Shown: positions 1 to 54,876 of the stretch, piece after piece
How the letters are laid out: each line of letters opens with the position of its first letter
Position numbering within the stretch: position 1 is the stretch's first letter
NCBI GenBank assembly: GCA_944382845.1
Contig: CALWNN010000074.1
Span: forward strand, 1-54,876
Reading direction: 5' to 3'
DNA length: 54,876 bases
Source: an uncultured Clostridia bacterium
GTDB lineage: Bacteria > Bacillota > Clostridia > Oscillospirales > Ruminococcaceae
Made by a program: the position numbers and the translations under genes
The notes under the pieces: model-generated
The model's input: the letters and a program-made list of their open reading frames with translations, nothing else
Database searches by the model: none
What the model was told of the DNA's origin: nothing

Positions 1-30
1 ATTGCTTTTCGTCGCAACGTGATTAAGCAC

Positions 31-125
31 AGCTCCGAAGGAGATGTTTAGCTCCGAAGGAGATGTTTAGCTCCGAAGGAGATGTTTAGCTCTGAAAGAG
101 ATGTATAGCTCCGAAGGAGATGTAA
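31..125. repeat. 19-bp tandem repeat, five copies
   Basis: Five head-to-tail 19-bp units start at 31, 50, 69, 88 and 107. The consensus unit is AGCTCCGAAGGAGATGTTT. Units 1 to 3 are identical; units 4 and 5 carry a few substitutions. Each unit holds the inverted repeat CTCC-GAA-GGAG, so a transcript could form a row of tiny hairpins, and each also carries a ribosome-binding-like GGAG next to ATG. No gene can be assigned to the stretch. It lies past the purA terminator. Confidence 0.9.
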
Positions 126-160
126 TTATCAACGCTTTGCTCCGATTTAAATGACATAAT

Positions 161-195
161 AAAACCGTTCCTTCATGGTTGAAAGAACGGTTTTT
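161..195 (-). terminator. Rho-independent terminator of purA
   Basis: An inverted repeat, AAAACCGTTC (161-170) against GAACGGTTTT (185-194), closes a 14-nt loop. It lies just past the purA stop codon. The A-rich left flank gives a U-tract on the minus strand and the T-rich right flank one on the plus strand, so it could work both ways. Confidence 0.85.
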
Positions 196-217
196 GTCAT
201 CTGTTTTTAACGAAAGC

Positions 218-1492
218 TTATCTGTAGATTATATCCTCTCTCTTTGGTCCGTTTGAAACCATAGTAATCGGGAATCCTATCTGACCTTCAACAAATTCAA
301 TATACTTACGGCAGTTTTCGGGAAGCTCCTCATACTTTCTTATTCCTCTTATATCGCAATTCCAGCCGTCAAGAACTTCAAGCACAGGCTTTGCCTTTTC
401 AAGAAGATGTGTAGTCGGGAAGTCGGTCGTCACCTTTCCGTCAATCTCGTATCCTACGCATACGGGTATCTTGTCAAGATAACCCAGAACGTCAAGAACC
501 GTAAACGCAACGTCGGTAGTACCCTGAATTCTGCATCCGTACTTTGTCGCAACACAGTCAAACCAGCCCATTCTTCTCGGTCTGCCGGTGGTTGCACCGT
601 ATTCTCCTCCGTCGCCGCCTCTGCGTCTTAATTCATCAGCTTCATCACCGAAAATTTCGGAAACAAACGCCCCTGCGCCTACCGCAGATGAATATGCCTT
701 GACAACAGTAATTACCTGCTTTATTTCATAAGGCGGAAGTCCCGCACCGATTGCGCCATATGCCGCAAGAGTTGAAGAAGACGTTACCATGGGGTAAATT
801 CCGTGGTCCGGGTCTTTAAGAGAACCAAGCTGACCCTCTAAAAGAATATTCTTTCCCTCTTTGACAGCGTTCCAGAGATAAAGAGAAACGTCGCACACAT
901 AAGGCTCAACCATTTTCCTGTATTCCATAAGAGTTTCAAAAAGCTCGGCAGGAACAAGCTTTGGCTTGTGGTAAAGATGTTCAAGGAGAACATTCTTTGT
1001 TTCGCACACTCTTTCAAGCTTTTTCATAAGGTATTCTTCGTCAAAAAGCTCCTGTACCTGAAAACCGATCTTTGCGTATTTATCTGAATAAAAGGGAGCA
1101 ATACCGGATTTTGTTGAACCAAAGCTTGCTTTTCCCAGACGTTCTTCCTCGTACTCGTCAAAGAGAACATGATATGGCATAACTATCTGAGCCCTGTCTG
1201 AAACAAGTATTTTCGGCGCAGGAACCCCCTTGTCCGTAATAGACTTTATTTCATTGAAAAGCACAGGGATATTAAGAGCGACTCCGTTTCCGATAATGCT
1301 TGTGGTGTGGTCGTAAAAAACTCCCGAAGGAAGTGTATGAAGTGCAAACTTTCCATAGTTGTTTACAATTGTGTGTCCTGCGTTTGCGCCTCCCTGAAAA
1401 CGAACGATAATATCGGAAGTTTCAGCAAGCATATCTGTTATCTTGCCCTTTCCCTCGTCGCCCCAGTTAGCTCCGACTATTGCTTTTACCAT
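218..1492 (-). CDS. purA: Adenylosuccinate synthetase
   Basis: This cytoplasmic enzyme joins IMP and aspartate using GTP to make adenylosuccinate, the first committed step to AMP. The 424-residue product has the usual family length. It opens with the GTP-binding loop GANWGDEGKGKITD (residues 7-20), followed by the IMP-site stretch GGANAGHT (34-41). The C-terminal GTP-binding region with NGPKRED is present, so the chain looks complete. The start is ATG with GAGGA about 8 bases upstream. It stands alone on the minus strand, with a terminator behind it and a deleted copy of the dispersed hairpin repeat in front. Nothing is odd about the protein. Confidence 0.97.
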   Translation of the reverse strand: MVKAIVGANWGDEGKGKITDMLAETSDIIVRFQGGANAGHTIVNNYGKFALHTLPSGVFYDHTTSIIGNGVALNIPVLFNEIKSITDKGVPAPKILVSDRAQIVMPYHVLFDEYEEERLGKASFGSTKSGIAPFYSDKYAKIGFQVQELFDEEYLMKKLERVCETKNVLLEHLYHKPKLVPAELFETLMEYRKMVEPYVCDVSLYLWNAVKEGKNILLEGQLGSLKDPDHGIYPMVTSSSTLAAYGAIGAGLPPYEIKQVITVVKAYSSAVGAGAFVSEIFGDEADELRRRGGDGGEYGATTGRPRRMGWFDCVATKYGCRIQGTTDVAFTVLDVLGYLDKIPVCVGYEIDGKVTTDFPTTHLLEKAKPVLEVLDGWNCDIRGIRKYEELPENCRKYIEFVEGQIGFPITMVSNGPKREDIIYR

Positions 1493-1611
1493 TTTATTTT
1501 CCTCCGTAAAAATTATTTCCTGTTTTGTTTTTCAAAAAGGAACAATCATATGATACCATACTTTTTGCTATAAGTAAAATATATATAATTTATAGCTTGT
1601 ATAAGAATTTC

Positions 1612-1655
1612 TTATAGCTAATTCACCGATGTCACCCTCTGAGAAGCAAACTATT
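1612..1655 (-). repeat. Deleted copy of the dispersed hairpin repeat
   Basis: Read on the minus strand, TTTGCTTCTCAG is followed directly by GGGTGACATCGGTGAATTAG and CTATAA. These match the left flank (TTTGCTCCTCAGGGG) and right flank (GGACATCGGCGACTTAGTTATA) of the full elements near 31.9, 37.0 and 41.3 kb. The roughly 90-bp hairpin core is missing. It lies between the lipoprotein gene and purA, in the probable purA leader. Confidence 0.6.
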
Positions 1656-1673
1656 CCGATTTAAATACACCTG

Positions 1674-2606
1674 TCAGTAATAATCTATCCTTATACGGTA
1701 ATAGTAGACTCCCCCGTCAAGGTATGTTCTGTCAACGGCGCCGTAATAGTTGTTTTTAACTATTTCAAAATCGGAAAGGATATCTGTTTGAGAGCAAAAA
1801 TACATTTCAATGGGATAAGCGGAAACCGAGCTTTCAATAATGTCGCAGGTTTCCGTAACAGAACTTACATTTTCCGCTGAAATCTTGTAATATACGGCGT
1901 CGGAACTGTCCGCTTTATTGCACCTGCTTTCGTCCCAGACGTGACCGGTATTTTTCATTTCCTCGGCGGTGACGTTAAAATACTTATGGTAAGCCTTTCT
2001 TCCCTCATAGTCTGGCACGGGGTCGTCCCATGTTATATCGGTATAATACCATTTCCCGTCTATTTCAACCTGATTCCAACCATGTTCCTCTCCGTCGTCG
2101 TCAGCGGCGTAAATTGTTAGACAAGGGATATTTTTCATGTCCATAAAAAGCTGGAAAGTGGTTGCATATCCTAAGCATATCCCACGGTTTTCAACCAGTA
2201 CTCCGTAAGGATTTTCGGAATTTTCCTGAGGAGTTCCGAAAACGTCGATAGCCTCATTGTCGTACTGACAGTTTTCAAGAATATAGTCATAAATCATAAT
2301 TTCATATTCAATGGGGGAAAGGCTGTCGCCGCCGATACTTTCATAAATTTCGGAGGCTTTTTCAAGTATCCTCTTTTCTGTACTGTCAAGAGAAGAACCC
2401 TCGCCTGTCCTGAAGGCTTCAACTATTTCCGAATTGTCAAACACCTCATAATCTTTTTCGCCGCTTCCGCAGATTATAACGTTTCCCTGTTTAGTGCTGT
2501 TATTTTCGTTGTCGCTTTTTATCTCTTCTTTTTCGGCGCAGGAACATAGCAATGCCGCCGCTGCCGCCGGAATTATTAAAGTTTTTAAACCTGAACGGAA
2601 CTTCAT
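1674..2606 (-). CDS. Transglutaminase-like lipoprotein
   Basis: The 310-residue product is a probable surface lipoprotein with a transglutaminase/cysteine-protease fold. The N-terminus has a short basic stretch, a hydrophobic segment and the lipobox LLCSC, so the mature chain should be lipid-anchored at about Cys23. The core carries the family triad in order: Cys in RGICLGYA, His in EEHGWNQV and Asp in YYTDITWDD. Proteins of this class are often annotated as involved in cytokinesis or cell-wall processing, but the substrate here is unknown. It follows cimA by 22 bases on the same strand and may be read through from the isoleucine operon. Start ATG with AAAGGA upstream. Confidence 0.8.
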   Translation of the reverse strand: MKFRSGLKTLIIPAAAAALLCSCAEKEEIKSDNENNSTKQGNVIICGSGEKDYEVFDNSEIVEAFRTGEGSSLDSTEKRILEKASEIYESIGGDSLSPIEYEIMIYDYILENCQYDNEAIDVFGTPQENSENPYGVLVENRGICLGYATTFQLFMDMKNIPCLTIYAADDDGEEHGWNQVEIDGKWYYTDITWDDPVPDYEGRKAYHKYFNVTAEEMKNTGHVWDESRCNKADSSDAVYYKISAENVSSVTETCDIIESSVSAYPIEMYFCSQTDILSDFEIVKNNYYGAVDRTYLDGGVYYYRIRIDYY

Positions 2607-2635
2607 ATTTTTCCTTTCTTTAAAGACTCGGCTTT

Positions 2636-4213
2636 CTACGCTTTGGACGGGGTCTGCGACTTCATAAGTTTATATTCGATGCTGTCGCACAGCGCCTTGA
2701 CCGACGCATTGATTATATCGGTTGACGAGCCTACCGTGGTCCACACGTCGTTTCCGTCGGTGGATTCAATAAGAACCCTTACCGCCGCAGCCGTTGCGGA
2801 AGTAGTATCAACTACTCTTACCTTGTAGTCGATAAGTCTGAAGCTTTCAAGGTCGGGGTAGAATTTTACAAGAGCCTTTCTCAAAGCCTTGTCAAGAGCG
2901 TTTACAGGACCGTTTCCCTCATCTCCCGCAATCTCGTAATGCTCTCCCACTTTTACTTTTACAACTCCACAGCCGGGAGTATCAACGCTTGCGTCCTGTT
3001 CGGAAATTATTTTAAAGTAGCAGATATGGAAATAGGGCTTGAATTTTCCCAGAAACTTTTTCACAAGAAGCTCAAAGGAAGCGTTTGCAGCTTCATACTG
3101 GTAGCCCTTCTGCTCCTGAAGCTTGAGCATATTGACTATATCTCCAAGCACTGGAGACTCCTTTGTTATTTCCGGAGCAAAAGTCTTTACCTTTGAAAGG
3201 ATAGCCGATTTTCCCGCAACCTCGCTTACAAGGAACTGTCTTCTGTTTCCGACTGTTTCAGGCGGAATATGCTCAAAGGATTCAGGAAGCTTGGTAACTC
3301 CGTCAATGTGCATTCCTCCCTTATGCGCAAAAGCTGACTTTCCTACAAAAGGCATATTTTCGGGAAGTGTGAGATTTGAGATATCCGAAATATATCTTGC
3401 GCAGTTTGTAAGCTTTTTCACGCACTCTTCAGGGATAACGTTATAGCCAAGCTTTACCTGAAGGTCTGCAATAAGTGAAGCAAGGCAGGTGTTTCCGCAT
3501 CTTTCGCCGATTCCGATAAACGTTCCGTGTATCTGCTCAGCGCCTGCTTTTACCGCTGAGATGGAATTTGCAACTGCGCAATCCGTGTCGTTGTGACAGT
3601 GTATTCCCACAGGAACGCTTACAGTCTTGCAGGCAAGCTCCGTCCACCTGTAAATTTCATCGGGGAAGCATCCCCCGTTTGTGTCACAGAGGATAATGTA
3701 TGAAGCTCCTGCGGTTTCGGCGGCTTTAATTACCTCCATTGCGTACTTCTCGTTGTTCTTGCAACCGTCAAAGTAATGCTCTGCGTAGAAAAAAACCGTC
3801 TTTCCTTTTGATTTCAAATAGGAAACAGTGTCGGCTATCATCGCAAGATTTTCTTCAAGAGTGGTCTTTAAGATCTCAGTGACATGAAGATCCCAGCTTT
3901 TCCCGAATATTGCAACATGATCAACTGAGATTTCCGCCATTACCTGAACCGACTTGTCCTTTGCAACATCCGCACCCACTCTTCTTGTTGAGCCGAAAGC
4001 GACTATCTTTGCGTTTTTAAGCTGAAGTTCCTTTGCCTTTTCAAAAAATTCCTCGTCCTTGGGATTTGAAAAAGGATTTCCCGCTTCAATATATGAAACG
4101 CCTATATCGTCAAGAGCCTTTACGATATTTATTTTATCCATTACGGAAAAATTTACGTTTTCTCCCTGAGCGCCGTCACGGAGTGTGGAATCGAACACAT
4201 AAAGCTTTCTCAT
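2636..4213 (-). CDS. cimA: (R)-citramalate synthase
   Basis: It condenses pyruvate with acetyl-CoA to citramalate, the entry to the threonine-independent isoleucine route. The 525-residue chain has the HMGL-like TIM barrel first, with DSTLRDGAQGENVNFS (residues 8-23) and the metal-binding HCHNDTDCA motif. The LeuA-type allosteric domain follows, roughly residues 390-515. The opening motif and overall length fit the citramalate branch better than 2-isopropylmalate or homocitrate synthase. Start ATG with AGGAG about 8 bases upstream. It follows ilvB by 39 bases and should share its T-box-controlled transcript. Feedback by isoleucine is likely from the family but not visible here. Confidence 0.9.
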   Translation of the reverse strand: MRKLYVFDSTLRDGAQGENVNFSVMDKINIVKALDDIGVSYIEAGNPFSNPKDEEFFEKAKELQLKNAKIVAFGSTRRVGADVAKDKSVQVMAEISVDHVAIFGKSWDLHVTEILKTTLEENLAMIADTVSYLKSKGKTVFFYAEHYFDGCKNNEKYAMEVIKAAETAGASYIILCDTNGGCFPDEIYRWTELACKTVSVPVGIHCHNDTDCAVANSISAVKAGAEQIHGTFIGIGERCGNTCLASLIADLQVKLGYNVIPEECVKKLTNCARYISDISNLTLPENMPFVGKSAFAHKGGMHIDGVTKLPESFEHIPPETVGNRRQFLVSEVAGKSAILSKVKTFAPEITKESPVLGDIVNMLKLQEQKGYQYEAANASFELLVKKFLGKFKPYFHICYFKIISEQDASVDTPGCGVVKVKVGEHYEIAGDEGNGPVNALDKALRKALVKFYPDLESFRLIDYKVRVVDTTSATAAAVRVLIESTDGNDVWTTVGSSTDIINASVKALCDSIEYKLMKSQTPSKA

Positions 4214-4252
4214 TTGCCAAATTCTCCTTGATCTGATTTTCTTATTTATATT

Positions 4253-5941
4253 TCAGTCGTCTATCTCAATATCCATAATAGGGGTATAAATATCCTTTCC
4301 GGGAGGAACCATGGGAAGAACGTTTATATCCTTGTCGATAAGAACGTCGATAAGACAAGGTCTGCCACACGAAAGAGCTTCCTTCAGAACAGGCTCAATA
4401 TCCCCCTTCGAGGCAATGGTAAATCCCCTTACTCCGAAAGCGTCGGCAAGCTCCATCATATTCGTGTGCCTGTCAATATCCGTTTGAGAAAATCTCTTAC
4501 CGTAAAAAATCCTCTGCCACTGCCTTACCATTCCCAGAACGTTATTGTCAAACACCATTTCAATTATGGGAAGGTCATGCTTTGCAACGCTTGAAAGCTC
4601 GGCGCAGTTCATAAAGAAGCTTCCGTCTCCCGCAATATTTACAACTGTACGGTCCGGATTTCCAACCTTACAGCCTATTGCCGCTCCAAGTCCGTAGCCC
4701 ATTGTTCCGAGCCCGCCGCTTGAAGCAAACTGTCTTGGCATGGTAAAATTATAAAACTGTGCAGCCCACATCTGGTGTTGTCCTACTTCAGTAGTGATTA
4801 TAGCCTTTCCCTCTGTGAGCCTGTCAAGAGTTTCAATTACATCTGAGGGAAGTACCTCGTCCTCACGCCTTACCGGTTTCATGTGAAGAGCGTATTCCTT
4901 TTTCCACTGATAAACCTGAGCGAGCCACTCTGAATTGTCATGCTGTGATATCTTCTTGTTGAGTTCTCTTAAAACATAAGAAATATCGCCGCATACGCTT
5001 GCCGCAACAGGAATATTTTTCCCTATTTCCTTTGGGTCTATCTCAATATGAATTATTTTTGCACCCTTGCCGAAGGTGTCGGGATTGCAGGAAACACGGT
5101 CTGAAAATCTTGAACCTAAAACTATCATAAGGTCGCACTGAGCAAGAGTCATAGCGGCAGTCTTTGTGCCGTGCATACCAAGCATACCGATGTAGCGAGC
5201 GTCTGTGTTATCAAAAGCCGACTGTCCCATAAGGGAAAGTGAAACAGGGGCGTCAATGAGGTCGACAAACTCCTTAAGCTCAGCCTCGGCATTGCAGGAA
5301 ACAACACCTCCCCCTGCGTAAATAAAAGGTCTTTTGCACTGCTCGATAAGCCTTACAGCTTCTTCTATCTCAGCGTCAACATTCTTGCCTACAACCGCTT
5401 CGGGAACCTTTACTTCCTCGTATTCAAAGTCGCATACCGCCGCAGTAACGTCCTTTGGTATGTCAATAAGCACAGGACCTTTTCTTCCGTGGTTTGCAAT
5501 GTAAAAAGCCTCTCTTATTGTGGAAGCAAGGTCTTTTACATCCTTTACCTGATAATTTTTCTTGGTGATAGCTTTTGTTATAGCGCAAATGTCTACTTCC
5601 TGAAAGCTGTCAAGTCCAAGAAGGGTCGTTCCCACATTTCCGGTCAGCGCTACCATGGGTACAGAATCCATATAAGCAGTGGCTATTCCCGTAACAAGAT
5701 TAGTTGCACCCGGTCCGCTTGTTGCAAGAACGACTCCGGTTTTTCCGGTTGTTCTTGAATATGCGTCGGCAGCGTGGCTTGCAGCCTGCTCGTGAGCGGT
5801 AATTATATGCCTTATCCTGTCCTTGTTCTTGTAAAGCTCATCATAAATGTTAAGCACAGCACCTCCCGGATAACCGAAGATAACATCGGCTTTTTGTTCA
5901 ATAAGACATTCTACAATGATCTGAGAGCCGTTAAGCTTCAT
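4253..5941 (-). CDS. ilvB: Acetolactate synthase, large (catalytic) subunit
   Basis: This TPP- and FAD-dependent enzyme makes acetolactate or acetohydroxybutyrate for valine, leucine and isoleucine. The chosen ATG at 5941 gives 562 residues, the family length. An open frame continues upstream but encodes the T-box leader, not protein. Visible motifs are GYPGGAVLNIYDEL and the activating Glu in AHEQAASHAADAY near the N-terminus, and the TPP-Mg motif GDGSFFMN in the C-terminal third. A GGGAAGG purine stretch serves as ribosome site. No regulatory small subunit (ilvN) is adjacent. The neighbour cimA and the leader's isoleucine specifier point to isoleucine supply. Confidence 0.95.
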   Translation of the reverse strand: MKLNGSQIIVECLIEQKADVIFGYPGGAVLNIYDELYKNKDRIRHIITAHEQAASHAADAYSRTTGKTGVVLATSGPGATNLVTGIATAYMDSVPMVALTGNVGTTLLGLDSFQEVDICAITKAITKKNYQVKDVKDLASTIREAFYIANHGRKGPVLIDIPKDVTAAVCDFEYEEVKVPEAVVGKNVDAEIEEAVRLIEQCKRPFIYAGGGVVSCNAEAELKEFVDLIDAPVSLSLMGQSAFDNTDARYIGMLGMHGTKTAAMTLAQCDLMIVLGSRFSDRVSCNPDTFGKGAKIIHIEIDPKEIGKNIPVAASVCGDISYVLRELNKKISQHDNSEWLAQVYQWKKEYALHMKPVRREDEVLPSDVIETLDRLTEGKAIITTEVGQHQMWAAQFYNFTMPRQFASSGGLGTMGYGLGAAIGCKVGNPDRTVVNIAGDGSFFMNCAELSSVAKHDLPIIEMVFDNNVLGMVRQWQRIFYGKRFSQTDIDRHTNMMELADAFGVRGFTIASKGDIEPVLKEALSCGRPCLIDVLIDKDINVLPMVPPGKDIYTPIMDIEIDD

Positions 5942-6010
5942 TCTTGTCAACTTCCCTTCCCGATTATAAATTAAAAATGATTGGTTGTTAAATTTAAATT
6001 TATGATAAAA

Positions 6011-6410
6011 ATAAAAAAACTTCCGCCTCTTTATGTAAGAGGTGAAAGTAAAATTCCACGGTACCACTCTTGTTGGACATAACGTCCCGCTTATTGCATA
6101 TCCATCAATATGCTTCTCTGTAACGGGAGAACCCGGACTAAGCCCTATTAACACAGCATTTCCCGAAGTTTGTATGGCAGGTCGTCAATGCCGGGATGTA
6201 GTCGCCCTTCAAGGTTATACCACCCCAAAAATGCCCTGAACCACCAGAAATGCGCCGCCCTTTCAAAAATGCGCCGCTCTTCCGAAAAATGTGCCGCCCT
6301 TTCGTGCCGTCAGCTCAGAGGTGATAAAATTTAAATGAGAACACTGCCTCGCATTAACCGCCAGCTTTCTGAAGTCCTGCTTATTTAAATCCCGTCCTCG
6401 TCAATGCCTT
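6011..6410 (-). promoter_or_regulatory. T-box riboswitch leader of ilvB-cimA, predicted Ile-specific
   Basis: On the minus strand the T-box sequence AGAGTGGTACCGTGG (6056-6070) precedes a terminator hairpin, CACCTCTT/AAGAGGCGG, and a U7 tract near 6012-6018. Stem I begins near 6408 (GACGAGGACGGG). Its distal motif AGAAAGCTGGCGG lies near 6358-6372, and complementary ATTTAAAT arms flank the specifier side. The best specifier is ATC at 6323-6325, followed by ACCTCTGAG, an isoleucine codon. Uncharged tRNA-Ile should therefore stabilise the antiterminator and allow ilvB-cimA transcription. The leader is unusually long because a tandem repeat is inserted between stem I and the T-box. Confidence 0.88.
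6221..6300 (-). repeat. Tandem repeat inside the T-box leader
   Basis: Three 19-20 nt units and a shortened fourth are seen on the minus strand. The consensus is AGGGCGGCGCATTTTTGAA, starting at 6300, 6280, 6261 and about 6238. They lie between stem I and the antiterminator domain, where a normal T-box has short stems II and III. The undecamer GGCATTGACGA also occurs twice in the leader (6398-6408 and 6183-6193), suggesting an internal duplication. Confidence 0.75.
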
Positions 6411-6461
6411 GTTTTATGGTTTCGGTTTTTAAAGTGCGCCGTAAATCGTAAGCTGTTATTT

Positions 6462-6490
6462 ATTATATTCCGCAAATACGGCTTTGTCAA
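6462..6490 (-). promoter_or_regulatory. Promoter of the T-box/ilvB-cimA transcript
   Basis: On the minus strand TTGACA (6485-6490) and TATAAT (6462-6467) are separated by exactly 17 bases, a perfect vegetative promoter. Transcription should start near 6455, giving a leader of about 510 nt before ilvB. Confidence 0.9.
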
Positions 6491-6533
6491 GGATTTAATA
6501 AAAGTTTAACAAATCACGCCGAGGAAATTTAAC

Positions 6534-6562
6534 TTGATTTTTTATACTGTTTGTTATACAAT
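6534..6562 (+). promoter_or_regulatory. Promoter of the DUF4317 gene
   Basis: TTGATT (6534-6539) and TACAAT (6557-6562) have a 17-base spacer, 31 bases upstream of the ATG. It is divergent from the ilvB promoter. Confidence 0.7.
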
Positions 6563-6593
6563 AATTGTACTTGTTTATTACGGAGGATAAGGT

Positions 6594-7721
6594 ATGAATA
6601 AAAAGGAAGTTTCGGAAATCAAAAGACATTTTAACGAGGATAACGGATTTTTTCACCTGAATAAGGTGCTTTGCGCTTTTGTTGATGCAGAAAAAAACAT
6701 CAAGTGCAAGACTTTAAGAAGCTTCGATCTTATTGAAAAAAGCGAAGCCGAGCTTATTATGGGTGCATTAAAGAAGGTGTTCAGCGGAAAGGTGGCAAAA
6801 AACCTCCTTGAATTTTCATTCCCAAACGAGCAGTATGCCGACGGCGGAACCCAGAACCTGCTTTACAACGCTGTTAAATCAAAGCTTGAAAGCGAAGAAG
6901 CTGCGGACAAGTTCCTTGACCATATCGTTTCCGGAGCGGATATAACCTCTACATATGCCGTTTTTGCAGGACACTGCTCATATTCGGTTTTCAAGAAAAA
7001 CAAAAACGGCGACGCAGACCTTGAAAGCGACCACAACTATAATTTTATAGTGACTGCATTCTGCCCTGTGGCAATAAGAATTGACGGACTTATTTACGAC
7101 GAAGAAACAAACGAGATAGTAAAAAAGCCAAACAGCGACAGAGTTGTTGCGGACAGTCCCACAGACGGCTTTATCTATCCTGTTTTCAGCGACGGAGGCG
7201 CAGACGTCAATAAGGTGATGTACTACACCAAAAAACCCAAAGACCCAAACGTTTCAATTATCGACGAAGTTCTGGGATGCAGATTTGTGGCATCGGCCAT
7301 TGACGAAAAGACGACGTTTAAAGCAATGCTCAACAATGTTGTTGCAGACGAGCTTGATTTTAACGTTATAACCTCTGTAAATTCAAAGATCGCAGAAGTC
7401 ATCGCCCAGAATCAGGACGATACCGAACCGCCTGTTATTGACAAGCCAAGGCTTTCAAAGATCCTTTCCGAGTCGGGAGTAAGCGACAGCAAGCTTGAAA
7501 TTCTCGACAAGGCTTACGATAATTTTGTGGGAGAAACAGTAATGAAAGCCTCAAACCTTGTGGAAGCAAAAACCGTGGTGTCCGCTCCCAGTATTACTGT
7601 AAATATCGGAAAGGACGGGCTTTCAAAGGTGAAAACTCAAACCGTAGAAGGAAAGAGATATCTTATCATAAGCCTTGACGACCCGGAAATAGAAGTAAAC
7701 GGACTAAGTGCGGCTCTTTAA
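6594..7721 (+). CDS. DUF4317 family protein
   Basis: The 375-residue cytoplasmic protein has no signal peptide or membrane segment. The opening MNKKEVSEIKRHFNEDN and the later SPTDGFIYPVFSDGGADVN stretch are recognised by eye as typical of the DUF4317 family found across Clostridia. Its function is unknown and no catalytic motif stands out. The start ATG has a strong GGAGG 7 bases away and its own promoter. The stop codon overlaps that of the convergent LysR gene, so there is no room for a terminator between them. Confidence 0.8.
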   Translation: MNKKEVSEIKRHFNEDNGFFHLNKVLCAFVDAEKNIKCKTLRSFDLIEKSEAELIMGALKKVFSGKVAKNLLEFSFPNEQYADGGTQNLLYNAVKSKLESEEAADKFLDHIVSGADITSTYAVFAGHCSYSVFKKNKNGDADLESDHNYNFIVTAFCPVAIRIDGLIYDEETNEIVKKPNSDRVVADSPTDGFIYPVFSDGGADVNKVMYYTKKPKDPNVSIIDEVLGCRFVASAIDEKTTFKAMLNNVVADELDFNVITSVNSKIAEVIAQNQDDTEPPVIDKPRLSKILSESGVSDSKLEILDKAYDNFVGETVMKASNLVEAKTVVSAPSITVNIGKDGLSKVKTQTVEGKRYLIISLDDPEIEVNGLSAAL

Positions 7722-8611
7722 TCCCGCTCACCAGAACTTATTTCCACAGCCGCTTTGACAAAGCTTTTGATTATGCCGCTGTCTGTAAGGCGGTTGCGAT
7801 GGATGCCAAAGGATACAAGCTCCTCTCCCTGTACGGGAAGATACATTACCCCCTCCTCGCTATATCCGGGGACCCGTGGAAAAATCATGTATCCTATGCC
7901 TGCTCTGACAAGTGAGATTGCCGCTTCATATCCGTCGGAGAAAACAGGTTCGTGAATCTTATGCTCAAAGTTATCTTTAAACTGCATATTGAAAACTGCC
8001 TCACTGCATTTCGGCTTGGAAATAATTATCGGTCTGCCGGAAATATCCCCTCTTTTTTCGTGGCGTTCTCCCTCGGAAAAATAACCGGGAGCGCACAAAA
8101 CAGATACCGGACACTTGTAAAGCTCGGTAAAGACAGTGCCTATGTTCTTGTTCTTACCCCTTTGCTCGCGGAATCCAAGCATCACCTGTATGCTGTTGTC
8201 CGCAAGAAGATTTGACATTGAAGCAAACGGGATATTTTTAATCACAGGATAGAAATTCGCATACTCCTCAGAAACCCTTCTGAGTATGGGAGAAAGAAGA
8301 GTAAGCTCAAGTCTGTTGTGACAGCCTATGCCAAGTTCCGCACGCTTTATCTCACTGCTGTCGGAGATATATCGCTTTGCGTCGGAAAATTCCTTCATAA
8401 TCTTCTCGGCAAAGCCCTTAAATCTCATTCCCTCAATGGTAAGCTTTACGCTTTTGCTTGTTCTTAAAAAAAGCTTTACCCCAAGTTCGTCCTCCAGAGC
8501 GCTTATCTGGTGACTGACCGCCGGCTGAGTTATGTTTACCTCTTTAGCGGCTTTTGAAAAATTAAGATGCTCGGCAACCGAAAGAAAACATTCAAGTTGT
8601 GAAGTATTCAT
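7718..8611 (-). CDS. LysR-family transcriptional regulator
   Basis: The 297-residue protein has an N-terminal winged helix-turn-helix (residues 1-60, with NFSKAAKEVNITQPAVSHQI as the recognition region). A substrate-binding-like effector domain follows, roughly 90-295. The start is the ATG at 8611, preceded by AAAGGGTG; the open frame upstream runs into AT-rich intergenic DNA. It is transcribed away from the ABC exporter genes, the usual LysR arrangement, so the exporter is a reasonable but unproven target. The effector is unknown. Its 3' end overlaps the DUF4317 stop codon. Confidence 0.9.
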   Translation of the reverse strand: MNTSQLECFLSVAEHLNFSKAAKEVNITQPAVSHQISALEDELGVKLFLRTSKSVKLTIEGMRFKGFAEKIMKEFSDAKRYISDSSEIKRAELGIGCHNRLELTLLSPILRRVSEEYANFYPVIKNIPFASMSNLLADNSIQVMLGFREQRGKNKNIGTVFTELYKCPVSVLCAPGYFSEGERHEKRGDISGRPIIISKPKCSEAVFNMQFKDNFEHKIHEPVFSDGYEAAISLVRAGIGYMIFPRVPGYSEEGVMYLPVQGEELVSFGIHRNRLTDSGIIKSFVKAAVEISSGERD

Positions 8612-8722
8612 ATTTTTACACCCTTTCGCAAAGGCACTTCTTTGGAGAAGTTGCACAATAAAAAATAAATTAATTTTTAACAATAAAATTTCTTTATTGA
8701 TTATAGCATATTTGAATTTTAC

Positions 8723-8734
8723 TTTCAAGTGAAA
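8723..8734. promoter_or_regulatory. Inverted repeat, possible LysR operator
   Basis: TTTCA-AG-TGAAA lies midway between the divergent LysR and ABC exporter genes, next to AT-rich DNA suited to promoters. LysR sites usually have the form T-N11-A, so the assignment is tentative. Confidence 0.3.
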
Positions 8735-8898
8735 ATGTTGTATTATATTATGTAAGTACAATATATATGGATATGCGACTACTCGTAAAACCAAATAACC
8801 TCGGGAAATGCAATGCCGCCGTGCTTACGGCGCAGGAAAAATGCTTTCCCTCTTTTTGTCGTATATTGCAGAGAATAATTAAAGAAAGGAATGATATA

Positions 8899-10662
8899 AT
8901 GGAACATGTCAGACGTATTATAGGACAGGTAAAGCAGTACAAAAAAGCTTCTTTTCTCACTCCCTTTTACGCAATGCTCGAAGTAATAATGGAGGTACTG
9001 CTCCCATTTATCACGGCAAAGATCATTAATGATGGAATCCAAGGCAACAGCATAAAAATGGTGCTTATTTACGGAGGAATCATGATTGTTGCCGCAATGG
9101 TAAGCCTTTTTGCGGGAGCTATGTCGGGAAAATATGCCGCAGAGGCTTCTACAGGTCTTGCCTGCAATCTTCGAGAAAGCATTTACAGAAACATTCAGAA
9201 GTTTTCGTTTTCAAACATTGATAAGTTCAGCACCGCAGGTCTTGTAACAAGAATGACCACAGACGTTACAAACGTTCAGAACGCTTATCAGATGATAATA
9301 AGAATTGCGGTTCGCGCACCTTTCATGCTTATATGCAGCATTATAATGTGCGTTATCACAGTTCCTAAGATGAGCATCATATTCGCTGTGGGACTTGCTT
9401 TTCTTGCTGTAGTATTGGGCATTATCATGCTTCGTGCAATGAAAGTCTTTGACAAGGCCTTCAGAAAGTACGACGACCTTAACGCAAGCGTTCAGGAAAA
9501 TGTTTCAGCGATAAGAGTTGTAAAGGCATATGTAAGAGAGGACTATGAAAAAGAGAAATTCCAGAAGGCTTCGGGAAATCTCTACAAGATGTTCAAGAAA
9601 GCCGAAAGTATTGTTGCACTCAATAACCCCTCAATGATGATAGTAATTTATGGCGCAATCATTGCAATAAGCTGGTTTTCTTCAAAATTCATCTTGAACG
9701 GCACAATGCAGACGGGAGATCTTTCTTCAGTTCTTTCGTATGTTATGAGTGCGTTTATGTCCCTTATGATGCTTTCGTTTATTTTTGTTATGATAACAAT
9801 GAGTACCGCAAGCATCAAGCGTATTTCCGAAGTACTGGCTGAAACTCCGGATATCAGAGACCCGGAAAATCCCGTTACTGAAATGAAAGACGGCTCTGTT
9901 GATTTTAACCATGTAAGCTTTTCATACAAGCACGGAAACGGCAAAAGCGTTCTTTCGGACATTGCTCTTCACATAAAATCCGGAGAAACCATCGGCATTA
10001 TCGGAGGCACGGGAAGCGGAAAAACCAGCCTGGTAAATCTTATAAGCCGTCTTTATGACGTTGACAACGGCGAGGTCCTTGTAAGCGGTACGAATGTAAA
10101 GGACTACGACCTTGAATTTTTAAGAAACAATGTTGCCGTTGTTTTGCAGAAAAACGTTCTGTTTTCGGGAACGGTTTTTGAAAACCTCCGCTGGGGAAAT
10201 GAAAACGCTACGGACGAGGAATGTATCGAAGCCTGCAAATATGCTTGCGCAGATGAATTTATCGAACGTTTCCCCGATAAATACAATACCAGGATAGAAC
10301 GTGGAGGAGCAAACGTTTCAGGCGGTCAGAAGCAGCGTCTCTGCATTGCAAGAGCTTTACTTAAAAAGCCGAAGATACTTATTCTTGACGACTCTACAAG
10401 CGCAGTCGATACCGCTACCGACGCTAAGATCAGAAGCGCATTTGCTTCCAAGATTCCGGGAACGACTAAGTTTATCATTGCTCAGAGAATTTCAAGCGTT
10501 CAGGACGCTGACAGGATAATCGTTCTGGATAACGGAAGGGTTTCCGCATTTGATACACATGACAGACTTGTTGAAACAAACGAGATCTACAAGGAAATTT
10601 ACGAGTCACAGATCAAAGGCGGCGGCGACTTTGACCAGCCGTCACCGGCAAAGGAGGGTTAA
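8899..10662 (+). CDS. ABC exporter half-transporter with degenerate ATP site
   Basis: This inner-membrane type IV ABC exporter subunit (587 residues from the ATG at 8899, AAAGGA 9 bases upstream) has six membrane segments in about residues 1-310. The nucleotide-binding domain follows with Walker A GGTGSGKTS, signature VSGGQ and Walker B ILILDDSTSAVD. The catalytic Glu after Walker B is Asp, and the switch His is Gln (IIAQRISS instead of AHR). This is the pattern of the non-hydrolysing site in heterodimeric exporters. The next gene, 3 bases on, supplies the canonical partner. The substrate, whether drug, peptide or lipid, cannot be told. Confidence 0.9.
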   Translation: MEHVRRIIGQVKQYKKASFLTPFYAMLEVIMEVLLPFITAKIINDGIQGNSIKMVLIYGGIMIVAAMVSLFAGAMSGKYAAEASTGLACNLRESIYRNIQKFSFSNIDKFSTAGLVTRMTTDVTNVQNAYQMIIRIAVRAPFMLICSIIMCVITVPKMSIIFAVGLAFLAVVLGIIMLRAMKVFDKAFRKYDDLNASVQENVSAIRVVKAYVREDYEKEKFQKASGNLYKMFKKAESIVALNNPSMMIVIYGAIIAISWFSSKFILNGTMQTGDLSSVLSYVMSAFMSLMMLSFIFVMITMSTASIKRISEVLAETPDIRDPENPVTEMKDGSVDFNHVSFSYKHGNGKSVLSDIALHIKSGETIGIIGGTGSGKTSLVNLISRLYDVDNGEVLVSGTNVKDYDLEFLRNNVAVVLQKNVLFSGTVFENLRWGNENATDEECIEACKYACADEFIERFPDKYNTRIERGGANVSGGQKQRLCIARALLKKPKILILDDSTSAVDTATDAKIRSAFASKIPGTTKFIIAQRISSVQDADRIIVLDNGRVSAFDTHDRLVETNEIYKEIYESQIKGGGDFDQPSPAKEG

Positions 10663-10665
10663 GGA

Positions 10666-12561
10666 ATGGCAAAGAATAATGCTCCCTCAAAAAAGAGGAT
10701 ATCAAAGGACGACCTTTCGGTTTTAAAGTATGTTTTGGCTTACACCGCAAAACATTACAAGTTTTCAGTAATTGTAGTTGCGATATGCATTATAATCCAA
10801 GCGATAACTACCGCTGTCGGAATGTCGTTTATAAAGTCACTTGTTGACAATTTTATTGAACCCATGAGACAAAGTGAAGTTCCGGACTTCGGACCTCTCG
10901 CCAAGGCTCTTGCAGGACTGGTAGTTGTCTACATTATAGGAATCGCCGCTTCCTACTCATATAACAGGATCATGGTAAACGTAGGTCAGGGTACTTTAAG
11001 AAACTTCCGTAACGACCTGTTCTCAAACATGGAAACTCTTCCTATAAAGTATTTTGACACCCACCCCCACGGCGACATAATGTCTATCTACACAAACGAC
11101 GTCGACACTTTAAGACAGTTTATTGCACAGAGCGCTCCGCAGATATTCAATTCTGCCATCACGATAGTAGTAACTCTTGTATCAATGATTCTTCTTGACA
11201 TTCCAATGACGATCATAAGTATTGTTATGGCAGGAGTAATGCTTAAAACAACAAAGGTTATTTCTCAGAAATCGGGCAAGTACTTCCGTGACCAGCAGGC
11301 AGACCTTGGCGCGGTTGACGGATACATTGAAGAAATGCTGGACGGACAGAAAGTAGTAAAGGTTTTCTGTCACGAGGAACAGGCTGTTGACGGGTTTGTT
11401 GAACTCAACAACAAGCTTCGTTACAGTGCGGATAAGGCAAACACATTTTCAAACATCATGATGCCTATCAACGCCAATATCGGAAATATCAGCTATGTTA
11501 TGTGCGCAATAATCGGAGCTTTGCTTGTAATAAACGGACTATCCTCGATAGGTACTGTAATTGCATTCTTAGGCTTCAGCAAAAACTTTACTCAGCCGTT
11601 TTCACAGATAAGCCAGCAGATGTCCTTTGTTATCATGGCTTCCGCAGGCGCAGGACGAGTTATGAAACTTATGGAAGAAGAGCCTGAAAAGGACGAGGGC
11701 TATGTTGAATTTGTAAATGCGAAATACGACATGGACGGTAATCTTACCGAATGTGCTGAAAGAACAGGCACATGGGCTTGGAAGCATCCTCACAAGGCAG
11801 ACGGAACGGTGACTTACAAAAAGCTTGAGGGCGAAGTAGTATTCGACGGAGTAGACTTTGGATATGACGATAATAAAATGGTTCTTCACGATGTGAAGTT
11901 ATATGCTCATCCGGGTCAGAAGATAGCTTTTGTAGGTTCAACAGGAGCAGGAAAGACCACTATCACAAACCTTATCAACCGTTTTTATGACATTCAGGAC
12001 GGAAAGATAAGATACGACGGAATAAACATTACAAAGATAAGAAAGCCGGCTTTAAGAAAGACTTTGGGCATTGTTTTGCAGGACACTCACCTGTTTACGG
12101 GAACTGTTATGGAAAACATACGTTACGGAAATCTTGACGCTACAGACGAAGAATGCATAGCCGCCGCAAAGCTTGCAAATGCAAACGATTTTATCGAAAG
12201 GCTTCCCGACGGATATCAGACTGTTCTTACCGGAGACGGCGCAAATCTTTCACAGGGTCAGCGTCAGCTTCTTTCGATTGCAAGAGCCGCTGTTGCGGAT
12301 CCGCCTGTTCTTATCCTTGACGAAGCCACATCTTCAATCGATACAAGAACGGAAGCTCTTGTACAAAAGGGAATGGACGCTCTCATGTACGGAAGAACAA
12401 CATTCGTTATCGCACACAGACTTTCAACAGTACGAAATTCCGACTGCATAATGGTTCTTGAACAAGGAAGAATCATCGAACGCGGAACCCATGATGAGCT
12501 TATTGAAAAGAAAGGCAAGTATTATCAGCTTTACACCGGAAACTTTGCCGAACCGGCATAG
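10666..12561 (+). CDS. ABC exporter half-transporter with canonical ATP site
   Basis: The 631-residue partner of the preceding subunit begins with a short basic cytoplasmic tail and six membrane segments to about residue 330. The nucleotide-binding domain has Walker A GSTGAGKTT, signature LSQGQ, Walker B VLILDEATSSID with catalytic Glu, and switch His in VIAHRLST. Between the membrane and ATPase domains lies a roughly 60-residue extra segment (EEPEKDEGYVEFVNAKYD onward) containing DMDGNLTE. The start ATG follows GGAGGG and lies 3 bases after the previous stop. The pair should form a heterodimer driven mainly by this subunit's Glu. Confidence 0.92.
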   Translation: MAKNNAPSKKRISKDDLSVLKYVLAYTAKHYKFSVIVVAICIIIQAITTAVGMSFIKSLVDNFIEPMRQSEVPDFGPLAKALAGLVVVYIIGIAASYSYNRIMVNVGQGTLRNFRNDLFSNMETLPIKYFDTHPHGDIMSIYTNDVDTLRQFIAQSAPQIFNSAITIVVTLVSMILLDIPMTIISIVMAGVMLKTTKVISQKSGKYFRDQQADLGAVDGYIEEMLDGQKVVKVFCHEEQAVDGFVELNNKLRYSADKANTFSNIMMPINANIGNISYVMCAIIGALLVINGLSSIGTVIAFLGFSKNFTQPFSQISQQMSFVIMASAGAGRVMKLMEEEPEKDEGYVEFVNAKYDMDGNLTECAERTGTWAWKHPHKADGTVTYKKLEGEVVFDGVDFGYDDNKMVLHDVKLYAHPGQKIAFVGSTGAGKTTITNLINRFYDIQDGKIRYDGINITKIRKPALRKTLGIVLQDTHLFTGTVMENIRYGNLDATDEECIAAAKLANANDFIERLPDGYQTVLTGDGANLSQGQRQLLSIARAAVADPPVLILDEATSSIDTRTEALVQKGMDALMYGRTTFVIAHRLSTVRNSDCIMVLEQGRIIERGTHDELIEKKGKYYQLYTGNFAEPA

Positions 12562-12613
12562 TACAACACAGTACATTTATGATTTTACGATCGACAATTT
12601 AATATTGATGATT

Positions 12614-12647
12614 AAAAATTCCCTGCTTAAAGTGGGGAATTTTTATT
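12614..12647 (+). terminator. Terminator of the ABC exporter operon
   Basis: AAAATTCCC and GGGGAATTTTT form a stem around TGCTTAAAGT, followed by TATTTT, about 55 bases after the stop codon. Confidence 0.8.
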
Positions 12648-12740
12648 TTGCTTTGCCGCCAAAGCTTAAAAGTTATATTTTCAACTAACGACTTCGTTTT
12701 GTAATTTCTCAGTTAAATAAAATAAATTTCACAAAAATAG

Positions 12741-12769
12741 TTGACATTTTGTTATAAAACGTGTATAAT
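12741..12769 (+). promoter_or_regulatory. Promoter of the dynamin operon
   Basis: A perfect TTGACA (12741-12746), 17-base spacer and TATAAT (12764-12769). The leader to the first ATG is about 80 nt. Confidence 0.9.
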
Positions 12770-12855
12770 TTATACATATAATTGTTATTTTGTGCGCAGA
12801 CTTAAAAATGTTTTCGCAGTAGTAATTTTAACCGGTTGAAAGGACAAGATTTCTC

Positions 12856-14901
12856 ATGAGCAAGCCATTTGAGTACGGAAGCTATACGGCGTATAACGAG
12901 TCCGTAAAGGATCTGACGGGAAGCCTCAAAAAGCTTCTTGAGCTTTGTAACTGCGTTTCCCTTACAAATACCGCCGACTCGATAAAGGATACACTTGCAA
13001 AGGTAGCCGACGAGCATTTCGAGGTCGCTATCGTAGGTGAATTCAAGAGGGGAAAAAGTACGCTTATTAACGCACTTCTGGGACAGGAAGTGCTTCCTGC
13101 GGACGTTTTGCCTGCCACCGCTACTTTAAACAGAGTTACATACAGCGATGAGCCTTTTGTTGATGTTGAATACAAGGACGGAACAAGCGAAAAGGTTCCT
13201 ATTGACCAGCTTGAGAATTATGTTACAAAGCTTACTGAAGAAAGCGAGCTCAAGGCTGAAACAGTCAAAGAGGCCACCGTTCACTATGCTACCGATTTCT
13301 GCCGCAATCATGTTGATATTATAGATACTCCGGGTCTGAACGATGACGAGCAGATGACAAACGTCACGCTCTCAATCCTTCCGGAGATAGACGCTGCGGT
13401 TTTTGTTATAAGCGCAAATTCGCCTTTTTCTCAGTTTGAAAAGGACTTTCTTGAGAAGAAAATGCTAACAAGCGACGTAGGAAGAATTATTTTTGCGGTA
13501 AACTGCTTCGGAACATTTTCAAAAGAGGACGAAATGAAAATTGTTGAAACCGTCAGAAGCAGAATAGGCAGATATGTTATGGAAAAGGCAAAACAGGTAA
13601 TGGGGGAGGACTCACGGGAATTTGCCGTTTACCAGAGAAAAATAGGCTCTCCTAAGGTTGTCGGCATCTATGCCAAAAAAGCTCTTATGGCTAAAATATC
13701 CGGAGACGAAAAAATGCTTGAGGAATCCAATTTCCCCGCCTTTGAAGAAGCTCTTGAAACTCTCCTTACCAAGGAAAGAGGAGCAATCACTCTTCAGATA
13801 CTCGCTACAAAAATAACCAATTCGGGAACCGAGATACTTAATTCCGTTGTTTTGCAGGAAAATGCTCTTATGATGGAAAACGACGAGTTTATGGGAAATT
13901 ACCAGAAGGCTATTGCTGAAATAGAAGAAATAAGAAACAAAAAGCGAGCTGAATTTGTAAATATAAACGACGCAGCAAATAAGGTTTATGAGGGGCTTCA
14001 GCCTGTTCTTGACGAATATTGGTCTCAGATAGAAGATGCCGCCATGGAAGTTATCGACAGATTCCCTATGAGTTCCGAGGATCTTAAAAAGGATAAACTG
14101 CAACAGGTGTACAATAAGCTTACCGAGGCTATCAAAAAGTCCATAAACGCAAGGGCTCAGCTTATCTGCGAAAAGATACAGAACGAAATAAACGTTGCTT
14201 TGAGCGATGAAGCCGAAAGACTTCAGTCTTTCGAGGACGAGTTCTTCCGCTCCATCGAAAAAATTCAGAAAATCTTCTCCGATTCGGCACGGGTATCAAG
14301 AAACGGAGGTACGGTTGATAAAATCATCGCTTCTTCAATCGGCATCTGCGGTGCCGGAGGACTCTTTATCGGTATGCGCGAGGCGGGTCTTAAAGGCACT
14401 CTTCTCGGAGGAGCTACAGGATTTGCAGGCTTTTACGCTACCCTTTATACGGCTTATTTCTTTGCAGGCTTCTTAGGTATAGCAGGAGGTCCTGTTACCC
14501 TGTGCCTTATGGCTTTGGCAGGTCTTGCGGGAACATTCAGCGGTAAGTTTGCGGTTGATAAATTTCTTGTCCAAGAAAGGATAGATAAATATAAATCAGA
14601 CTTCAAGACTCAGATAAGAAAACAGTTCCACGAAATGAAGATTACAACAGACTTCAGCGAAACAGTCCGTAAACAGGTATTTAACGCATTCGAGGGACTA
14701 AAAGCCAGAATCGAAAGCGAAACGGAAATAATCCTTCGTGATACACAAAAAACACTTGACAACCTTAACAAAGTAAAGGCTGAAAAGAAGGAGATAAGTG
14801 AAAAGGAAATGGACAGACTCCATAATATCGCCGAAGAGGCAAGCTCCATTCTTCAGAACGCTTACGTTGTCCGCAGAACTCTGACAGGAAACGCAGGCTG
14901 A
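12856..14901 (+). CDS. Dynamin-like GTPase with membrane segments
   Basis: The 681-residue bacterial dynamin-like protein has an N-terminal GTPase domain with P-loop GEFKRGKST (about residues 61-69), switch threonines in LPATATLN and G3 DTPG (about 158). Long helical, charged stretches follow and look like the stalk. A glycine- and alanine-rich hydrophobic block lies at about residues 485-570, with two or more membrane-inserting helices, before a final coiled-coil. This matches the layout of membrane-remodelling bacterial dynamins. It is the first gene of a three-gene unit ending with a second dynamin lacking such a hydrophobic block. Such pairs are known to act together in fission, fusion or membrane protection. 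The role here is unproven. Confidence 0.88.
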   Translation: MSKPFEYGSYTAYNESVKDLTGSLKKLLELCNCVSLTNTADSIKDTLAKVADEHFEVAIVGEFKRGKSTLINALLGQEVLPADVLPATATLNRVTYSDEPFVDVEYKDGTSEKVPIDQLENYVTKLTEESELKAETVKEATVHYATDFCRNHVDIIDTPGLNDDEQMTNVTLSILPEIDAAVFVISANSPFSQFEKDFLEKKMLTSDVGRIIFAVNCFGTFSKEDEMKIVETVRSRIGRYVMEKAKQVMGEDSREFAVYQRKIGSPKVVGIYAKKALMAKISGDEKMLEESNFPAFEEALETLLTKERGAITLQILATKITNSGTEILNSVVLQENALMMENDEFMGNYQKAIAEIEEIRNKKRAEFVNINDAANKVYEGLQPVLDEYWSQIEDAAMEVIDRFPMSSEDLKKDKLQQVYNKLTEAIKKSINARAQLICEKIQNEINVALSDEAERLQSFEDEFFRSIEKIQKIFSDSARVSRNGGTVDKIIASSIGICGAGGLFIGMREAGLKGTLLGGATGFAGFYATLYTAYFFAGFLGIAGGPVTLCLMALAGLAGTFSGKFAVDKFLVQERIDKYKSDFKTQIRKQFHEMKITTDFSETVRKQVFNAFEGLKARIESETEIILRDTQKTLDNLNKVKAEKKEISEKEMDRLHNIAEEASSILQNAYVVRRTLTGNAG

Positions 14902-14947
14902 AATTAAAAGCTGTCTCAAATCAACAAGTACACAGGAGGATATCCAT

Positions 14948-15943
14948 ATGAGTGATTCTCTTTTCACAGAGATAACAGACGAAGCGACAAATCCCCTTCT
15001 TGGCATAGATACAAGTTTCCGCTCATACCTTAACGCCTATACAAGATCCTTTTCTAACCATGTTGTGGGAGGAGCCCTTGACTATGCCTTCGATTCGGAT
15101 TTTGCCGTAAGACAAAAAATACAAAGCCTTTCTGCATGGGGCAGACTCAGCAAAAGCATTGATTCTCAGGACATTACTCAGGAAGCTAAATTTCTTTTTT
15201 CAAAATGCAATCAGGCAGGTATGCTAAAATACCCGGAGATTTACGATATAGTAAGAAAATGCGCCGACAGACTTGAACTGCGGCTTCCTATCGTGTTTGT
15301 AAGAGAAGATACCGACGCCAAACAGATATATTCGATCGCAAGCAGTATTATCGAGCCTTGTATCGTAATAACCTCCGCCCTTGCTTCGGATTGCACTGAG
15401 GAAGAGCTTACTATACTTATCGGCATGGAATGTGGAAAAATACAGAACAACCACTGCATCTATTCATTTGCGGGAAGCTATATTTCAAACTCCCCTGCGA
15501 AATTCAAGCCTGTTGAGAGAAGTTATAACCACACTATCGGAAATCAGCTTATCTGCGCCCTTTCCGAATGGATAGAGCTTGGGGACATAACCATTGACCG
15601 CGCGGCTATGATATGCTGCGATGAGCCTGAAAAGTACGGAGAGATCCTTTCCGGACTTCTGAACCGCAATTTCACAGATATGTACGGAAGAAATGATGCC
15701 GGTACAGACTATACCGCCGCAAAAACCTATTTTGATACAAACCGCAATGTGGGCTCAAGATATTTAAAAGCCGAGTGCGGACTCAAGCGAAGCGAAAAAC
15801 GTATTGCCGCCGCTCTGGAATTTACAAGATGCTATGCCCTTTATCAGTGGAGAAGCGACCTTGAAAAGCCTGAAAACGTCCTTATTTCGGCTGAGGAATG
15901 TAACATCAGATGCAACATAATCTGCGGCGCTGCCGTTATGTAA
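14948..15943 (+). CDS. M48-like protein with lost zinc site
   Basis: The 331-residue protein lies between two dynamin genes, 46 and 18 bases from each. Residues 100-225 resemble the core of M48-type metallopeptidases: EEELTILIGMECGKIQNNH (151-169) aligns with the helix that normally reads HExxH. Here the two His are Met160 and Lys164, with Glu161 kept. The downstream ELGDITIDRAA aligns with the E-x2-AD-R segment, with the third ligand Glu as Asp212. It therefore looks catalytically dead and probably binds rather than cuts. No signal peptide or membrane segment is seen. The start ATG follows AGGAGG. The fold assignment rests on reading these motifs by eye. Confidence 0.6.
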   Translation: MSDSLFTEITDEATNPLLGIDTSFRSYLNAYTRSFSNHVVGGALDYAFDSDFAVRQKIQSLSAWGRLSKSIDSQDITQEAKFLFSKCNQAGMLKYPEIYDIVRKCADRLELRLPIVFVREDTDAKQIYSIASSIIEPCIVITSALASDCTEEELTILIGMECGKIQNNHCIYSFAGSYISNSPAKFKPVERSYNHTIGNQLICALSEWIELGDITIDRAAMICCDEPEKYGEILSGLLNRNFTDMYGRNDAGTDYTAAKTYFDTNRNVGSRYLKAECGLKRSEKRIAAALEFTRCYALYQWRSDLEKPENVLISAEECNIRCNIICGAAVM

Positions 15944-15961
15944 ATGAAAGGAATGTTTGAT

Positions 15962-17794
15962 ATGTCTGAAAACAGCAAAAACAGCATAGTATCTGCCGAG
16001 CAGGACATTGCTTTCGTAAGGCGCCGCCTTAAAGAACTTATAGCCAATCCCGATATCAAAAAGGTTTTCGGAGAAGATTTCACTCAGGGACTTGAAAAAT
16101 GGCAGAACGTTATAAACAAGAAATGCGACGAGCCTTTTACCCTTGTTGTTCTCGGAGATTTTAAGAGAGGAAAAAGTACCATTATAAACGCACTTCTGGG
16201 AAAAAGGCTTGCTCCTGTAAACGCCGCTCCCGAAACATATACTATAAATGAAATTTCATACGGCGAGTATTCTTCAGTTGAGGCGGTGCTTGTAAACGGA
16301 ACAAGAGTCCCTCTTTCCTTTGAACAGGTAGCAAGAGAAAAGATCGAGCCTCTTATGAATATGCTCCCCTGCAAGATAGATCATCTTGACATAAAGGACA
16401 ACGCTCCTATTTTAAGGGATCTGAGAATCGTTGATACTCCCGGGCTGTCAGACCTTGACGACCTTGACAAACAGGTGACGGAGTATCTTATCAACGCAGA
16501 TGCGATCATTTACGTTGCAAGCGCGCTTCTTCCCCTTTCCGAAAGCGAGCAGATGTTTCTTATTTCCCACGTCCAACCGCAAAGATTCGGTATGCTTTAT
16601 GTTCTTGTAAACATGATAGATACCCTGTCAGACAGAAAAGATGTTGACAAGATAATGAAGCGCATTACCGAAAAAAGCGAATCTGTTGTGCCTAACGCCA
16701 TTGTTTTCGGGATAAGCGGTCAGGACGAATACAACAGAAAATGCGGACTTATGCGCTGTGAAAAGGAGTTTACCGACTTCTATGAAAATCAGTTTCTAAA
16801 CTTTGAAGTATCACTCCGCCGTGACATTATCATGCAGAAGGACGTTATCCGCACAAGAAGAGTTGTTTCAATTCTGGAACGAATGCTTGAGGAAACCTCT
16901 GCAAAGGCAAGAATGCTTTCTGAAATGACCGCACTTGACAATTTAAGACTTGAGGACATCAAACGTGATTTTGAGGAACAGTGCCAAACTCTCTCCTCTG
17001 CACTTGAAGCAAAAAAACCTGTGCTTCATCTTTCTATAGTTGAAATGCAGCAGGAAGCTGAAAGATGGATGTATGAGTTTTTTGCAAAGCTGAGAGAATC
17101 GGTTCTTGAATGCCGTCCCTCAGGCAACGAGGAAAACGACATTGCCTCCGAGGACGTAGAAAAATATTTTTACTCGTTCCTGATGGATAAGGTGGGAGAA
17201 GCATACAGAAAATGCATTGAAACTCACCGTGACAGAATAAACAGGCTTGTTGACGACATGAGCGACCAACTCTCAAGAAACTTAGGCATCGCCGATCTGT
17301 CTGCCGCTTCAAAGTCTACTTCTATCGATAAGGTAATGAGCGACCTGAAGAAAAAGGTAACAAGAAAGGTTATGGGAGTTAAGCTTTTCGGCACAAGCGA
17401 AACCTTTCCCCCTGCCACAATGAATTCCTTTAAGAGGATTCTCAAACGCAAAAAACAAACGGAAATAATCGATATTGCCCTTGAAAATTACGACGATATA
17501 AGAAACAAGACCGTAAAGGATATCAAAGAAGCCTACGAGGTCATAGGGCAAAAGGCTGAACAGCGTCTTGACAGCATTTATCACACTCAGGCTGAGCTTG
17601 GGCGCGATACTCTCAGACAAGCGTCTGACACTGTAAATTCCTGCGATCCCGCTACGATAGACAGAGCTGTCTCAAAAATCCGCACAGCTCTTAAAGAATC
17701 TGATTTCGTACTTGAAAAATATAACCATTTCGCAGATATCCCCCCTGTTGATTATTCGGCAGGTACAGTTCAGGATTCCAATAGAGGTAGTTAG
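15962..17794 (+). CDS. Dynamin-like GTPase, soluble partner
   Basis: The 610-residue dynamin-like protein has its GTPase domain first, with P-loop GDFKRGKST (about residue 66), APETYT as the switch-I threonine region and DTPGLSD (about 158). The rest is helical and highly charged, with coiled-coil character and no hydrophobic paddle like its partner's. The start is taken as the ATG at 15962, which has AAAGGA 9 bases upstream; a slightly earlier ATG at 15944 sits on top of that ribosome site. It is the last gene of the operon. Its 3' end runs into a copy of the dispersed hairpin repeat. Confidence 0.87.
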   Translation: MSENSKNSIVSAEQDIAFVRRRLKELIANPDIKKVFGEDFTQGLEKWQNVINKKCDEPFTLVVLGDFKRGKSTIINALLGKRLAPVNAAPETYTINEISYGEYSSVEAVLVNGTRVPLSFEQVAREKIEPLMNMLPCKIDHLDIKDNAPILRDLRIVDTPGLSDLDDLDKQVTEYLINADAIIYVASALLPLSESEQMFLISHVQPQRFGMLYVLVNMIDTLSDRKDVDKIMKRITEKSESVVPNAIVFGISGQDEYNRKCGLMRCEKEFTDFYENQFLNFEVSLRRDIIMQKDVIRTRRVVSILERMLEETSAKARMLSEMTALDNLRLEDIKRDFEEQCQTLSSALEAKKPVLHLSIVEMQQEAERWMYEFFAKLRESVLECRPSGNEENDIASEDVEKYFYSFLMDKVGEAYRKCIETHRDRINRLVDDMSDQLSRNLGIADLSAASKSTSIDKVMSDLKKKVTRKVMGVKLFGTSETFPPATMNSFKRILKRKKQTEIIDIALENYDDIRNKTVKDIKEAYEVIGQKAEQRLDSIYHTQAELGRDTLRQASDTVNSCDPATIDRAVSKIRTALKESDFVLEKYNHFADIPPVDYSAGTVQDSNRGS

Positions 17795-17890
17795 GTAGGC
17801 AATCCCAACTTGAACCTACCTGAGGAGCAAACCGGGACGAGTTGCAACTGCCCTAACCAATTTTAAGCGAGCTTAACCGGATTTGCTCAG
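17775..17890 (-). repeat. Dispersed hairpin repeat, copy A
   Basis: Read on the minus strand from about 17890, it contains CTTAAAATTGGTTA, CAACTCGTC, GGTTTGCTCCTCAGG and a GGGATTGCCTACC segment. These align in order with copy B near 31.83-31.90 kb. The right-hand flank (ACATCGGCGACTTAGTT) is not recognisable, so this copy is truncated or diverged. It overlaps the last codons of the second dynamin gene. Confidence 0.65.
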
Positions 17891-17905
17891 ATTTAAAAAA
17901 GGCAT

Positions 17906-17942
17906 GAAAAAACCTGCATTGTCACACAGACAGTGCAGGTTT
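17906..17942 (-). terminator. Terminator of pduL
   Basis: AAACCTGCATTGTC and GACAGTGCAGGTTT form a near-perfect stem. The A6 at 17907-17912 gives the minus strand a U-tract. It lies 23 bases past the pduL stop. Confidence 0.88.
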
Positions 17943-17964
17943 AATATTTGCTTTAAAGTAAAAG

Positions 17965-18546
17965 TCAGCCTATTTCAACGATCTCGCCCATCTGATCTCT
18001 TCCGGCGCCTACTGCGTTTGATTCGTCGGTATCGATATGCATGGCTTTTGCAAACTTGTCGCTTACTCGGCAGACAACATCGCCTAAAATCGCACTTCTT
18101 TCAGCAGTTTCAATCTTTACCCATACAACCTGCTTGTCCTTTACTCCAAGTTCCTCAGCATCGGCAGGTGTAAGATGGATATGCCTTTTAGCAACAATCA
18201 CGCCCTCAGATATCTCAACCTCGCCGCAAGGCCCTACTATTTTGCAACCGGCTGAACCTGCAATATCTCCCGATTCTCTTACAGGCGCGTCTGCAAGCCC
18301 GATGGAACGTGCGTCTGTTGCTGAAAGTTCAACCTGTGTGGCGCTTCTTTCAGGACCTAAAATAGATACGTTAGGAAGGCTTTTCTTGGGTCCTACAACG
18401 GTAACTCTTTCTTCGCAGGCAAACTGACCAGGCTGAGAAAGATCCTTCTTCTTTGTAAGAGTCGCCCCCTTACCGAAAAGTATCTCAAGATGCTCTTTTG
18501 TTACATGGATGTGTCTTGCGGAAGTTTCAACAATAAATTTTGACAT
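17965..18546 (-). CDS. pduL: Phosphate propanoyltransferase (PduL-type phosphotransacylase)
   Basis: It interconverts acyl-CoA and acyl-phosphate, probably acetyl-CoA to acetyl-phosphate for energy generation. The 193-residue protein carries the two PduL half-domains, each with a zinc-ligand histidine motif: SARHIHVT (residues 9-16) and AKRHIHLT (about 119-126). No N-terminal encapsulation extension is present and no microcompartment genes are nearby, so it is probably the cytosolic housekeeping form replacing Pta. No acetate kinase gene is adjacent. The start ATG has GGAGG 7 bases away and overlaps the -35 box of a promoter firing the other way. Confidence 0.92.
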   Translation of the reverse strand: MSKFIVETSARHIHVTKEHLEILFGKGATLTKKKDLSQPGQFACEERVTVVGPKKSLPNVSILGPERSATQVELSATDARSIGLADAPVRESGDIAGSAGCKIVGPCGEVEISEGVIVAKRHIHLTPADAEELGVKDKQVVWVKIETAERSAILGDVVCRVSDKFAKAMHIDTDESNAVGAGRDQMGEIVEIG

Positions 18547-18568
18547 AACTGTTCCTCCATAATAAAAT
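18540..18568 (+). promoter_or_regulatory. Promoter of the 6S-like RNA
   Basis: TTGACA (18540-18545), a 17-base spacer and TAAAAT (18563-18568). The -35 box overlaps the pduL start codon on the other strand. The predicted start at about 18577 coincides with the base of the long RNA hairpin. Confidence 0.8.
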
Positions 18569-18577
18569 TATTCCTTT

Positions 18578-18752
18578 ATGCGACACCGCACAGCTGTTAT
18601 GTATGGATTGCGCCGTAAGATTTTTCGTCAGACTGCCTAAATCCGATTCAGGCTAACCCACGTTAGTCAAGGAGGATTCGGGTGATATGGCGGAAAAATT
18701 CAAGCAAGACGTGTACAAAGTCGTAAGACAGTAGTTATGCGGTGTTGCCTAC
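18578..18752 (+). ncRNA. ssrS: Structured RNA, candidate 6S RNA
   Basis: The roughly 175-nt sequence folds into one long interrupted hairpin. GCGACACCGCACAGCTGTT pairs with AGTAGTTATGCGGTGTTGC (18 of 19 positions, four G-U). A large internal bubble follows, then CCTAAATCC with GGATTCGGG, and a terminal hairpin GGCTAAC-CCAC-GTTAGTC. Stem, big bubble and terminal arm are the outline of 6S RNA, which binds housekeeping RNA polymerase. Wobble pairs decide the strand: the plus strand has about six G-U and two C-A oppositions, the minus strand the reverse. It has its own promoter. The 6S name is inferred from shape only; a leader element of pduL or the ATPase operon is the alternative. Confidence 0.55.
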
Positions 18753-18755
18753 TTT

Positions 18756-18784
18756 ATTTTACTACTGTTTTTTACTCAGGTCAA
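18756..18784 (-). promoter_or_regulatory. Promoter facing left, probably for pduL
   Basis: On the minus strand TTGACC (18779-18784), a 17-base spacer and TAAAAT (18756-18761). A start near 18749 would give pduL a leader of about 200 nt that is antisense to the whole 6S-like RNA. Confidence 0.65.
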
Positions 18785-18811
18785 GTGTTTTTAAAAAAAT
18801 GCTTTTGCCTG

Positions 18812-18840
18812 TTGATTTTTTAGATCAATTGTAGTAAAAT
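18812..18840 (+). promoter_or_regulatory. Promoter of the V-type ATPase operon
   Basis: TTGATT (18812-18817), a 17-base spacer and TAAAAT (18835-18840); TATAAT at 18842-18847 is an alternative -10. The first gene starts about 30 bases on. Confidence 0.65.
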
Positions 18841-18874
18841 ATATAATAATCTTTGGAATAAGGAGACATTGAAA

Positions 18875-19183
18875 ATGGATATAATCACAGCCATACTGGA
18901 AATAGACAGTCACGCCAAGGATAAACTCAAAAGGGCAGACGAGCAAAAGGCTGAGCTTGAAAGAAAAACTGCGGAAGAACGCGAAAAGATAATCGAAGGT
19001 CTTTCTCAACGCGCAGACAAGAGAATTGCCGAAGTTGAAAAGGCCCGAAAGGAAAACGCCTGCAAAAAGCTTGAAAATATAAATGCCGAAGCTGACAGGC
19101 AGATTGAAAATCTTCAGAAAAAATATGACGAAAACTGTGAGATGTGGGCTGATGAGATCTTCAAGGCTGTGACAGAGCAGTAA
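18875..19183 (+). CDS. V-type ATPase peripheral stalk subunit (H/G-like)
   Basis: The 102-residue protein is almost entirely charged coiled-coil helix rich in Lys, Glu and Ala. It resembles the small stalk subunit that pairs with subunit E and links the catalytic head to subunit I. It is the first gene of a nine-gene operon in which every other ATPase part is recognisable, so the position supports the call. The ATG at 18875 is preferred because AAGGAG lies 9 bases upstream; an in-frame TTG at 18869 is too close to that site. Sequence identity of such helices is low, so the name rests partly on context. Confidence 0.78.
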   Translation: MDIITAILEIDSHAKDKLKRADEQKAELERKTAEEREKIIEGLSQRADKRIAEVEKARKENACKKLENINAEADRQIENLQKKYDENCEMWADEIFKAVTEQ

Positions 19184-19211
19184 GATCCTGGAGTGTTAAG
19201 GAGGGAGGAAA

Positions 19212-20243
19212 ATGCTTGAAAGCCTTTCGTCCAATGCAACAGTAGCAAAAATACGCTGTATTGAAGGAAAAATGCTTACAGAAAGCCGCCTTCATGAGCT
19301 TATATACAAAAAATCCGTAGGAGAAGCCGCAGAATTTCTCAAAGGCGTTCCCAGATTCAAGACAGACCTTGAAACGGTGGATCCTGCAACAATACACCGG
19401 GGACACCTTGAAGAGCTTGTTGAGAAAAGCAGTTTTGAACTTTACAGAAGACTTTGCAGATTTCAGCAGTTTGACAAGATCCCATTTTATAACTTTATCA
19501 TGTTCAGACACGAAACCGAGCAGATACTTTCAATGATAAACTGTATAAATTCGGGAGTTGTACATTCATTTATAAACACTCTGCCCGGGTTTGTTCTTGA
19601 AAATTCAAGACTTCCCTTTCTTGAAATTTCAAAATGCGAAAGCTATGAGCAACTTCTTGAAGTCCTTAAAAAAACCGACTACGGAAAAGTTCTCAAAGGG
19701 ATACCTCTCAAAGAGGACGGGTCAATAAACTATCCCGCCTGCGAGCTTGAACTGAGAAAATACTACTTTAACAAGATCTTTGCAAGCGTGCGCCGGGATT
19801 TTCCCGGGAAAGACGCAGAGATACTCGATAAGTATATAAGGATGAACATTGATTTTATAAATATTGTCAATGCGTTTCGTCTTAAAAAATATTTTAATTA
19901 TAACGCTGAGCATATAAAGCAAAGAATGCTGCCGTTTTCAAGCATTTCAAAATCAAAAATGAACAGGCTTTACGAATGTGAAACCGCCGAAGATATGCTT
20001 GACAAACTTAAAAGACTTCCGCTTTTAAAAGACGGGGTTTCGGCGCAGATGATAGAAACAGCCTGTGACAAAGCAAGATATTCCCTTGCAAGACGGCTAT
20101 TGAGGTCCTCCCAATCGGCGCCTGTTGTAATGTATGCGTTTATGACTATATGCAACTTTGAAACCGGAAATATAATTAAAATAATCGAGGGAATAAGATA
20201 CGGACTTCCCCCTGCTGAGATAGAAAAGCTAATAATAATCTAA
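19212..20243 (+). CDS. ntpC: V-type ATPase subunit C
   Basis: The 343-residue, mostly helical subunit caps the membrane rotor ring and connects it to the central stalk (subunit d in other naming). No membrane segment is predicted. The length fits the family, and conserved features such as DFINIVNAFRLKKYF in the middle and GNIIKIIEGIRYGL near the end are typical. Start ATG with a strong GGAGGG upstream. It lies between the small stalk gene and subunit I, the standard order. Confidence 0.88.
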   Translation: MLESLSSNATVAKIRCIEGKMLTESRLHELIYKKSVGEAAEFLKGVPRFKTDLETVDPATIHRGHLEELVEKSSFELYRRLCRFQQFDKIPFYNFIMFRHETEQILSMINCINSGVVHSFINTLPGFVLENSRLPFLEISKCESYEQLLEVLKKTDYGKVLKGIPLKEDGSINYPACELELRKYYFNKIFASVRRDFPGKDAEILDKYIRMNIDFINIVNAFRLKKYFNYNAEHIKQRMLPFSSISKSKMNRLYECETAEDMLDKLKRLPLLKDGVSAQMIETACDKARYSLARRLLRSSQSAPVVMYAFMTICNFETGNIIKIIEGIRYGLPPAEIEKLIII

Positions 20244-20271
20244 AACCCATAAACAGAAAGGAACAGGCATT

Positions 20272-22215
20272 ATGGCTATTGAAAAAATGCAGCTTGTCAA
20301 TATCGCCGGTCTGCTGTCCGATTTGGATAAAACACTTTTAAGGTGCTGCGAAAGCGGCTGCTTCCACATGGAGCAGGCTGTGACGGGCAAGGACAGCCAC
20401 AGCTCCTTAAAAATGCTTAACGAAAAAAATCCCTATACGGCAACAATGAAAAAACTGAAGGCGCTTGCCTTATCGTGCCGGATAAAGCTTACCAAGACGG
20501 ATTATTCGGATATCTCGGCGGACTCTCCCGAAGAATTTGCACAGCTTACCGAAGGACTTGAAAACCGGTTTGACGCATTGCGAAATGAACGGTTTTCCTG
20601 TATGAAGGAGATTTCGGAAAAAAACGCCGTAATAAAGCAGATAACTCACCTAAAAGGACTTGATACCGATATCGGACGGATATCAGAGTGCGACAAAATA
20701 GTTGTGCGAATGGGCAGACTTCCTGTTGACAGCTTTAAAAAGCTTGAATTTTACGACGAAACATTCTTCTTTGTTCCCTTTGATTCGGACAAGGATTTCT
20801 GCTGGGGAATGTACTTTGCCCCCGTAACGGAAAAGGAGCTTGTTGACGAGATATTCAACTCCCTTTACTTTGAGGAATACGAGATTCCCGACTTCGTAAA
20901 GGGAACTCCGGAGACCGCTTTTGAAGAGCTTAACGACGCTATTATCCGTAAATCAAGACGGATCGAAGAGATCGACGAACAGCTTCAGTCGCTTATAAAA
21001 GACAAAAAGGATCTTATCGTCAAAGCTTATTCAAAGCTTAAATTCAGAAACGACACATTTGAACTGAGGCACAAGGTAGCTTCCATAAACGAAAAATTCT
21101 ACATGAAAGGCTTTGTCCCCAAAAACAACGCCGAGGAGTTTGTAAAACTCTTCGACGACTGCGAAAGCGTTTCAGTAGTGGTAAAGCCCCCCGACAGCGA
21201 CTCGTCCCTTGTAATTCCCACAAAGCTTAAAAACAACCGCTTTGCAAGACCCTTTGCAATGCTTGTGGAAATGTATGGACTTCCCGATTACAACGGAATC
21301 AACCCCACTACCTTCGTTGCCATAACATACACTCTCCTTTTCGGAATAATGTTCGGCGACCTGGGACAAGGATTTGTGATTTTTATTGCCGGATTTTTCC
21401 TTGATAAGTTTATGAACAAAACCGTGGGCGGACTTTTCAGGCGAGTGGGATTTTCAAGCATGGTGTTCGGATTCCTGTACGGGTCTGTATTCGGATTTGA
21501 GCATCTCCTTGACCCGGTATTCCACGCAATGGGCTTTGAAAACAAACCGTTTGAGGTTTTCGACCAGACAAACTTTATTCTTATCGGCGCAGTGGCGATA
21601 GGCGTGGCCCTTATCGCAATGTCAATGATAATGAATATCGTTCAGAGCTTTCGGCAAAAGGATTACGAAAACGCAATCTTCGGTTGCAACGGCATAGCGG
21701 GATTTGTTTTCTATACCTCGATTATTTCGGCAATTGCATTTAAAATAAACTACAAGTCGCCTGCATTCATAATTTTGCTTATCGTGATACCGCTTCTGTG
21801 CATTTTCTGCCGATTCCCGCTTGCTCACGCTATGAAATACAAAAAACTCCAGCTTACCGAAGATCCGGAGGAAGCGACTGTGGGAAACTTTATAGTTGAA
21901 AACTTTTTTGAAATGTTTGAATACCTTTTAAGCTACGTTTCAAATACAATGTCGTTTCTGAGAGTCGGAGGATTTGTTCTCTCCCACGCAGGCATGATGC
22001 TTGTTGTTATGACATTGATGGAAAGCGTAACGGCTGCCGCTCAGCCTCTTGTAGTGGTTCTCGGAAACGCATTCGTAATGTGCATGGAAGGTCTTATAGT
22101 TGCGATTCAGATAATTAGACTTGAATTCTACGAGGTATTCTCAAGATTTTACAGCGGAAACGGAAAACCCTTTGAACCTGTGGGAGTTTCAGACTCCGGC
22201 AGCGACGAGGAGTAA
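20272..22215 (+). CDS. ntpI: V-type ATPase subunit I (membrane stator)
   Basis: The 647-residue stator subunit carries the ion half-channels. The N-terminal 330 residues are a soluble arm with coiled-coil segments that binds the E/H stalks. The C-terminal half has about seven to eight membrane helices, beginning near GINPTTFVAITYTLLFG and FGDLGQG. Conserved polar residues include the Arg of SFLRVGGFVLSHAGM and the late RLEFYEVFSRFYSGNG motif typical of subunit a/I. Start ATG with AAAGGA upstream. The following rotor subunit K and the preceding subunit C place it squarely in the operon. Confidence 0.93.
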   Translation: MAIEKMQLVNIAGLLSDLDKTLLRCCESGCFHMEQAVTGKDSHSSLKMLNEKNPYTATMKKLKALALSCRIKLTKTDYSDISADSPEEFAQLTEGLENRFDALRNERFSCMKEISEKNAVIKQITHLKGLDTDIGRISECDKIVVRMGRLPVDSFKKLEFYDETFFFVPFDSDKDFCWGMYFAPVTEKELVDEIFNSLYFEEYEIPDFVKGTPETAFEELNDAIIRKSRRIEEIDEQLQSLIKDKKDLIVKAYSKLKFRNDTFELRHKVASINEKFYMKGFVPKNNAEEFVKLFDDCESVSVVVKPPDSDSSLVIPTKLKNNRFARPFAMLVEMYGLPDYNGINPTTFVAITYTLLFGIMFGDLGQGFVIFIAGFFLDKFMNKTVGGLFRRVGFSSMVFGFLYGSVFGFEHLLDPVFHAMGFENKPFEVFDQTNFILIGAVAIGVALIAMSMIMNIVQSFRQKDYENAIFGCNGIAGFVFYTSIISAIAFKINYKSPAFIILLIVIPLLCIFCRFPLAHAMKYKKLQLTEDPEEATVGNFIVENFFEMFEYLLSYVSNTMSFLRVGGFVLSHAGMMLVVMTLMESVTAAAQPLVVVLGNAFVMCMEGLIVAIQIIRLEFYEVFSRFYSGNGKPFEPVGVSDSGSDEE

Positions 22216-22257
22216 GGAGTAAAAAAACCAACATTTAATTTGAAAGGATAGATATTT

Positions 22258-22698
22258 ATGTCATTAACAGCTTTGTTTTTAATCCCCCTTGCGGCAGTAC
22301 TTCTTATTGCTGCGCCAATCGTTCCCATGATAAAAAAGGTGAAAAACGGCAAAAGCCCAAAGGGAGCTTTCATCTTTAATCTTTGTTCGTTTTTCGGACT
22401 TATGCTTGTATGTATGGCAGTACCTTTCGGAAATTTCGTTTCCGCAGCAGCCGCCGAGGAAGTCGCCGACGTAGTTTCAACAGGCGCAGGACTTGGCTAT
22501 CTTGCAGCCGCTCTTGCCGTAGGTCTTTCGTGCATAGGTTCGGGAATTGCCGTTGCTGCGGGCGCTCCGGCTGCCATCGGCGCTACAAGCGAAAATCCGA
22601 AGTCCTTTGTAAAATCCCTTATCTTCGTTGTTCTTGGTGAAGGTATCGCACTTTACGGACTTCTTATCTCAATTATGATAATTTCAAATCTTGGTTAA
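22258..22698 (+). CDS. ntpK: V-type ATPase rotor subunit K
   Basis: The 146-residue proteolipid has four membrane helices as two hairpins; its multimer forms the rotor ring. The ion-carrying carboxylate is the Glu in FVVLGEGIALYG of helix 4. Helix 3 (LAAALAVGLSCIGSGIAVAA) is glycine-rich as expected. The first hairpin lacks a carboxylate. The Gln residues that line the sodium site in the well-studied Enterococcus rotor are not evident at the matching spots, so the coupling ion is uncertain. Start ATG with GAAAGGA upstream. It is shorter than the roughly 156-residue sodium-type subunits. Confidence 0.9.
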   Translation: MSLTALFLIPLAAVLLIAAPIVPMIKKVKNGKSPKGAFIFNLCSFFGLMLVCMAVPFGNFVSAAAAEEVADVVSTGAGLGYLAAALAVGLSCIGSGIAVAAGAPAAIGATSENPKSFVKSLIFVVLGEGIALYGLLISIMIISNLG

Positions 22699-22715
22699 TT
22701 TCGGACAGTGATAAT

Positions 22716-23024
22716 ATGAAATTTTTCCTTATAAGCGATAATATCGACACTCAGATGGGAATGAGACTTGCAGGTGTTGACGGAGTTGTTGTCCACACCG
22801 AAGAGGAGATAAAAAACGCTCTTGACGAAGCTGTAAAAGACAAGGAGGTCGGGATCGTCCTTATGACAAAAAAAACCATCGATCTTTGCAGCTGCCAAGT
22901 CTACGACATTAAACTCTCAAAAGCAAGACCTCTTATCGTTGAGATTCCCGACAGACACGCAACCTCGAAAATTTCAGATACTATTTCAAAATATGTCAGA
23001 GAGGCTGTGGGAATAAAGCTTTGA
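22716..23024 (+). CDS. ntpG: V-type ATPase subunit F
   Basis: The 102-residue protein has the Rossmann-like alternating pattern of subunit F, the part of the central shaft that contacts subunits D and the head. Typical stretches are MKFFLISDNIDTQMGMRLAG at the start and EVGIVLMTKKTID in the middle, followed by PLIVEIPDR. The gene lies 17 bases after subunit K. Its ribosome site is weak, so translation may be coupled to the upstream gene. Confidence 0.88.
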   Translation: MKFFLISDNIDTQMGMRLAGVDGVVVHTEEEIKNALDEAVKDKEVGIVLMTKKTIDLCSCQVYDIKLSKARPLIVEIPDRHATSKISDTISKYVREAVGIKL

Positions 23025-23050
23025 CTATGTTGAAAGGAGCTTTGAAAGTT

Positions 23051-23647
23051 ATGAACAGCGAAACCGAAAAACTTGGGCGCTTCAGCCGCGCAGTTTACAA
23101 GGTTGCGGACGAAGAGGCTGAAAAAATAATGTCCGAAGCCTACGCATGGCATGATCGTGAAATTCAGAAGGCAGGAAACGACGGACTTTCTCTTTCCTAT
23201 GAAAAAATCAAGGAAAACGTTCGTGAGATCAATGAAAAATATATCCGAATGATAGCTTCGGGAGAGCTTGAAGGAAAACGCCGCGTTCTTCTTTACAGAG
23301 AGGAACTTGCAAAAAAAGTCTTTTCTCTTGCAAAAAAGAAGATAGAGGAGTTTAAAAATTCTCCCGATTATGAAAAATACCTTTTAAGCAAAGCAAAAAC
23401 TATCGGTGAAGAATATAAAGGCAAGACAGGTGTGATTCATATTTGTCCCGACGACAAGGGGTTTGAAGAAAAGCTTCTTTCAGTCCTGCCGGGCGGCTTT
23501 AAGACTGTAACAGACAGTTCGATAAAACTGGGTGGCATTGCGGTTTACTTTGAAAGTGACAATTTTCTTTGCGACTATACATTTGACTGCGCCTTTGAAG
23601 AACAGAAGGAGCTTTTCTACTCACGGTCGCAGCTTAAAATCAACTGA
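23051..23647 (+). CDS. ntpE: V-type ATPase subunit E (peripheral stalk)
   Basis: The 198-residue stalk subunit has an N-terminal long helix (about residues 1-95, rich in Glu, Lys and Ala) and a C-terminal globular part. The latter includes SSIKLGGIAVYFESDNFLCD (about 155-175), matching the conserved GGI-V region of subunit E. The ATG at 23051 is chosen because AAGGAG lies 11 bases upstream; earlier in-frame starts fall before or on that site. It should dimerise with the first operon product to form the static stalk. Confidence 0.86.
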   Translation: MNSETEKLGRFSRAVYKVADEEAEKIMSEAYAWHDREIQKAGNDGLSLSYEKIKENVREINEKYIRMIASGELEGKRRVLLYREELAKKVFSLAKKKIEEFKNSPDYEKYLLSKAKTIGEEYKGKTGVIHICPDDKGFEEKLLSVLPGGFKTVTDSSIKLGGIAVYFESDNFLCDYTFDCAFEEQKELFYSRSQLKIN

Positions 23648-23661
23648 CAGAGGTGTCGATT

Positions 23662-25428
23662 TTGAATAAAATATTTTCTGTAAACGGTCCTGTAGTCAGA
23701 GTCAGGGACACAAAGGATTTTTCTATGCGTGAAATGGTGTATGTGGGAAACAAACGGCTTATCGGAGAAGTTATTTCCGTTGCCGCCGATTATACCACAA
23801 TTCAGGTTTACGAGGGCACCACAGGACTTATGCCGGGAGAGCCTGTTTATTCAACAGGAAACCCAATGTCCGCTGTTTTAGGCCCCGGAATAATCTCAAA
23901 CATCTTTGACGGAATAGAAAGACCCTTGAAAAAACTCGAAGAGATAAGCGGCGCGTTTATCGCTGAAGGAGCGGCGGTAAGCTCTCTTGACGAGCAAAAA
24001 AAATACGACGTTACAATAACCGTCAAGGAGGGAGATACCCTCATGCCCGGGGATATTTACTGCACCTGCCCGGAAACTGCCGTTGTCGTTCATAAATGTA
24101 TGCTTTCTCCATTTTCAAAAGGGGGAAAAGTCATCTGGTGTGCCGAAAACGGCGAATATTCCTTAAACGACACAGTCGTAAAAATACAGACTGAAAATAA
24201 TGAGGTTGAAGAGCTTTCTCTTTGTCAGAAATGGCCTATAAGAACCCCCCGACCTGTTAAAGAACGACTTCCTATCACAAGACCTCTTGTTACGGGACAA
24301 CGAATAGTCGATACGATTCTTCCTGTTGCAAAGGGCGGAACGGCGGCTATCCCGGGAGGATTCGGAACCGGAAAGACAATGACCCAGCACCAGCTTGCCA
24401 AATGGTGCGACGCAGATATAATTGTGTATATCGGCTGCGGAGAGCGCGGAAACGAAATGACTCAGGTACTTGAAGAATTTTCAGAACTTATCGACCCTAA
24501 GACAAACCGTCCTCTTACAGACAGAACTGTGCTTATTGCAAATACCTCAAATATGCCTGTTGCCGCAAGAGAAGCTTCCGTATATACGGGTATCACCCTT
24601 GCCGAATACTACAGGGATATGGGATACCACATTGCAATAATGGCGGACTCCACCTCAAGATGGGCTGAAGCGTTAAGAGAAATTTCGGGACGACTTGAAG
24701 AAATGCCTGCGGAAGAAGGCTTCCCTGCTTACCTTCCCTCAAGACTTTCCGAGTTTTATGAGCGTGCAGGTTATATGAAAAACTTGAACGGCACGGAGGG
24801 GTCTGTTACCGTTATCGGGGCGGTTTCTCCTCAAGGCTCGGACTTTTCAGAACCTGTGACCCAGAATACAAAGCGATTTGTCCGTGCTTTCTGGGCGCTT
24901 GATAAAAATCTTGCTTATGCAAGACATTATCCTGCTATAAACTGGAATTTAAGCTATTCCGAATATGTGGACGACCTTTCGGATTATTATAAGAAAAATG
25001 TTCACCCTGATTTTATGAAGGTAAGACAGGAAATTTCAAATATACTTGTTGAAGAAAACACCCTTATGGAGATCGTAAAGCTTATGGGAACCGACGTTCT
25101 GCCCGAGGATCAGCAGCTTTTGATCGAAACCGCAAGAATAGTCAGAGTGGGATTTCTTCAGCAAAACGCTTACCACAAGGACGACACTTACGTTCCCCTT
25201 GAAAAACAGTATCTTATGATGAAGACCATCCTCTGCCTTTATAAGAGCTGCCGTAAAGCAATGTCCGAAGGAGTTTCAATGGAGGAACTTTTAAAAACCG
25301 GACTTTTTGAAAAGGTCGTAAAAATGAAGTACGATATTCCAAACGACAAGCCGGAAATGTTTGATGAATATGAAAAAGATATAGAGAAAACTCTTGCGGC
25401 GCTGAGCGCCGAAAGAGCGCAGAAATAA
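23662..25428 (+). CDS. ntpA: V-type ATPase catalytic subunit A
   Basis: The 588-residue catalytic subunit hydrolyses or makes ATP in the head. The nucleotide-binding domain has P-loop GGFGTGKTMTQHQ and the catalytic Glu in CGERGNEM. MADSTSRWAEALREISGRL marks the conserved Walker B and Arg region. The family-specific insertion of subunit A lies in about residues 110-190. TTG at 23662 is preferred as start, with AGAGGTG 6 bases upstream; a GTG at 23653 lies inside that site. It is followed 12 bases later by subunit B. Confidence 0.95.
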   Translation: MNKIFSVNGPVVRVRDTKDFSMREMVYVGNKRLIGEVISVAADYTTIQVYEGTTGLMPGEPVYSTGNPMSAVLGPGIISNIFDGIERPLKKLEEISGAFIAEGAAVSSLDEQKKYDVTITVKEGDTLMPGDIYCTCPETAVVVHKCMLSPFSKGGKVIWCAENGEYSLNDTVVKIQTENNEVEELSLCQKWPIRTPRPVKERLPITRPLVTGQRIVDTILPVAKGGTAAIPGGFGTGKTMTQHQLAKWCDADIIVYIGCGERGNEMTQVLEEFSELIDPKTNRPLTDRTVLIANTSNMPVAAREASVYTGITLAEYYRDMGYHIAIMADSTSRWAEALREISGRLEEMPAEEGFPAYLPSRLSEFYERAGYMKNLNGTEGSVTVIGAVSPQGSDFSEPVTQNTKRFVRAFWALDKNLAYARHYPAINWNLSYSEYVDDLSDYYKKNVHPDFMKVRQEISNILVEENTLMEIVKLMGTDVLPEDQQLLIETARIVRVGFLQQNAYHKDDTYVPLEKQYLMMKTILCLYKSCRKAMSEGVSMEELLKTGLFEKVVKMKYDIPNDKPEMFDEYEKDIEKTLAALSAERAQK

Positions 25429-25440
25429 GGAGGCGGTATT

Positions 25441-26835
25441 TTGTCAGTCAGATATATCGGACTCAGTGAAATAAACGGTCCTCTTGTGGCTCTTGACAAG
25501 GTCCATGGGATTGGCTACGACGAAATTGCGGAAATAAGACTTGACGACGGATCAAGACGACTTGCAAGAGTTGTTCAGATAGACGGAGAAAGGGCGGTCT
25601 TGCAGGTCTTTGAAGGAACCGCCGGACTTTCTCTTACAAATACTCAGGTGAGATTTGAAGGAAAGCCAATGGAACTTCCCCTTTCAAAGGAAATTTTAGG
25701 ACGTATCTTCAGCGGATCCGGAAAACCAATTGACGGACTTGGTGAGATTTATCCGGAAAAATTCGCAGACATAAACGGAAAACCGCTGAACCCTGTTTCA
25801 CGAACCTATCCGAGAAACTATATAAATACCGGAATTTCCTCAATCGACGCACTTATGACGCTTATACGCGGTCAGAAGCTCCCTATTTTTTCAGGATCGG
25901 GACTTTCCCACAACAAGCTTGCTGTTCAGATCGTAAGACAAGCTAAGATCGCAGATGAAAATGGACAGGATTTTGCCGTGGTTTTCGGAGCGATGGGAGT
26001 TAAAAACGACGTTGCGGATTATTTCCGAAAAAGCTTTGAGGATACAGGAGTTTTGCAGAAGGTCGTAATGTTTCTTAACCTTTCAAACGACCCTATCATC
26101 GAAAGGATACTCACTCCTAAATGCGCCCTTACCGCCGCCGAATACCTTGCCTTTGAGCATGATATGCACATTCTTGTTATTTTAACGGACATGACCTCTT
26201 ATGCCGAGGCTCTCCGTGAATTTTCTTCCTCGAAGGGTGAGATACCGGGAAGAAAAGGCTATCCGGGATATCTTTATTCAGACCTTGCTTCTATTTATGA
26301 AAGAGCCGGGATAGTAAAAGGCTCAAAAGGTTCTGTTACACAGATACCTATCCTAACAATGCCAAACGACGATATAACCCACCCTGTTCCCGACCTTACA
26401 GGTTACATTACAGAAGGGCAGATCGTTCTTGACAGAAATCTTGACGCTACGGGAATATATCCTCCTGTGTCTGTTCTTCCTTCACTTTCAAGACTTATGA
26501 AGGACGGAATCGGCGAGGGCTATACAAGAGAAGATCATCAGATGGTTGCAAATCAGCTTTTTGCCGCTTATGCCAAGGTTCAGGACGCAAGAGCTTTGTC
26601 CTCTGTAATCGGCGAGGAAGAACTTTCTTCTGCGGACAAGGCTTATATCAAATTCGGAACTCTTTTTGAGGAGCATTTCATAAGACAAGGCGCAGAGGAA
26701 AACAGAACTATCGAAGAAACTCTTGATCTTGGCTGGAAACTTCTTTCAACCCTTCCCAAGTCGGAACTTGACAGAGTTGACGAAGAGCATCTTGAAAAAT
26801 ACTACAGTGCAGAAAAGGCGGCGGAGCTTAATTAA
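25441..26835 (+). CDS. ntpB: V-type ATPase regulatory subunit B
   Basis: The 464-residue non-catalytic head subunit alternates with A in the hexamer. It keeps the overall ATPase fold but lacks a P-loop: the equivalent stretch reads [14 protein letters not shown]. The conserved [21 protein letters not shown] segment is present, and [11 protein letters not shown]-like [16 protein letters not shown] supplies the Arg-finger region. The start is TTG with AAGGAGG about 7 bases upstream. The frame before it is short, so the start is secure. Confidence 0.95.
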
Positions 26836-26870
26836 AACAATAAGAATAAAAGTCGAAAGGAGTGTGAGAT

Positions 26871-27494
26871 ATGGCTGAACAACAGGTCTTTCCTACCAAG
26901 GGAAATTTAATTGCCTCAAAAAAGGCTTTAAAACTTGCTACCCTCGGCTTCGATCTTCTTGACAGAAAGAGAAATATCCTTATCCGTGAAATGATGTCTC
27001 TTATAGACCGCGCGAAGGAACTGAGAGGATCCATTGAGGATACCTACAAGGAAGCCTACAGCGCACTTCAGATGGCTAATATAACAATGGGAGTTATTAC
27101 TCCATACTGCCAGAGCGTGCCTATTGAAAATTCAATCGAAATATCCACACGAAGCGTTATGGGAGTTGAGCTTCCGAAAGTTTCAATGGATCAAAGACCT
27201 CTTCACATAACCTACGGCTTTGCAAGAACAAATTCACAGCTTGATCTTGCATATATTTCCTTTGCAAAAGCCAAGGAGATAACCGTACTTCTTGCAGAGG
27301 TTGAAAACAGCATATATCGTCTTGCAGTCGCCATCAAAAAGACTCAGCGCCGTGCAAATGCATTGAAAAATATAATTATCCCCCGTCACGAGGAAATAGT
27401 AAAATATATTACAAACGCTCTCGAAGAAAAAGAACGTGAGGAGTTTTCTCGGCTCAAAGTTATTAAGGCTCGCAAGGTAAAAAGCAAGACATAA
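26871..27494 (+). CDS. ntpD: V-type ATPase subunit D (central shaft)
   Basis: The 207-residue rotor-shaft subunit has long N- and C-terminal helices that form the coiled coil inside the head. Family marks are PTKGNLIASKKALKLATLGFD split around residues 6-28, with LLDRKRNIL, and the C-terminal RRANALKNIIIP stretch. Start ATG with AAAGGAG upstream. It ends the operon, with a terminator 9 bases past the stop. The complete set H, C, I, K, F, E, A, B, D matches the order seen in clostridial V-type operons. Confidence 0.93.
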   Translation: MAEQQVFPTKGNLIASKKALKLATLGFDLLDRKRNILIREMMSLIDRAKELRGSIEDTYKEAYSALQMANITMGVITPYCQSVPIENSIEISTRSVMGVELPKVSMDQRPLHITYGFARTNSQLDLAYISFAKAKEITVLLAEVENSIYRLAVAIKKTQRRANALKNIIIPRHEEIVKYITNALEEKEREEFSRLKVIKARKVKSKT

Positions 27495-27502
27495 TAAAAT
27501 TA

Positions 27503-27540
27503 CCGCCTCCGGAGGTTTTGACCCCGGGGGTTTTTGTTTT
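27503..27540 (+). terminator. Terminator of the V-type ATPase operon
   Basis: CCTCCGG pairs with CCGGGGG, and GGT with ACC inside the loop, followed by TTTTTGTTTT. It begins 9 bases after the ntpD stop. Confidence 0.85.
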
Positions 27541-27616
27541 CCGGCTCTCTTGATTTGCAATTTTAAAGCTTTCTATAATTTCCCGCCTGAATTATACGGT
27601 TTTTTGTAAAAAACAG

Positions 27617-27645
27617 TTGATTTATTGCGAAAAAAGTATTATAAT
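27617..27645 (+). promoter_or_regulatory. Promoter of the LCP gene
   Basis: TTGATT (27617-27622), a 17-base spacer and TATAAT (27640-27645), 65 bases before the ATG. Confidence 0.85.
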
Positions 27646-27709
27646 AAATGTGTGTGTTTTAAATACGCTATTACAAAAGCTTTACACAAAAGCGGAAAGG
27701 AATAACAAA

Positions 27710-29899
27710 ATGGCAGACGAAAAAGGTTATAAAGGAAATAATTCCGATTCGTCACTTGATGACCTTTTATCATTGGCTTTTTCCAAAAAGAAAGAAAATC
27801 ACCCCGAAGATAACCTTGACATAAAATTCGGACAAGGAAAAAAGCCTGCTGTATACAACAAAGCTGCGTTTTCACAAGAAGATACATACGACAACGGCGA
27901 ATATTATCAGAACGGGTACTACGAAAGCGATGAGTACGATGAAAATTATGAAGAGGATGATTACAGTTCCGAACTTGATCTGTCCGCAATAATTGCTCAG
28001 GCAAAATCCGCAAGAAATACCCCCAAAAACGAGGAAGCTCCCGTTAAGGCTTATGTTACGCCTGTAAAAAGCTCAGTAACAGACCGGTCTGACGATGAAG
28101 AGTACGACAAGGACTATTACGGCGACCAATATGAAGACGAGTATGACGACGAATATTATGATGAAAACAGCGAGTTTGACGGATATGTAAGCGAAAGCGA
28201 TTATCCCGACAACGAGGAATATTACGACGACGAATACGAGGACGATTACGAGGATTACGAAGAAGAACTTTCTGTTGAAGAAATGGTCGCCAAAGCAATG
28301 GCTGCTGAAAAAAATGATAACGTAAAGTATGTTGAACGCGTGGCAACAGAGAATGACGCTATTTCCGAAGAGGAGCTTGACGAGCTTATAGCTGACAGCG
28401 ATATGTATGACAGCTTTGTTGAAAATGAACCTCATCAGAAACAAAAATGGTATAAAAACAAAAAAATCATTGCTGCGATTTCCATCTGTACGGCTTTTAT
28501 AATAATATGCATAACTATAGTAGGCGTTTTCTACAGCTACTACGGTAAGCTCAGGGACGATACGGTCTATAAATCCCAGCCGGGAACCCAGTCTGAAAAA
28601 CACAAGGACGATACTGTTGACGCCGATGATTATGACCAGTGGCTCAAGGATCAGCTTGCCGCAATCGCCGACAACGCAATGTCTGACGAAAACGTTACAA
28701 ATATCCTTGTTATTGCCGAGGACCTGAGAGATACTTCAAACGTTGACGCAAGAGGAAATACGGACGTTATTATACTTGCCTCGATCAATAAAAACAACGA
28801 AACCATCACTCTCACCTCTATCATGAGAGATATTTACTGCGAAATACCTGGATATTATGCAGATAAAATAAATTCTGCATACGCAAAAGGCGGACCGGAT
28901 ACACTTATGCTTACCTTGCAGTCAAACTTCGGAATAGTTGTTGACAAGTACGTTATCGTTAATTTTGAGACCTTTATAAAAATAGTTGAGGCGATAGGCG
29001 GTATCGAAGCTGATGTTACAGACGCTGAAGCATATGCTATGATAGCTCCGATGGCTGAACAGAACAATCTTCTTGGAAACAAAAAGGGAACTGATTACCT
29101 CTCCGAGGGCGGACATTATATTTTAAACGGCAATCAGGCGCTTGCCTATTCGAGAATCAGATACAATGTCGGCGACGATTTCGGAAGAACAAGACGTCAG
29201 AGAGAGGTTATCTATACGGCGGCAAACAGCATCAAAGAGCTTTCGCTTATTGAGATAAAGGCGCTTGCCGACGACATTTTAGACAATAATCTTGTAAAGA
29301 CAAACCTTACCGAGGGCGAGGTTGCCTCACTGCTTTTAAATTCACTTACATATCTGAATTATACCCAGCAGGAACTTCAGATACCTGCCGACGGAACATG
29401 GACAAATATCACCGTAAGAGGAATGGACTGCTTAAGCCCCAACTTCATTAAAAACACCCAGCTTATCCAGGAAACCATTTACGGAAGCACAAACATTGAA
29501 ACCGACCCGAACAATGGCGAGTATACAAACACCTACTCTACAGCGACAACCTCACGACAGCAGTATACAAACAATTACAGCACTGATGAATGGACGCCGC
29601 CGGTTACAACTCCACGACAGGAAATCACCACCCCAGCTCCGGTAACAACCACTCCGGCTCCGGCGACAACTCCTGTAACTACTCCTCCGCAAACCACCAC
29701 CACCACTCAGCAAACCACTCCGACAACAACTCCGACTACCACTTCCACTCCGGCAACAACTCCCGAACCGGAAGAAACAGCCTCCGAAACAACACCTTCA
29801 GCACAGACTACTCCTCAATCGGAAGCGCCTGTTCAGTCATCGGAACAGAATTCGCAAGAGAACCAATCACCCTCGGAGCTTGCTGAAACTCCTCAGTAA
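27710..29899 (+). CDS. LytR-CpsA-Psr family protein with acidic head and Thr/Pro tail
   Basis: The 729-residue membrane protein probably attaches a phosphate-linked polymer (teichoic acid or capsule) to peptidoglycan. Residues 1-250 are cytoplasmic and strikingly rich in Asp, Glu and Tyr. One membrane helix follows (about 251-275), then the extracellular LCP domain with the Arg/Asp motifs TLTSIMRDIYCEIPG and YSRIRYNVGDDFGRTRRQRE. The last 110 residues are Thr/Pro repeats. Start ATG at 27710 with GGAAAGGA upstream; the open frame before it covers the promoter. The acidic head is far longer than in usual family members. A nearby polysaccharide exporter fits a surface-polymer role. Confidence 0.88.
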   Translation: MADEKGYKGNNSDSSLDDLLSLAFSKKKENHPEDNLDIKFGQGKKPAVYNKAAFSQEDTYDNGEYYQNGYYESDEYDENYEEDDYSSELDLSAIIAQAKSARNTPKNEEAPVKAYVTPVKSSVTDRSDDEEYDKDYYGDQYEDEYDDEYYDENSEFDGYVSESDYPDNEEYYDDEYEDDYEDYEEELSVEEMVAKAMAAEKNDNVKYVERVATENDAISEEELDELIADSDMYDSFVENEPHQKQKWYKNKKIIAAISICTAFIIICITIVGVFYSYYGKLRDDTVYKSQPGTQSEKHKDDTVDADDYDQWLKDQLAAIADNAMSDENVTNILVIAEDLRDTSNVDARGNTDVIILASINKNNETITLTSIMRDIYCEIPGYYADKINSAYAKGGPDTLMLTLQSNFGIVVDKYVIVNFETFIKIVEAIGGIEADVTDAEAYAMIAPMAEQNNLLGNKKGTDYLSEGGHYILNGNQALAYSRIRYNVGDDFGRTRRQREVIYTAANSIKELSLIEIKALADDILDNNLVKTNLTEGEVASLLLNSLTYLNYTQQELQIPADGTWTNITVRGMDCLSPNFIKNTQLIQETIYGSTNIETDPNNGEYTNTYSTATTSRQQYTNNYSTDEWTPPVTTPRQEITTPAPVTTTPAPATTPVTTPPQTTTTTQQTTPTTTPTTTSTPATTPEPEETASETTPSAQTTPQSEAPVQSSEQNSQENQSPSELAETPQ

Positions 29900-29937
29900 A
29901 CAGCAGACAATCAAATATGTGCTTGTTGGCACATAAA

Positions 29938-29976
29938 ACAAAGGACAGCCGATTTTAATTCCGGCTGTCCTTTATG
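29938..29976. terminator. Bidirectional terminator between LCP gene and pyrG
   Basis: AAAGGACAGCCG (29940-29951) pairs with CGGCTGTCCTTT (29962-29973). The minus-strand flank reads TTTGTTTT and the plus-strand flank ATGTTT, so it serves pyrG best and the LCP gene as well. Confidence 0.85.
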
Positions 29977-29991
29977 TTTGGTATGAAAGTA

Positions 29992-31719
<1,728 letters not shown>

Positions 31720-31825
31720 TTATAAATCATATTGTTTTGGGGAAATTTTGAGTCCAAATATGTTAAGTATACATGAATAAAACTTTTTTAAGTTTAATAT
31801 GTTGTAAATTGGAACAAGGCTGATT

Positions 31826-31992
31826 AAGCTTTCTTAAAATTGGCTATGACAATCGCAACTCGTCGATACTTGCTTCTCAGGGGCAAGTTAGGATTCCTAT
31901 CCCTCCACTGAAATTCTGAATCGAACCTGCCGAACAATGTGGCAGGTCTGCTAAATGATTAGCAAGGAAACATCGGCGACTTAGTTATATAG
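31826..31992 (+). repeat. Dispersed hairpin repeat, copy B
   Basis: In order it holds CTTAAAATTGGCTA, CAACTCGTCGAT, TTGCTTCTCAGGGG, GGATTCCTATCCCTCCACTG and CTGAATCGAACC. Two hairpins follow (CCTGCC/GGCAGG and TGCTAA/TTAGCA), then ACATCGGCGACTTAGTTATA. AACTCGTCGAT near the left end can pair with ATCGGCGACTTAGTT at the right end, closing the element. It fills the gap between divergent pyrG and the ABC exporter. Confidence 0.85.
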
Positions 31993-32079
31993 TTGTAAAT
32001 ATTATCAAAACAAAAAAACAAGCACGAATAATTGTTTTGGCAAAAAATACAGCTCCATATTCAGACAGGGCGTTTTTCC

Positions 32080-32108
32080 TTGACATACGGTTACAATAGT
32101 GATATAAT
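32080..32108 (+). promoter_or_regulatory. Promoter of the polysaccharide ABC exporter
   Basis: TTGACA (32080-32085), a 17-base spacer and TATAAT (32103-32108). The leader to the ATG is about 115 nt with no obvious riboswitch. Confidence 0.9.
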
Positions 32109-32230
32109 TGCTTTATATGTAGTCTTGCGTATCACGTTTTTTGCAGAACGTTTTATTATTCTTAAAGCGTATTTTTTAAATTCTTGATGCAGTTTTTATT
32201 TAAAATTCAAAATATTTCCGGAGGAGTTTT

Positions 32231-33115
32231 ATGGCTCAGTCAAAAAATAAAAGAACCTTTAAGGAAGGGTCTTTTTTAGAGATTTTCAGATACAAGGACC
32301 TTTTGTATCAGCTTGTCGCAAGGGATATCAAGCTCAAATACAGAAGAAGCTTTCTTGGTTATCTGTGGAGTGTTCTGAATCCCCTTCTCATCATGATAAT
32401 CATGTCTGTAGTTTTCTCGTTTCTTTTTCAGAGAGGAATTGAAAACTTCCCTATATATCTTCTGGCGGGACGTACTGTTTTTGAGTGCATGAAAACTGCA
32501 ACAAACAGGGCGCTTAATTCCATTACTGACAACACATCGCTTTTAAAAAAGACCTACGTTTCAAAGTTTATGTTTCCCCTTGCCAAAATAACCGCGGCAA
32601 TGGTGGACTTTGTTTTCAGCCTTGGTGCGCTTATTATAGTAATGGCGATATTTTCTATTAAAGACGGAATTTCAATGTTTTCCTTTTTGAACTTAGGCTT
32701 TGTGCTTGTTGTGGCAGAGGTTTATTTATTTTCAATGGGACTTGGATTTTTCCTTGCACAGTTAAATGTATTCTTCAGGGATATCAAGTACATTTACAAT
32801 GCCTTCACGACAATGTGGATGTATTGTTCCGCAATATTTTACGATGTAGGAATGTTTTATGAAAAGGCTGAAAAGCAGTCTACACCGTATGCATTGTATC
32901 TTGCAAAAATAATTGAATATTTCAATCCGATTTACATTTACATGAAGCAGTTCCGGTATTTTGTATGGACTCCGGGACTTGAGTACGGGATACCCTCATG
33001 GGCGCAGATAACGGGACTTGATTTTCTCCTTGGCTTTGCATATGCTGTTTTAGCCCTTGCGGTGGGAATTTTCTTCTTCAAGAGATCCCAGGACAAGTTT
33101 ATACTTTATATTTAA
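32231..33115 (+). CDS. ABC-2 polysaccharide exporter permease (TagG/Wzm-like)
   Basis: The 294-residue inner-membrane permease has about six membrane helices. The amphipathic N-terminal segment DLLYQLVARDIKLKYRRSFL and the downstream GYLWSVLNPLL motif mark exporters of wall teichoic acid or O-antigen-type polysaccharides. The last helix sits near the C-terminus, followed by a short basic tail. Start ATG with GGAGG 7 bases upstream. It is followed directly by its ATPase gene. The exported glycan is unknown because no glycosyltransferase gene lies in the window. Confidence 0.9.
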   Translation: MAQSKNKRTFKEGSFLEIFRYKDLLYQLVARDIKLKYRRSFLGYLWSVLNPLLIMIIMSVVFSFLFQRGIENFPIYLLAGRTVFECMKTATNRALNSITDNTSLLKKTYVSKFMFPLAKITAAMVDFVFSLGALIIVMAIFSIKDGISMFSFLNLGFVLVVAEVYLFSMGLGFFLAQLNVFFRDIKYIYNAFTTMWMYCSAIFYDVGMFYEKAEKQSTPYALYLAKIIEYFNPIYIYMKQFRYFVWTPGLEYGIPSWAQITGLDFLLGFAYAVLALAVGIFFFKRSQDKFILYI

Positions 33116-33127
33116 ATGGAGGCTCTC

Positions 33128-33979
33128 ATGGACGAGAACATGAAAAATTCTTCCTGCACGGAAAATGTCGGCGAAGAGTACATTGTGGATGTTGAACATC
33201 TTACAATTAGATTTAACAAGTCTACAGAAAAAATAAACGATCTAAAGGAATATTTTATAAAGCTTGTTAAGCGTCAGCTTATGTTTCAGGAATTCATAGC
33301 CCTTGACGATGTGACCCTGAAGATCAGAAAAGGCGAAGCATGGGCGTTAATCGGCACAAACGGAAGCGGAAAATCAACTCTTTTAAAAGCTATAAGCAAG
33401 ATCTTAAAGCCTTATAAAGGCACAGTAACCGTAAACGGAACGATCGCGTCGCTGATTGAGCTTGGCGCAGGCATAGACCCAAAGCTTACCGCAAGGGAGA
33501 ACATTTATTTAAACGGCTGTCTTTTAGGTCACAGCAAAAAATTCATTGATGAAAAATTTGACGATATAGTTGAATTTTCAGAGCTTGAGGATTTTCTTGA
33601 TTCTCCGGTAAAAAATTTTTCATCAGGAATGAAATCAAGGCTTGGTTTTTCTGTTGCAACAATGATGCAGCCTGACGTTCTCATAGTTGACGAGGTTTTA
33701 TCGGTTGGCGATGTTTTATTTAAAAAAAAGTGCGTCAATAAAATGAAAGATATGTTAAGTTCAGGAACTACTCTTCTTTTTGTTTCCCACAATATGTCAA
33801 CTGTAAAATCCATGTGCACACACGGAATATGGCTTGACAAAGGAAAAATTGTCATGAGCGGTGACATTGAGGAAGTAGCGGACACCTATCTTGCTCAGAT
33901 TGAGGAAAGAAAAGCTCAGCAGAAAAAGGCTAAGGACAAAAGCAAGACAGAACCTTCAAAGGAGCAACCAAAAAAATAA
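33128..33979 (+). CDS. ABC-2 polysaccharide exporter ATPase (TagH/Wzt-like)
   Basis: The 283-residue ATP-binding subunit partners the preceding permease. Walker A is GTNGSGKST, the signature is NFSSGMKSRL (FSSGM type, as in polysaccharide exporters), and Walker B is VLIVDEVLSVGD. The chain ends soon after the ATPase domain with a Lys-rich tail; the C-terminal sugar-binding domain of Wzt and the long tail of TagH are absent. The ATG at 33128 is chosen because GGAGG lies 5 bases upstream; an earlier ATG at 33116 overlaps that site. Confidence 0.9.
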   Translation: MDENMKNSSCTENVGEEYIVDVEHLTIRFNKSTEKINDLKEYFIKLVKRQLMFQEFIALDDVTLKIRKGEAWALIGTNGSGKSTLLKAISKILKPYKGTVTVNGTIASLIELGAGIDPKLTARENIYLNGCLLGHSKKFIDEKFDDIVEFSELEDFLDSPVKNFSSGMKSRLGFSVATMMQPDVLIVDEVLSVGDVLFKKKCVNKMKDMLSSGTTLLFVSHNMSTVKSMCTHGIWLDKGKIVMSGDIEEVADTYLAQIEERKAQQKKAKDKSKTEPSKEQPKK

Positions 33980-33996
33980 TTTCAGAGCAATATAAC

Positions 33997-34033
33997 AGCA
34001 GCCCCGTGGCGCCTTTGGCGTCACGGGGCTGCT
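33997..34033. terminator. Strong hairpin between convergent genes
   Basis: GCAGCCCCGTGGCGCC and GGCGTCACGGGGCTGC form a stem of about 15 pairs. There is no clear U-tract on either strand, so its strength as a terminator is uncertain. Confidence 0.6.
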
Positions 34034-34065
34034 TGTGCGCAGACACGCAAGCGGTTATCTAAGGG

Positions 34066-34455
34066 CTAACGCTTTGCGTCAGCCTTTGCCTGAAATTTTT
34101 CTCTGTAAACCACAAAACGCTCGTGCCTGCCCGAACCGATTACCCCCTTTTCGTCTGACGCAGACACAGAAAAAATAATCTTTCTTCCATTTGCTTCAAG
34201 TATCTCAGCAGTAGCTGCTACCTTCATTCCAAGAGGAGTAGGTGCATCGTGAGAAATTTCAAGACGTGTTCCCACAGAAGTTTCGTCGCCCTCTAAAAAA
34301 CCGCCGAGACACTCAGCCGCCGCCTTTTCCATTAGCGCAGCCATCATTGGAGTGGCGAAAACTCTCATATCTCCGCTTCCTACATTTACAGCAAGCTTAT
34401 CCTCTGTTACAACGGTTTCGCAAGTAAGCGACGCTCCGATAATTATTTCTTTCAT
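34066..34455 (-). CDS. FlK-like hot-dog thioesterase
   Basis: The 129-residue single hot-dog domain protein should hydrolyse an acyl-CoA. Thr35 (FATPMMAALME), Glu43 and His69 (ISHDAPTP) have the same spacing, 8 and 26 residues, as the Thr42-Glu50-His76 triad of fluoroacetyl-CoA thioesterase FlK. Related proteins are common in Firmicutes without fluoroacetate, so the natural substrate here is unknown. Start ATG with AAAGGGAA upstream. It stands alone and convergent to the exporter operon. Confidence 0.82.
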   Translation of the reverse strand: MKEIIIGASLTCETVVTEDKLAVNVGSGDMRVFATPMMAALMEKAAAECLGGFLEGDETSVGTRLEISHDAPTPLGMKVAATAEILEANGRKIIFSVSASDEKGVIGSGRHERFVVYREKFQAKADAKR

Positions 34456-34593
34456 GTTTTCATTCCCTTTCGTTTTTTTTCATTATAACAATTTGCTATA
34501 ATTCATTCAACGCTTTAAATGTTAATTTTGTATTCATAAATATGTGCTATACTAAATTGAATAATAACTTTTTAAAGAAGGGTGTAAAAATCT

Positions 34594-35499
34594 ATGAGCG
34601 ACGAGAACAAAAGAGAGAATAATGAATATGAGGACGACGACGCCTACGAAAGGCGAATTTACGAGGAACAAAAAGCAAAAAAAGAACAGCTTGAACTTGA
34701 GCGAAAAAAGCGCGAAAGAGAACGGGACAGACAGCGTGAAGAGCAGATAAGAAAAGAAAAACTTGAGCTTATGAAACTTAAAAGCGGTGTCATCGAAGAA
34801 TCTGAAATAATCAAGGAAGAACATGAGGAAAAGCCCAAGCTTACTTTCCGGCAAAAAATATCAAACTTCTGGTATCATTTTAAGATTCCTGTTATTGTAA
34901 GCGTTTTTGCTCTGGCTGCTGTAGGATATATTGTTTACGATACCCTTTCAAGGGAAAAACCTGATGTTTACGTGCTTTGCACCTGTAATAACGGTATTGA
35001 TTTCAAGCTTGACAAGCTTGAAGAATACTTTGAACGTTTCTGCCCCGATGTAAACGGAGACGGTAAGATTCATGTACAGATCATTTCAGCCCCCGCATCG
35101 GACGATTTTCAGATAAACAACACAAATCAGGCAAAGGTAATGACCCAGCTTCAGACTGTTGACACGATTTTTGTTCTCTCAAACGATGGACGTTACGACC
35201 TTACTCAGGACGTTGACGAGTTCGGACATCTCACAGAGGAATCCTACATTTTTGCGGGGTGTTTCAAAAACCTTACCCTTGATTTCCCCGATAATGACAG
35301 CGTTGACGTAAAGGGCTACCATTTTGACGGAGACAAAATCAAAGATGCCCTTGAGTGGGAGGATATGTCCGATGACATGATACTCAGTCTCAGATGGCCG
35401 AAGGAAACCCTCTACGGCGACATCGAGGATATGGAGAAGAATTACGATATTGCCTTTGAAATGCTTAAAGAGATAATGAAAGATAACGGCGACCTGTAA
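34594..35499 (+). CDS. Unrecognised single-pass membrane protein
   Basis: I do not recognise this 301-residue protein. Residues 1-80 are an extremely charged Glu/Lys/Arg helix, probably a cytoplasmic coiled coil. A membrane helix follows at about 93-115 (FKIPVIVSVFALAAVGYIVY). The outer part (about 116-301) contains CPDVNGDGKIHVQI, a DxNxDGxI loop like a calcium-binding site, and alternating strands and helices. The orientation is inferred from charge. Start ATG with AAGAAGGG upstream. It is a single-gene unit, with a repeat copy and a terminator behind it. Confidence 0.7.
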   Translation: MSDENKRENNEYEDDDAYERRIYEEQKAKKEQLELERKKRERERDRQREEQIRKEKLELMKLKSGVIEESEIIKEEHEEKPKLTFRQKISNFWYHFKIPVIVSVFALAAVGYIVYDTLSREKPDVYVLCTCNNGIDFKLDKLEEYFERFCPDVNGDGKIHVQIISAPASDDFQINNTNQAKVMTQLQTVDTIFVLSNDGRYDLTQDVDEFGHLTEESYIFAGCFKNLTLDFPDNDSVDVKGYHFDGDKIKDALEWEDMSDDMILSLRWPKETLYGDIEDMEKNYDIAFEMLKEIMKDNGDL

Positions 35500-35516
35500 G
35501 ACTCTTTAAATTATCG

Positions 35517-35612
35517 CAGTTTGCTCATCAGTGGTTTTGATGTAGGATTCCTACCCAACTAACGACCTTTACTGAAACTCCGAATCAGACCCGCTGATTA
35601 TTCACTTGCTAT
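35517..35612 (+). repeat. Dispersed hairpin repeat, copy C (shortened)
   Basis: CAGTTTGCTCATCAGTGG, GATGTAGGATTCCTACCC, ACTGAAACTCCGAATCAGAC and CCGCTGATTATT align with the left half of copies B, D and E. An insertion of about 15 bases and loss of the ACATCGGCGACTTAG flank distinguish it. It lies between convergent genes, upstream of their shared terminator. Confidence 0.65.
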
Positions 35613-35618
35613 AAACCA

Positions 35619-35654
35619 TAAAATCCGCAGACTATGAAATCTGCGGATTTTTTT
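35619..35654. terminator. Bidirectional terminator
   Basis: AAATCCGCAGA (35621-35631) pairs with TCTGCGGATTT (35640-35650), followed by TTTT on the plus strand. Weaker on the minus strand for the cellulase gene. Confidence 0.88.
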
Positions 35655-35668
35655 CAGTTGTTAAGTTA

Positions 35669-36880
35669 TCACACATCAAGCTTTGTCACTTCGTAATCCT
35701 CGCCGGAAAATGCACGCTTCATAGCGTCTATGTACTCCGTTGCCCCTCCCCATTCATATGTGTATCTGTTAAAGATAGCGCCGTTATCCCAGAAGAATGG
35801 AGCCATCTGATAATCATGGCAGAGCTTGCATACATTTTCTATAAAATATATACAGCTTGCAAATTCATTTCCGCCCACGCCATATTCACCAATGATCACA
35901 GGAACACCCTTGTCAACGTATGTTTCCTTGAGCCGGCCGAACAGATTTTTCATCTGATTTACTTCGTCGGTCGTTCCCCATGTGTAATTAATGTTTGTTG
36001 TGCAAAACTCCCAAGGAGTGTAATAGTGTATGGACAGGATCAACCTGTCGTCTATTGTATCGGCAGGCATGCTGTATCTTCCGTCACAGGTCTTTACAAT
36101 GTCCGTCCAGTAGCCTGCAATAAGAAGATGACGCTTTTCGTTGTTTCCTCCCGACGCTCTGACCGTGTCAACAAAGGTCTGGTTGAACTCGTTTAAAAGT
36201 GCATAGGCGTCGTCCTCGCTTATCCTGTCAAATCCTACTTCGTTCATTGACTCAAACACAAGAAGATCGGAATAATTCTTGAATCGCTCACAGATCTGCT
36301 CCCAGAGAGTTACGTATTTTTTCATAGTCTCTTCCTTATCGTCCTGAGCGTTTGATATCCACGCTCCGAACTGAGGATCTCCACCGCCGTCATGATGAAT
36401 GTTTAGAATAACATACATATCAAGGTCGTAAGCATATCCTACAACCTCCTCAACTCTATTCATCCATTCTTCATCGACTTTATAATTTTCGTCCATGTGA
36501 TCACGCCATGTAACAGGAATCCTCACCGACTTTATTCCCGATTCCTTGAGTGCCTCAAAAAGCTCCTTTGTTGCAGGAGGATTTCCCCAGAGAGTTTCAT
36601 CAACCTTTTCACCCTCATCAACGTGCTCGTTTACTACACCGTCGCCGTCACGGTCAGCCTGACAAACGTCAAGTGTATTTCCCAGATTCCATCCGAATCC
36701 CATATCCACAACAAGTTCTTGAGCGGTCATATCTCTAATTTCACCCGGTTCTGTTACAATTTCTGAACCGCCTGTTTTGCCGCCGTCAGAACCATCGTCC
36801 TTTCCCGAACAACCACACAGGCATACTGAAGCTAACGCCACAGCTGTAAATACAGATATAATTCTTTTTGCAGTTTTCAT
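35669..36880 (-). CDS. GH5 family cellulase, lipoprotein
   Basis: The roughly 403-residue secreted beta-glucanase of glycoside hydrolase family 5 is probably an endoglucanase. A signal peptide with lipobox ending LCGC predicts lipid anchoring. The catalytic domain shows GFGWNLGNTLD, VRIPVTW, FESMNEVG with acid/base Glu, and VIIGEYG with nucleophile Glu (about residues 214 and 332). A DRDGDGVVNEH loop after the first motif looks like a calcium-binding EF-hand loop. No dockerin or carbohydrate-binding module is present, so it acts at the cell surface, not in a cellulosome. The ATG at 36880 has GAGGTG 5 bases upstream. Confidence 0.9.
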   Translation of the reverse strand: MKTAKRIISVFTAVALASVCLCGCSGKDDGSDGGKTGGSEIVTEPGEIRDMTAQELVVDMGFGWNLGNTLDVCQADRDGDGVVNEHVDEGEKVDETLWGNPPATKELFEALKESGIKSVRIPVTWRDHMDENYKVDEEWMNRVEEVVGYAYDLDMYVILNIHHDGGGDPQFGAWISNAQDDKEETMKKYVTLWEQICERFKNYSDLLVFESMNEVGFDRISEDDAYALLNEFNQTFVDTVRASGGNNEKRHLLIAGYWTDIVKTCDGRYSMPADTIDDRLILSIHYYTPWEFCTTNINYTWGTTDEVNQMKNLFGRLKETYVDKGVPVIIGEYGVGGNEFASCIYFIENVCKLCHDYQMAPFFWDNGAIFNRYTYEWGGATEYIDAMKRAFSGEDYEVTKLDV

Positions 36881-36912
36881 AAACACACCTCGTTGTAACC
36901 ATATGATTTAAA

Positions 36913-37090
36913 CCGGAGCAAAGCTCCTCAGGGGTTCAATAGTTGTTTTTATCAAAGATAAAACAACCCGGGATCATCCCCCCACTGAAAGACTGAATGG
37001 AACCCTGCCTCCAATAGGAGGCGGACCCGCCTAATATGAGGCAGACCTGCCGAATATTCAGCAGGGGGACATCGGCGACTTAGTTATATA
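36913..37090 (+). repeat. Dispersed hairpin repeat, copy D
   Basis: Left flank CCGGAGCAAAGCTCCTCAGG, then a 14-bp inverted repeat TTGTTTTTATC/GATAAAACAA, CCCCCCACTGAAAGACTG and AATGGAACCCTGCC. Three hairpins follow (GCCTCC-AATA-GGAGGC, GCCT-AATATG-AGGC and CCTGC/GCAGG), then GGGGGACATCGGCGACTTAG and TTATATA. It is the longest copy and lies between the cellulase and efflux genes. Confidence 0.87.
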
Positions 37091-37171
37091 ATAATTTTGA
37101 TCCATAAAACAATTATATCACATTATAAAAACGTTTACAAGGCTTGATTTGCTATTAACATATATTTTACA

Positions 37172-37203
37172 ATTAAAAAGAAGAGGACATTAATCCTCTT
37201 CTT
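37172..37203 (-). terminator. Terminator overlapping the efflux gene stop codon
   Basis: On the minus strand AAGAAGAGGA and TCCTCTTCTT form a perfect 10-bp stem with the TAA stop in its loop, followed by TTTTTAATT. The last Glu-Glu-Asp codons are therefore part of the hairpin. Confidence 0.85.
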
Positions 37204-38380
37204 CAAATCTTCCGAAGCTTGCGTTGTCATAGCTTATAACCGTATAATATTTATGGTCAAGGGTGCTTAAATAATCGTCAAGGCAACGTTTGACTCCCTC
37301 TTTTTCGTCCTCCATGTCGTTTGGAATTACCATATCAAAGATAATATTTGTGTGGTCAAAGCCCCTCACTATTCTGAAATCGTGAATCGAAAGTCGCTTG
37401 TCAATTTGAGAAAGCCTTTGTTTAACAAGTTCCTTAAGGCTGTTAAGCTCTTCGTCATCGGTAACAACAGGGTCGTAGTGGGTCACCATCTGGATATGAT
37501 ACTTTTCGTTAAACATTCTTTCAATATTATCAAGAATGTCATGAGCCTCAATAGGGTCTATCTTGCTGTCAATTTCCGCATGAACCGACGCAAACCGCTG
37601 TCCCGGACCGTAATCGTGTACCATAAGGTCGTGAATAGCTAAAATCCGCTTGTCGTACCCCAACATTTCCCTTTGTATCATTTTCACAAGTTCCTCATCG
37701 GCAGGCGCACCAAGAAGAGGTTTGATGGTTTCTTTGCCAATTCCAATTCCGCTTACGAAAATAAATACAGCAACAACAAGTCCTACTATGCCGTCAAGAT
37801 TCACTCCTGTCATCTCTGCAAATATTGCGGCAAAAAGCACTGCCCCGGTTGTAATAACGTCGTTTCTTGCGTCCGCAGCGGTTGCGGTAAGTGAGGTGCT
37901 CGATATCATCTTTCCTATTTTACTGTTAAAAGCCGAAAGCCAAAGCTTTACAAGCATTGATATCACAAGAACAGCTACAAGGGGAGCGGAAAACTCCACA
38001 ACTTCAGGATGGATAATTTTCTCAATTGAGCTTTTTCCAAGCTGAAATCCAATAATCAGAATAAGTCCCGCCACTGCAAGCCCCGAAAGATATTCAAATC
38101 TTGCGTGTCCGAATGGGTGTTCCTCGTCAGCAGGTTTTTTTGAAAGATAAAATCCGGCAAGTGTAACAATTGACGAAGCGGCGTCTGAAAGGTTATTAAC
38201 GGCGTCGGCGGTAATGGATAGGCTGTGGCTTACTATTCCAGTTATGAATTTGGCACAGCAAAGAAGAATATTGCATATTATTCCCGTAATGCTTGCCAGC
38301 GTACCATAGCAATTACGTACTTCCGGATCGTCCTTATTTGCGCTGTTTTTAACAAAAATCTTTACCAAAAGCTCTGTCAC
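37190..38380 (-). CDS. Cation diffusion facilitator (metal efflux)
   Basis: The 396-residue membrane antiporter probably exports zinc, manganese or iron in exchange for protons. Five to six membrane helices fill residues 15-215. The metal-site pairs are SLSITADAVNNLSDAASS in helix 2 (D and D) and ATAADARNDVITTGAV in helix 5. A C-terminal cytoplasmic ferredoxin-like domain follows. It is extended by about 80 residues, including HTNIIFDMVIPND, giving a second ferredoxin-like unit. GTG at 38380 is preferred, with AAAAGGAG about 8 bases upstream; another GTG at 38410 overlaps the preceding stop. It ends the five-gene minus-strand cluster. Confidence 0.88.
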   Translation of the reverse strand: MTELLVKIFVKNSANKDDPEVRNCYGTLASITGIICNILLCCAKFITGIVSHSLSITADAVNNLSDAASSIVTLAGFYLSKKPADEEHPFGHARFEYLSGLAVAGLILIIGFQLGKSSIEKIIHPEVVEFSAPLVAVLVISMLVKLWLSAFNSKIGKMISSTSLTATAADARNDVITTGAVLFAAIFAEMTGVNLDGIVGLVVAVFIFVSGIGIGKETIKPLLGAPADEELVKMIQREMLGYDKRILAIHDLMVHDYGPGQRFASVHAEIDSKIDPIEAHDILDNIERMFNEKYHIQMVTHYDPVVTDDEELNSLKELVKQRLSQIDKRLSIHDFRIVRGFDHTNIIFDMVIPNDMEDEKEGVKRCLDDYLSTLDHKYYTVISYDNASFGRFEEED

Positions 38381-38406
38381 TTGAAATTCTCCTTTTAAGC
38401 TTCCGC

Positions 38407-38829
38407 TCACAGTTCTTTTGTCATCATTATATGTGGGCAGAATTCGTCGTAGTATATATCTCCCTGTGCCTTATATCCAAGCTTCTCGTAAAATCCTTGA
38501 ACACGTTTCTGAGCTGAAAGGCTTATTTTTGATATTTTATTTTCCCTTGCAAATTCCTCGGCTTTTTTCATTATCTGAGCTCCAAGACCCATGCCTCTGA
38601 ATTTTTTCAGTACTGCGACCCTGCCAATATGCCAGCCTCTATCCTCTTCAAAAAGTCTTGCGGCAGCGGCTTGTTCTCCGTCAACAAAAGCCACGATATG
38701 ATAAGCTTCGCTGTCGATACTGTCAAACTCATTTACAAATCCCTGTTCCGAAACAAAGACTTCCTGTCTTATTTTTTTAGCAAAAGGAGCGTTTTCAATT
38801 CCCTTTGCGGTCTCAAATTCAATTGACAT
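38407..38829 (-). CDS. GNAT family N-acetyltransferase
   Basis: The 140-residue cytoplasmic acetyltransferase has the acetyl-CoA loop VLKKFRGMGLGAQIM (R-x-x-G-x-G/L pattern) at about residues 73-87 and the later VQGFYEKLGYKAQGD signature. It resembles the ElaA/YjcF group of small GNATs of unknown substrate. Its start codon directly follows the stop of the ABC ATPase gene, so the two are probably cotranslated. Confidence 0.85.
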   Translation of the reverse strand: MSIEFETAKGIENAPFAKKIRQEVFVSEQGFVNEFDSIDSEAYHIVAFVDGEQAAAARLFEEDRGWHIGRVAVLKKFRGMGLGAQIMKKAEEFARENKISKISLSAQKRVQGFYEKLGYKAQGDIYYDEFCPHIMMTKEL

Positions 38830-39582
38830 TTAAAGCACCTTCGATAAAAATTCTTTAAGCCTTGGATTTTCCGGGCTTGCAAAAAACTGCTGAGGCGGAG
38901 CCTGCTCAAGTATCTGACCGTCCGCCATAAACATTACCCTTGAAGCAACTTCCTTTGCAAACCCCATTTCGTGGGTAACAACTATCATTGTCATGCCGTC
39001 CTCTGCAAGCTTTTTCATAAGCTGTAAAACTTCTCCTACCATTTCCGGATCGAGAGCGGAAGTAGGCTCGTCAAAGAGCATAACGTCGGGGTTCATGGCG
39101 AGAGCTCTTGCAATGGCAATCCTCTGCTTTTGTCCTCCCGAAAGCTGACCCGGATACTGTTGCGCCTTATCTGAAAGTCCAACTATTTCAAGAAGCTCGT
39201 CAGCCTTTTTATCAGCTTCCTCTTTGGTCATAATCTTAAGCTTAACGGGAGCAAGAGTTATATTCTTTTTGATAGTCAGATGAGGAAAAAGGTTGAAATG
39301 CTGAAAAACCATTCCCATTTTTCTCCTCAAAAGGTTTACTTCCCTTGAATGTGCTTTTGTAATATCATTTCCCTCAAAAAGAATTTCTCCGGAAGTGGGG
39401 GTTTCCATAAGATTCAGGCATCTCAGAAAAGTACTTTTTCCCGATCCGGACGGTCCGACGATAACCACTTTTTCACCTGTTTTGACAGTTTCGGAAATAT
39501 TCTTTAAAACAGTGGTTTCTCCAAAGGATTTCACAAGGTTTTTTACCTCGATAAGTTCATGAGGTCTTTTATCTGCGTTCAT
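38830..39582 (-). CDS. Polar amino acid ABC importer, ATPase
   Basis: The 250-residue GlnQ-type ATPase energises amino acid uptake. Walker A is GPSGSGKST, the signature LSGGQKQR, Walker [13 protein letters not shown] and switch His VVTHEMGFA; the D-loop and PEMVGEV motif are typical of the amino acid subgroup. The ATG at 39582 is chosen, with AAAGGAGG about 10 bases upstream. It overlaps the end of the permease gene by 14 bases, a sign of coupled translation. Confidence 0.92.
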
Positions 39583-40285
39583 TCTTCGCAAGCCTCCTTT
39601 CAAGTTTTGAAACAAGCCACGAAAGTATCATTACCATAACAAGGTAAATCACTGCAACGGCGATAAGCGGCATAAATGCGTCATATGTAATTGATCTTAT
39701 GATATCTCCGCCCTTTGTAAGATCCTCGATAGCGATATAACCTGCTACCGATGTTTCCTTTAAAAGAACTATGCACTCATTTGCAAGGGCGGGAAGGACG
39801 TTTTTAAACGCTTGCGGAATAATTATGTATATCATTGTTCTTGGATAATTAAGTCCGAGACTTGAGCCTGCTTCAAGCTGACCCTTGTCAATCGACATAA
39901 TTCCAGAACGGACGATTTCCGCAACGTAAGCTCCGCTGTTAAGTCCAAACGCAAGAACGGCAACAAAGGTCTTACTTATTGAAACGGACGCAAAAATCAC
40001 AAAGTATGTTATAAGCAGCTGAACAACAACAGGAGTTCCTCTTATAACGGTAAGGTAAATTTTTGCTATAAAATTAAGTATTTTAAGCTTTCCGGTTCTG
40101 TCATGGGTAGATCTTATTACTGCGATAATAAAGCCAATTATCATTCCGATGATAATTGCAAAAAATGTTATTACAAGAGTAGTCTTAAGACCGTCTGTAA
40201 GGTATCTCCATCTGTCATCTTCGATGAAATTCTGACGGAATTTTTCCGAAATGCTGTTGCTCAGAAAACTTGTCATGCTAATCAC
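39569..40285 (-). CDS. Polar amino acid ABC importer, permease
   Basis: The 238-residue HisM/GlnP-type permease has about five membrane helices. Family marks are [19 protein letters not shown] in the first half and the cytoplasmic EAA loop [20 protein letters not shown], which contacts the ATPase. The start is ATG with a weak AGGGCAG upstream. It follows the binding-protein gene after a hairpin. Confidence 0.92.
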
Positions 40286-40305
40286 TGCCCTCTTTTCAAA
40301 ATTAA

Positions 40306-40332
40306 GAGGCTGTCCCTTTTAAAAACAGCCTC
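40306..40332 (-). terminator. Hairpin between binding protein and permease genes
   Basis: GAGGCTGT and ACAGCCTC form an 8-bp stem followed on the minus strand by TTAATTTT. It is probably a partial terminator or RNA-stabilising hairpin that lets the binding protein be made in excess. Confidence 0.65.
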
Positions 40333-40357
40333 GTTCTTGTTGTGATCATTTAATTTA

Positions 40358-41140
40358 TCATTTTTTTCTTACAATTACGACCTGTTCTGTCGTTGTATAT
40401 GAATCTGAAAAATCAACGTTTTTAAGTCTATCCTCGTTTACAGTCATACCTGCAACGCCTACGTCAGCTTTACCGGATTCAACAGCGGCGATAATTGAGT
40501 CAAACGCCATATCATCAATCTTAAGTTCATATCCGAGAACATCGCACACAGCCCTCATCATATCAACGTCAAGTCCGACGATCTCTCCGTCCTCTCTTGA
40601 CTCATACGGAGGAAACTCAGCATTTGTAGCCATTACAAGCGTGCCGTTTGGGTATGTAGTTCCCTCCGGGGTAGTATAGGGGCTCTTTCCTTTTTCGTCG
40701 CCTATCCAGTTTTTCTTTATATTATCGAGAGTTCCGTTTTCGGTAAGGGTCTTTAAAGCGTCGTTAATCTTTTCCGTAAGCTCGTCATTGCCCTTTTTGA
40801 TTGCAATTGCGTAAGATTCGGGGTCGTATTTTTCATCAAGTATCATAAGATCGTCGTTATTTGAAACAAACACCTTCGCAGGCTCTCCGTCAATAATAAC
40901 AGCGTCTATTTTACCCTGTTTAAGAGCCTGAACAGCGTCCGCTCCCTTTGAATACTTTTCAACTGTAGTATCTGCGATATCGCTTGCGATAGTCATTCCT
41001 ACAGTTCCTATCTGAACGCCGATAGTTTTGCCCTCAAGGTCGGAAAGTGAATGAACCTCGTTTTCCGGAACACCTCCGCAGGCGGTAAGAGTTGAAGCGC
41101 ACATTACTCCTGCAAGGATCATTGCAGCCAATTTTTTCAT
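40358..41140 (-). CDS. Polar amino acid ABC importer, binding lipoprotein
   Basis: The 260-residue extracellular solute-binding protein begins with a signal peptide and lipobox LTACGG. It has the two-lobe family 3 fold: LEGKTIGVQIGTVGM and DAVIIDGEPA in lobe 1, then LVMATNAEFPPYESREDGEIVGLDVDM split across lobe 2, with the amino-acid-binding Arg/Asp region later. The internal order looks like a circular shuffle of the usual one, because the canonical opening (NAEFPPYE-x-GLDVDM) appears in the second half. The ATG at 41140 has AAAGGAA about 8 bases upstream. Confidence 0.88.
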   Translation of the reverse strand: MKKLAAMILAGVMCASTLTACGGVPENEVHSLSDLEGKTIGVQIGTVGMTIASDIADTTVEKYSKGADAVQALKQGKIDAVIIDGEPAKVFVSNNDDLMILDEKYDPESYAIAIKKGNDELTEKINDALKTLTENGTLDNIKKNWIGDEKGKSPYTTPEGTTYPNGTLVMATNAEFPPYESREDGEIVGLDVDMMRAVCDVLGYELKIDDMAFDSIIAAVESGKADVGVAGMTVNEDRLKNVDFSDSYTTTEQVVIVRKK

Positions 41141-41188
41141 AAAATCATTTCCTTTCACATCTGCAGCCTTTACAAAGGATACTTTATT

Positions 41189-41208
41189 AACAATGACAAG
41201 TCATTGTT
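41189..41208. promoter_or_regulatory. Perfect 20-bp palindrome upstream of the importer
   Basis: AACAATGAC-AA-GTCATTGTT lies 48 bases before the binding-protein ATG, at the right place for an operator. The binding factor is unknown. It borders the left end of repeat copy E. Confidence 0.5.
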
Positions 41209-41362
41209 CAGAGTTTGTTCCTCAGGGGGTTCAGTATAGGATTCCTACCCCTGCTGAAGCCCTGAATAAAACCCTGCCTCCTGTAGGAGGCAGATCCGCC
41301 TTATAGGAGACACACCTGCCGAATATACGGCAGGGAGGACATCGGCGGCTTGGTTATAGCAA
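41209..41362 (+). repeat. Dispersed hairpin repeat, copy E
   Basis: TTTGTTCCTCAGGGGG, GGATTCCTACCCCTGCTGAA and CCTGAATAAAACC are followed by hairpins TGCCTCC/GGAGGCA and CTGCCG-AATATA-CGGCAG, with a decayed unit between them. GGAGGACATCGGCGGCTTGG and TTATA close the element. It lies between the amino acid importer and tRNA-Arg. Confidence 0.87.
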
Positions 41363-41461
41363 ATATTATAGCACACAAAAGCATTTCTTGTCAACGAAAT
41401 CATACTTTTTTAATATAGTACATAATGTTTTTTATTATTCTCAAAAAGCCATAAAAAAGCC

Positions 41462-41490
41462 TTGATTTTGAACTTGGTTTGTGGTATAAT
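41462..41490 (+). promoter_or_regulatory. Promoter of tRNA-Arg
   Basis: TTGATT (41462-41467), a 17-base spacer and TATAAT (41485-41490), 27 bases before the tRNA. Confidence 0.88.
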
Positions 41491-41517
41491 ATTTAAGCAG
41501 CAATTCTGATATCATCT

Positions 41518-41592
41518 GCCCTCTTAGTTAAATGGATATAATAAACCCCTCCTAAGGGTTAGTTGTGGGTTCGATTCCCGCAGAGGGTGCCA
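41518..41592 (+). tRNA. tRNA-Arg (anticodon CCT)
   Basis: Acceptor GCCCTCT pairs with AGAGGGT, with discriminator G and an encoded CCA end. The anticodon arm is AACCC-CTCCTAA-GGGTT with anticodon CCT, reading AGG. The T-arm is GTGGG-TTCGATT-CCCGC. It has its own promoter and terminator. Confidence 0.95.
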
Positions 41593-41635
41593 ACAGTAAA
41601 CGTTAAGTTGCATGGACTTTTATTCAAGCGCAAAG

Positions 41636-41671
41636 ATACTCCCCTGCCAAGCAAGGGAGTATTTTTTATTC
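41636..41671 (+). terminator. Terminator of tRNA-Arg
   Basis: ATACTCCC pairs with GGGAGTAT, followed by TTTTTATT. Confidence 0.9.
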
Positions 41672-41960
41672 ATTTTGAATATTTTGAATATGTTGAATAT
41701 GCCTTCTGCATATCGCTTGACGAACGCCACGCCTGCTGTCAGTGGTTATCTTCTTCAAGCTTCTTTGTTCCTGCAACGGACATTTCGAGCCTTGCTCCTC
41801 TTGCTCCGAGAACTTTTTTATGTATTATGTAGTTAAGATCGGATTTGCATTCTTCTTATTGCATAGCTGTTCCCTTAATCCGCAAGTTGCGTCTGTGAGA
41901 TTCGGTTTGTACACAAAACGTCCGCAAGACAAAGTCTGATCTGAATTTTGATTTTGGGCT
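41672..41960. other. Intergenic stretch without a gene
   Basis: No convincing gene, tRNA or terminator is seen. The left end holds a short AT-rich tandem motif (GAATATTTTGAATATGTTG). Near the right end TCCGCAAG occurs twice. No clear terminator for the acyl carrier protein operon is found here. Confidence 0.5.
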
Positions 41961-42200
41961 TTATGCTCTCGAAGCTATGATATCAACCATCTCTCCAACG
42001 TTTTTCATAGTTGAAACCTCGCCCATTTTGAACCTGATGCCAAACTCATTTTCAACTGCTCCAACAAGTGTGATATGCTCAATGCTGTCCCAGTCCTCAA
42101 TATCGTTGGCAGTGGTGTTGTCGTTAATTTCAATTGTTTCATCGTCAAAAACATCTCTGAAAACCTCTGTAAGTCTTTTGTAAATTTCTGCTCTCGTCAT
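41961..42200 (-). CDS. Acyl carrier protein
   Basis: The 79-residue four-helix carrier protein has the phosphopantetheine serine in EDWDSIEHITL (Ser39). It is a dedicated carrier, not the fatty-acid ACP, judging by its place behind an FkbH-type gene, a membrane O-acyltransferase and a DHHW protein. By analogy with DltC it would hold the acyl unit passed to the membrane enzyme. The ATG at 42200 is chosen, with AAAAGGAG 8 bases upstream; an earlier ATG has no ribosome site. It is the last gene of the operon. Confidence 0.9.
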   Translation of the reverse strand: MTRAEIYKRLTEVFRDVFDDETIEINDNTTANDIEDWDSIEHITLVGAVENEFGIRFKMGEVSTMKNVGEMVDIIASRA

Positions 42201-42244
42201 AACGATTCTCCTTTTCATGTAATTATTCAAACAACAGTAAACTG

Positions 42245-44020
42245 TCAGTTCACAATTTTAATTACCTTGTTTTTGTTTTTATAGCCCTCAAGGTCAAGCT
42301 CCCATACAGTATCTTCTCCGTTTTGCGATACTTTGGTAAATCCGAAGGATTCGTAAAGACCTGCTACCATTTTGTTCTTTGCGGTCCTGTAATAGTATCC
42401 TCTGAGTTTTTTCGCACCGGCTTCAACTGCTTTTTGCGAAAGAGCGTCAAGCATGGCAAGCTCCATATCACGTTTCAGGACTCTGCAACTCATAAGCCAC
42501 AGCTCGATCTCAACAACATCAAGATTCACCTTTCCGATAACCACTGAAACTATACCGTTATCGCCGAATTTATCCTTTAATCTTCCGCAAAGTCTTATAA
42601 AGTTCGGGTCATTAGCGCATTGCTCCATTTCACTCTGAGTATAACGCTTTGTGGTAAGGTTGAACTGATTGGACTTGTTTGTAAGCTGTGTTATCCTTTG
42701 AATATAAACAGGCAGAAAATCGGTGATTTCCGCTTCCATATCAAGGCTGAGCAAATATTCCGTATAGTCCGCAAAGCTCTGCATAGCTTTGGCCCGTTTT
42801 GCGTTTGCGGCATACATTTCATTTCGTTTAAGGTCGTCCTCGGAAAATGAAGTTACTTCAAAATAGCCGTTTCGGTCTATCGTCCTTATGTAATTTTCAA
42901 CTCCGTTCATTTCGGGAACGGCAATTCCCGGCACCTGACTTGAAACAATAGTTCTTTCTGCCGGATTGTCGTCAACAAACACAAATGCGTCCGGGAAAAT
43001 ATTCATCTCAGAGGCAGTGTTGATTATATTCATATCCTTGTTTTCCCAATTCGCCTTGATGTTTATAAATTCCTCAGGCTTCAAAAGGCTGTCGGGGTGA
43101 TTAAGCCCTGCGAGAGCATTTTCTTCTTCATTTTTGGAGCATACAGTAAGCATTACTCCGATGTCTTTAAGTTGTCTTATATACGACTGAAACTCTCTGT
43201 ACGCCTGACCGTTAGGGGTTTCCTCACCAAGCTCGATTCCATCGACTCCGTCATCTCCCACAACTCCTCCCCAGAGGGTGTTGTCAAGGTCAAGAGCAAC
43301 CGCCTTTTTGTTTTTGCCAAAAACAGATTTGATTATATTTGCAAGATTAAGGGCAAATTCAGCAACTGCGTCAAGAGTCATTGCGTACTTGTACATATAC
43401 CAGTAGTCAAGGGCAGTCCACTTATCAAGTCCGTAACAGGCTGAAATATAATTTATATCGTTGATGTAAAAATTCTGTCTTGCTTCTGCATAGTCGTAAA
43501 ACGCCATATTAAGTCTTGAAATAAAGTTTACCATACCGCGTCTGTCATAGCAGTCACGGTTTCCCATAAGTCTGTAAAAGGGAAGCTCAAAATTATTCTG
43601 TATCAAGGGACAGCCGAACTTACTGTCAAGGCTTTCCCACATTGCCTTATACCTTTCAAATTCACGGTCAAGAGCAGACTTACACTCATCGACGGACATT
43701 TTCGGAGTAACTTTTTCCATAATGTTTCGTGAGGTAGTGTGAATGTAGATGATATCCGGCTTGAAGCTGTCAAGCTCCTCATTTGAAAACATTGCGTCCT
43801 GCCAGAAGCGATTGTACTCCGACTCATAAAACTCAGCTTCAATGCCGTTGTCAAGAAGGAAAATATCAAGCATTGAAATTATATCGGAAGTTGTAGAACC
43901 TCCCAGCACCGCAATTTTCTTTTTTATCTTGGGAACATTATTCTCAAGAAGTTCTCTTTTTAATTTCTTTCTTTTCTTTATAAGAAAACCCGGGTCAAAT
44001 GGATAGCTCAGTTCTTTCAT
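42245..44020 (-). CDS. FkbH-type HAD-IIIC protein
   Basis: The 591-residue protein has three parts. Residues 30-190 have an SGNH-like fold with AVLGGSTTSDI. Residues 235-400 are a HAD phosphatase with ALDLDNTLWGG (DxDxT at 244-248). Residues about 430-591 resemble a GNAT acyltransferase. Characterised FkbH proteins take 1,3-bisphosphoglycerate, remove a phosphate and load a glyceryl group onto a carrier protein. The carrier gene lies 44 bases downstream. By position it replaces the DltA ligase of D-alanylation systems. Start ATG with AAAGGAGAT upstream. The acyl group here is inferred, not shown. Confidence 0.87.
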   Translation of the reverse strand: MKELSYPFDPGFLIKKRKKLKRELLENNVPKIKKKIAVLGGSTTSDIISMLDIFLLDNGIEAEFYESEYNRFWQDAMFSNEELDSFKPDIIYIHTTSRNIMEKVTPKMSVDECKSALDREFERYKAMWESLDSKFGCPLIQNNFELPFYRLMGNRDCYDRRGMVNFISRLNMAFYDYAEARQNFYINDINYISACYGLDKWTALDYWYMYKYAMTLDAVAEFALNLANIIKSVFGKNKKAVALDLDNTLWGGVVGDDGVDGIELGEETPNGQAYREFQSYIRQLKDIGVMLTVCSKNEEENALAGLNHPDSLLKPEEFINIKANWENKDMNIINTASEMNIFPDAFVFVDDNPAERTIVSSQVPGIAVPEMNGVENYIRTIDRNGYFEVTSFSEDDLKRNEMYAANAKRAKAMQSFADYTEYLLSLDMEAEITDFLPVYIQRITQLTNKSNQFNLTTKRYTQSEMEQCANDPNFIRLCGRLKDKFGDNGIVSVVIGKVNLDVVEIELWLMSCRVLKRDMELAMLDALSQKAVEAGAKKLRGYYYRTAKNKMVAGLYESFGFTKVSQNGEDTVWELDLEGYKNKNKVIKIVN

Positions 44021-44064
44021 AATATCTGTTATCTCCTTTATATTTTATCCTGAATAAACCGCAG

Positions 44065-44103
44065 ACAGCCGCCGGCAGAGTGTATCTCATTGCCGCCGGC
44101 TGT
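44065..44103 (-). other. GC-rich hairpin between DHHW and FkbH genes
   Basis: ACAGCCGCCGGCA and TGCCGCCGGCTGT pair at 12 of 13 positions. No U-tract follows, so an RNA-processing or stabilising hairpin is likelier than a terminator. It lies 10 bases past the DHHW stop codon. Confidence 0.6.
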
Positions 44104-44113
44104 ATATTGAAGC

Positions 44114-45811
44114 TTATCTTACTCTGTTGTACTCGATCTGGTCAACCTTTGAAGATGATGTGCTTGTGAAAAGCGAAGTGGCAAAAAGCACGTCTGTCGC
44201 TCCCACCTGATTGCAGAATTCAATTGCGTTAAAGTCGCTGTAACGGTAGTCGCAAACGTAAATATGTTCAAAGGAACCTGTAAGGAAAGGCACAAGAGCG
44301 TTACCGAAGCTGTCCTTGTAAATTACAAGAGTCCTTCCGTTTGTCACATCGGTATCTATCTGAGTTACGATATTGTCCTTTCCGAGGAACACAGAGTATG
44401 TGTTTATTCCCGTTGCAAAGTCAAAGAAAAGCGTGCTTTGCTCCTTACCTGTAAAGTCAGTATTATAATAGTATGTGGTATATTCGTTTGACGGCTTATA
44501 GTATGTGAAGGTATCGGGGTTGCGGTTAAGCTCCTCGTCTCCGCTGCTTCCGTAAAGAGTTCCGACAAATTCATCCTTTACAAGCTTTTCGTAAGTCGAA
44601 AGGTCTGCAAAATCAACAAAGGCAGTTTCCGCAAATACTTTTGCAGCGTAATATGCCCCGAGAGGCTGCCAATGGTGGTCTGTTCTTGAATAGATATACT
44701 CGTCTTTGTGTTCAAGAAGAGCCGAATATGCGTCAACATCAGCAACTCCGCTAAGGTATGAGCGGATATTGTTTATGTTGTCGATAACGCTTGCCGACTG
44801 ATCTTCAAACTCCTCGGGAAGATAATATGCCACCGCCATAGGGATACACATATTATATACATTTACATAATCTCCGAGATCCTTTTTATAGCTGTTAAGC
44901 ACCTCTGCAAATTTCTTTCCGGTAGTAAAGCTTCCGCCGTAAAGCTCCATAGCCCTGACCTCATCCGTACCCTTGTTTATAACAAGTATGCCGTTTTCAA
45001 TCTTATCAATTATCTCAGGCTTTGTCATTGAATTTTCAGTCTTTTTGGTGGTTGTTCCCTCGGGAGTCGTTGCCAGGTTGTCAGTATCTGTTCCGTCTGT
45101 GGAAGGTTTTCCTCCGGTGTAAATGGAAACATTTCCGGTGTTGACGGTTCCCGTAAACTCCTCATGTTTTACGTTTGAATCAACGTTTCCTGCGACGGAA
45201 GCGTTTGACAGAGATATTCCCAGCATACTTTTAAAGTCCTTAGTAAGGCTTTTAAGCTTTTCTCTGCTCGGAACAGTGTCTGTAAAGAAATTGGTTATAC
45301 CTTTTGTAAACTCGCCGTTAAAATAGCTTTCTACAGAAAATTTCGGAAAAGTATAAAGATCTCTGTTTTCCGACTGTGAAAATCCCGAAGAACGCTTGAG
45401 GAACACAAGACTGAAGGTAAGCGCAGAAATAACAATTATGATCACGCAGACGTTTATAAACATAAATTCGTTTTTATACTGAGCCTCCGCTCCGCCTCCT
45501 TTAATAGCGGCGTGTCTTTGTGCCTGAGCCTTTGTTCTGGCTGCTCTTCTGCGGTTTGCTTTATGCTCTTTCTCAGCCTTTCTTTTTCCCTTTTCCATCT
45601 CCTTTATTCTTTCGGGAGAAATAGTTATTTTTATCTCTTCCTTTTGCTTTCCGTTAAGGTCAAAGGTCAATTTTCTCCGCTGGGCAGCGTCATGATCTGC
45701 GTTTTCCTGAATTATCTTTATAGATTTTACCTCGACCTCTTTATTGCCGGCTTTTTTTACCGAAACTCTTCGGGAAGCGTCTGGATTTATTTTATCTCTT
45801 GTATCTTTCAT
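44114..45811 (-). CDS. DHHW (AlgX/AlgJ-type) surface acylation protein
   Basis: The 565-residue protein has an unusually long basic cytoplasmic head (about residues 1-110), one membrane helix (about 115-140) and an extracellular SGNH-like domain. Typical marks are SENRDLYTFPKFS just after the helix and YSRTDHHWQPLGAYYAA with the DHHW motif at about 378-381. A late DSFG block (YKDSFGNALVPF) carries the catalytic Ser. Such proteins work with MBOAT acyltransferases to modify exported polysaccharides. A Thr/Ser-rich low-complexity loop lies near residues 235-270. It is the second gene of the operon, after MBOAT. Confidence 0.88.
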   Translation of the reverse strand: MKDTRDKINPDASRRVSVKKAGNKEVEVKSIKIIQENADHDAAQRRKLTFDLNGKQKEEIKITISPERIKEMEKGKRKAEKEHKANRRRAARTKAQAQRHAAIKGGGAEAQYKNEFMFINVCVIIIVISALTFSLVFLKRSSGFSQSENRDLYTFPKFSVESYFNGEFTKGITNFFTDTVPSREKLKSLTKDFKSMLGISLSNASVAGNVDSNVKHEEFTGTVNTGNVSIYTGGKPSTDGTDTDNLATTPEGTTTKKTENSMTKPEIIDKIENGILVINKGTDEVRAMELYGGSFTTGKKFAEVLNSYKKDLGDYVNVYNMCIPMAVAYYLPEEFEDQSASVIDNINNIRSYLSGVADVDAYSALLEHKDEYIYSRTDHHWQPLGAYYAAKVFAETAFVDFADLSTYEKLVKDEFVGTLYGSSGDEELNRNPDTFTYYKPSNEYTTYYYNTDFTGKEQSTLFFDFATGINTYSVFLGKDNIVTQIDTDVTNGRTLVIYKDSFGNALVPFLTGSFEHIYVCDYRYSDFNAIEFCNQVGATDVLFATSLFTSTSSSKVDQIEYNRVR

Positions 45812-45867
45812 TTTAAATTGACTCCTTAAAAATCCGGTTTTACTTTTGTTTTTATTTTTGTTTTAAA

Positions 45868-47301
45868 TCAGAATCTGAAGTAAAGGAACACATTATTTGT
45901 GGAATCCACAAGAAGCAGGCTGCAAAGAAGCAGAAGTCCCGCGTTAAGGACAATTCCCATCGAGTTTGCAAGTATGTATGTTCCTTGTCTTTTACTCATG
46001 ATCTCTTTAAGCTTTCCTACAACAGGCATCGAGAATATTACCGCTGCTATTACAAGCCATATATTATTCATAAGAATAAGCTGGGTCTTGGAGTCTATAA
46101 GACCGCCACCGTTTGCTCCTACAAGGGCTTTGAAGAAATTTCCGAGAGCAGGCAGGCTCTCAAAATAGAATATGCCGAATCCCACTACTATTATTGCCTT
46201 TGAGTAGATGTGAGTGAGAATTTTCGGGATTTTCTTCATTCGTTTCTTTCCTATTTTCATTTCAATGAATATGAATATTCCGTAGTAAAGTCCCCAGAAA
46301 ATAAAGTTCCAGCTTGCCCCGTGCCACAGTCCCGTACAGAACCACACAAGGAAAAGGTTCGCGTACTGCCGTCTTTTGCCGAAGAGCGGAAGGTAGAGAA
46401 GATAATCCCTGAAGAATGTTCCCAAAGAGATATGCCATCTCTGCCAGAACTCTGTTATATTCTTGCATATAAAAGGATATCTGAAGTTTTCATCAAATCT
46501 GAATCCGAATATCCGTCCGAGTCCGATAGCAATGTCGGAATATCCCGAAAAGTCAAAATAATACCACAAAGCAATGGTTATTATTCCAAGCCACGTTCCG
46601 ACCACAGACTGCCCTTCCATTATCGCATATCCGTTTGAAACCTCACCGCAAAGGGAATTTACCATTGTAGAAAGGTTGTTTGCGATAATAACCTTTTTTG
46701 AAAGTCCCAAAATTATTCTTGAAAATCCAACGCTCAGATCCTCAAGGGTGGTTCGGCGGTTGTCTATCTCATTCTGGATAACAGAATATCTTACAATAGG
46801 ACCTGCGACCAGTTGGGGGAAAAGAGAGAGGTACATAAGGTACTTTCCGAAACTCTTCTGAGCCTTTACCTTGCCCCAGTAACAGTCCACCGTATATGAT
46901 ATGGTCTGGAATGTATAGAAGCTTATTCCTATAGGAAGCCTTACATCAGGCACAGGAAGGGAAATACTCGAAAACAGTCCCAGAAGGTTATTTATATTTT
47001 CAACAAAAAATCCGCTGTACTTGAAAAATCCCAGTATACTGAGATCTACGATTATCGAACAGGCAAGGGCAAGCTTTCCTTTGAATCGATCCCTGTATTT
47101 TTCAATGATCCGTCCGTTACAGTAGTCAAAAAAGGCGGTGAACACCAGAAGAAAAACGTATACAGGCTCTCCCCATGCGTAAAAAACCAATGAAAAAAAC
47201 ACAAGGATCACATTTCTGTAAGCTGTGTTTTTAGAAATAAAGTACATTATCAGGCACAAAGGCAGAAAAACGTACAAGAAAAAAAGATCTGCAAATACCA
47301 C
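45868..47301 (-). CDS. MBOAT family O-acyltransferase (AlgI/DltB-like)
   Basis: The 477-residue protein has about eleven membrane helices and moves an acyl group across the membrane to a surface polymer. Conserved marks are RLPIGISFYTFQTISYTVD, FPQLVAGPIVRY, and the active-site region LWHGASWNFIFWG with the invariant His. The start is GTG with AAGGAG 9 bases upstream. It opens a four-gene operon with DHHW, FkbH-like and carrier protein genes. In the Dlt system the equivalents are DltB, DltD and DltC. Confidence 0.93.
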   Translation of the reverse strand: MVFADLFFLYVFLPLCLIMYFISKNTAYRNVILVFFSLVFYAWGEPVYVFLLVFTAFFDYCNGRIIEKYRDRFKGKLALACSIIVDLSILGFFKYSGFFVENINNLLGLFSSISLPVPDVRLPIGISFYTFQTISYTVDCYWGKVKAQKSFGKYLMYLSLFPQLVAGPIVRYSVIQNEIDNRRTTLEDLSVGFSRIILGLSKKVIIANNLSTMVNSLCGEVSNGYAIMEGQSVVGTWLGIITIALWYYFDFSGYSDIAIGLGRIFGFRFDENFRYPFICKNITEFWQRWHISLGTFFRDYLLYLPLFGKRRQYANLFLVWFCTGLWHGASWNFIFWGLYYGIFIFIEMKIGKKRMKKIPKILTHIYSKAIIVVGFGIFYFESLPALGNFFKALVGANGGGLIDSKTQLILMNNIWLVIAAVIFSMPVVGKLKEIMSKRQGTYILANSMGIVLNAGLLLLCSLLLVDSTNNVFLYFRF

Positions 47302-47652
47302 TTATAAATTCTCCTTTAATATAACGTTTTGTTGTTGCTTGGGTCGCAAAACCTCGTAAAAAAGCGACCGTGTCCGTTTTTGACGATTAAGTCCCCACAA
47401 TCTCCGAATGAAATCTGTTTTTTCTATTATCTCTTATGCCGGCAGCAAAAATTTCTTTTTGTGTTTTCTAATATGCTGCAGGTTATAATATATTGCTTCT
47501 GAATTGATTTGTCGTCGTAAAGTTCTGCCGTTTTTATTTTTAAAACTTTAAAACGGCTTTTGGGCAGCGCCTCCTTAAGATTTAACGCTTTTTTTGCTCT
47601 TTTTTATCTCTGTAGGTTTTTGCTGTTAATTTTATAAAATCAACAGGCTTAT
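47302..47652 (-). other. Long leader of the acylation operon
   Basis: About 350 nt lie between the predicted transcription start and the MBOAT gene, with no coding frame I can support. Two hairpins are visible on the minus strand: AAGCCGTTTT/AAAAACGGC (47526-47565 region) and GGTCGC/GCGACC (47343-47368 region). No riboswitch class was recognised. Confidence 0.5.
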
Positions 47653-47658
47653 AAAGTA

Positions 47659-47687
47659 ATTATACTATCAATTACTATCTTAGTCAA
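47659..47687 (-). promoter_or_regulatory. Promoter of the acylation operon
   Basis: On the minus strand TTGACT (47682-47687), a 17-base spacer and TATAAT (47659-47664). Confidence 0.85.
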
Positions 47688-47774
47688 CATAAATTTTCTT
47701 TTTCCGACAATAAAATTTTTAAATTGCAAACAGATCAAAACTATGTATTTTAACCAATAGCAAAACTCTGCCTG

Positions 47775-48425
47775 TCAGTCGCTGATAATACTCTTTACGG
47801 GAGCGTTATCCTTCTTTTCCTTTTCCTTTTTCTTTCTTATAATATATCTTACCGTCTTGTCGCAGAGAAGGACAAAAGACAGCGCCGCAAACACCCATAC
47901 AGGATAGCATCTTTTCATCCAGAGTTTATCCATTTCAATAAGTTCGGGGTCAACGGCTTTTTCCTGCAAATAATTTGTTATAGGGCGGATAAAATCCCTT
48001 ATTGCCGAAAAATAAACAGCCGCTCCGACAAGGGAGGCTACAAATCCGATTAGGTATTTTTTAAAAAGCTGAAAAACAAAAGCAAGAGCAAGTATAACTG
48101 CGGATACTATTATGCACACGGCGGTAATATCCGAAACCTCTGAAAACTCGTAATCGTTTATCATGTCTCCCAGAATGGCGATAACAAGCACTCCGCCCCA
48201 GAATATCACCGAGTATCCGTAAGGCACAAGCTCCAAAAGCTTCAGTAAAAGATAATATTTAGGCTCATCACTTTTTTTCTTTAGGCTTTCCTTTGATTTT
48301 GAATACTTTTCAACAGCCCTGCTTTTTTTGTTTTTCTCTTTTAAAGATTCTTCCTTTTTTTCTTCCTGTTTTATCATTTCACGCTGTTTTTCAGCCTGTT
48401 TTTTTAGTCTTTCCTTTTTCGTCAA
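47775..48425 (-). CDS. Unrecognised membrane protein with basic coiled-coil head
   Basis: I do not recognise this 216-residue protein. The first 55 residues are almost all Lys, Glu and Ser and likely form a cytoplasmic coiled coil. About four membrane helices follow (near residues 70-90, 100-122, 125-145 and 180-200), and the chain ends in a Lys/Glu cluster. TTG at 48425 is preferred as start, with AAAGGA 9 bases upstream; an ATG at 48434 touches that site. It lies ahead of the acylation operon on the same strand but has its own promoter and is separated by over 100 bases. Confidence 0.7.
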   Translation of the reverse strand: MTKKERLKKQAEKQREMIKQEEKKEESLKEKNKKSRAVEKYSKSKESLKKKSDEPKYYLLLKLLELVPYGYSVIFWGGVLVIAILGDMINDYEFSEVSDITAVCIIVSAVILALAFVFQLFKKYLIGFVASLVGAAVYFSAIRDFIRPITNYLQEKAVDPELIEMDKLWMKRCYPVWVFAALSFVLLCDKTVRYIIRKKKEKEKKDNAPVKSIISD

Positions 48426-48520
48426 AAATAACATTCCTTTCAAAGTCAATATATTTATTATCTGAAATCATAAGGCTGATAGTAGCCTGCAATTGCATAG
48501 AAGTAATAATTGTCCGAAAT

Positions 48521-48550
48521 TATTATATCACAAAATACCTTTACTGTTCA
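48521..48550 (-). promoter_or_regulatory. Promoter of the 47.8-48.4 kb membrane protein gene
   Basis: On the minus strand TTGAAC (48545-48550), an 18-base spacer and TATAAT (48521-48526). Confidence 0.7.
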
Positions 48551-48696
48551 AGTGCTTTTTACATATATGCCAAAGAAAAAAATACTTGCTTTGAACTTTG
48601 AATTAAAAACAGCGTGAAACAAAAAATAATATAGCCTTTATTTATTTTAAAAAGGCGATACAAAATATAGATACAAAAAAGAAAGGACTGATAATT

Positions 48697-49872
48697 CTGC
48701 AAAACGCAATAAAAGCCGTCACAGCTCTTCTTACTGCGGCGGCAATATTCATTCTCACTGCCGCAGGCTATTACTATTATAGTCTGCCGGACAGGTTTTA
48801 TGTTTCATTGGAAAAAGATTTTTCCTTAGCCTCGTCATCAAGGCTTTTAAGCGCAGTTTATGATCCTCCTCAGAGTTCGTCCGCAAGGATAAACTACATG
48901 AGAAATATCCCCATCAAAACCGTTGAGATCACAAAAACCCAGCGTCCCTATGTGATTCCCGGAGGCGAGCCTTTCGGGGTAAAGCTTCTTTCAGACGGGG
49001 TTATGGTCGTAGAGCTTGAAAGCGATGATTGCCCTGCGTCACGATGTGGCATAAAATGCGGAGACAATATAATTTCAATAAACGGTATAAACGTTTTTTC
49101 TAACAATGAAATTTCTCTTGCAATCAAAAACAGCAACGGAAAGACGATACCTGTTGTTTTAAGGAGAAACGGAAAAACCATGACGGTAAAGCTTACTCCC
49201 GAAGTCACTGAAGGGTCTTATCGTGCAGGAATGTGGGTCAGGGATTCTTCCGCCGGGATAGGGACTCTCACCTTTTACGACCCAAAAACAGGAATATTCG
49301 GAGGACTCGGACATCCTGTTTGCGACAGCGATACGGGAAAGCCGGTTGAAATAAGAGAGGGCACTGCCGAAAGCGTTGACATTCACGGCTACGAACCTTC
49401 AAGATCGGGAGAGCCCGGCGCACTTCTGGGAAGCTTTTCGGGCAAGGACTCCATAGGGGAAATTCTTGCAAACAACAAGCGAGGCATATTTGGTATTCTC
49501 GAAAGCTCTCCTTCCGACAAAGAGCCTATTCCAATCGCCATGAAACAAGAGGTTAAAAAAGGCGACGCCGTGATATACACCACGGTTGACGGATCAACTC
49601 CCAAAGAGTACAATGTAAGAATAGAAGAAATAGATCAGAACGCTTCGGACTGCAAAAATCTTGTTATAAGAGTCACCGACCCTGAGCTTCTTGAAAAAAC
49701 AGGAGGAATCCTTCAGGGAATGTCAGGCTCGCCTATAATTCAGGACGGTTATCTTGTGGGAGCCGTAACTCATGTATTTGTAAACGATCCGAACATGGGT
49801 TATGGCATATTTGCAGAGGAAATGTACAGCTTTTCAGACTCTGCCCTTGACAGCCAGAAGCTTGCGTCATAA
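48697..49872 (+). CDS. spoIVB: SpoIVB peptidase
   Basis: This S55-family serine protease, made in the forespore, signals activation of mother-cell SigK in Bacillus. It has an N-terminal membrane anchor (AVTALLTAAAIFILTAAGYY), a PDZ domain (about residues 85-170) and the protease domain. His is in GGLGHPVCD and the catalytic Ser in GMSGSPIIQDG. The anchor is encoded only upstream of TTG 48808. That frame has no ATG, GTG or TTG back to the stop at 48604, so a CTG at 48697 or ATT at 48694 is the likely start, 9 or 6 bases after AAAGGA. spo0A, its usual neighbour, is absent. Confidence 0.88.
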   Translation: MQNAIKAVTALLTAAAIFILTAAGYYYYSLPDRFYVSLEKDFSLASSSRLLSAVYDPPQSSSARINYMRNIPIKTVEITKTQRPYVIPGGEPFGVKLLSDGVMVVELESDDCPASRCGIKCGDNIISINGINVFSNNEISLAIKNSNGKTIPVVLRRNGKTMTVKLTPEVTEGSYRAGMWVRDSSAGIGTLTFYDPKTGIFGGLGHPVCDSDTGKPVEIREGTAESVDIHGYEPSRSGEPGALLGSFSGKDSIGEILANNKRGIFGILESSPSDKEPIPIAMKQEVKKGDAVIYTTVDGSTPKEYNVRIEEIDQNASDCKNLVIRVTDPELLEKTGGILQGMSGSPIIQDGYLVGAVTHVFVNDPNMGYGIFAEEMYSFSDSALDSQKLAS

Positions 49873-50019
49873 TTTTTTCACAAAGCACTGCGGTTTTACA
49901 CCGCAGGTACATAATCTATCCTTATAGGCTTATAATAACCTTTAAAGCGCGGATTATACAGATATGCAAAGTAAAATTTGTACTGTAATTTTTAATCGAA
50001 AAAATTTTTCAAAAAACTC

Positions 50020-50048
50020 TTGACAAGGAGATTTGGTTGTGATATAAT
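50020..50048 (+). promoter_or_regulatory. Promoter of initiator tRNA-Met
   Basis: TTGACA (50020-50025), a 17-base spacer and TATAAT (50043-50048). Confidence 0.92.
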
Positions 50049-50127
50049 AATTAAACAGTGAACGCCGAAAGCTTTTACTTAACTCAAAAGTTCAAGCGTT
50101 TTACTAAAATTAAATAAAATAATCTAT

Positions 50128-50204
<77 letters not shown>

Positions 50205-50227
50205 GCGGCAAGCTGCCGCAGCCTGAT

Positions 50228-50255
50228 AACCTTTCCGCACAAAGCGGAGAGGTTT
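50228..50255 (+). terminator. Hairpin after tRNA-Met
   Basis: AACCTTTCCGC pairs with GCGGAGAGGTT apart from one mismatch, followed by TGTTGGGTTT. A second hairpin with better U-richness is ATCTCAATA/TATTGAGAT at 50334-50366. Confidence 0.6.
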
Positions 50256-50369
50256 GTTGGGTTTAATAGTAAAAATATATTACTTACTGAGATAACGCCA
50301 CAAAAGCCACAAAACTTGAAGTTTTGCGGATTTATCTCAATAAGCAGCGTATTTGCCTATTGAGATTTA

Positions 50370-50800
50370 TTTAAACGGTGGTTTCGCACCGTAATTTACT
50401 TTTGACATTAGTTTAACGACATCTTTAAACCTGCACGCAAATGACCCTATGTCATGAGCAGCTCGGCACTTTGTGGTAAAATAAATGCAGATTGTGTGCG
50501 GCTTGGCGTGTTATTGTAAGTCTGTTTAACTGTGTGTTGGCGCATAGGCGGCGTCTTTCACGCTGTGGCTCAGCTTGTCTGATTACGGTTTTTAAAAGCC
50601 TTAACCGGCTGTGGCTGTAACTCTTGACTTGCTCATCATCGCTCACTCAACTCAAAGACTGGACTTAACCGGAATGTTGTACGCAGCAAGCAGACCTCAA
50701 TCCTCGTTCCATTCTATTTAGAGGGGGATGTCGGTATTCAGTTGTCAAGGTGCAAGTATTAAAAAACCAAGACTTTCCGGACGACGCGAAAATTTATCCG
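50370..50800. other. Intergenic stretch at the edge of accessory DNA
   Basis: No gene or RNA can be supported. GGGGGATGTCGGTATTCAGTT near 50734 faintly resembles the right flank of the dispersed repeat but is not counted as a copy. Confidence 0.4.
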
Positions 50801-50807
50801 AAAAGCC

Positions 50808-50837
50808 TTGACAAAATCTATATCGACGTGCTATAAT
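50808..50837 (+). promoter_or_regulatory. Promoter of the 50.84 kb RNA
   Basis: TTGACA (50808-50813), an 18-base spacer and TATAAT (50832-50837). The -10 box sits in the imperfect inverted repeat ACGTGC-TATAATAAGA-CACG. Confidence 0.85.
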
Positions 50838-50843
50838 AAGACA

Positions 50844-51037
50844 CGACGTTTATCACTTTGCAATACCTTTAGGACGCCTTTTTCGTCTTACCGGTAGGCG
50901 GGCTTGGGCTTCTGGTAAAAGTCCAGTCCGCTGCGAGGTGTTTTAATCGTTAGTTCATTTTAACACCTATTTTAATATTTGTCAAGGGTTCGCTTGAAAT
51001 TTTGTTCGTTTGGACAAATTCAAGCGGTTTTTTTGTT
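50844..51037 (+). ncRNA. Candidate small RNA of about 190 nt
   Basis: A strong promoter and a strong terminator bound a stretch with no ATG at all on this strand. Predicted hairpins are GACG/CGTC near 50873-50887, TTACCGG/CTGGTAA (about 50888-50920), AGGTGTT/AACACCT (about 50936-50968, followed by ATTTTAATATTT) and the final terminator. G-U pairs in the second hairpin favour the plus strand. The first terminator could give a shorter 130-nt form. I cannot match it to a known RNA family. It is convergent with the integrase gene and may regulate the element. Confidence 0.6.
50991..51037 (+). terminator. Terminator of the 50.84 kb RNA
   Basis: CGCTTGAA...TTCAAGCG with an inner TTTGTTC/GGACAAA extension, then GTTTTTTTG. 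Confidence 0.88.
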
Positions 51038-51078
51038 CGTATTGCTGTAAAATAGGAGTTTTCGCCCCTATAAATCAT

Positions 51079-52104
51079 CTAAAAAATTCCCAAAAGCTCC
51101 TGTACAGTAGGCAGGGGCTTTATATTTTTAAGTTCAATGAAATGCGCATAGGTGTTACAAGTGGTAGAAAGCTGCGAATGTCCCGCTTTGAGCGATATTT
51201 CTTTTATCGGCACACCCAAGGCAATAAGCATTGAAACGTGAGTATGTCTTAGCATATGCGGAGTGATGTGCGGCAAATTATTTTTTAAGCAAAGCTTTTT
51301 TAAAAAATCGTTGAGGCTGTCGGGGTGCATAGGGCGGCCATCCTTTTGCACAAAAAGCCGTTTACCTTCTGCCTCCTTGCCGATTTTAAGATTATAATAT
51401 TCTTTATAGCTTAGCAACTCCTGTCCAAGCAGTTCATCCGAAAGGAAAGAAAAGCTCCGGTGCGAACCCGAAGTCTTTGGCTCTTTGGTAATAATCTTAC
51501 CAGAAATACATATTGAGCTGCGACGAACAGTAATTGTTTTGCGGTCAAAGTCGATATCATGCCATTCAATCCCAAGAGCCTCTCCCCTTCTTACGCCGGT
51601 AAAAATAAGTATATAAATCAGCGCTCTCCACTTTGGCTGTTCGCGTTTTAGCACCATGATAAGTTTTTCAATGTCTTTAATCTGCAAACAGCTTACTTCT
51701 CTTGCCGGAACATAAGGCACTTTCATATATTTCGAACTTGCCGGGTTAAACTCCAATATCCTTTCCCGGACGGCATTATGAAGAATACTTGATATGAGGC
51801 GATGATGATGTAAAACCGTTTTTGGCGAAAGGGAACCGCCTGTTCGCTTGTTTACTCCATTCAGGCGAAGGCGGCTGTAAAACTCAATAATATGATGTGA
51901 TGTTAATTTGCCGATAGGGATATGCCCGATACCGAGATTAATTCTTTCAAGCAAAGTTTGGTACCGGGTATAAGTTTTAGGCGAGAGTTCTGTTCTGTTT
52001 TCGGTAAGCCAAATTGCAGCATAATCCGAAAACAAGGTTTCTGCAGATATAGGTGCTGCAAAGTTCAGGTTTTCGTTAACATAATAGATGTTCTTTTCAG
52101 ACAT
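51079..52104 (-). CDS. Tyrosine integrase of a mobile element
   Basis: The 341-residue site-specific recombinase has the SAM-like core-binding domain at about residues 20-125. The catalytic domain follows with Arg in FTGVRRGEALGIEWHDID, the HMLRHTHVS box (His-x-x-Arg), His in LKAGHSQLSTT and the nucleophile Tyr in NTYAHF. All key residues are present, so it looks active. It resembles integrases of conjugative elements in Firmicutes. Start ATG with AAGGAGAC upstream. No excisionase gene is visible. The genes to its right are broken, so the element it belongs to is incomplete here. Confidence 0.93.
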   Translation of the reverse strand: MSEKNIYYVNENLNFAAPISAETLFSDYAAIWLTENRTELSPKTYTRYQTLLERINLGIGHIPIGKLTSHHIIEFYSRLRLNGVNKRTGGSLSPKTVLHHHRLISSILHNAVRERILEFNPASSKYMKVPYVPAREVSCLQIKDIEKLIMVLKREQPKWRALIYILIFTGVRRGEALGIEWHDIDFDRKTITVRRSSICISGKIITKEPKTSGSHRSFSFLSDELLGQELLSYKEYYNLKIGKEAEGKRLFVQKDGRPMHPDSLNDFLKKLCLKNNLPHITPHMLRHTHVSMLIALGVPIKEISLKAGHSQLSTTCNTYAHFIELKNIKPLPTVQELLGIF

Positions 52105-52130
52105 AATTTTGTCTCCTTTAATATGATATT

Positions 52131-52161
52131 TTTTGTACAGATGTACAAAATAATTATACCA
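52131..52161 (-). promoter_or_regulatory. Integrase promoter with palindromic operator
   Basis: On the minus strand the extended -10 TGGTATAAT (52153-52161) is followed at once by a perfect inverted repeat TTTTGTACA-TC-TGTACAAAA (52131-52150), which covers the start site. No good -35 box is seen. A repressor or tight autoregulation of the integrase is likely. Confidence 0.7.
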
Positions 52162-52193
52162 CGTTAGTCAAGTAAAGCCACTTTAACAATCAT

Positions 52194-52220
52194 ACAAAAA
52201 AGCGTGCCACCGTGGCACAT
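52194..52220 (-). terminator. Terminator after the truncated HTH gene
   Basis: On the minus strand TGTGCCAC-GGTGGCAC-GC with a core GTGCCACGGTGGCAC palindrome, followed by TTTTTTG. Confidence 0.8.
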
Positions 52221-52231
52221 AAAAACTCTTG

Positions 52232-52483
52232 CTATCCCCAGGCTTTAAGCTCATCAAGAGCCGCCTTAATTGCAGTTTCCTTTTCTTTGCAAATTGAACT
52301 TAACCCCGAAACGGAATAATCCCAGTCCTTGGGAAGTGAAAGCACCTTGCTTAAAAGTCCTATCGCTTTAAGGCTTAAATTTTTTGAGCGCAAATGGAAA
52401 TTGCTCATTATCGTATAGTTTTCATTTTTGTTTACTCTGCATACCGATGAAGGCGTGGTTTTTGCTTTTCTTGTGTAAGACAT
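52232..52483 (-). pseudogene. Truncated replication-initiator-like HTH protein
   Basis: The 83-residue product matches the start of helix-turn-helix proteins of conjugative elements. Typical stretches are NYTIMSNFHLRSKNLSLKAI, GLLSKVLSLPKDWDYS and SVSGLSSICKEKETAIKAAL. Full members continue for 150 residues or more, whereas this frame stops after the first winged helix (ELKAWG). A terminator follows at once, so the loss is probably old. Start ATG with AGGAGG upstream. It lies 20 bases after the coupling-protein fragment on the same strand, as in intact elements. Confidence 0.7.
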
Positions 52484-52503
52484 AATTACCTCCTGAAGTT
52501 TTA

Positions 52504-53829
52504 CTATCTGTTCTTTTCATTTTCGACAATATTTGATAGCAGCTCAAGCGACTGTTCGCTTAACTGACGTTTAAACTTGAGTTGATTTAAAAGAGCCTTC
52601 AGCTGCCTGAAGTCTCTTGCAGCTAAAAGCTCAGAAAATTCGTTGTTAGTTACTCTGTTCGCTTGTTCTATGGCAAGTTTAACAGGGTTTGTAGGATTCT
52701 TACCGCTTTTGTATTCCCTCTTGGTGTGGCTGTCGGGCGAAACAAGCGGTATGTTTGGAATATCATTTGCAGCTCCCGCAGAAGTCACACCGCTGCCGCA
52801 GGCTTTAGAGTAAGCCTCATCAATGAGTTCAAAAGGAAACAGCCAGTCGGAAAGAGCACGTCTGCTGTCCGAAAGAGGAATTTCACTTATCGGCGTGACT
52901 TTAAGCCCCAGCTTATAAAAAAATCCGAACTTAGTTAAAATCGGATACATTCGCTGGTGTTTGATTATTGTTTCGCCGTATGAGAGTACCGACAGTTCGG
53001 TTGGGCTTTTCAGCGGCTTTGCTTTGAAGTGATAAGACTTGTTTTTCATGCCTTCATCAACTGTTCCGGAATAGGTTTCGTATTGCAGCGTCGATGAGCC
53101 AAGTAACTTAGAAAAGTATTCGTTTGTTTCGGGGGCAAGAGAGTAGATGTAAACTGTGTTGCCGCAGTTTTCCATAATCGTTTTAGCGTCCTTGCCGTAC
53201 TTTGACTCAACCTGTTGCAGCGATTGTACAAAAAGATGAAAGATAATGCCTCTTGCCGCTGAAACGGTGATTTTAGCAGCCATATCAGGGATAGTCACCA
53301 TGTTGGCAAACTCATCTAATATAAAATTAACTGTTCGGGGAAGCCTTTTTATTTCGTTATCGTCAAGATACTCACAAAGCGACAGGTAAGCCTGATTGAT
53401 AAACATTGAGGCTACCGAATGTCTCGCAGGGCGGTTGTCGGGAATAATCATAAAAATAGCCGTCGGCGTTTCTTCGTTGCCAAAAAGCTTAATAAAATCA
53501 ATGTCGTCACCAGATGTCAGAGCAGCAATTCCCATATCGCGTCCGAACAGAGCCATATTTTCCGATAGAGTTGCAAAGATTGAGGATTTCATTTCGCCCT
53601 TTGCAAAATTCGATGTGGCATAGGCGGCTTTTGCAGGATTTCCTCTTGGCAGACTTTGAAACAGTTTGTCAAGACGGGTTGTTTCAACCGCCACACCGTT
53701 TAAAACCTCCTGTTCGGTAACTCCGTACTCAATAAAAAACTGATAAACTGAGTACATGTTGACCTTATCCAAGGTGTTATTTTCATACCCCAGCTCCATG
53801 AGATAAAGTATCATAACGGAGTCATTCAT
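52504..53829 (-). pseudogene. VirD4/TraG-type coupling protein, 5'-truncated
   Basis: The 441-residue C-terminal part of a type IV secretion coupling ATPase links the relaxosome to the transfer channel. Walker B is VNFILDEFANMV, and the conserved HLFVQSLQQVESKYG and MENCGNTVYIYS segments follow. The N-terminal membrane anchor and Walker A, normally about 150-200 residues further upstream, are missing. The open frame runs without a break into the neighbouring recombinase fragment, so a rearrangement joined the two. It should not support conjugation by itself. Confidence 0.85.
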
Positions 53830-53832
53830 ATA

Positions 53833-54273
53833 CGAAAGACGATTCAGCGAATTTATGTAAATGAAGGTGGTGTAAGAAAAACAGAACTCTTAATTGATAC
53901 TCCCAAAACAGCCACATCGATGAGGGATATTCCTATGATCAAGGAACTTTATGAAGTCTTAAAGCCTCTAAAGAAAGTGGTACGGGGTGATTATTATGTC
54001 TTAACAAATGATGCTGAGCCAACCGAACCCCGTACATACCGAAACTATTACAAAAGACTGCTTGACAAATTAGGTATACCGCCGATAAAGTTTCATGGTC
54101 TCAGGCACAGTTTCGCGACGCGGTGTATTGAAAGTAAGTGCGATTACAAAACAGTAAGCGTGATATTGGGGCATTCGAACATAAGCACAACTTTGAATTT
54201 GTATGTCCACCCGAATTACGAACAAAAGAAACGATGTATAGATAAGATGTTCCGCAGCATTAAGAAATCATAA
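53833..54273 (+). pseudogene. Tyrosine recombinase, C-terminal fragment
   Basis: The frame from about 53833 reads RKTIQRIYVNEGGVRK then TPKTATSMRDIPM, the middle of a tyrosine recombinase catalytic domain. It continues to HGLRHSFATRC (His-x-x-Arg), LGHSNISTTLNLY with the nucleophile Tyr, and ends normally. The core-binding domain and the first catalytic Arg are absent. A possible internal start at 53920 lacks a ribosome site. The left edge coincides, within about 30 bases, with the broken end of the coupling-protein gene. It is unlike the intact integrase at 51-52 kb in sequence, so it came from another element. Confidence 0.82.
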
Positions 54274-54288
54274 GCTGAAAAGCAATTT

Positions 54289-54321
54289 AAAGGTGCAATC
54301 GTTTCAATCGGTAGCACCTTT
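54289..54321 (+). terminator. Terminator after the recombinase fragment
   Basis: AAAGGTGC pairs with GCACCTTT around a 17-nt loop that holds its own short repeat, AATCGTTTCAATCGG, then AATATTT. Confidence 0.75.
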
Positions 54322-54403
54322 AATATTTATGAATGGGTATGATTTTATTGCGTTTTATTGTCGGCGTTTTCCGACAACACAGAGTAAAAACTCTTAAAAA
54401 GCA

Positions 54404-54432
54404 TTGAAAAAATCGCACTAATATGGTATAAT
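54404..54432 (+). promoter_or_regulatory. Promoter of the last gene
   Basis: TTGAAA (54404-54409), a 17-base spacer and TATAAT (54427-54432), about 60 bases before the start codon. Confidence 0.82.
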
Positions 54433-54494
54433 GACTTTGTTTCAATCAACATGAAACTATAATTAGAATTTATGATATGGCGAAGGAGATTACA

Positions 54495-54863
54495 TTGACC
54501 GAAATACTCAAGTTCTTTTTTGATAGAATAACCGATCCCCTGGGACTGCCCATAAACGCGCTGTATGAGCACTTAATAATAGTGATGATTTCTCAGTTTG
54601 CATTTCGATGTGCATATCAATTTATTGGTGATTTATATAGTGGCGGATACATATCCGGTGGAAAGATAGGCTCGATACTTCATTGGGTAGTCCGCGCCCT
54701 GTTTTACTTTGTCTTTTGGGCGATTACTTATGGTGCAATAATGGTTGGCAAATGGATCATTGCAAATAAGTATATCTTTATAACAGCGGTTGGCATAGTA
54801 CTTGTATTGATTATTGCAGCATATGCAGGTGTTGCAATTAAAAATAGAAAAACAGCGGAATAA
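54495..54863 (+). CDS. Unrecognised small membrane protein
   Basis: I do not recognise this 122-residue protein. It has about three membrane helices (near residues 22-40, 62-85 and 88-112) and a Lys/Arg-rich C-terminus. The size and helix pattern recall holin-like or small accessory membrane proteins of mobile elements, but no motif confirms that. TTG at 54495 is the better start, with AAGGAG 6 bases upstream. The in-frame ATG at 54477 precedes that site and has none of its own. It is the only gene after the recombinase fragment. Confidence 0.65.
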   Translation: MTEILKFFFDRITDPLGLPINALYEHLIIVMISQFAFRCAYQFIGDLYSGGYISGGKIGSILHWVVRALFYFVFWAITYGAIMVGKWIIANKYIFITAVGIVLVLIIAAYAGVAIKNRKTAE

Positions 54864-54876
54864 GAATTGACGGGGG

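Follow-up and report, generated by a model that had tools for sequence, protein, structure and literature searches.

Known hairpin repeats and mobile elements

Four described systems come close to the repeats reported here, and each has features that recur in them. Palindrome-associated transposable elements (PATEs) of Haloquadratum lack terminal inverted repeats and target duplications, carry palindromes close to each end and a 4-5 base targeting sequence at one end, and are non-coding and variable (PMC3119063). The palindrome spacing of PATEs is longer at the 5' end, as it is in our element (~14 versus 8 nt, bottom strand in genome G128, measured by eye). IS200/IS605 family elements such as IS608 and ISDra2 resemble ours in target mode, in subterminal hairpins and in a strand bias of the expected direction (PMC6006769). 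Pneumococcal BOX repeats, compared on plan only, are likewise modular, with constant ends around inner modules that vary in number, and they can provide gene 3' ends and form riboswitch composites (PMC3049150). REP/BIME repeats with TnpA-REP (RAYT) are also numerous intergenic hairpin repeats with supposed Y1 mobilisation; REPs are 21-65 nt long and most have a GT[AG]G or CGTC tag (PMC6006769, PMC3733652).

How does the element differ from these systems? Against PATEs (PMC3119063), it has a multi-hairpin fold closed by a stem (P1) and compensatorily conserved across an order, dissimilar end hairpins and a bacterial host, and the analysis turned up no autonomous IS605 that shares its ends. Unlike IS200/IS605 elements (PMC6006769), it has no transposase gene, and 5 of 15 carrier genomes have no Y1 match; its two end hairpins are not alike, in contrast to many IS605 ends. 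Compared with BOX (PMC3049150), it belongs to another host group, has a fixed TTATA flank and bears extra modules on both arms. It does not belong with REP (RAYT) on length or plan, since full copies are mostly 105-320 nt with a cloverleaf, and none of the Y1 genes examined has element ends. Among open-licence papers on such repeats in Ruminococcus and Faecalibacterium, no title or abstract opening describes the element family.

Copies in the window

The window is the whole 54,876-nt stretch of DNA from an uncultured Clostridia bacterium (Ruminococcaceae) that was analysed. Of its six copies, four have both arms (one of these overlaps an ORF end) and two are internally deleted. The general plan starts at the left end with TTTAAA or TTCAA, continues with hairpins and then with a stem, P1, that encloses three hairpins, and finishes with TTATA; the end palindromes, H1 near the left end and H5 near the right end, are unlike each other. 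In the features below, letters are those of the preliminary description, R1 and R2 are covariance models, and each TTATA is read as retained target from tandem junctions and one in-gene site at other loci.

1613..1665, minus strand: deleted copy, 53 nt, both ends kept and matched (L010), inner hairpins absent
17720..17897, minus strand: full copy (A), 178 nt, overlapping the last 75 nt of ORF 15944-17794(+); both ends matched; R1 35.2 bits, E 6.8e-7
17720..17724, minus strand: TTATA beside the 17.7 kb copy, probable retained target
31803..31989, plus strand: copy with both arms (B), ~187 nt; R1 39.0 bits, E 7.9e-8; missed by R2
31857..31867, plus strand: P1 5' strand AACTCGTCGAT of the 31.8 kb copy, by direct reading
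31972..31986, plus strand: P1 3' strand ATCGGCGACTTAGTT of the same copy, bulge CTTA, pairing with 31857-31867
31985..31989, plus strand: TTATA beside the 31.8 kb copy, probable retained target
35505..35613, plus strand: deleted copy (C), 109 nt, right flank mostly gone; core match
36907..37088, plus strand: full copy (D), 182 nt, both ends matched; R1 47.3 bits, E 7.4e-10; R2 27.1 bits
37084..37088, plus strand: TTATA beside the 36.9 kb copy, probable retained target
41183..41358, plus strand: copy (E), ~176 nt, left end shortened and set by eye; R1 38.9 bits, E 8.3e-8; R2 28.5 bits
41354..41358, plus strand: TTATA beside the 41.2 kb copy, probable retained target

The full copy at 36907..37088 runs from left end TTTAAACC through a GGAGC-AAA-GCTCC hairpin, a long hairpin, linker CTGAATGGAACC and three CTGCC-type hairpins to right end GACATCGGCGACTTAGTTATA. 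The core TTTGCTYCTCAGGGG has five matches in the window at ≤2 mismatches, against 0.17 expected by shuffling, and the right end has three at ≤3 mismatches against 0 expected. R1 recovers four of the six copies (E 7e-10 to 7e-7). The stricter R2 gives good E-values for two (41.2 and 36.9 kb) and additionally picks one unrelated hairpin (E 0.16). The two deleted copies were identified by direct reading of the sequence.

All six places in the preliminary description are real copies, in both orientations and with the variable hairpin number reported there; the left arm varies too. The pairing it saw between AACTCGTCGAT and the right flank in the 31.8 kb copy is stem P1, which covaries across genera. 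Its boundaries, intergenic status and flank completeness needed correction. The true left ends lie 6-26 nt further out, at TTTAAATC or a decayed form of it; those at 31803 (TGTAAATT) and 41183 are decayed and were placed by eye. The 17.7 kb copy extends 55 nt further right and is not intergenic, as it provides the C-terminus and stop of ORF 15944-17794(+). The right flank is not common to all copies, only CACTTGCTATA being left of it in the 35.5 kb copy.

Copy number and spread

The preliminary description had made the novelty of the repeat depend on further copies in the genome, and many more exist. In the host genome (G000), right ends number 150 against 2 for a reversed-pattern control, and the core pattern has 66 matches against 1. 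With 150 candidates scored per genome by covariance model at E ≤0.1, there are at least 135 copies in G000 and at least 143 in G152; two named MAGs are each rich in such copies. A survey of 394 genomes of the order, which scored nine candidates per genome at E ≤0.001 and so gives lower bounds for copy number, found structural relatives in 16, the host genome included and one carrier (G361) doubtful by eye. Copies as called are 69-320 nt long (n = 109), too short to encode a transposase. G128 has 36 left ends; of 30 G128 loci, 27 show both ends, at a distance of 106-205 nt.

Three pattern scans of viral contigs found the family on one (L251); matches on two others (L157, L158) and at L117 and L135 appear to be chance matches in coding sequence. 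Distant blastn of single copies against phages and plasmids gave no match. Many copies lie at contig ends, and the element seems to break assemblies.

Probable target and junctions

The fixed flank TTATA, which reads TATAA on the opposite strand, looks like a target that is kept once. The test for target duplication and the analyses after it cover copies with recognisable ends. In G128, any of the four bases precedes TTCAA. Outside the conserved ends, no target duplication was seen at any offset over 84 copies with exact left ends; the best 3-mer occurred 8 times against 2.1 expected, among thousands of comparisons. Tandem copies join as G/TTTAAATC in L053 and L089 and as GTCGTGAG/TTCAATAAGG in L336, as if the second copy had inserted beside the same TTATA. 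At L293, a copy lies within an M56-peptidase ORF whose reading frame is continuous across the site when TTATA is counted once; searched separately, the flanks match PF05569, one at E 8e-7, which falls slightly short of the curated cut-off, and the other at 2e-15. This is a single event in a gene not otherwise intact, and the only base-level empty site. In a second in-gene candidate, L331, one flank has no Pfam support.

Two G152 copies were each compared with four congeners. At one site all four lack the element; at the other three lack it, and the remaining one, G157, has a relative there. These are syntenic regions of intergenic DNA too diverged for base-by-base alignment, and the congeners yielded no base-level empty site.

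Orientation

Listed copies on the same contig tend to share orientation: in G000, with 100 of 150 copies listed, 97 of 132 pairs do so (p 5e-5), and in G152, with 85 of 143 listed, 124 of 183 pairs (p 5e-4). For GC skew, identical copies were merged and those with <1.5 kb of flank left aside, which reduced 172 copies to 141. In 105 of these 141 the element's bottom strand coincides with the G-rich strand (p 5e-9), the direction expected for the lagging-strand template and confounded with gene direction. Copies also tend to be oriented against the transcription of their neighbours (98 of 141), a bias that is inseparable from the skew bias (10 versus 6 among the 16 clearly discordant copies).

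A proposed single-strand mechanism

We suggest, with a probability of roughly 0.6, that the repeats are a non-autonomous, PATE-like element with modular BOX-like hairpins that moves in single-stranded form as IS200/IS605 elements do. The mobile-element half of the preliminary interpretation is borne out by high copy number, both orientations, element-free congener regions, tandem copies, the lack of a coding version and the lack of target duplication. Both ends of the element are conserved, the copies read have no coding capacity, compensatory change between genera keeps the P1-closed cloverleaf, the TTATA flank is fixed and orientation is tied to GC skew. With PATEs and IS200/IS605 elements it shares the absence of terminal inverted repeats, palindromes near both ends, a fixed, short, one-sided target without duplication, and a length too short for a transposase.

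The strand 5'-TATAA/C...TTGAA (or TTTAAA)-3' would leave its site as single-stranded DNA and enter a new one immediately 3' of TATAA, with a preference for the lagging-strand template. The transposase would be provided in trans and would recognise the folded hairpins near both ends, as IS200/IS605 Y1 (HUH) transposases do. If so, the fold would be a transposition substrate, not a host RNA, and extra hairpins could multiply inside the element because the length of its middle would be unconstrained.

Which enzyme moves the element?

Ten of 15 carriers have a Y1 match, which in G000, G128 and G397 is no more than broken or partial; there was no Y1_Tnp match in G334, G403 (81% complete), G277, G331 and G153. 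Element ends were found at none of 22 Y1 loci in eight genomes and neither of two in G152, with copies only ~1.2-1.4 kb away in L309 and L160. No Y1 gene examined lies between element ends, 30 of the 36 G128 left ends showed no autonomous copy between left and right ends, and no autonomous or coding version was evident at other loci examined. As for ends shared with a host IS605-type transposon, the H5 motif stands at 24 places in ~1.25 Mb of sequence (overlaps included). Apart from copies of the element and a single element-like hairpin, the sole setting is the hairpin at the left end of a Y1-TnpB IS of G370, a likeness noticed after looking at seven Y1 loci. Among the largest ORF clusters identified near copies, no protein recurs beside them: the top cluster is ABC ATPases (by eye), and the others are orthologous neighbourhoods deliberately chosen, or Y1 loci.

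These data leave room for a tentative alternative, in which the same type of element is mobilised through RNA or by an enzyme that has escaped recognition, a member of a different HUH or recombinase family. It gains from the five carriers without a Y1 match and the three with broken or partial ones, including G128 with its 36 left ends, and from a conserved fold that far exceeds the hairpins of 20-25 nt reported for Y1 enzymes (PMC6006769). However, the target mode and strand bias match those described there for Y1 elements, and the assemblies are incomplete. A more specific version, which we regard as doubtful, is that the element is a new class of mobile DNA in about a dozen genera of one order, whose substrate is the whole four-way-junction (cloverleaf) fold kept by compensatory change, moved by a non-Y1 enzyme perhaps reading the cloverleaf as single-stranded DNA or RNA.

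Structured RNA, MITE or cassette?

It is improbable that the repeats are a family of structured RNAs, regulatory or acting in trans, that travelled with its genes and is retained for a host function. P1 and the hairpins covary strongly between genera, as such a family would predict: in rows outside model building, which were found and aligned with the very model under test, 26 of 38 pairs covary against 0 of 500 shuffles. Some copies lie in gene leaders (the L139 copy at 5774, with a G157 relative at the same place), one lies inside a cobalamin riboswitch (L043), and orientation is biased against co-directional neighbours (22 opposite versus 4 same in G000, identical copies merged). However, both orientations and all four gene arrangements occur, and G000 with at least 135 copies and G152 with at least 143 contrast with the 0-3 of eight of their nine congeners at E ≤0.1. 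Within three genomes, departures to G-T (77) are about as frequent as those to A-C (81) and compensated double changes are rare (8), so there is no sign that any one copy is maintained as an RNA; single copies drift with no strand-specific constraint on an RNA. Rfam has nothing in the window at gathering score and no credible element match at E ≤1 on 19 copy-bearing loci, where, the riboswitch around the L043 copy apart, matches on the element are sub-threshold and at chance level; thus the named-family match that the preliminary description had allowed for did not appear. A T-box match in L198 lies elsewhere on the locus, off the element. The earlier suggestion of a structured RNA family therefore holds for structure, not for maintenance of single copies as RNA.

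It is very improbable that the element is a MITE moved by a DDE transposase with P1 as terminal inverted repeat. Short G000 copies do have GTCGCCGA/TCGGCGAC 8 nt from the left end, but P1 begins ~25 nt in from the left end in G370 and G128; the ends, which differ, are therefore not inverted repeats, and target duplication is not seen. Least probable of all is an integron-like cassette with a folded attC-type site recombined at G/TT: AAC/GTT at the P1 base and the G/TT junction of tandems resemble attC, but the target has no G (only 7 of 84 copies have one at base -1) and arrays are not seen.

Implications

What would a PATE-like element moved as single strands mean for these bacteria? First, the family is a BOX-like repeat of gut Clostridia with a defined target. 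Second, its copies land in gene leaders and in a riboswitch, and they can provide the ends of genes. Third, such elements can be mistaken for structured RNAs because their fold covaries genuinely; here, covariation between genera accompanies neutral-looking drift within genomes. Fourth, the family may be used to test single-strand transposition beyond the few model IS elements. If the new-class reading were true, this would be mobile DNA of a single order with an entire cloverleaf as its transposition substrate.

The element and its copies

The six places picked out in the preliminary description, at 1.6, 17.7, 31.8, 35.5, 36.9 and 41.2 kb, all hold copies of one element, as judged by direct reading, pattern scans and R1, the first of two covariance models. 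The places stand, but the extents do not: read outwards, the copies reach somewhat further, starting with TTTAAATC or a decayed form of it and finishing with ..GACATCGGCGACTTGGTTATA. Nor are all copies intergenic, as had been stated; an ORF at 15944-17794 ends inside the 17.7 kb copy, which supplies its last residues. The 1.6 and 35.5 kb copies carry internal deletions. R1 recovers four of the six copies, and the stricter model, R2, recovers two. At the gathering score, the window has two Rfam matches and no others:

41518-41589, tRNA gene
50128-50201, tRNA gene

The plan of the element is clear in two genomes, G370 and G128: TTCAATAA, hairpin H1, GTCATTC, AAC with the first side of stem P1, hairpins H3, H4 and H5, the closing side P1', and GTTATA. 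All ten G370 copies are 144 nt long, counting a variable first base and the fixed terminal TTATA, and both ends are found in 27 of 30 G128 loci, 106-205 nt apart. The left end in the host genome, G000, is TTTAAATC, and its copies have extra hairpins within the left arm and beside H5. Extra hairpin-bearing sequence at H5 also occurs in G128 copies, and two G370 copies (L284, L288) have a tandemly repeated H1 unit. A variant G128 copy (L309:2811-2946) with a different left arm (TTCAAGCGCAGCTTTAACAAGCTGC...) lies ~1.2 kb from a broken fragment of a Y1 (IS200/IS605-type) transposase.

Copy number and spread

Further copies, which the preliminary description proposed to seek, are abundant in G000, and a covariance-model search of relatives found carriers. 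In the host assembly (2.14 Mb, 93 contigs), the core pattern has 66 matches at ≤1 mismatch versus 1 for the reversed pattern, and the right end has 150 at ≤3 mismatches versus 2. Contig ends carry a number of the copies, several of these nearly identical. It appears that the element breaks up the assembly and that divergence among its young copies is slight.

Across 149 genomes of the family (124 genera), the right end at ≤2 mismatches occurs 137 times in G000 and 0-2 times elsewhere, the level of the reversed control, so no family genome other than G000 rises above background. An exact right-end scan of one genome per species (84,980 species, leaving out contigs <3 kb and possibly the host's own genome) matched two MAGs, CAMMVF01 (uncultured Clostridia; G152) and CALXIQ01 (uncultured Ruminococcus sp.; G153). 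Two more exact matches, in Nitrosopumilus and Akkermansia MAGs, lie within coding sequence and look like chance. R1 at E ≤0.1, applied to 12 genomes, gave at least 135 matches in G000, 143 in G152, 25 in G153, 17 in G157, 3 in G004, 2 in G158, 1 each in G156 and G003, and none in the other four. R2 at E ≤0.001, with nine candidates scored per genome, has matches in 16 of 394 genomes of the order, the host's included, from 12 genera. By eye, one carrier (G361) is doubtful, and the others inspected share the common plan.

A contig that IMG/VR classes as viral carries two copies (L251:860-974 and 9222-9336) within a segment of 11.9 kb. The versions in G157 (L193:438-542) and G152 (L139:5774-5941) differ greatly from each other and share one position, upstream of a gene judged by eye to be aminotransferase-like. 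Related copies in G156 and G158 (L199 and L200, ~1501-1589, minus) immediately precede the start of an ORF that may encode a Tn916/Tn1549-type integrase.

Insertion site and orientation

What does the element do to its target? Comparison of the sequence beyond the conserved ends of 84 copies, at every offset, brings out no target duplication. Tandem copies (L053, L089, L336) join directly after the G preceding TTATA, which suggests that TTATA is part of the target site. One G128 copy lies inside an M56-peptidase gene; the two flanks of the copy, searched separately, both match PF05569, one just below the curated cut-off, and the frame continues across the copy provided that the five bases count only once. 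The event is a single one, in a gene not otherwise intact, ~30 profile positions before the site being missing. Given the tandem junctions and this frame, the simplest reading is that the site held one instance of the five bases before insertion.

Other placements were also seen. A G000 copy (L043:496-680, minus; contig C48) sits within a cobalamin riboswitch, and the riboswitch match spanning it keeps a score of 38.9 bits; next to it is another cobalamin match, a weaker one (27.7 bits, below the gathering score). In G334, two copies (L234, L248) sit within a ~437 bp repeat with ends resembling inverted repeats (CAGnnTGTnGAAAAA); this repeat looks like a second, larger MITE-like family, and a third copy (L282) has the same immediate flanks.

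Listed copies on one contig agree in orientation more often than by chance. Leading strands in Firmicutes are G-rich. In 105 of 141 copies (p 5e-9), the G-rich strand is the one whose 5' side carries TATAA, and each genome group shows this same direction; given G-rich leading strands, this is the strand expected from insertion in the mode of IS608 and ISDra2. Both are reported to insert into the lagging-strand template (PMC6006769). Gene direction accounts for nearly as much (98 versus 105 of 141). Where the two clearly disagree, the copies split 10 to 6, which does not separate them.

Mobilization and classification

Y1_Tnp matches occur in 10 of 15 carriers, those of G000, G128 and G397 being only broken or partial. 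The sole Y1 match in the host genome is a broken fragment (L063; G000:C31:251-484). Copies lie 1.2-1.4 kb from two Y1 genes (L309, L160), and in 22 loci, plus two of G152, none of the element's ends was found at a Y1 gene. The one positive hint of a Y1 mobiliser is the H5 motif, which also occurs in the left-end hairpin of a Y1-TnpB IS of G370. In about 1.25 Mb scanned, the motif occurs at 24 places (22 element copies, one element-like hairpin in G568 and the G370 IS), and its backward control at none. Because the likeness was noticed after seven Y1 loci had been inspected, it is suggestive only. Alternatively, the element may be moved by an RNA route or a non-Y1 enzyme. The G568 hairpin (L275; ATGTCCCCCGCC..GGCGGGGGACAT) is perfect and H5-like and stands alone, with no other part of the element; several short matches to its stretch occur within G568, and it is perhaps a REP-like repeat.

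The features listed for PATE, the palindrome-associated element of Haloquadratum (PMC3119063), are all found here except kinship to a resident IS605. The pneumococcal BOX repeat (PMC3049150), compared on plan, is alike in modularity. We therefore file the element as PATE-like, a new variant, rather than as a proven IS200/IS605 family member.

What is the fold for? In the 22-row alignment behind R2, both sides change in 21 of 38 pairs, a count reached by 0 of 500 shuffles. In 17 rows from loci outside the model, both sides change in 26 of 38 pairs, the cells number 111 versus 32.8 in shuffles, and covariation is 0.472 versus 0.164, all slid controls being far lower; these rows were found and aligned using the tested model and so lean towards it. 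All of AU, GC, CG and UA occur at inner P1 pairs in these rows. RNAalifold on an earlier unstructured alignment gave only 13 pairs, four with both sides changed. Within genomes (54 copies, three genomes), G-T departures (77) are about as frequent as A-C departures (81), and compensated changes number eight. Since covariation is strong between genera, while within genomes G-T departures match A-C and compensated changes are few, we read the fold as needed for the spread of the element, not for a role at each site.
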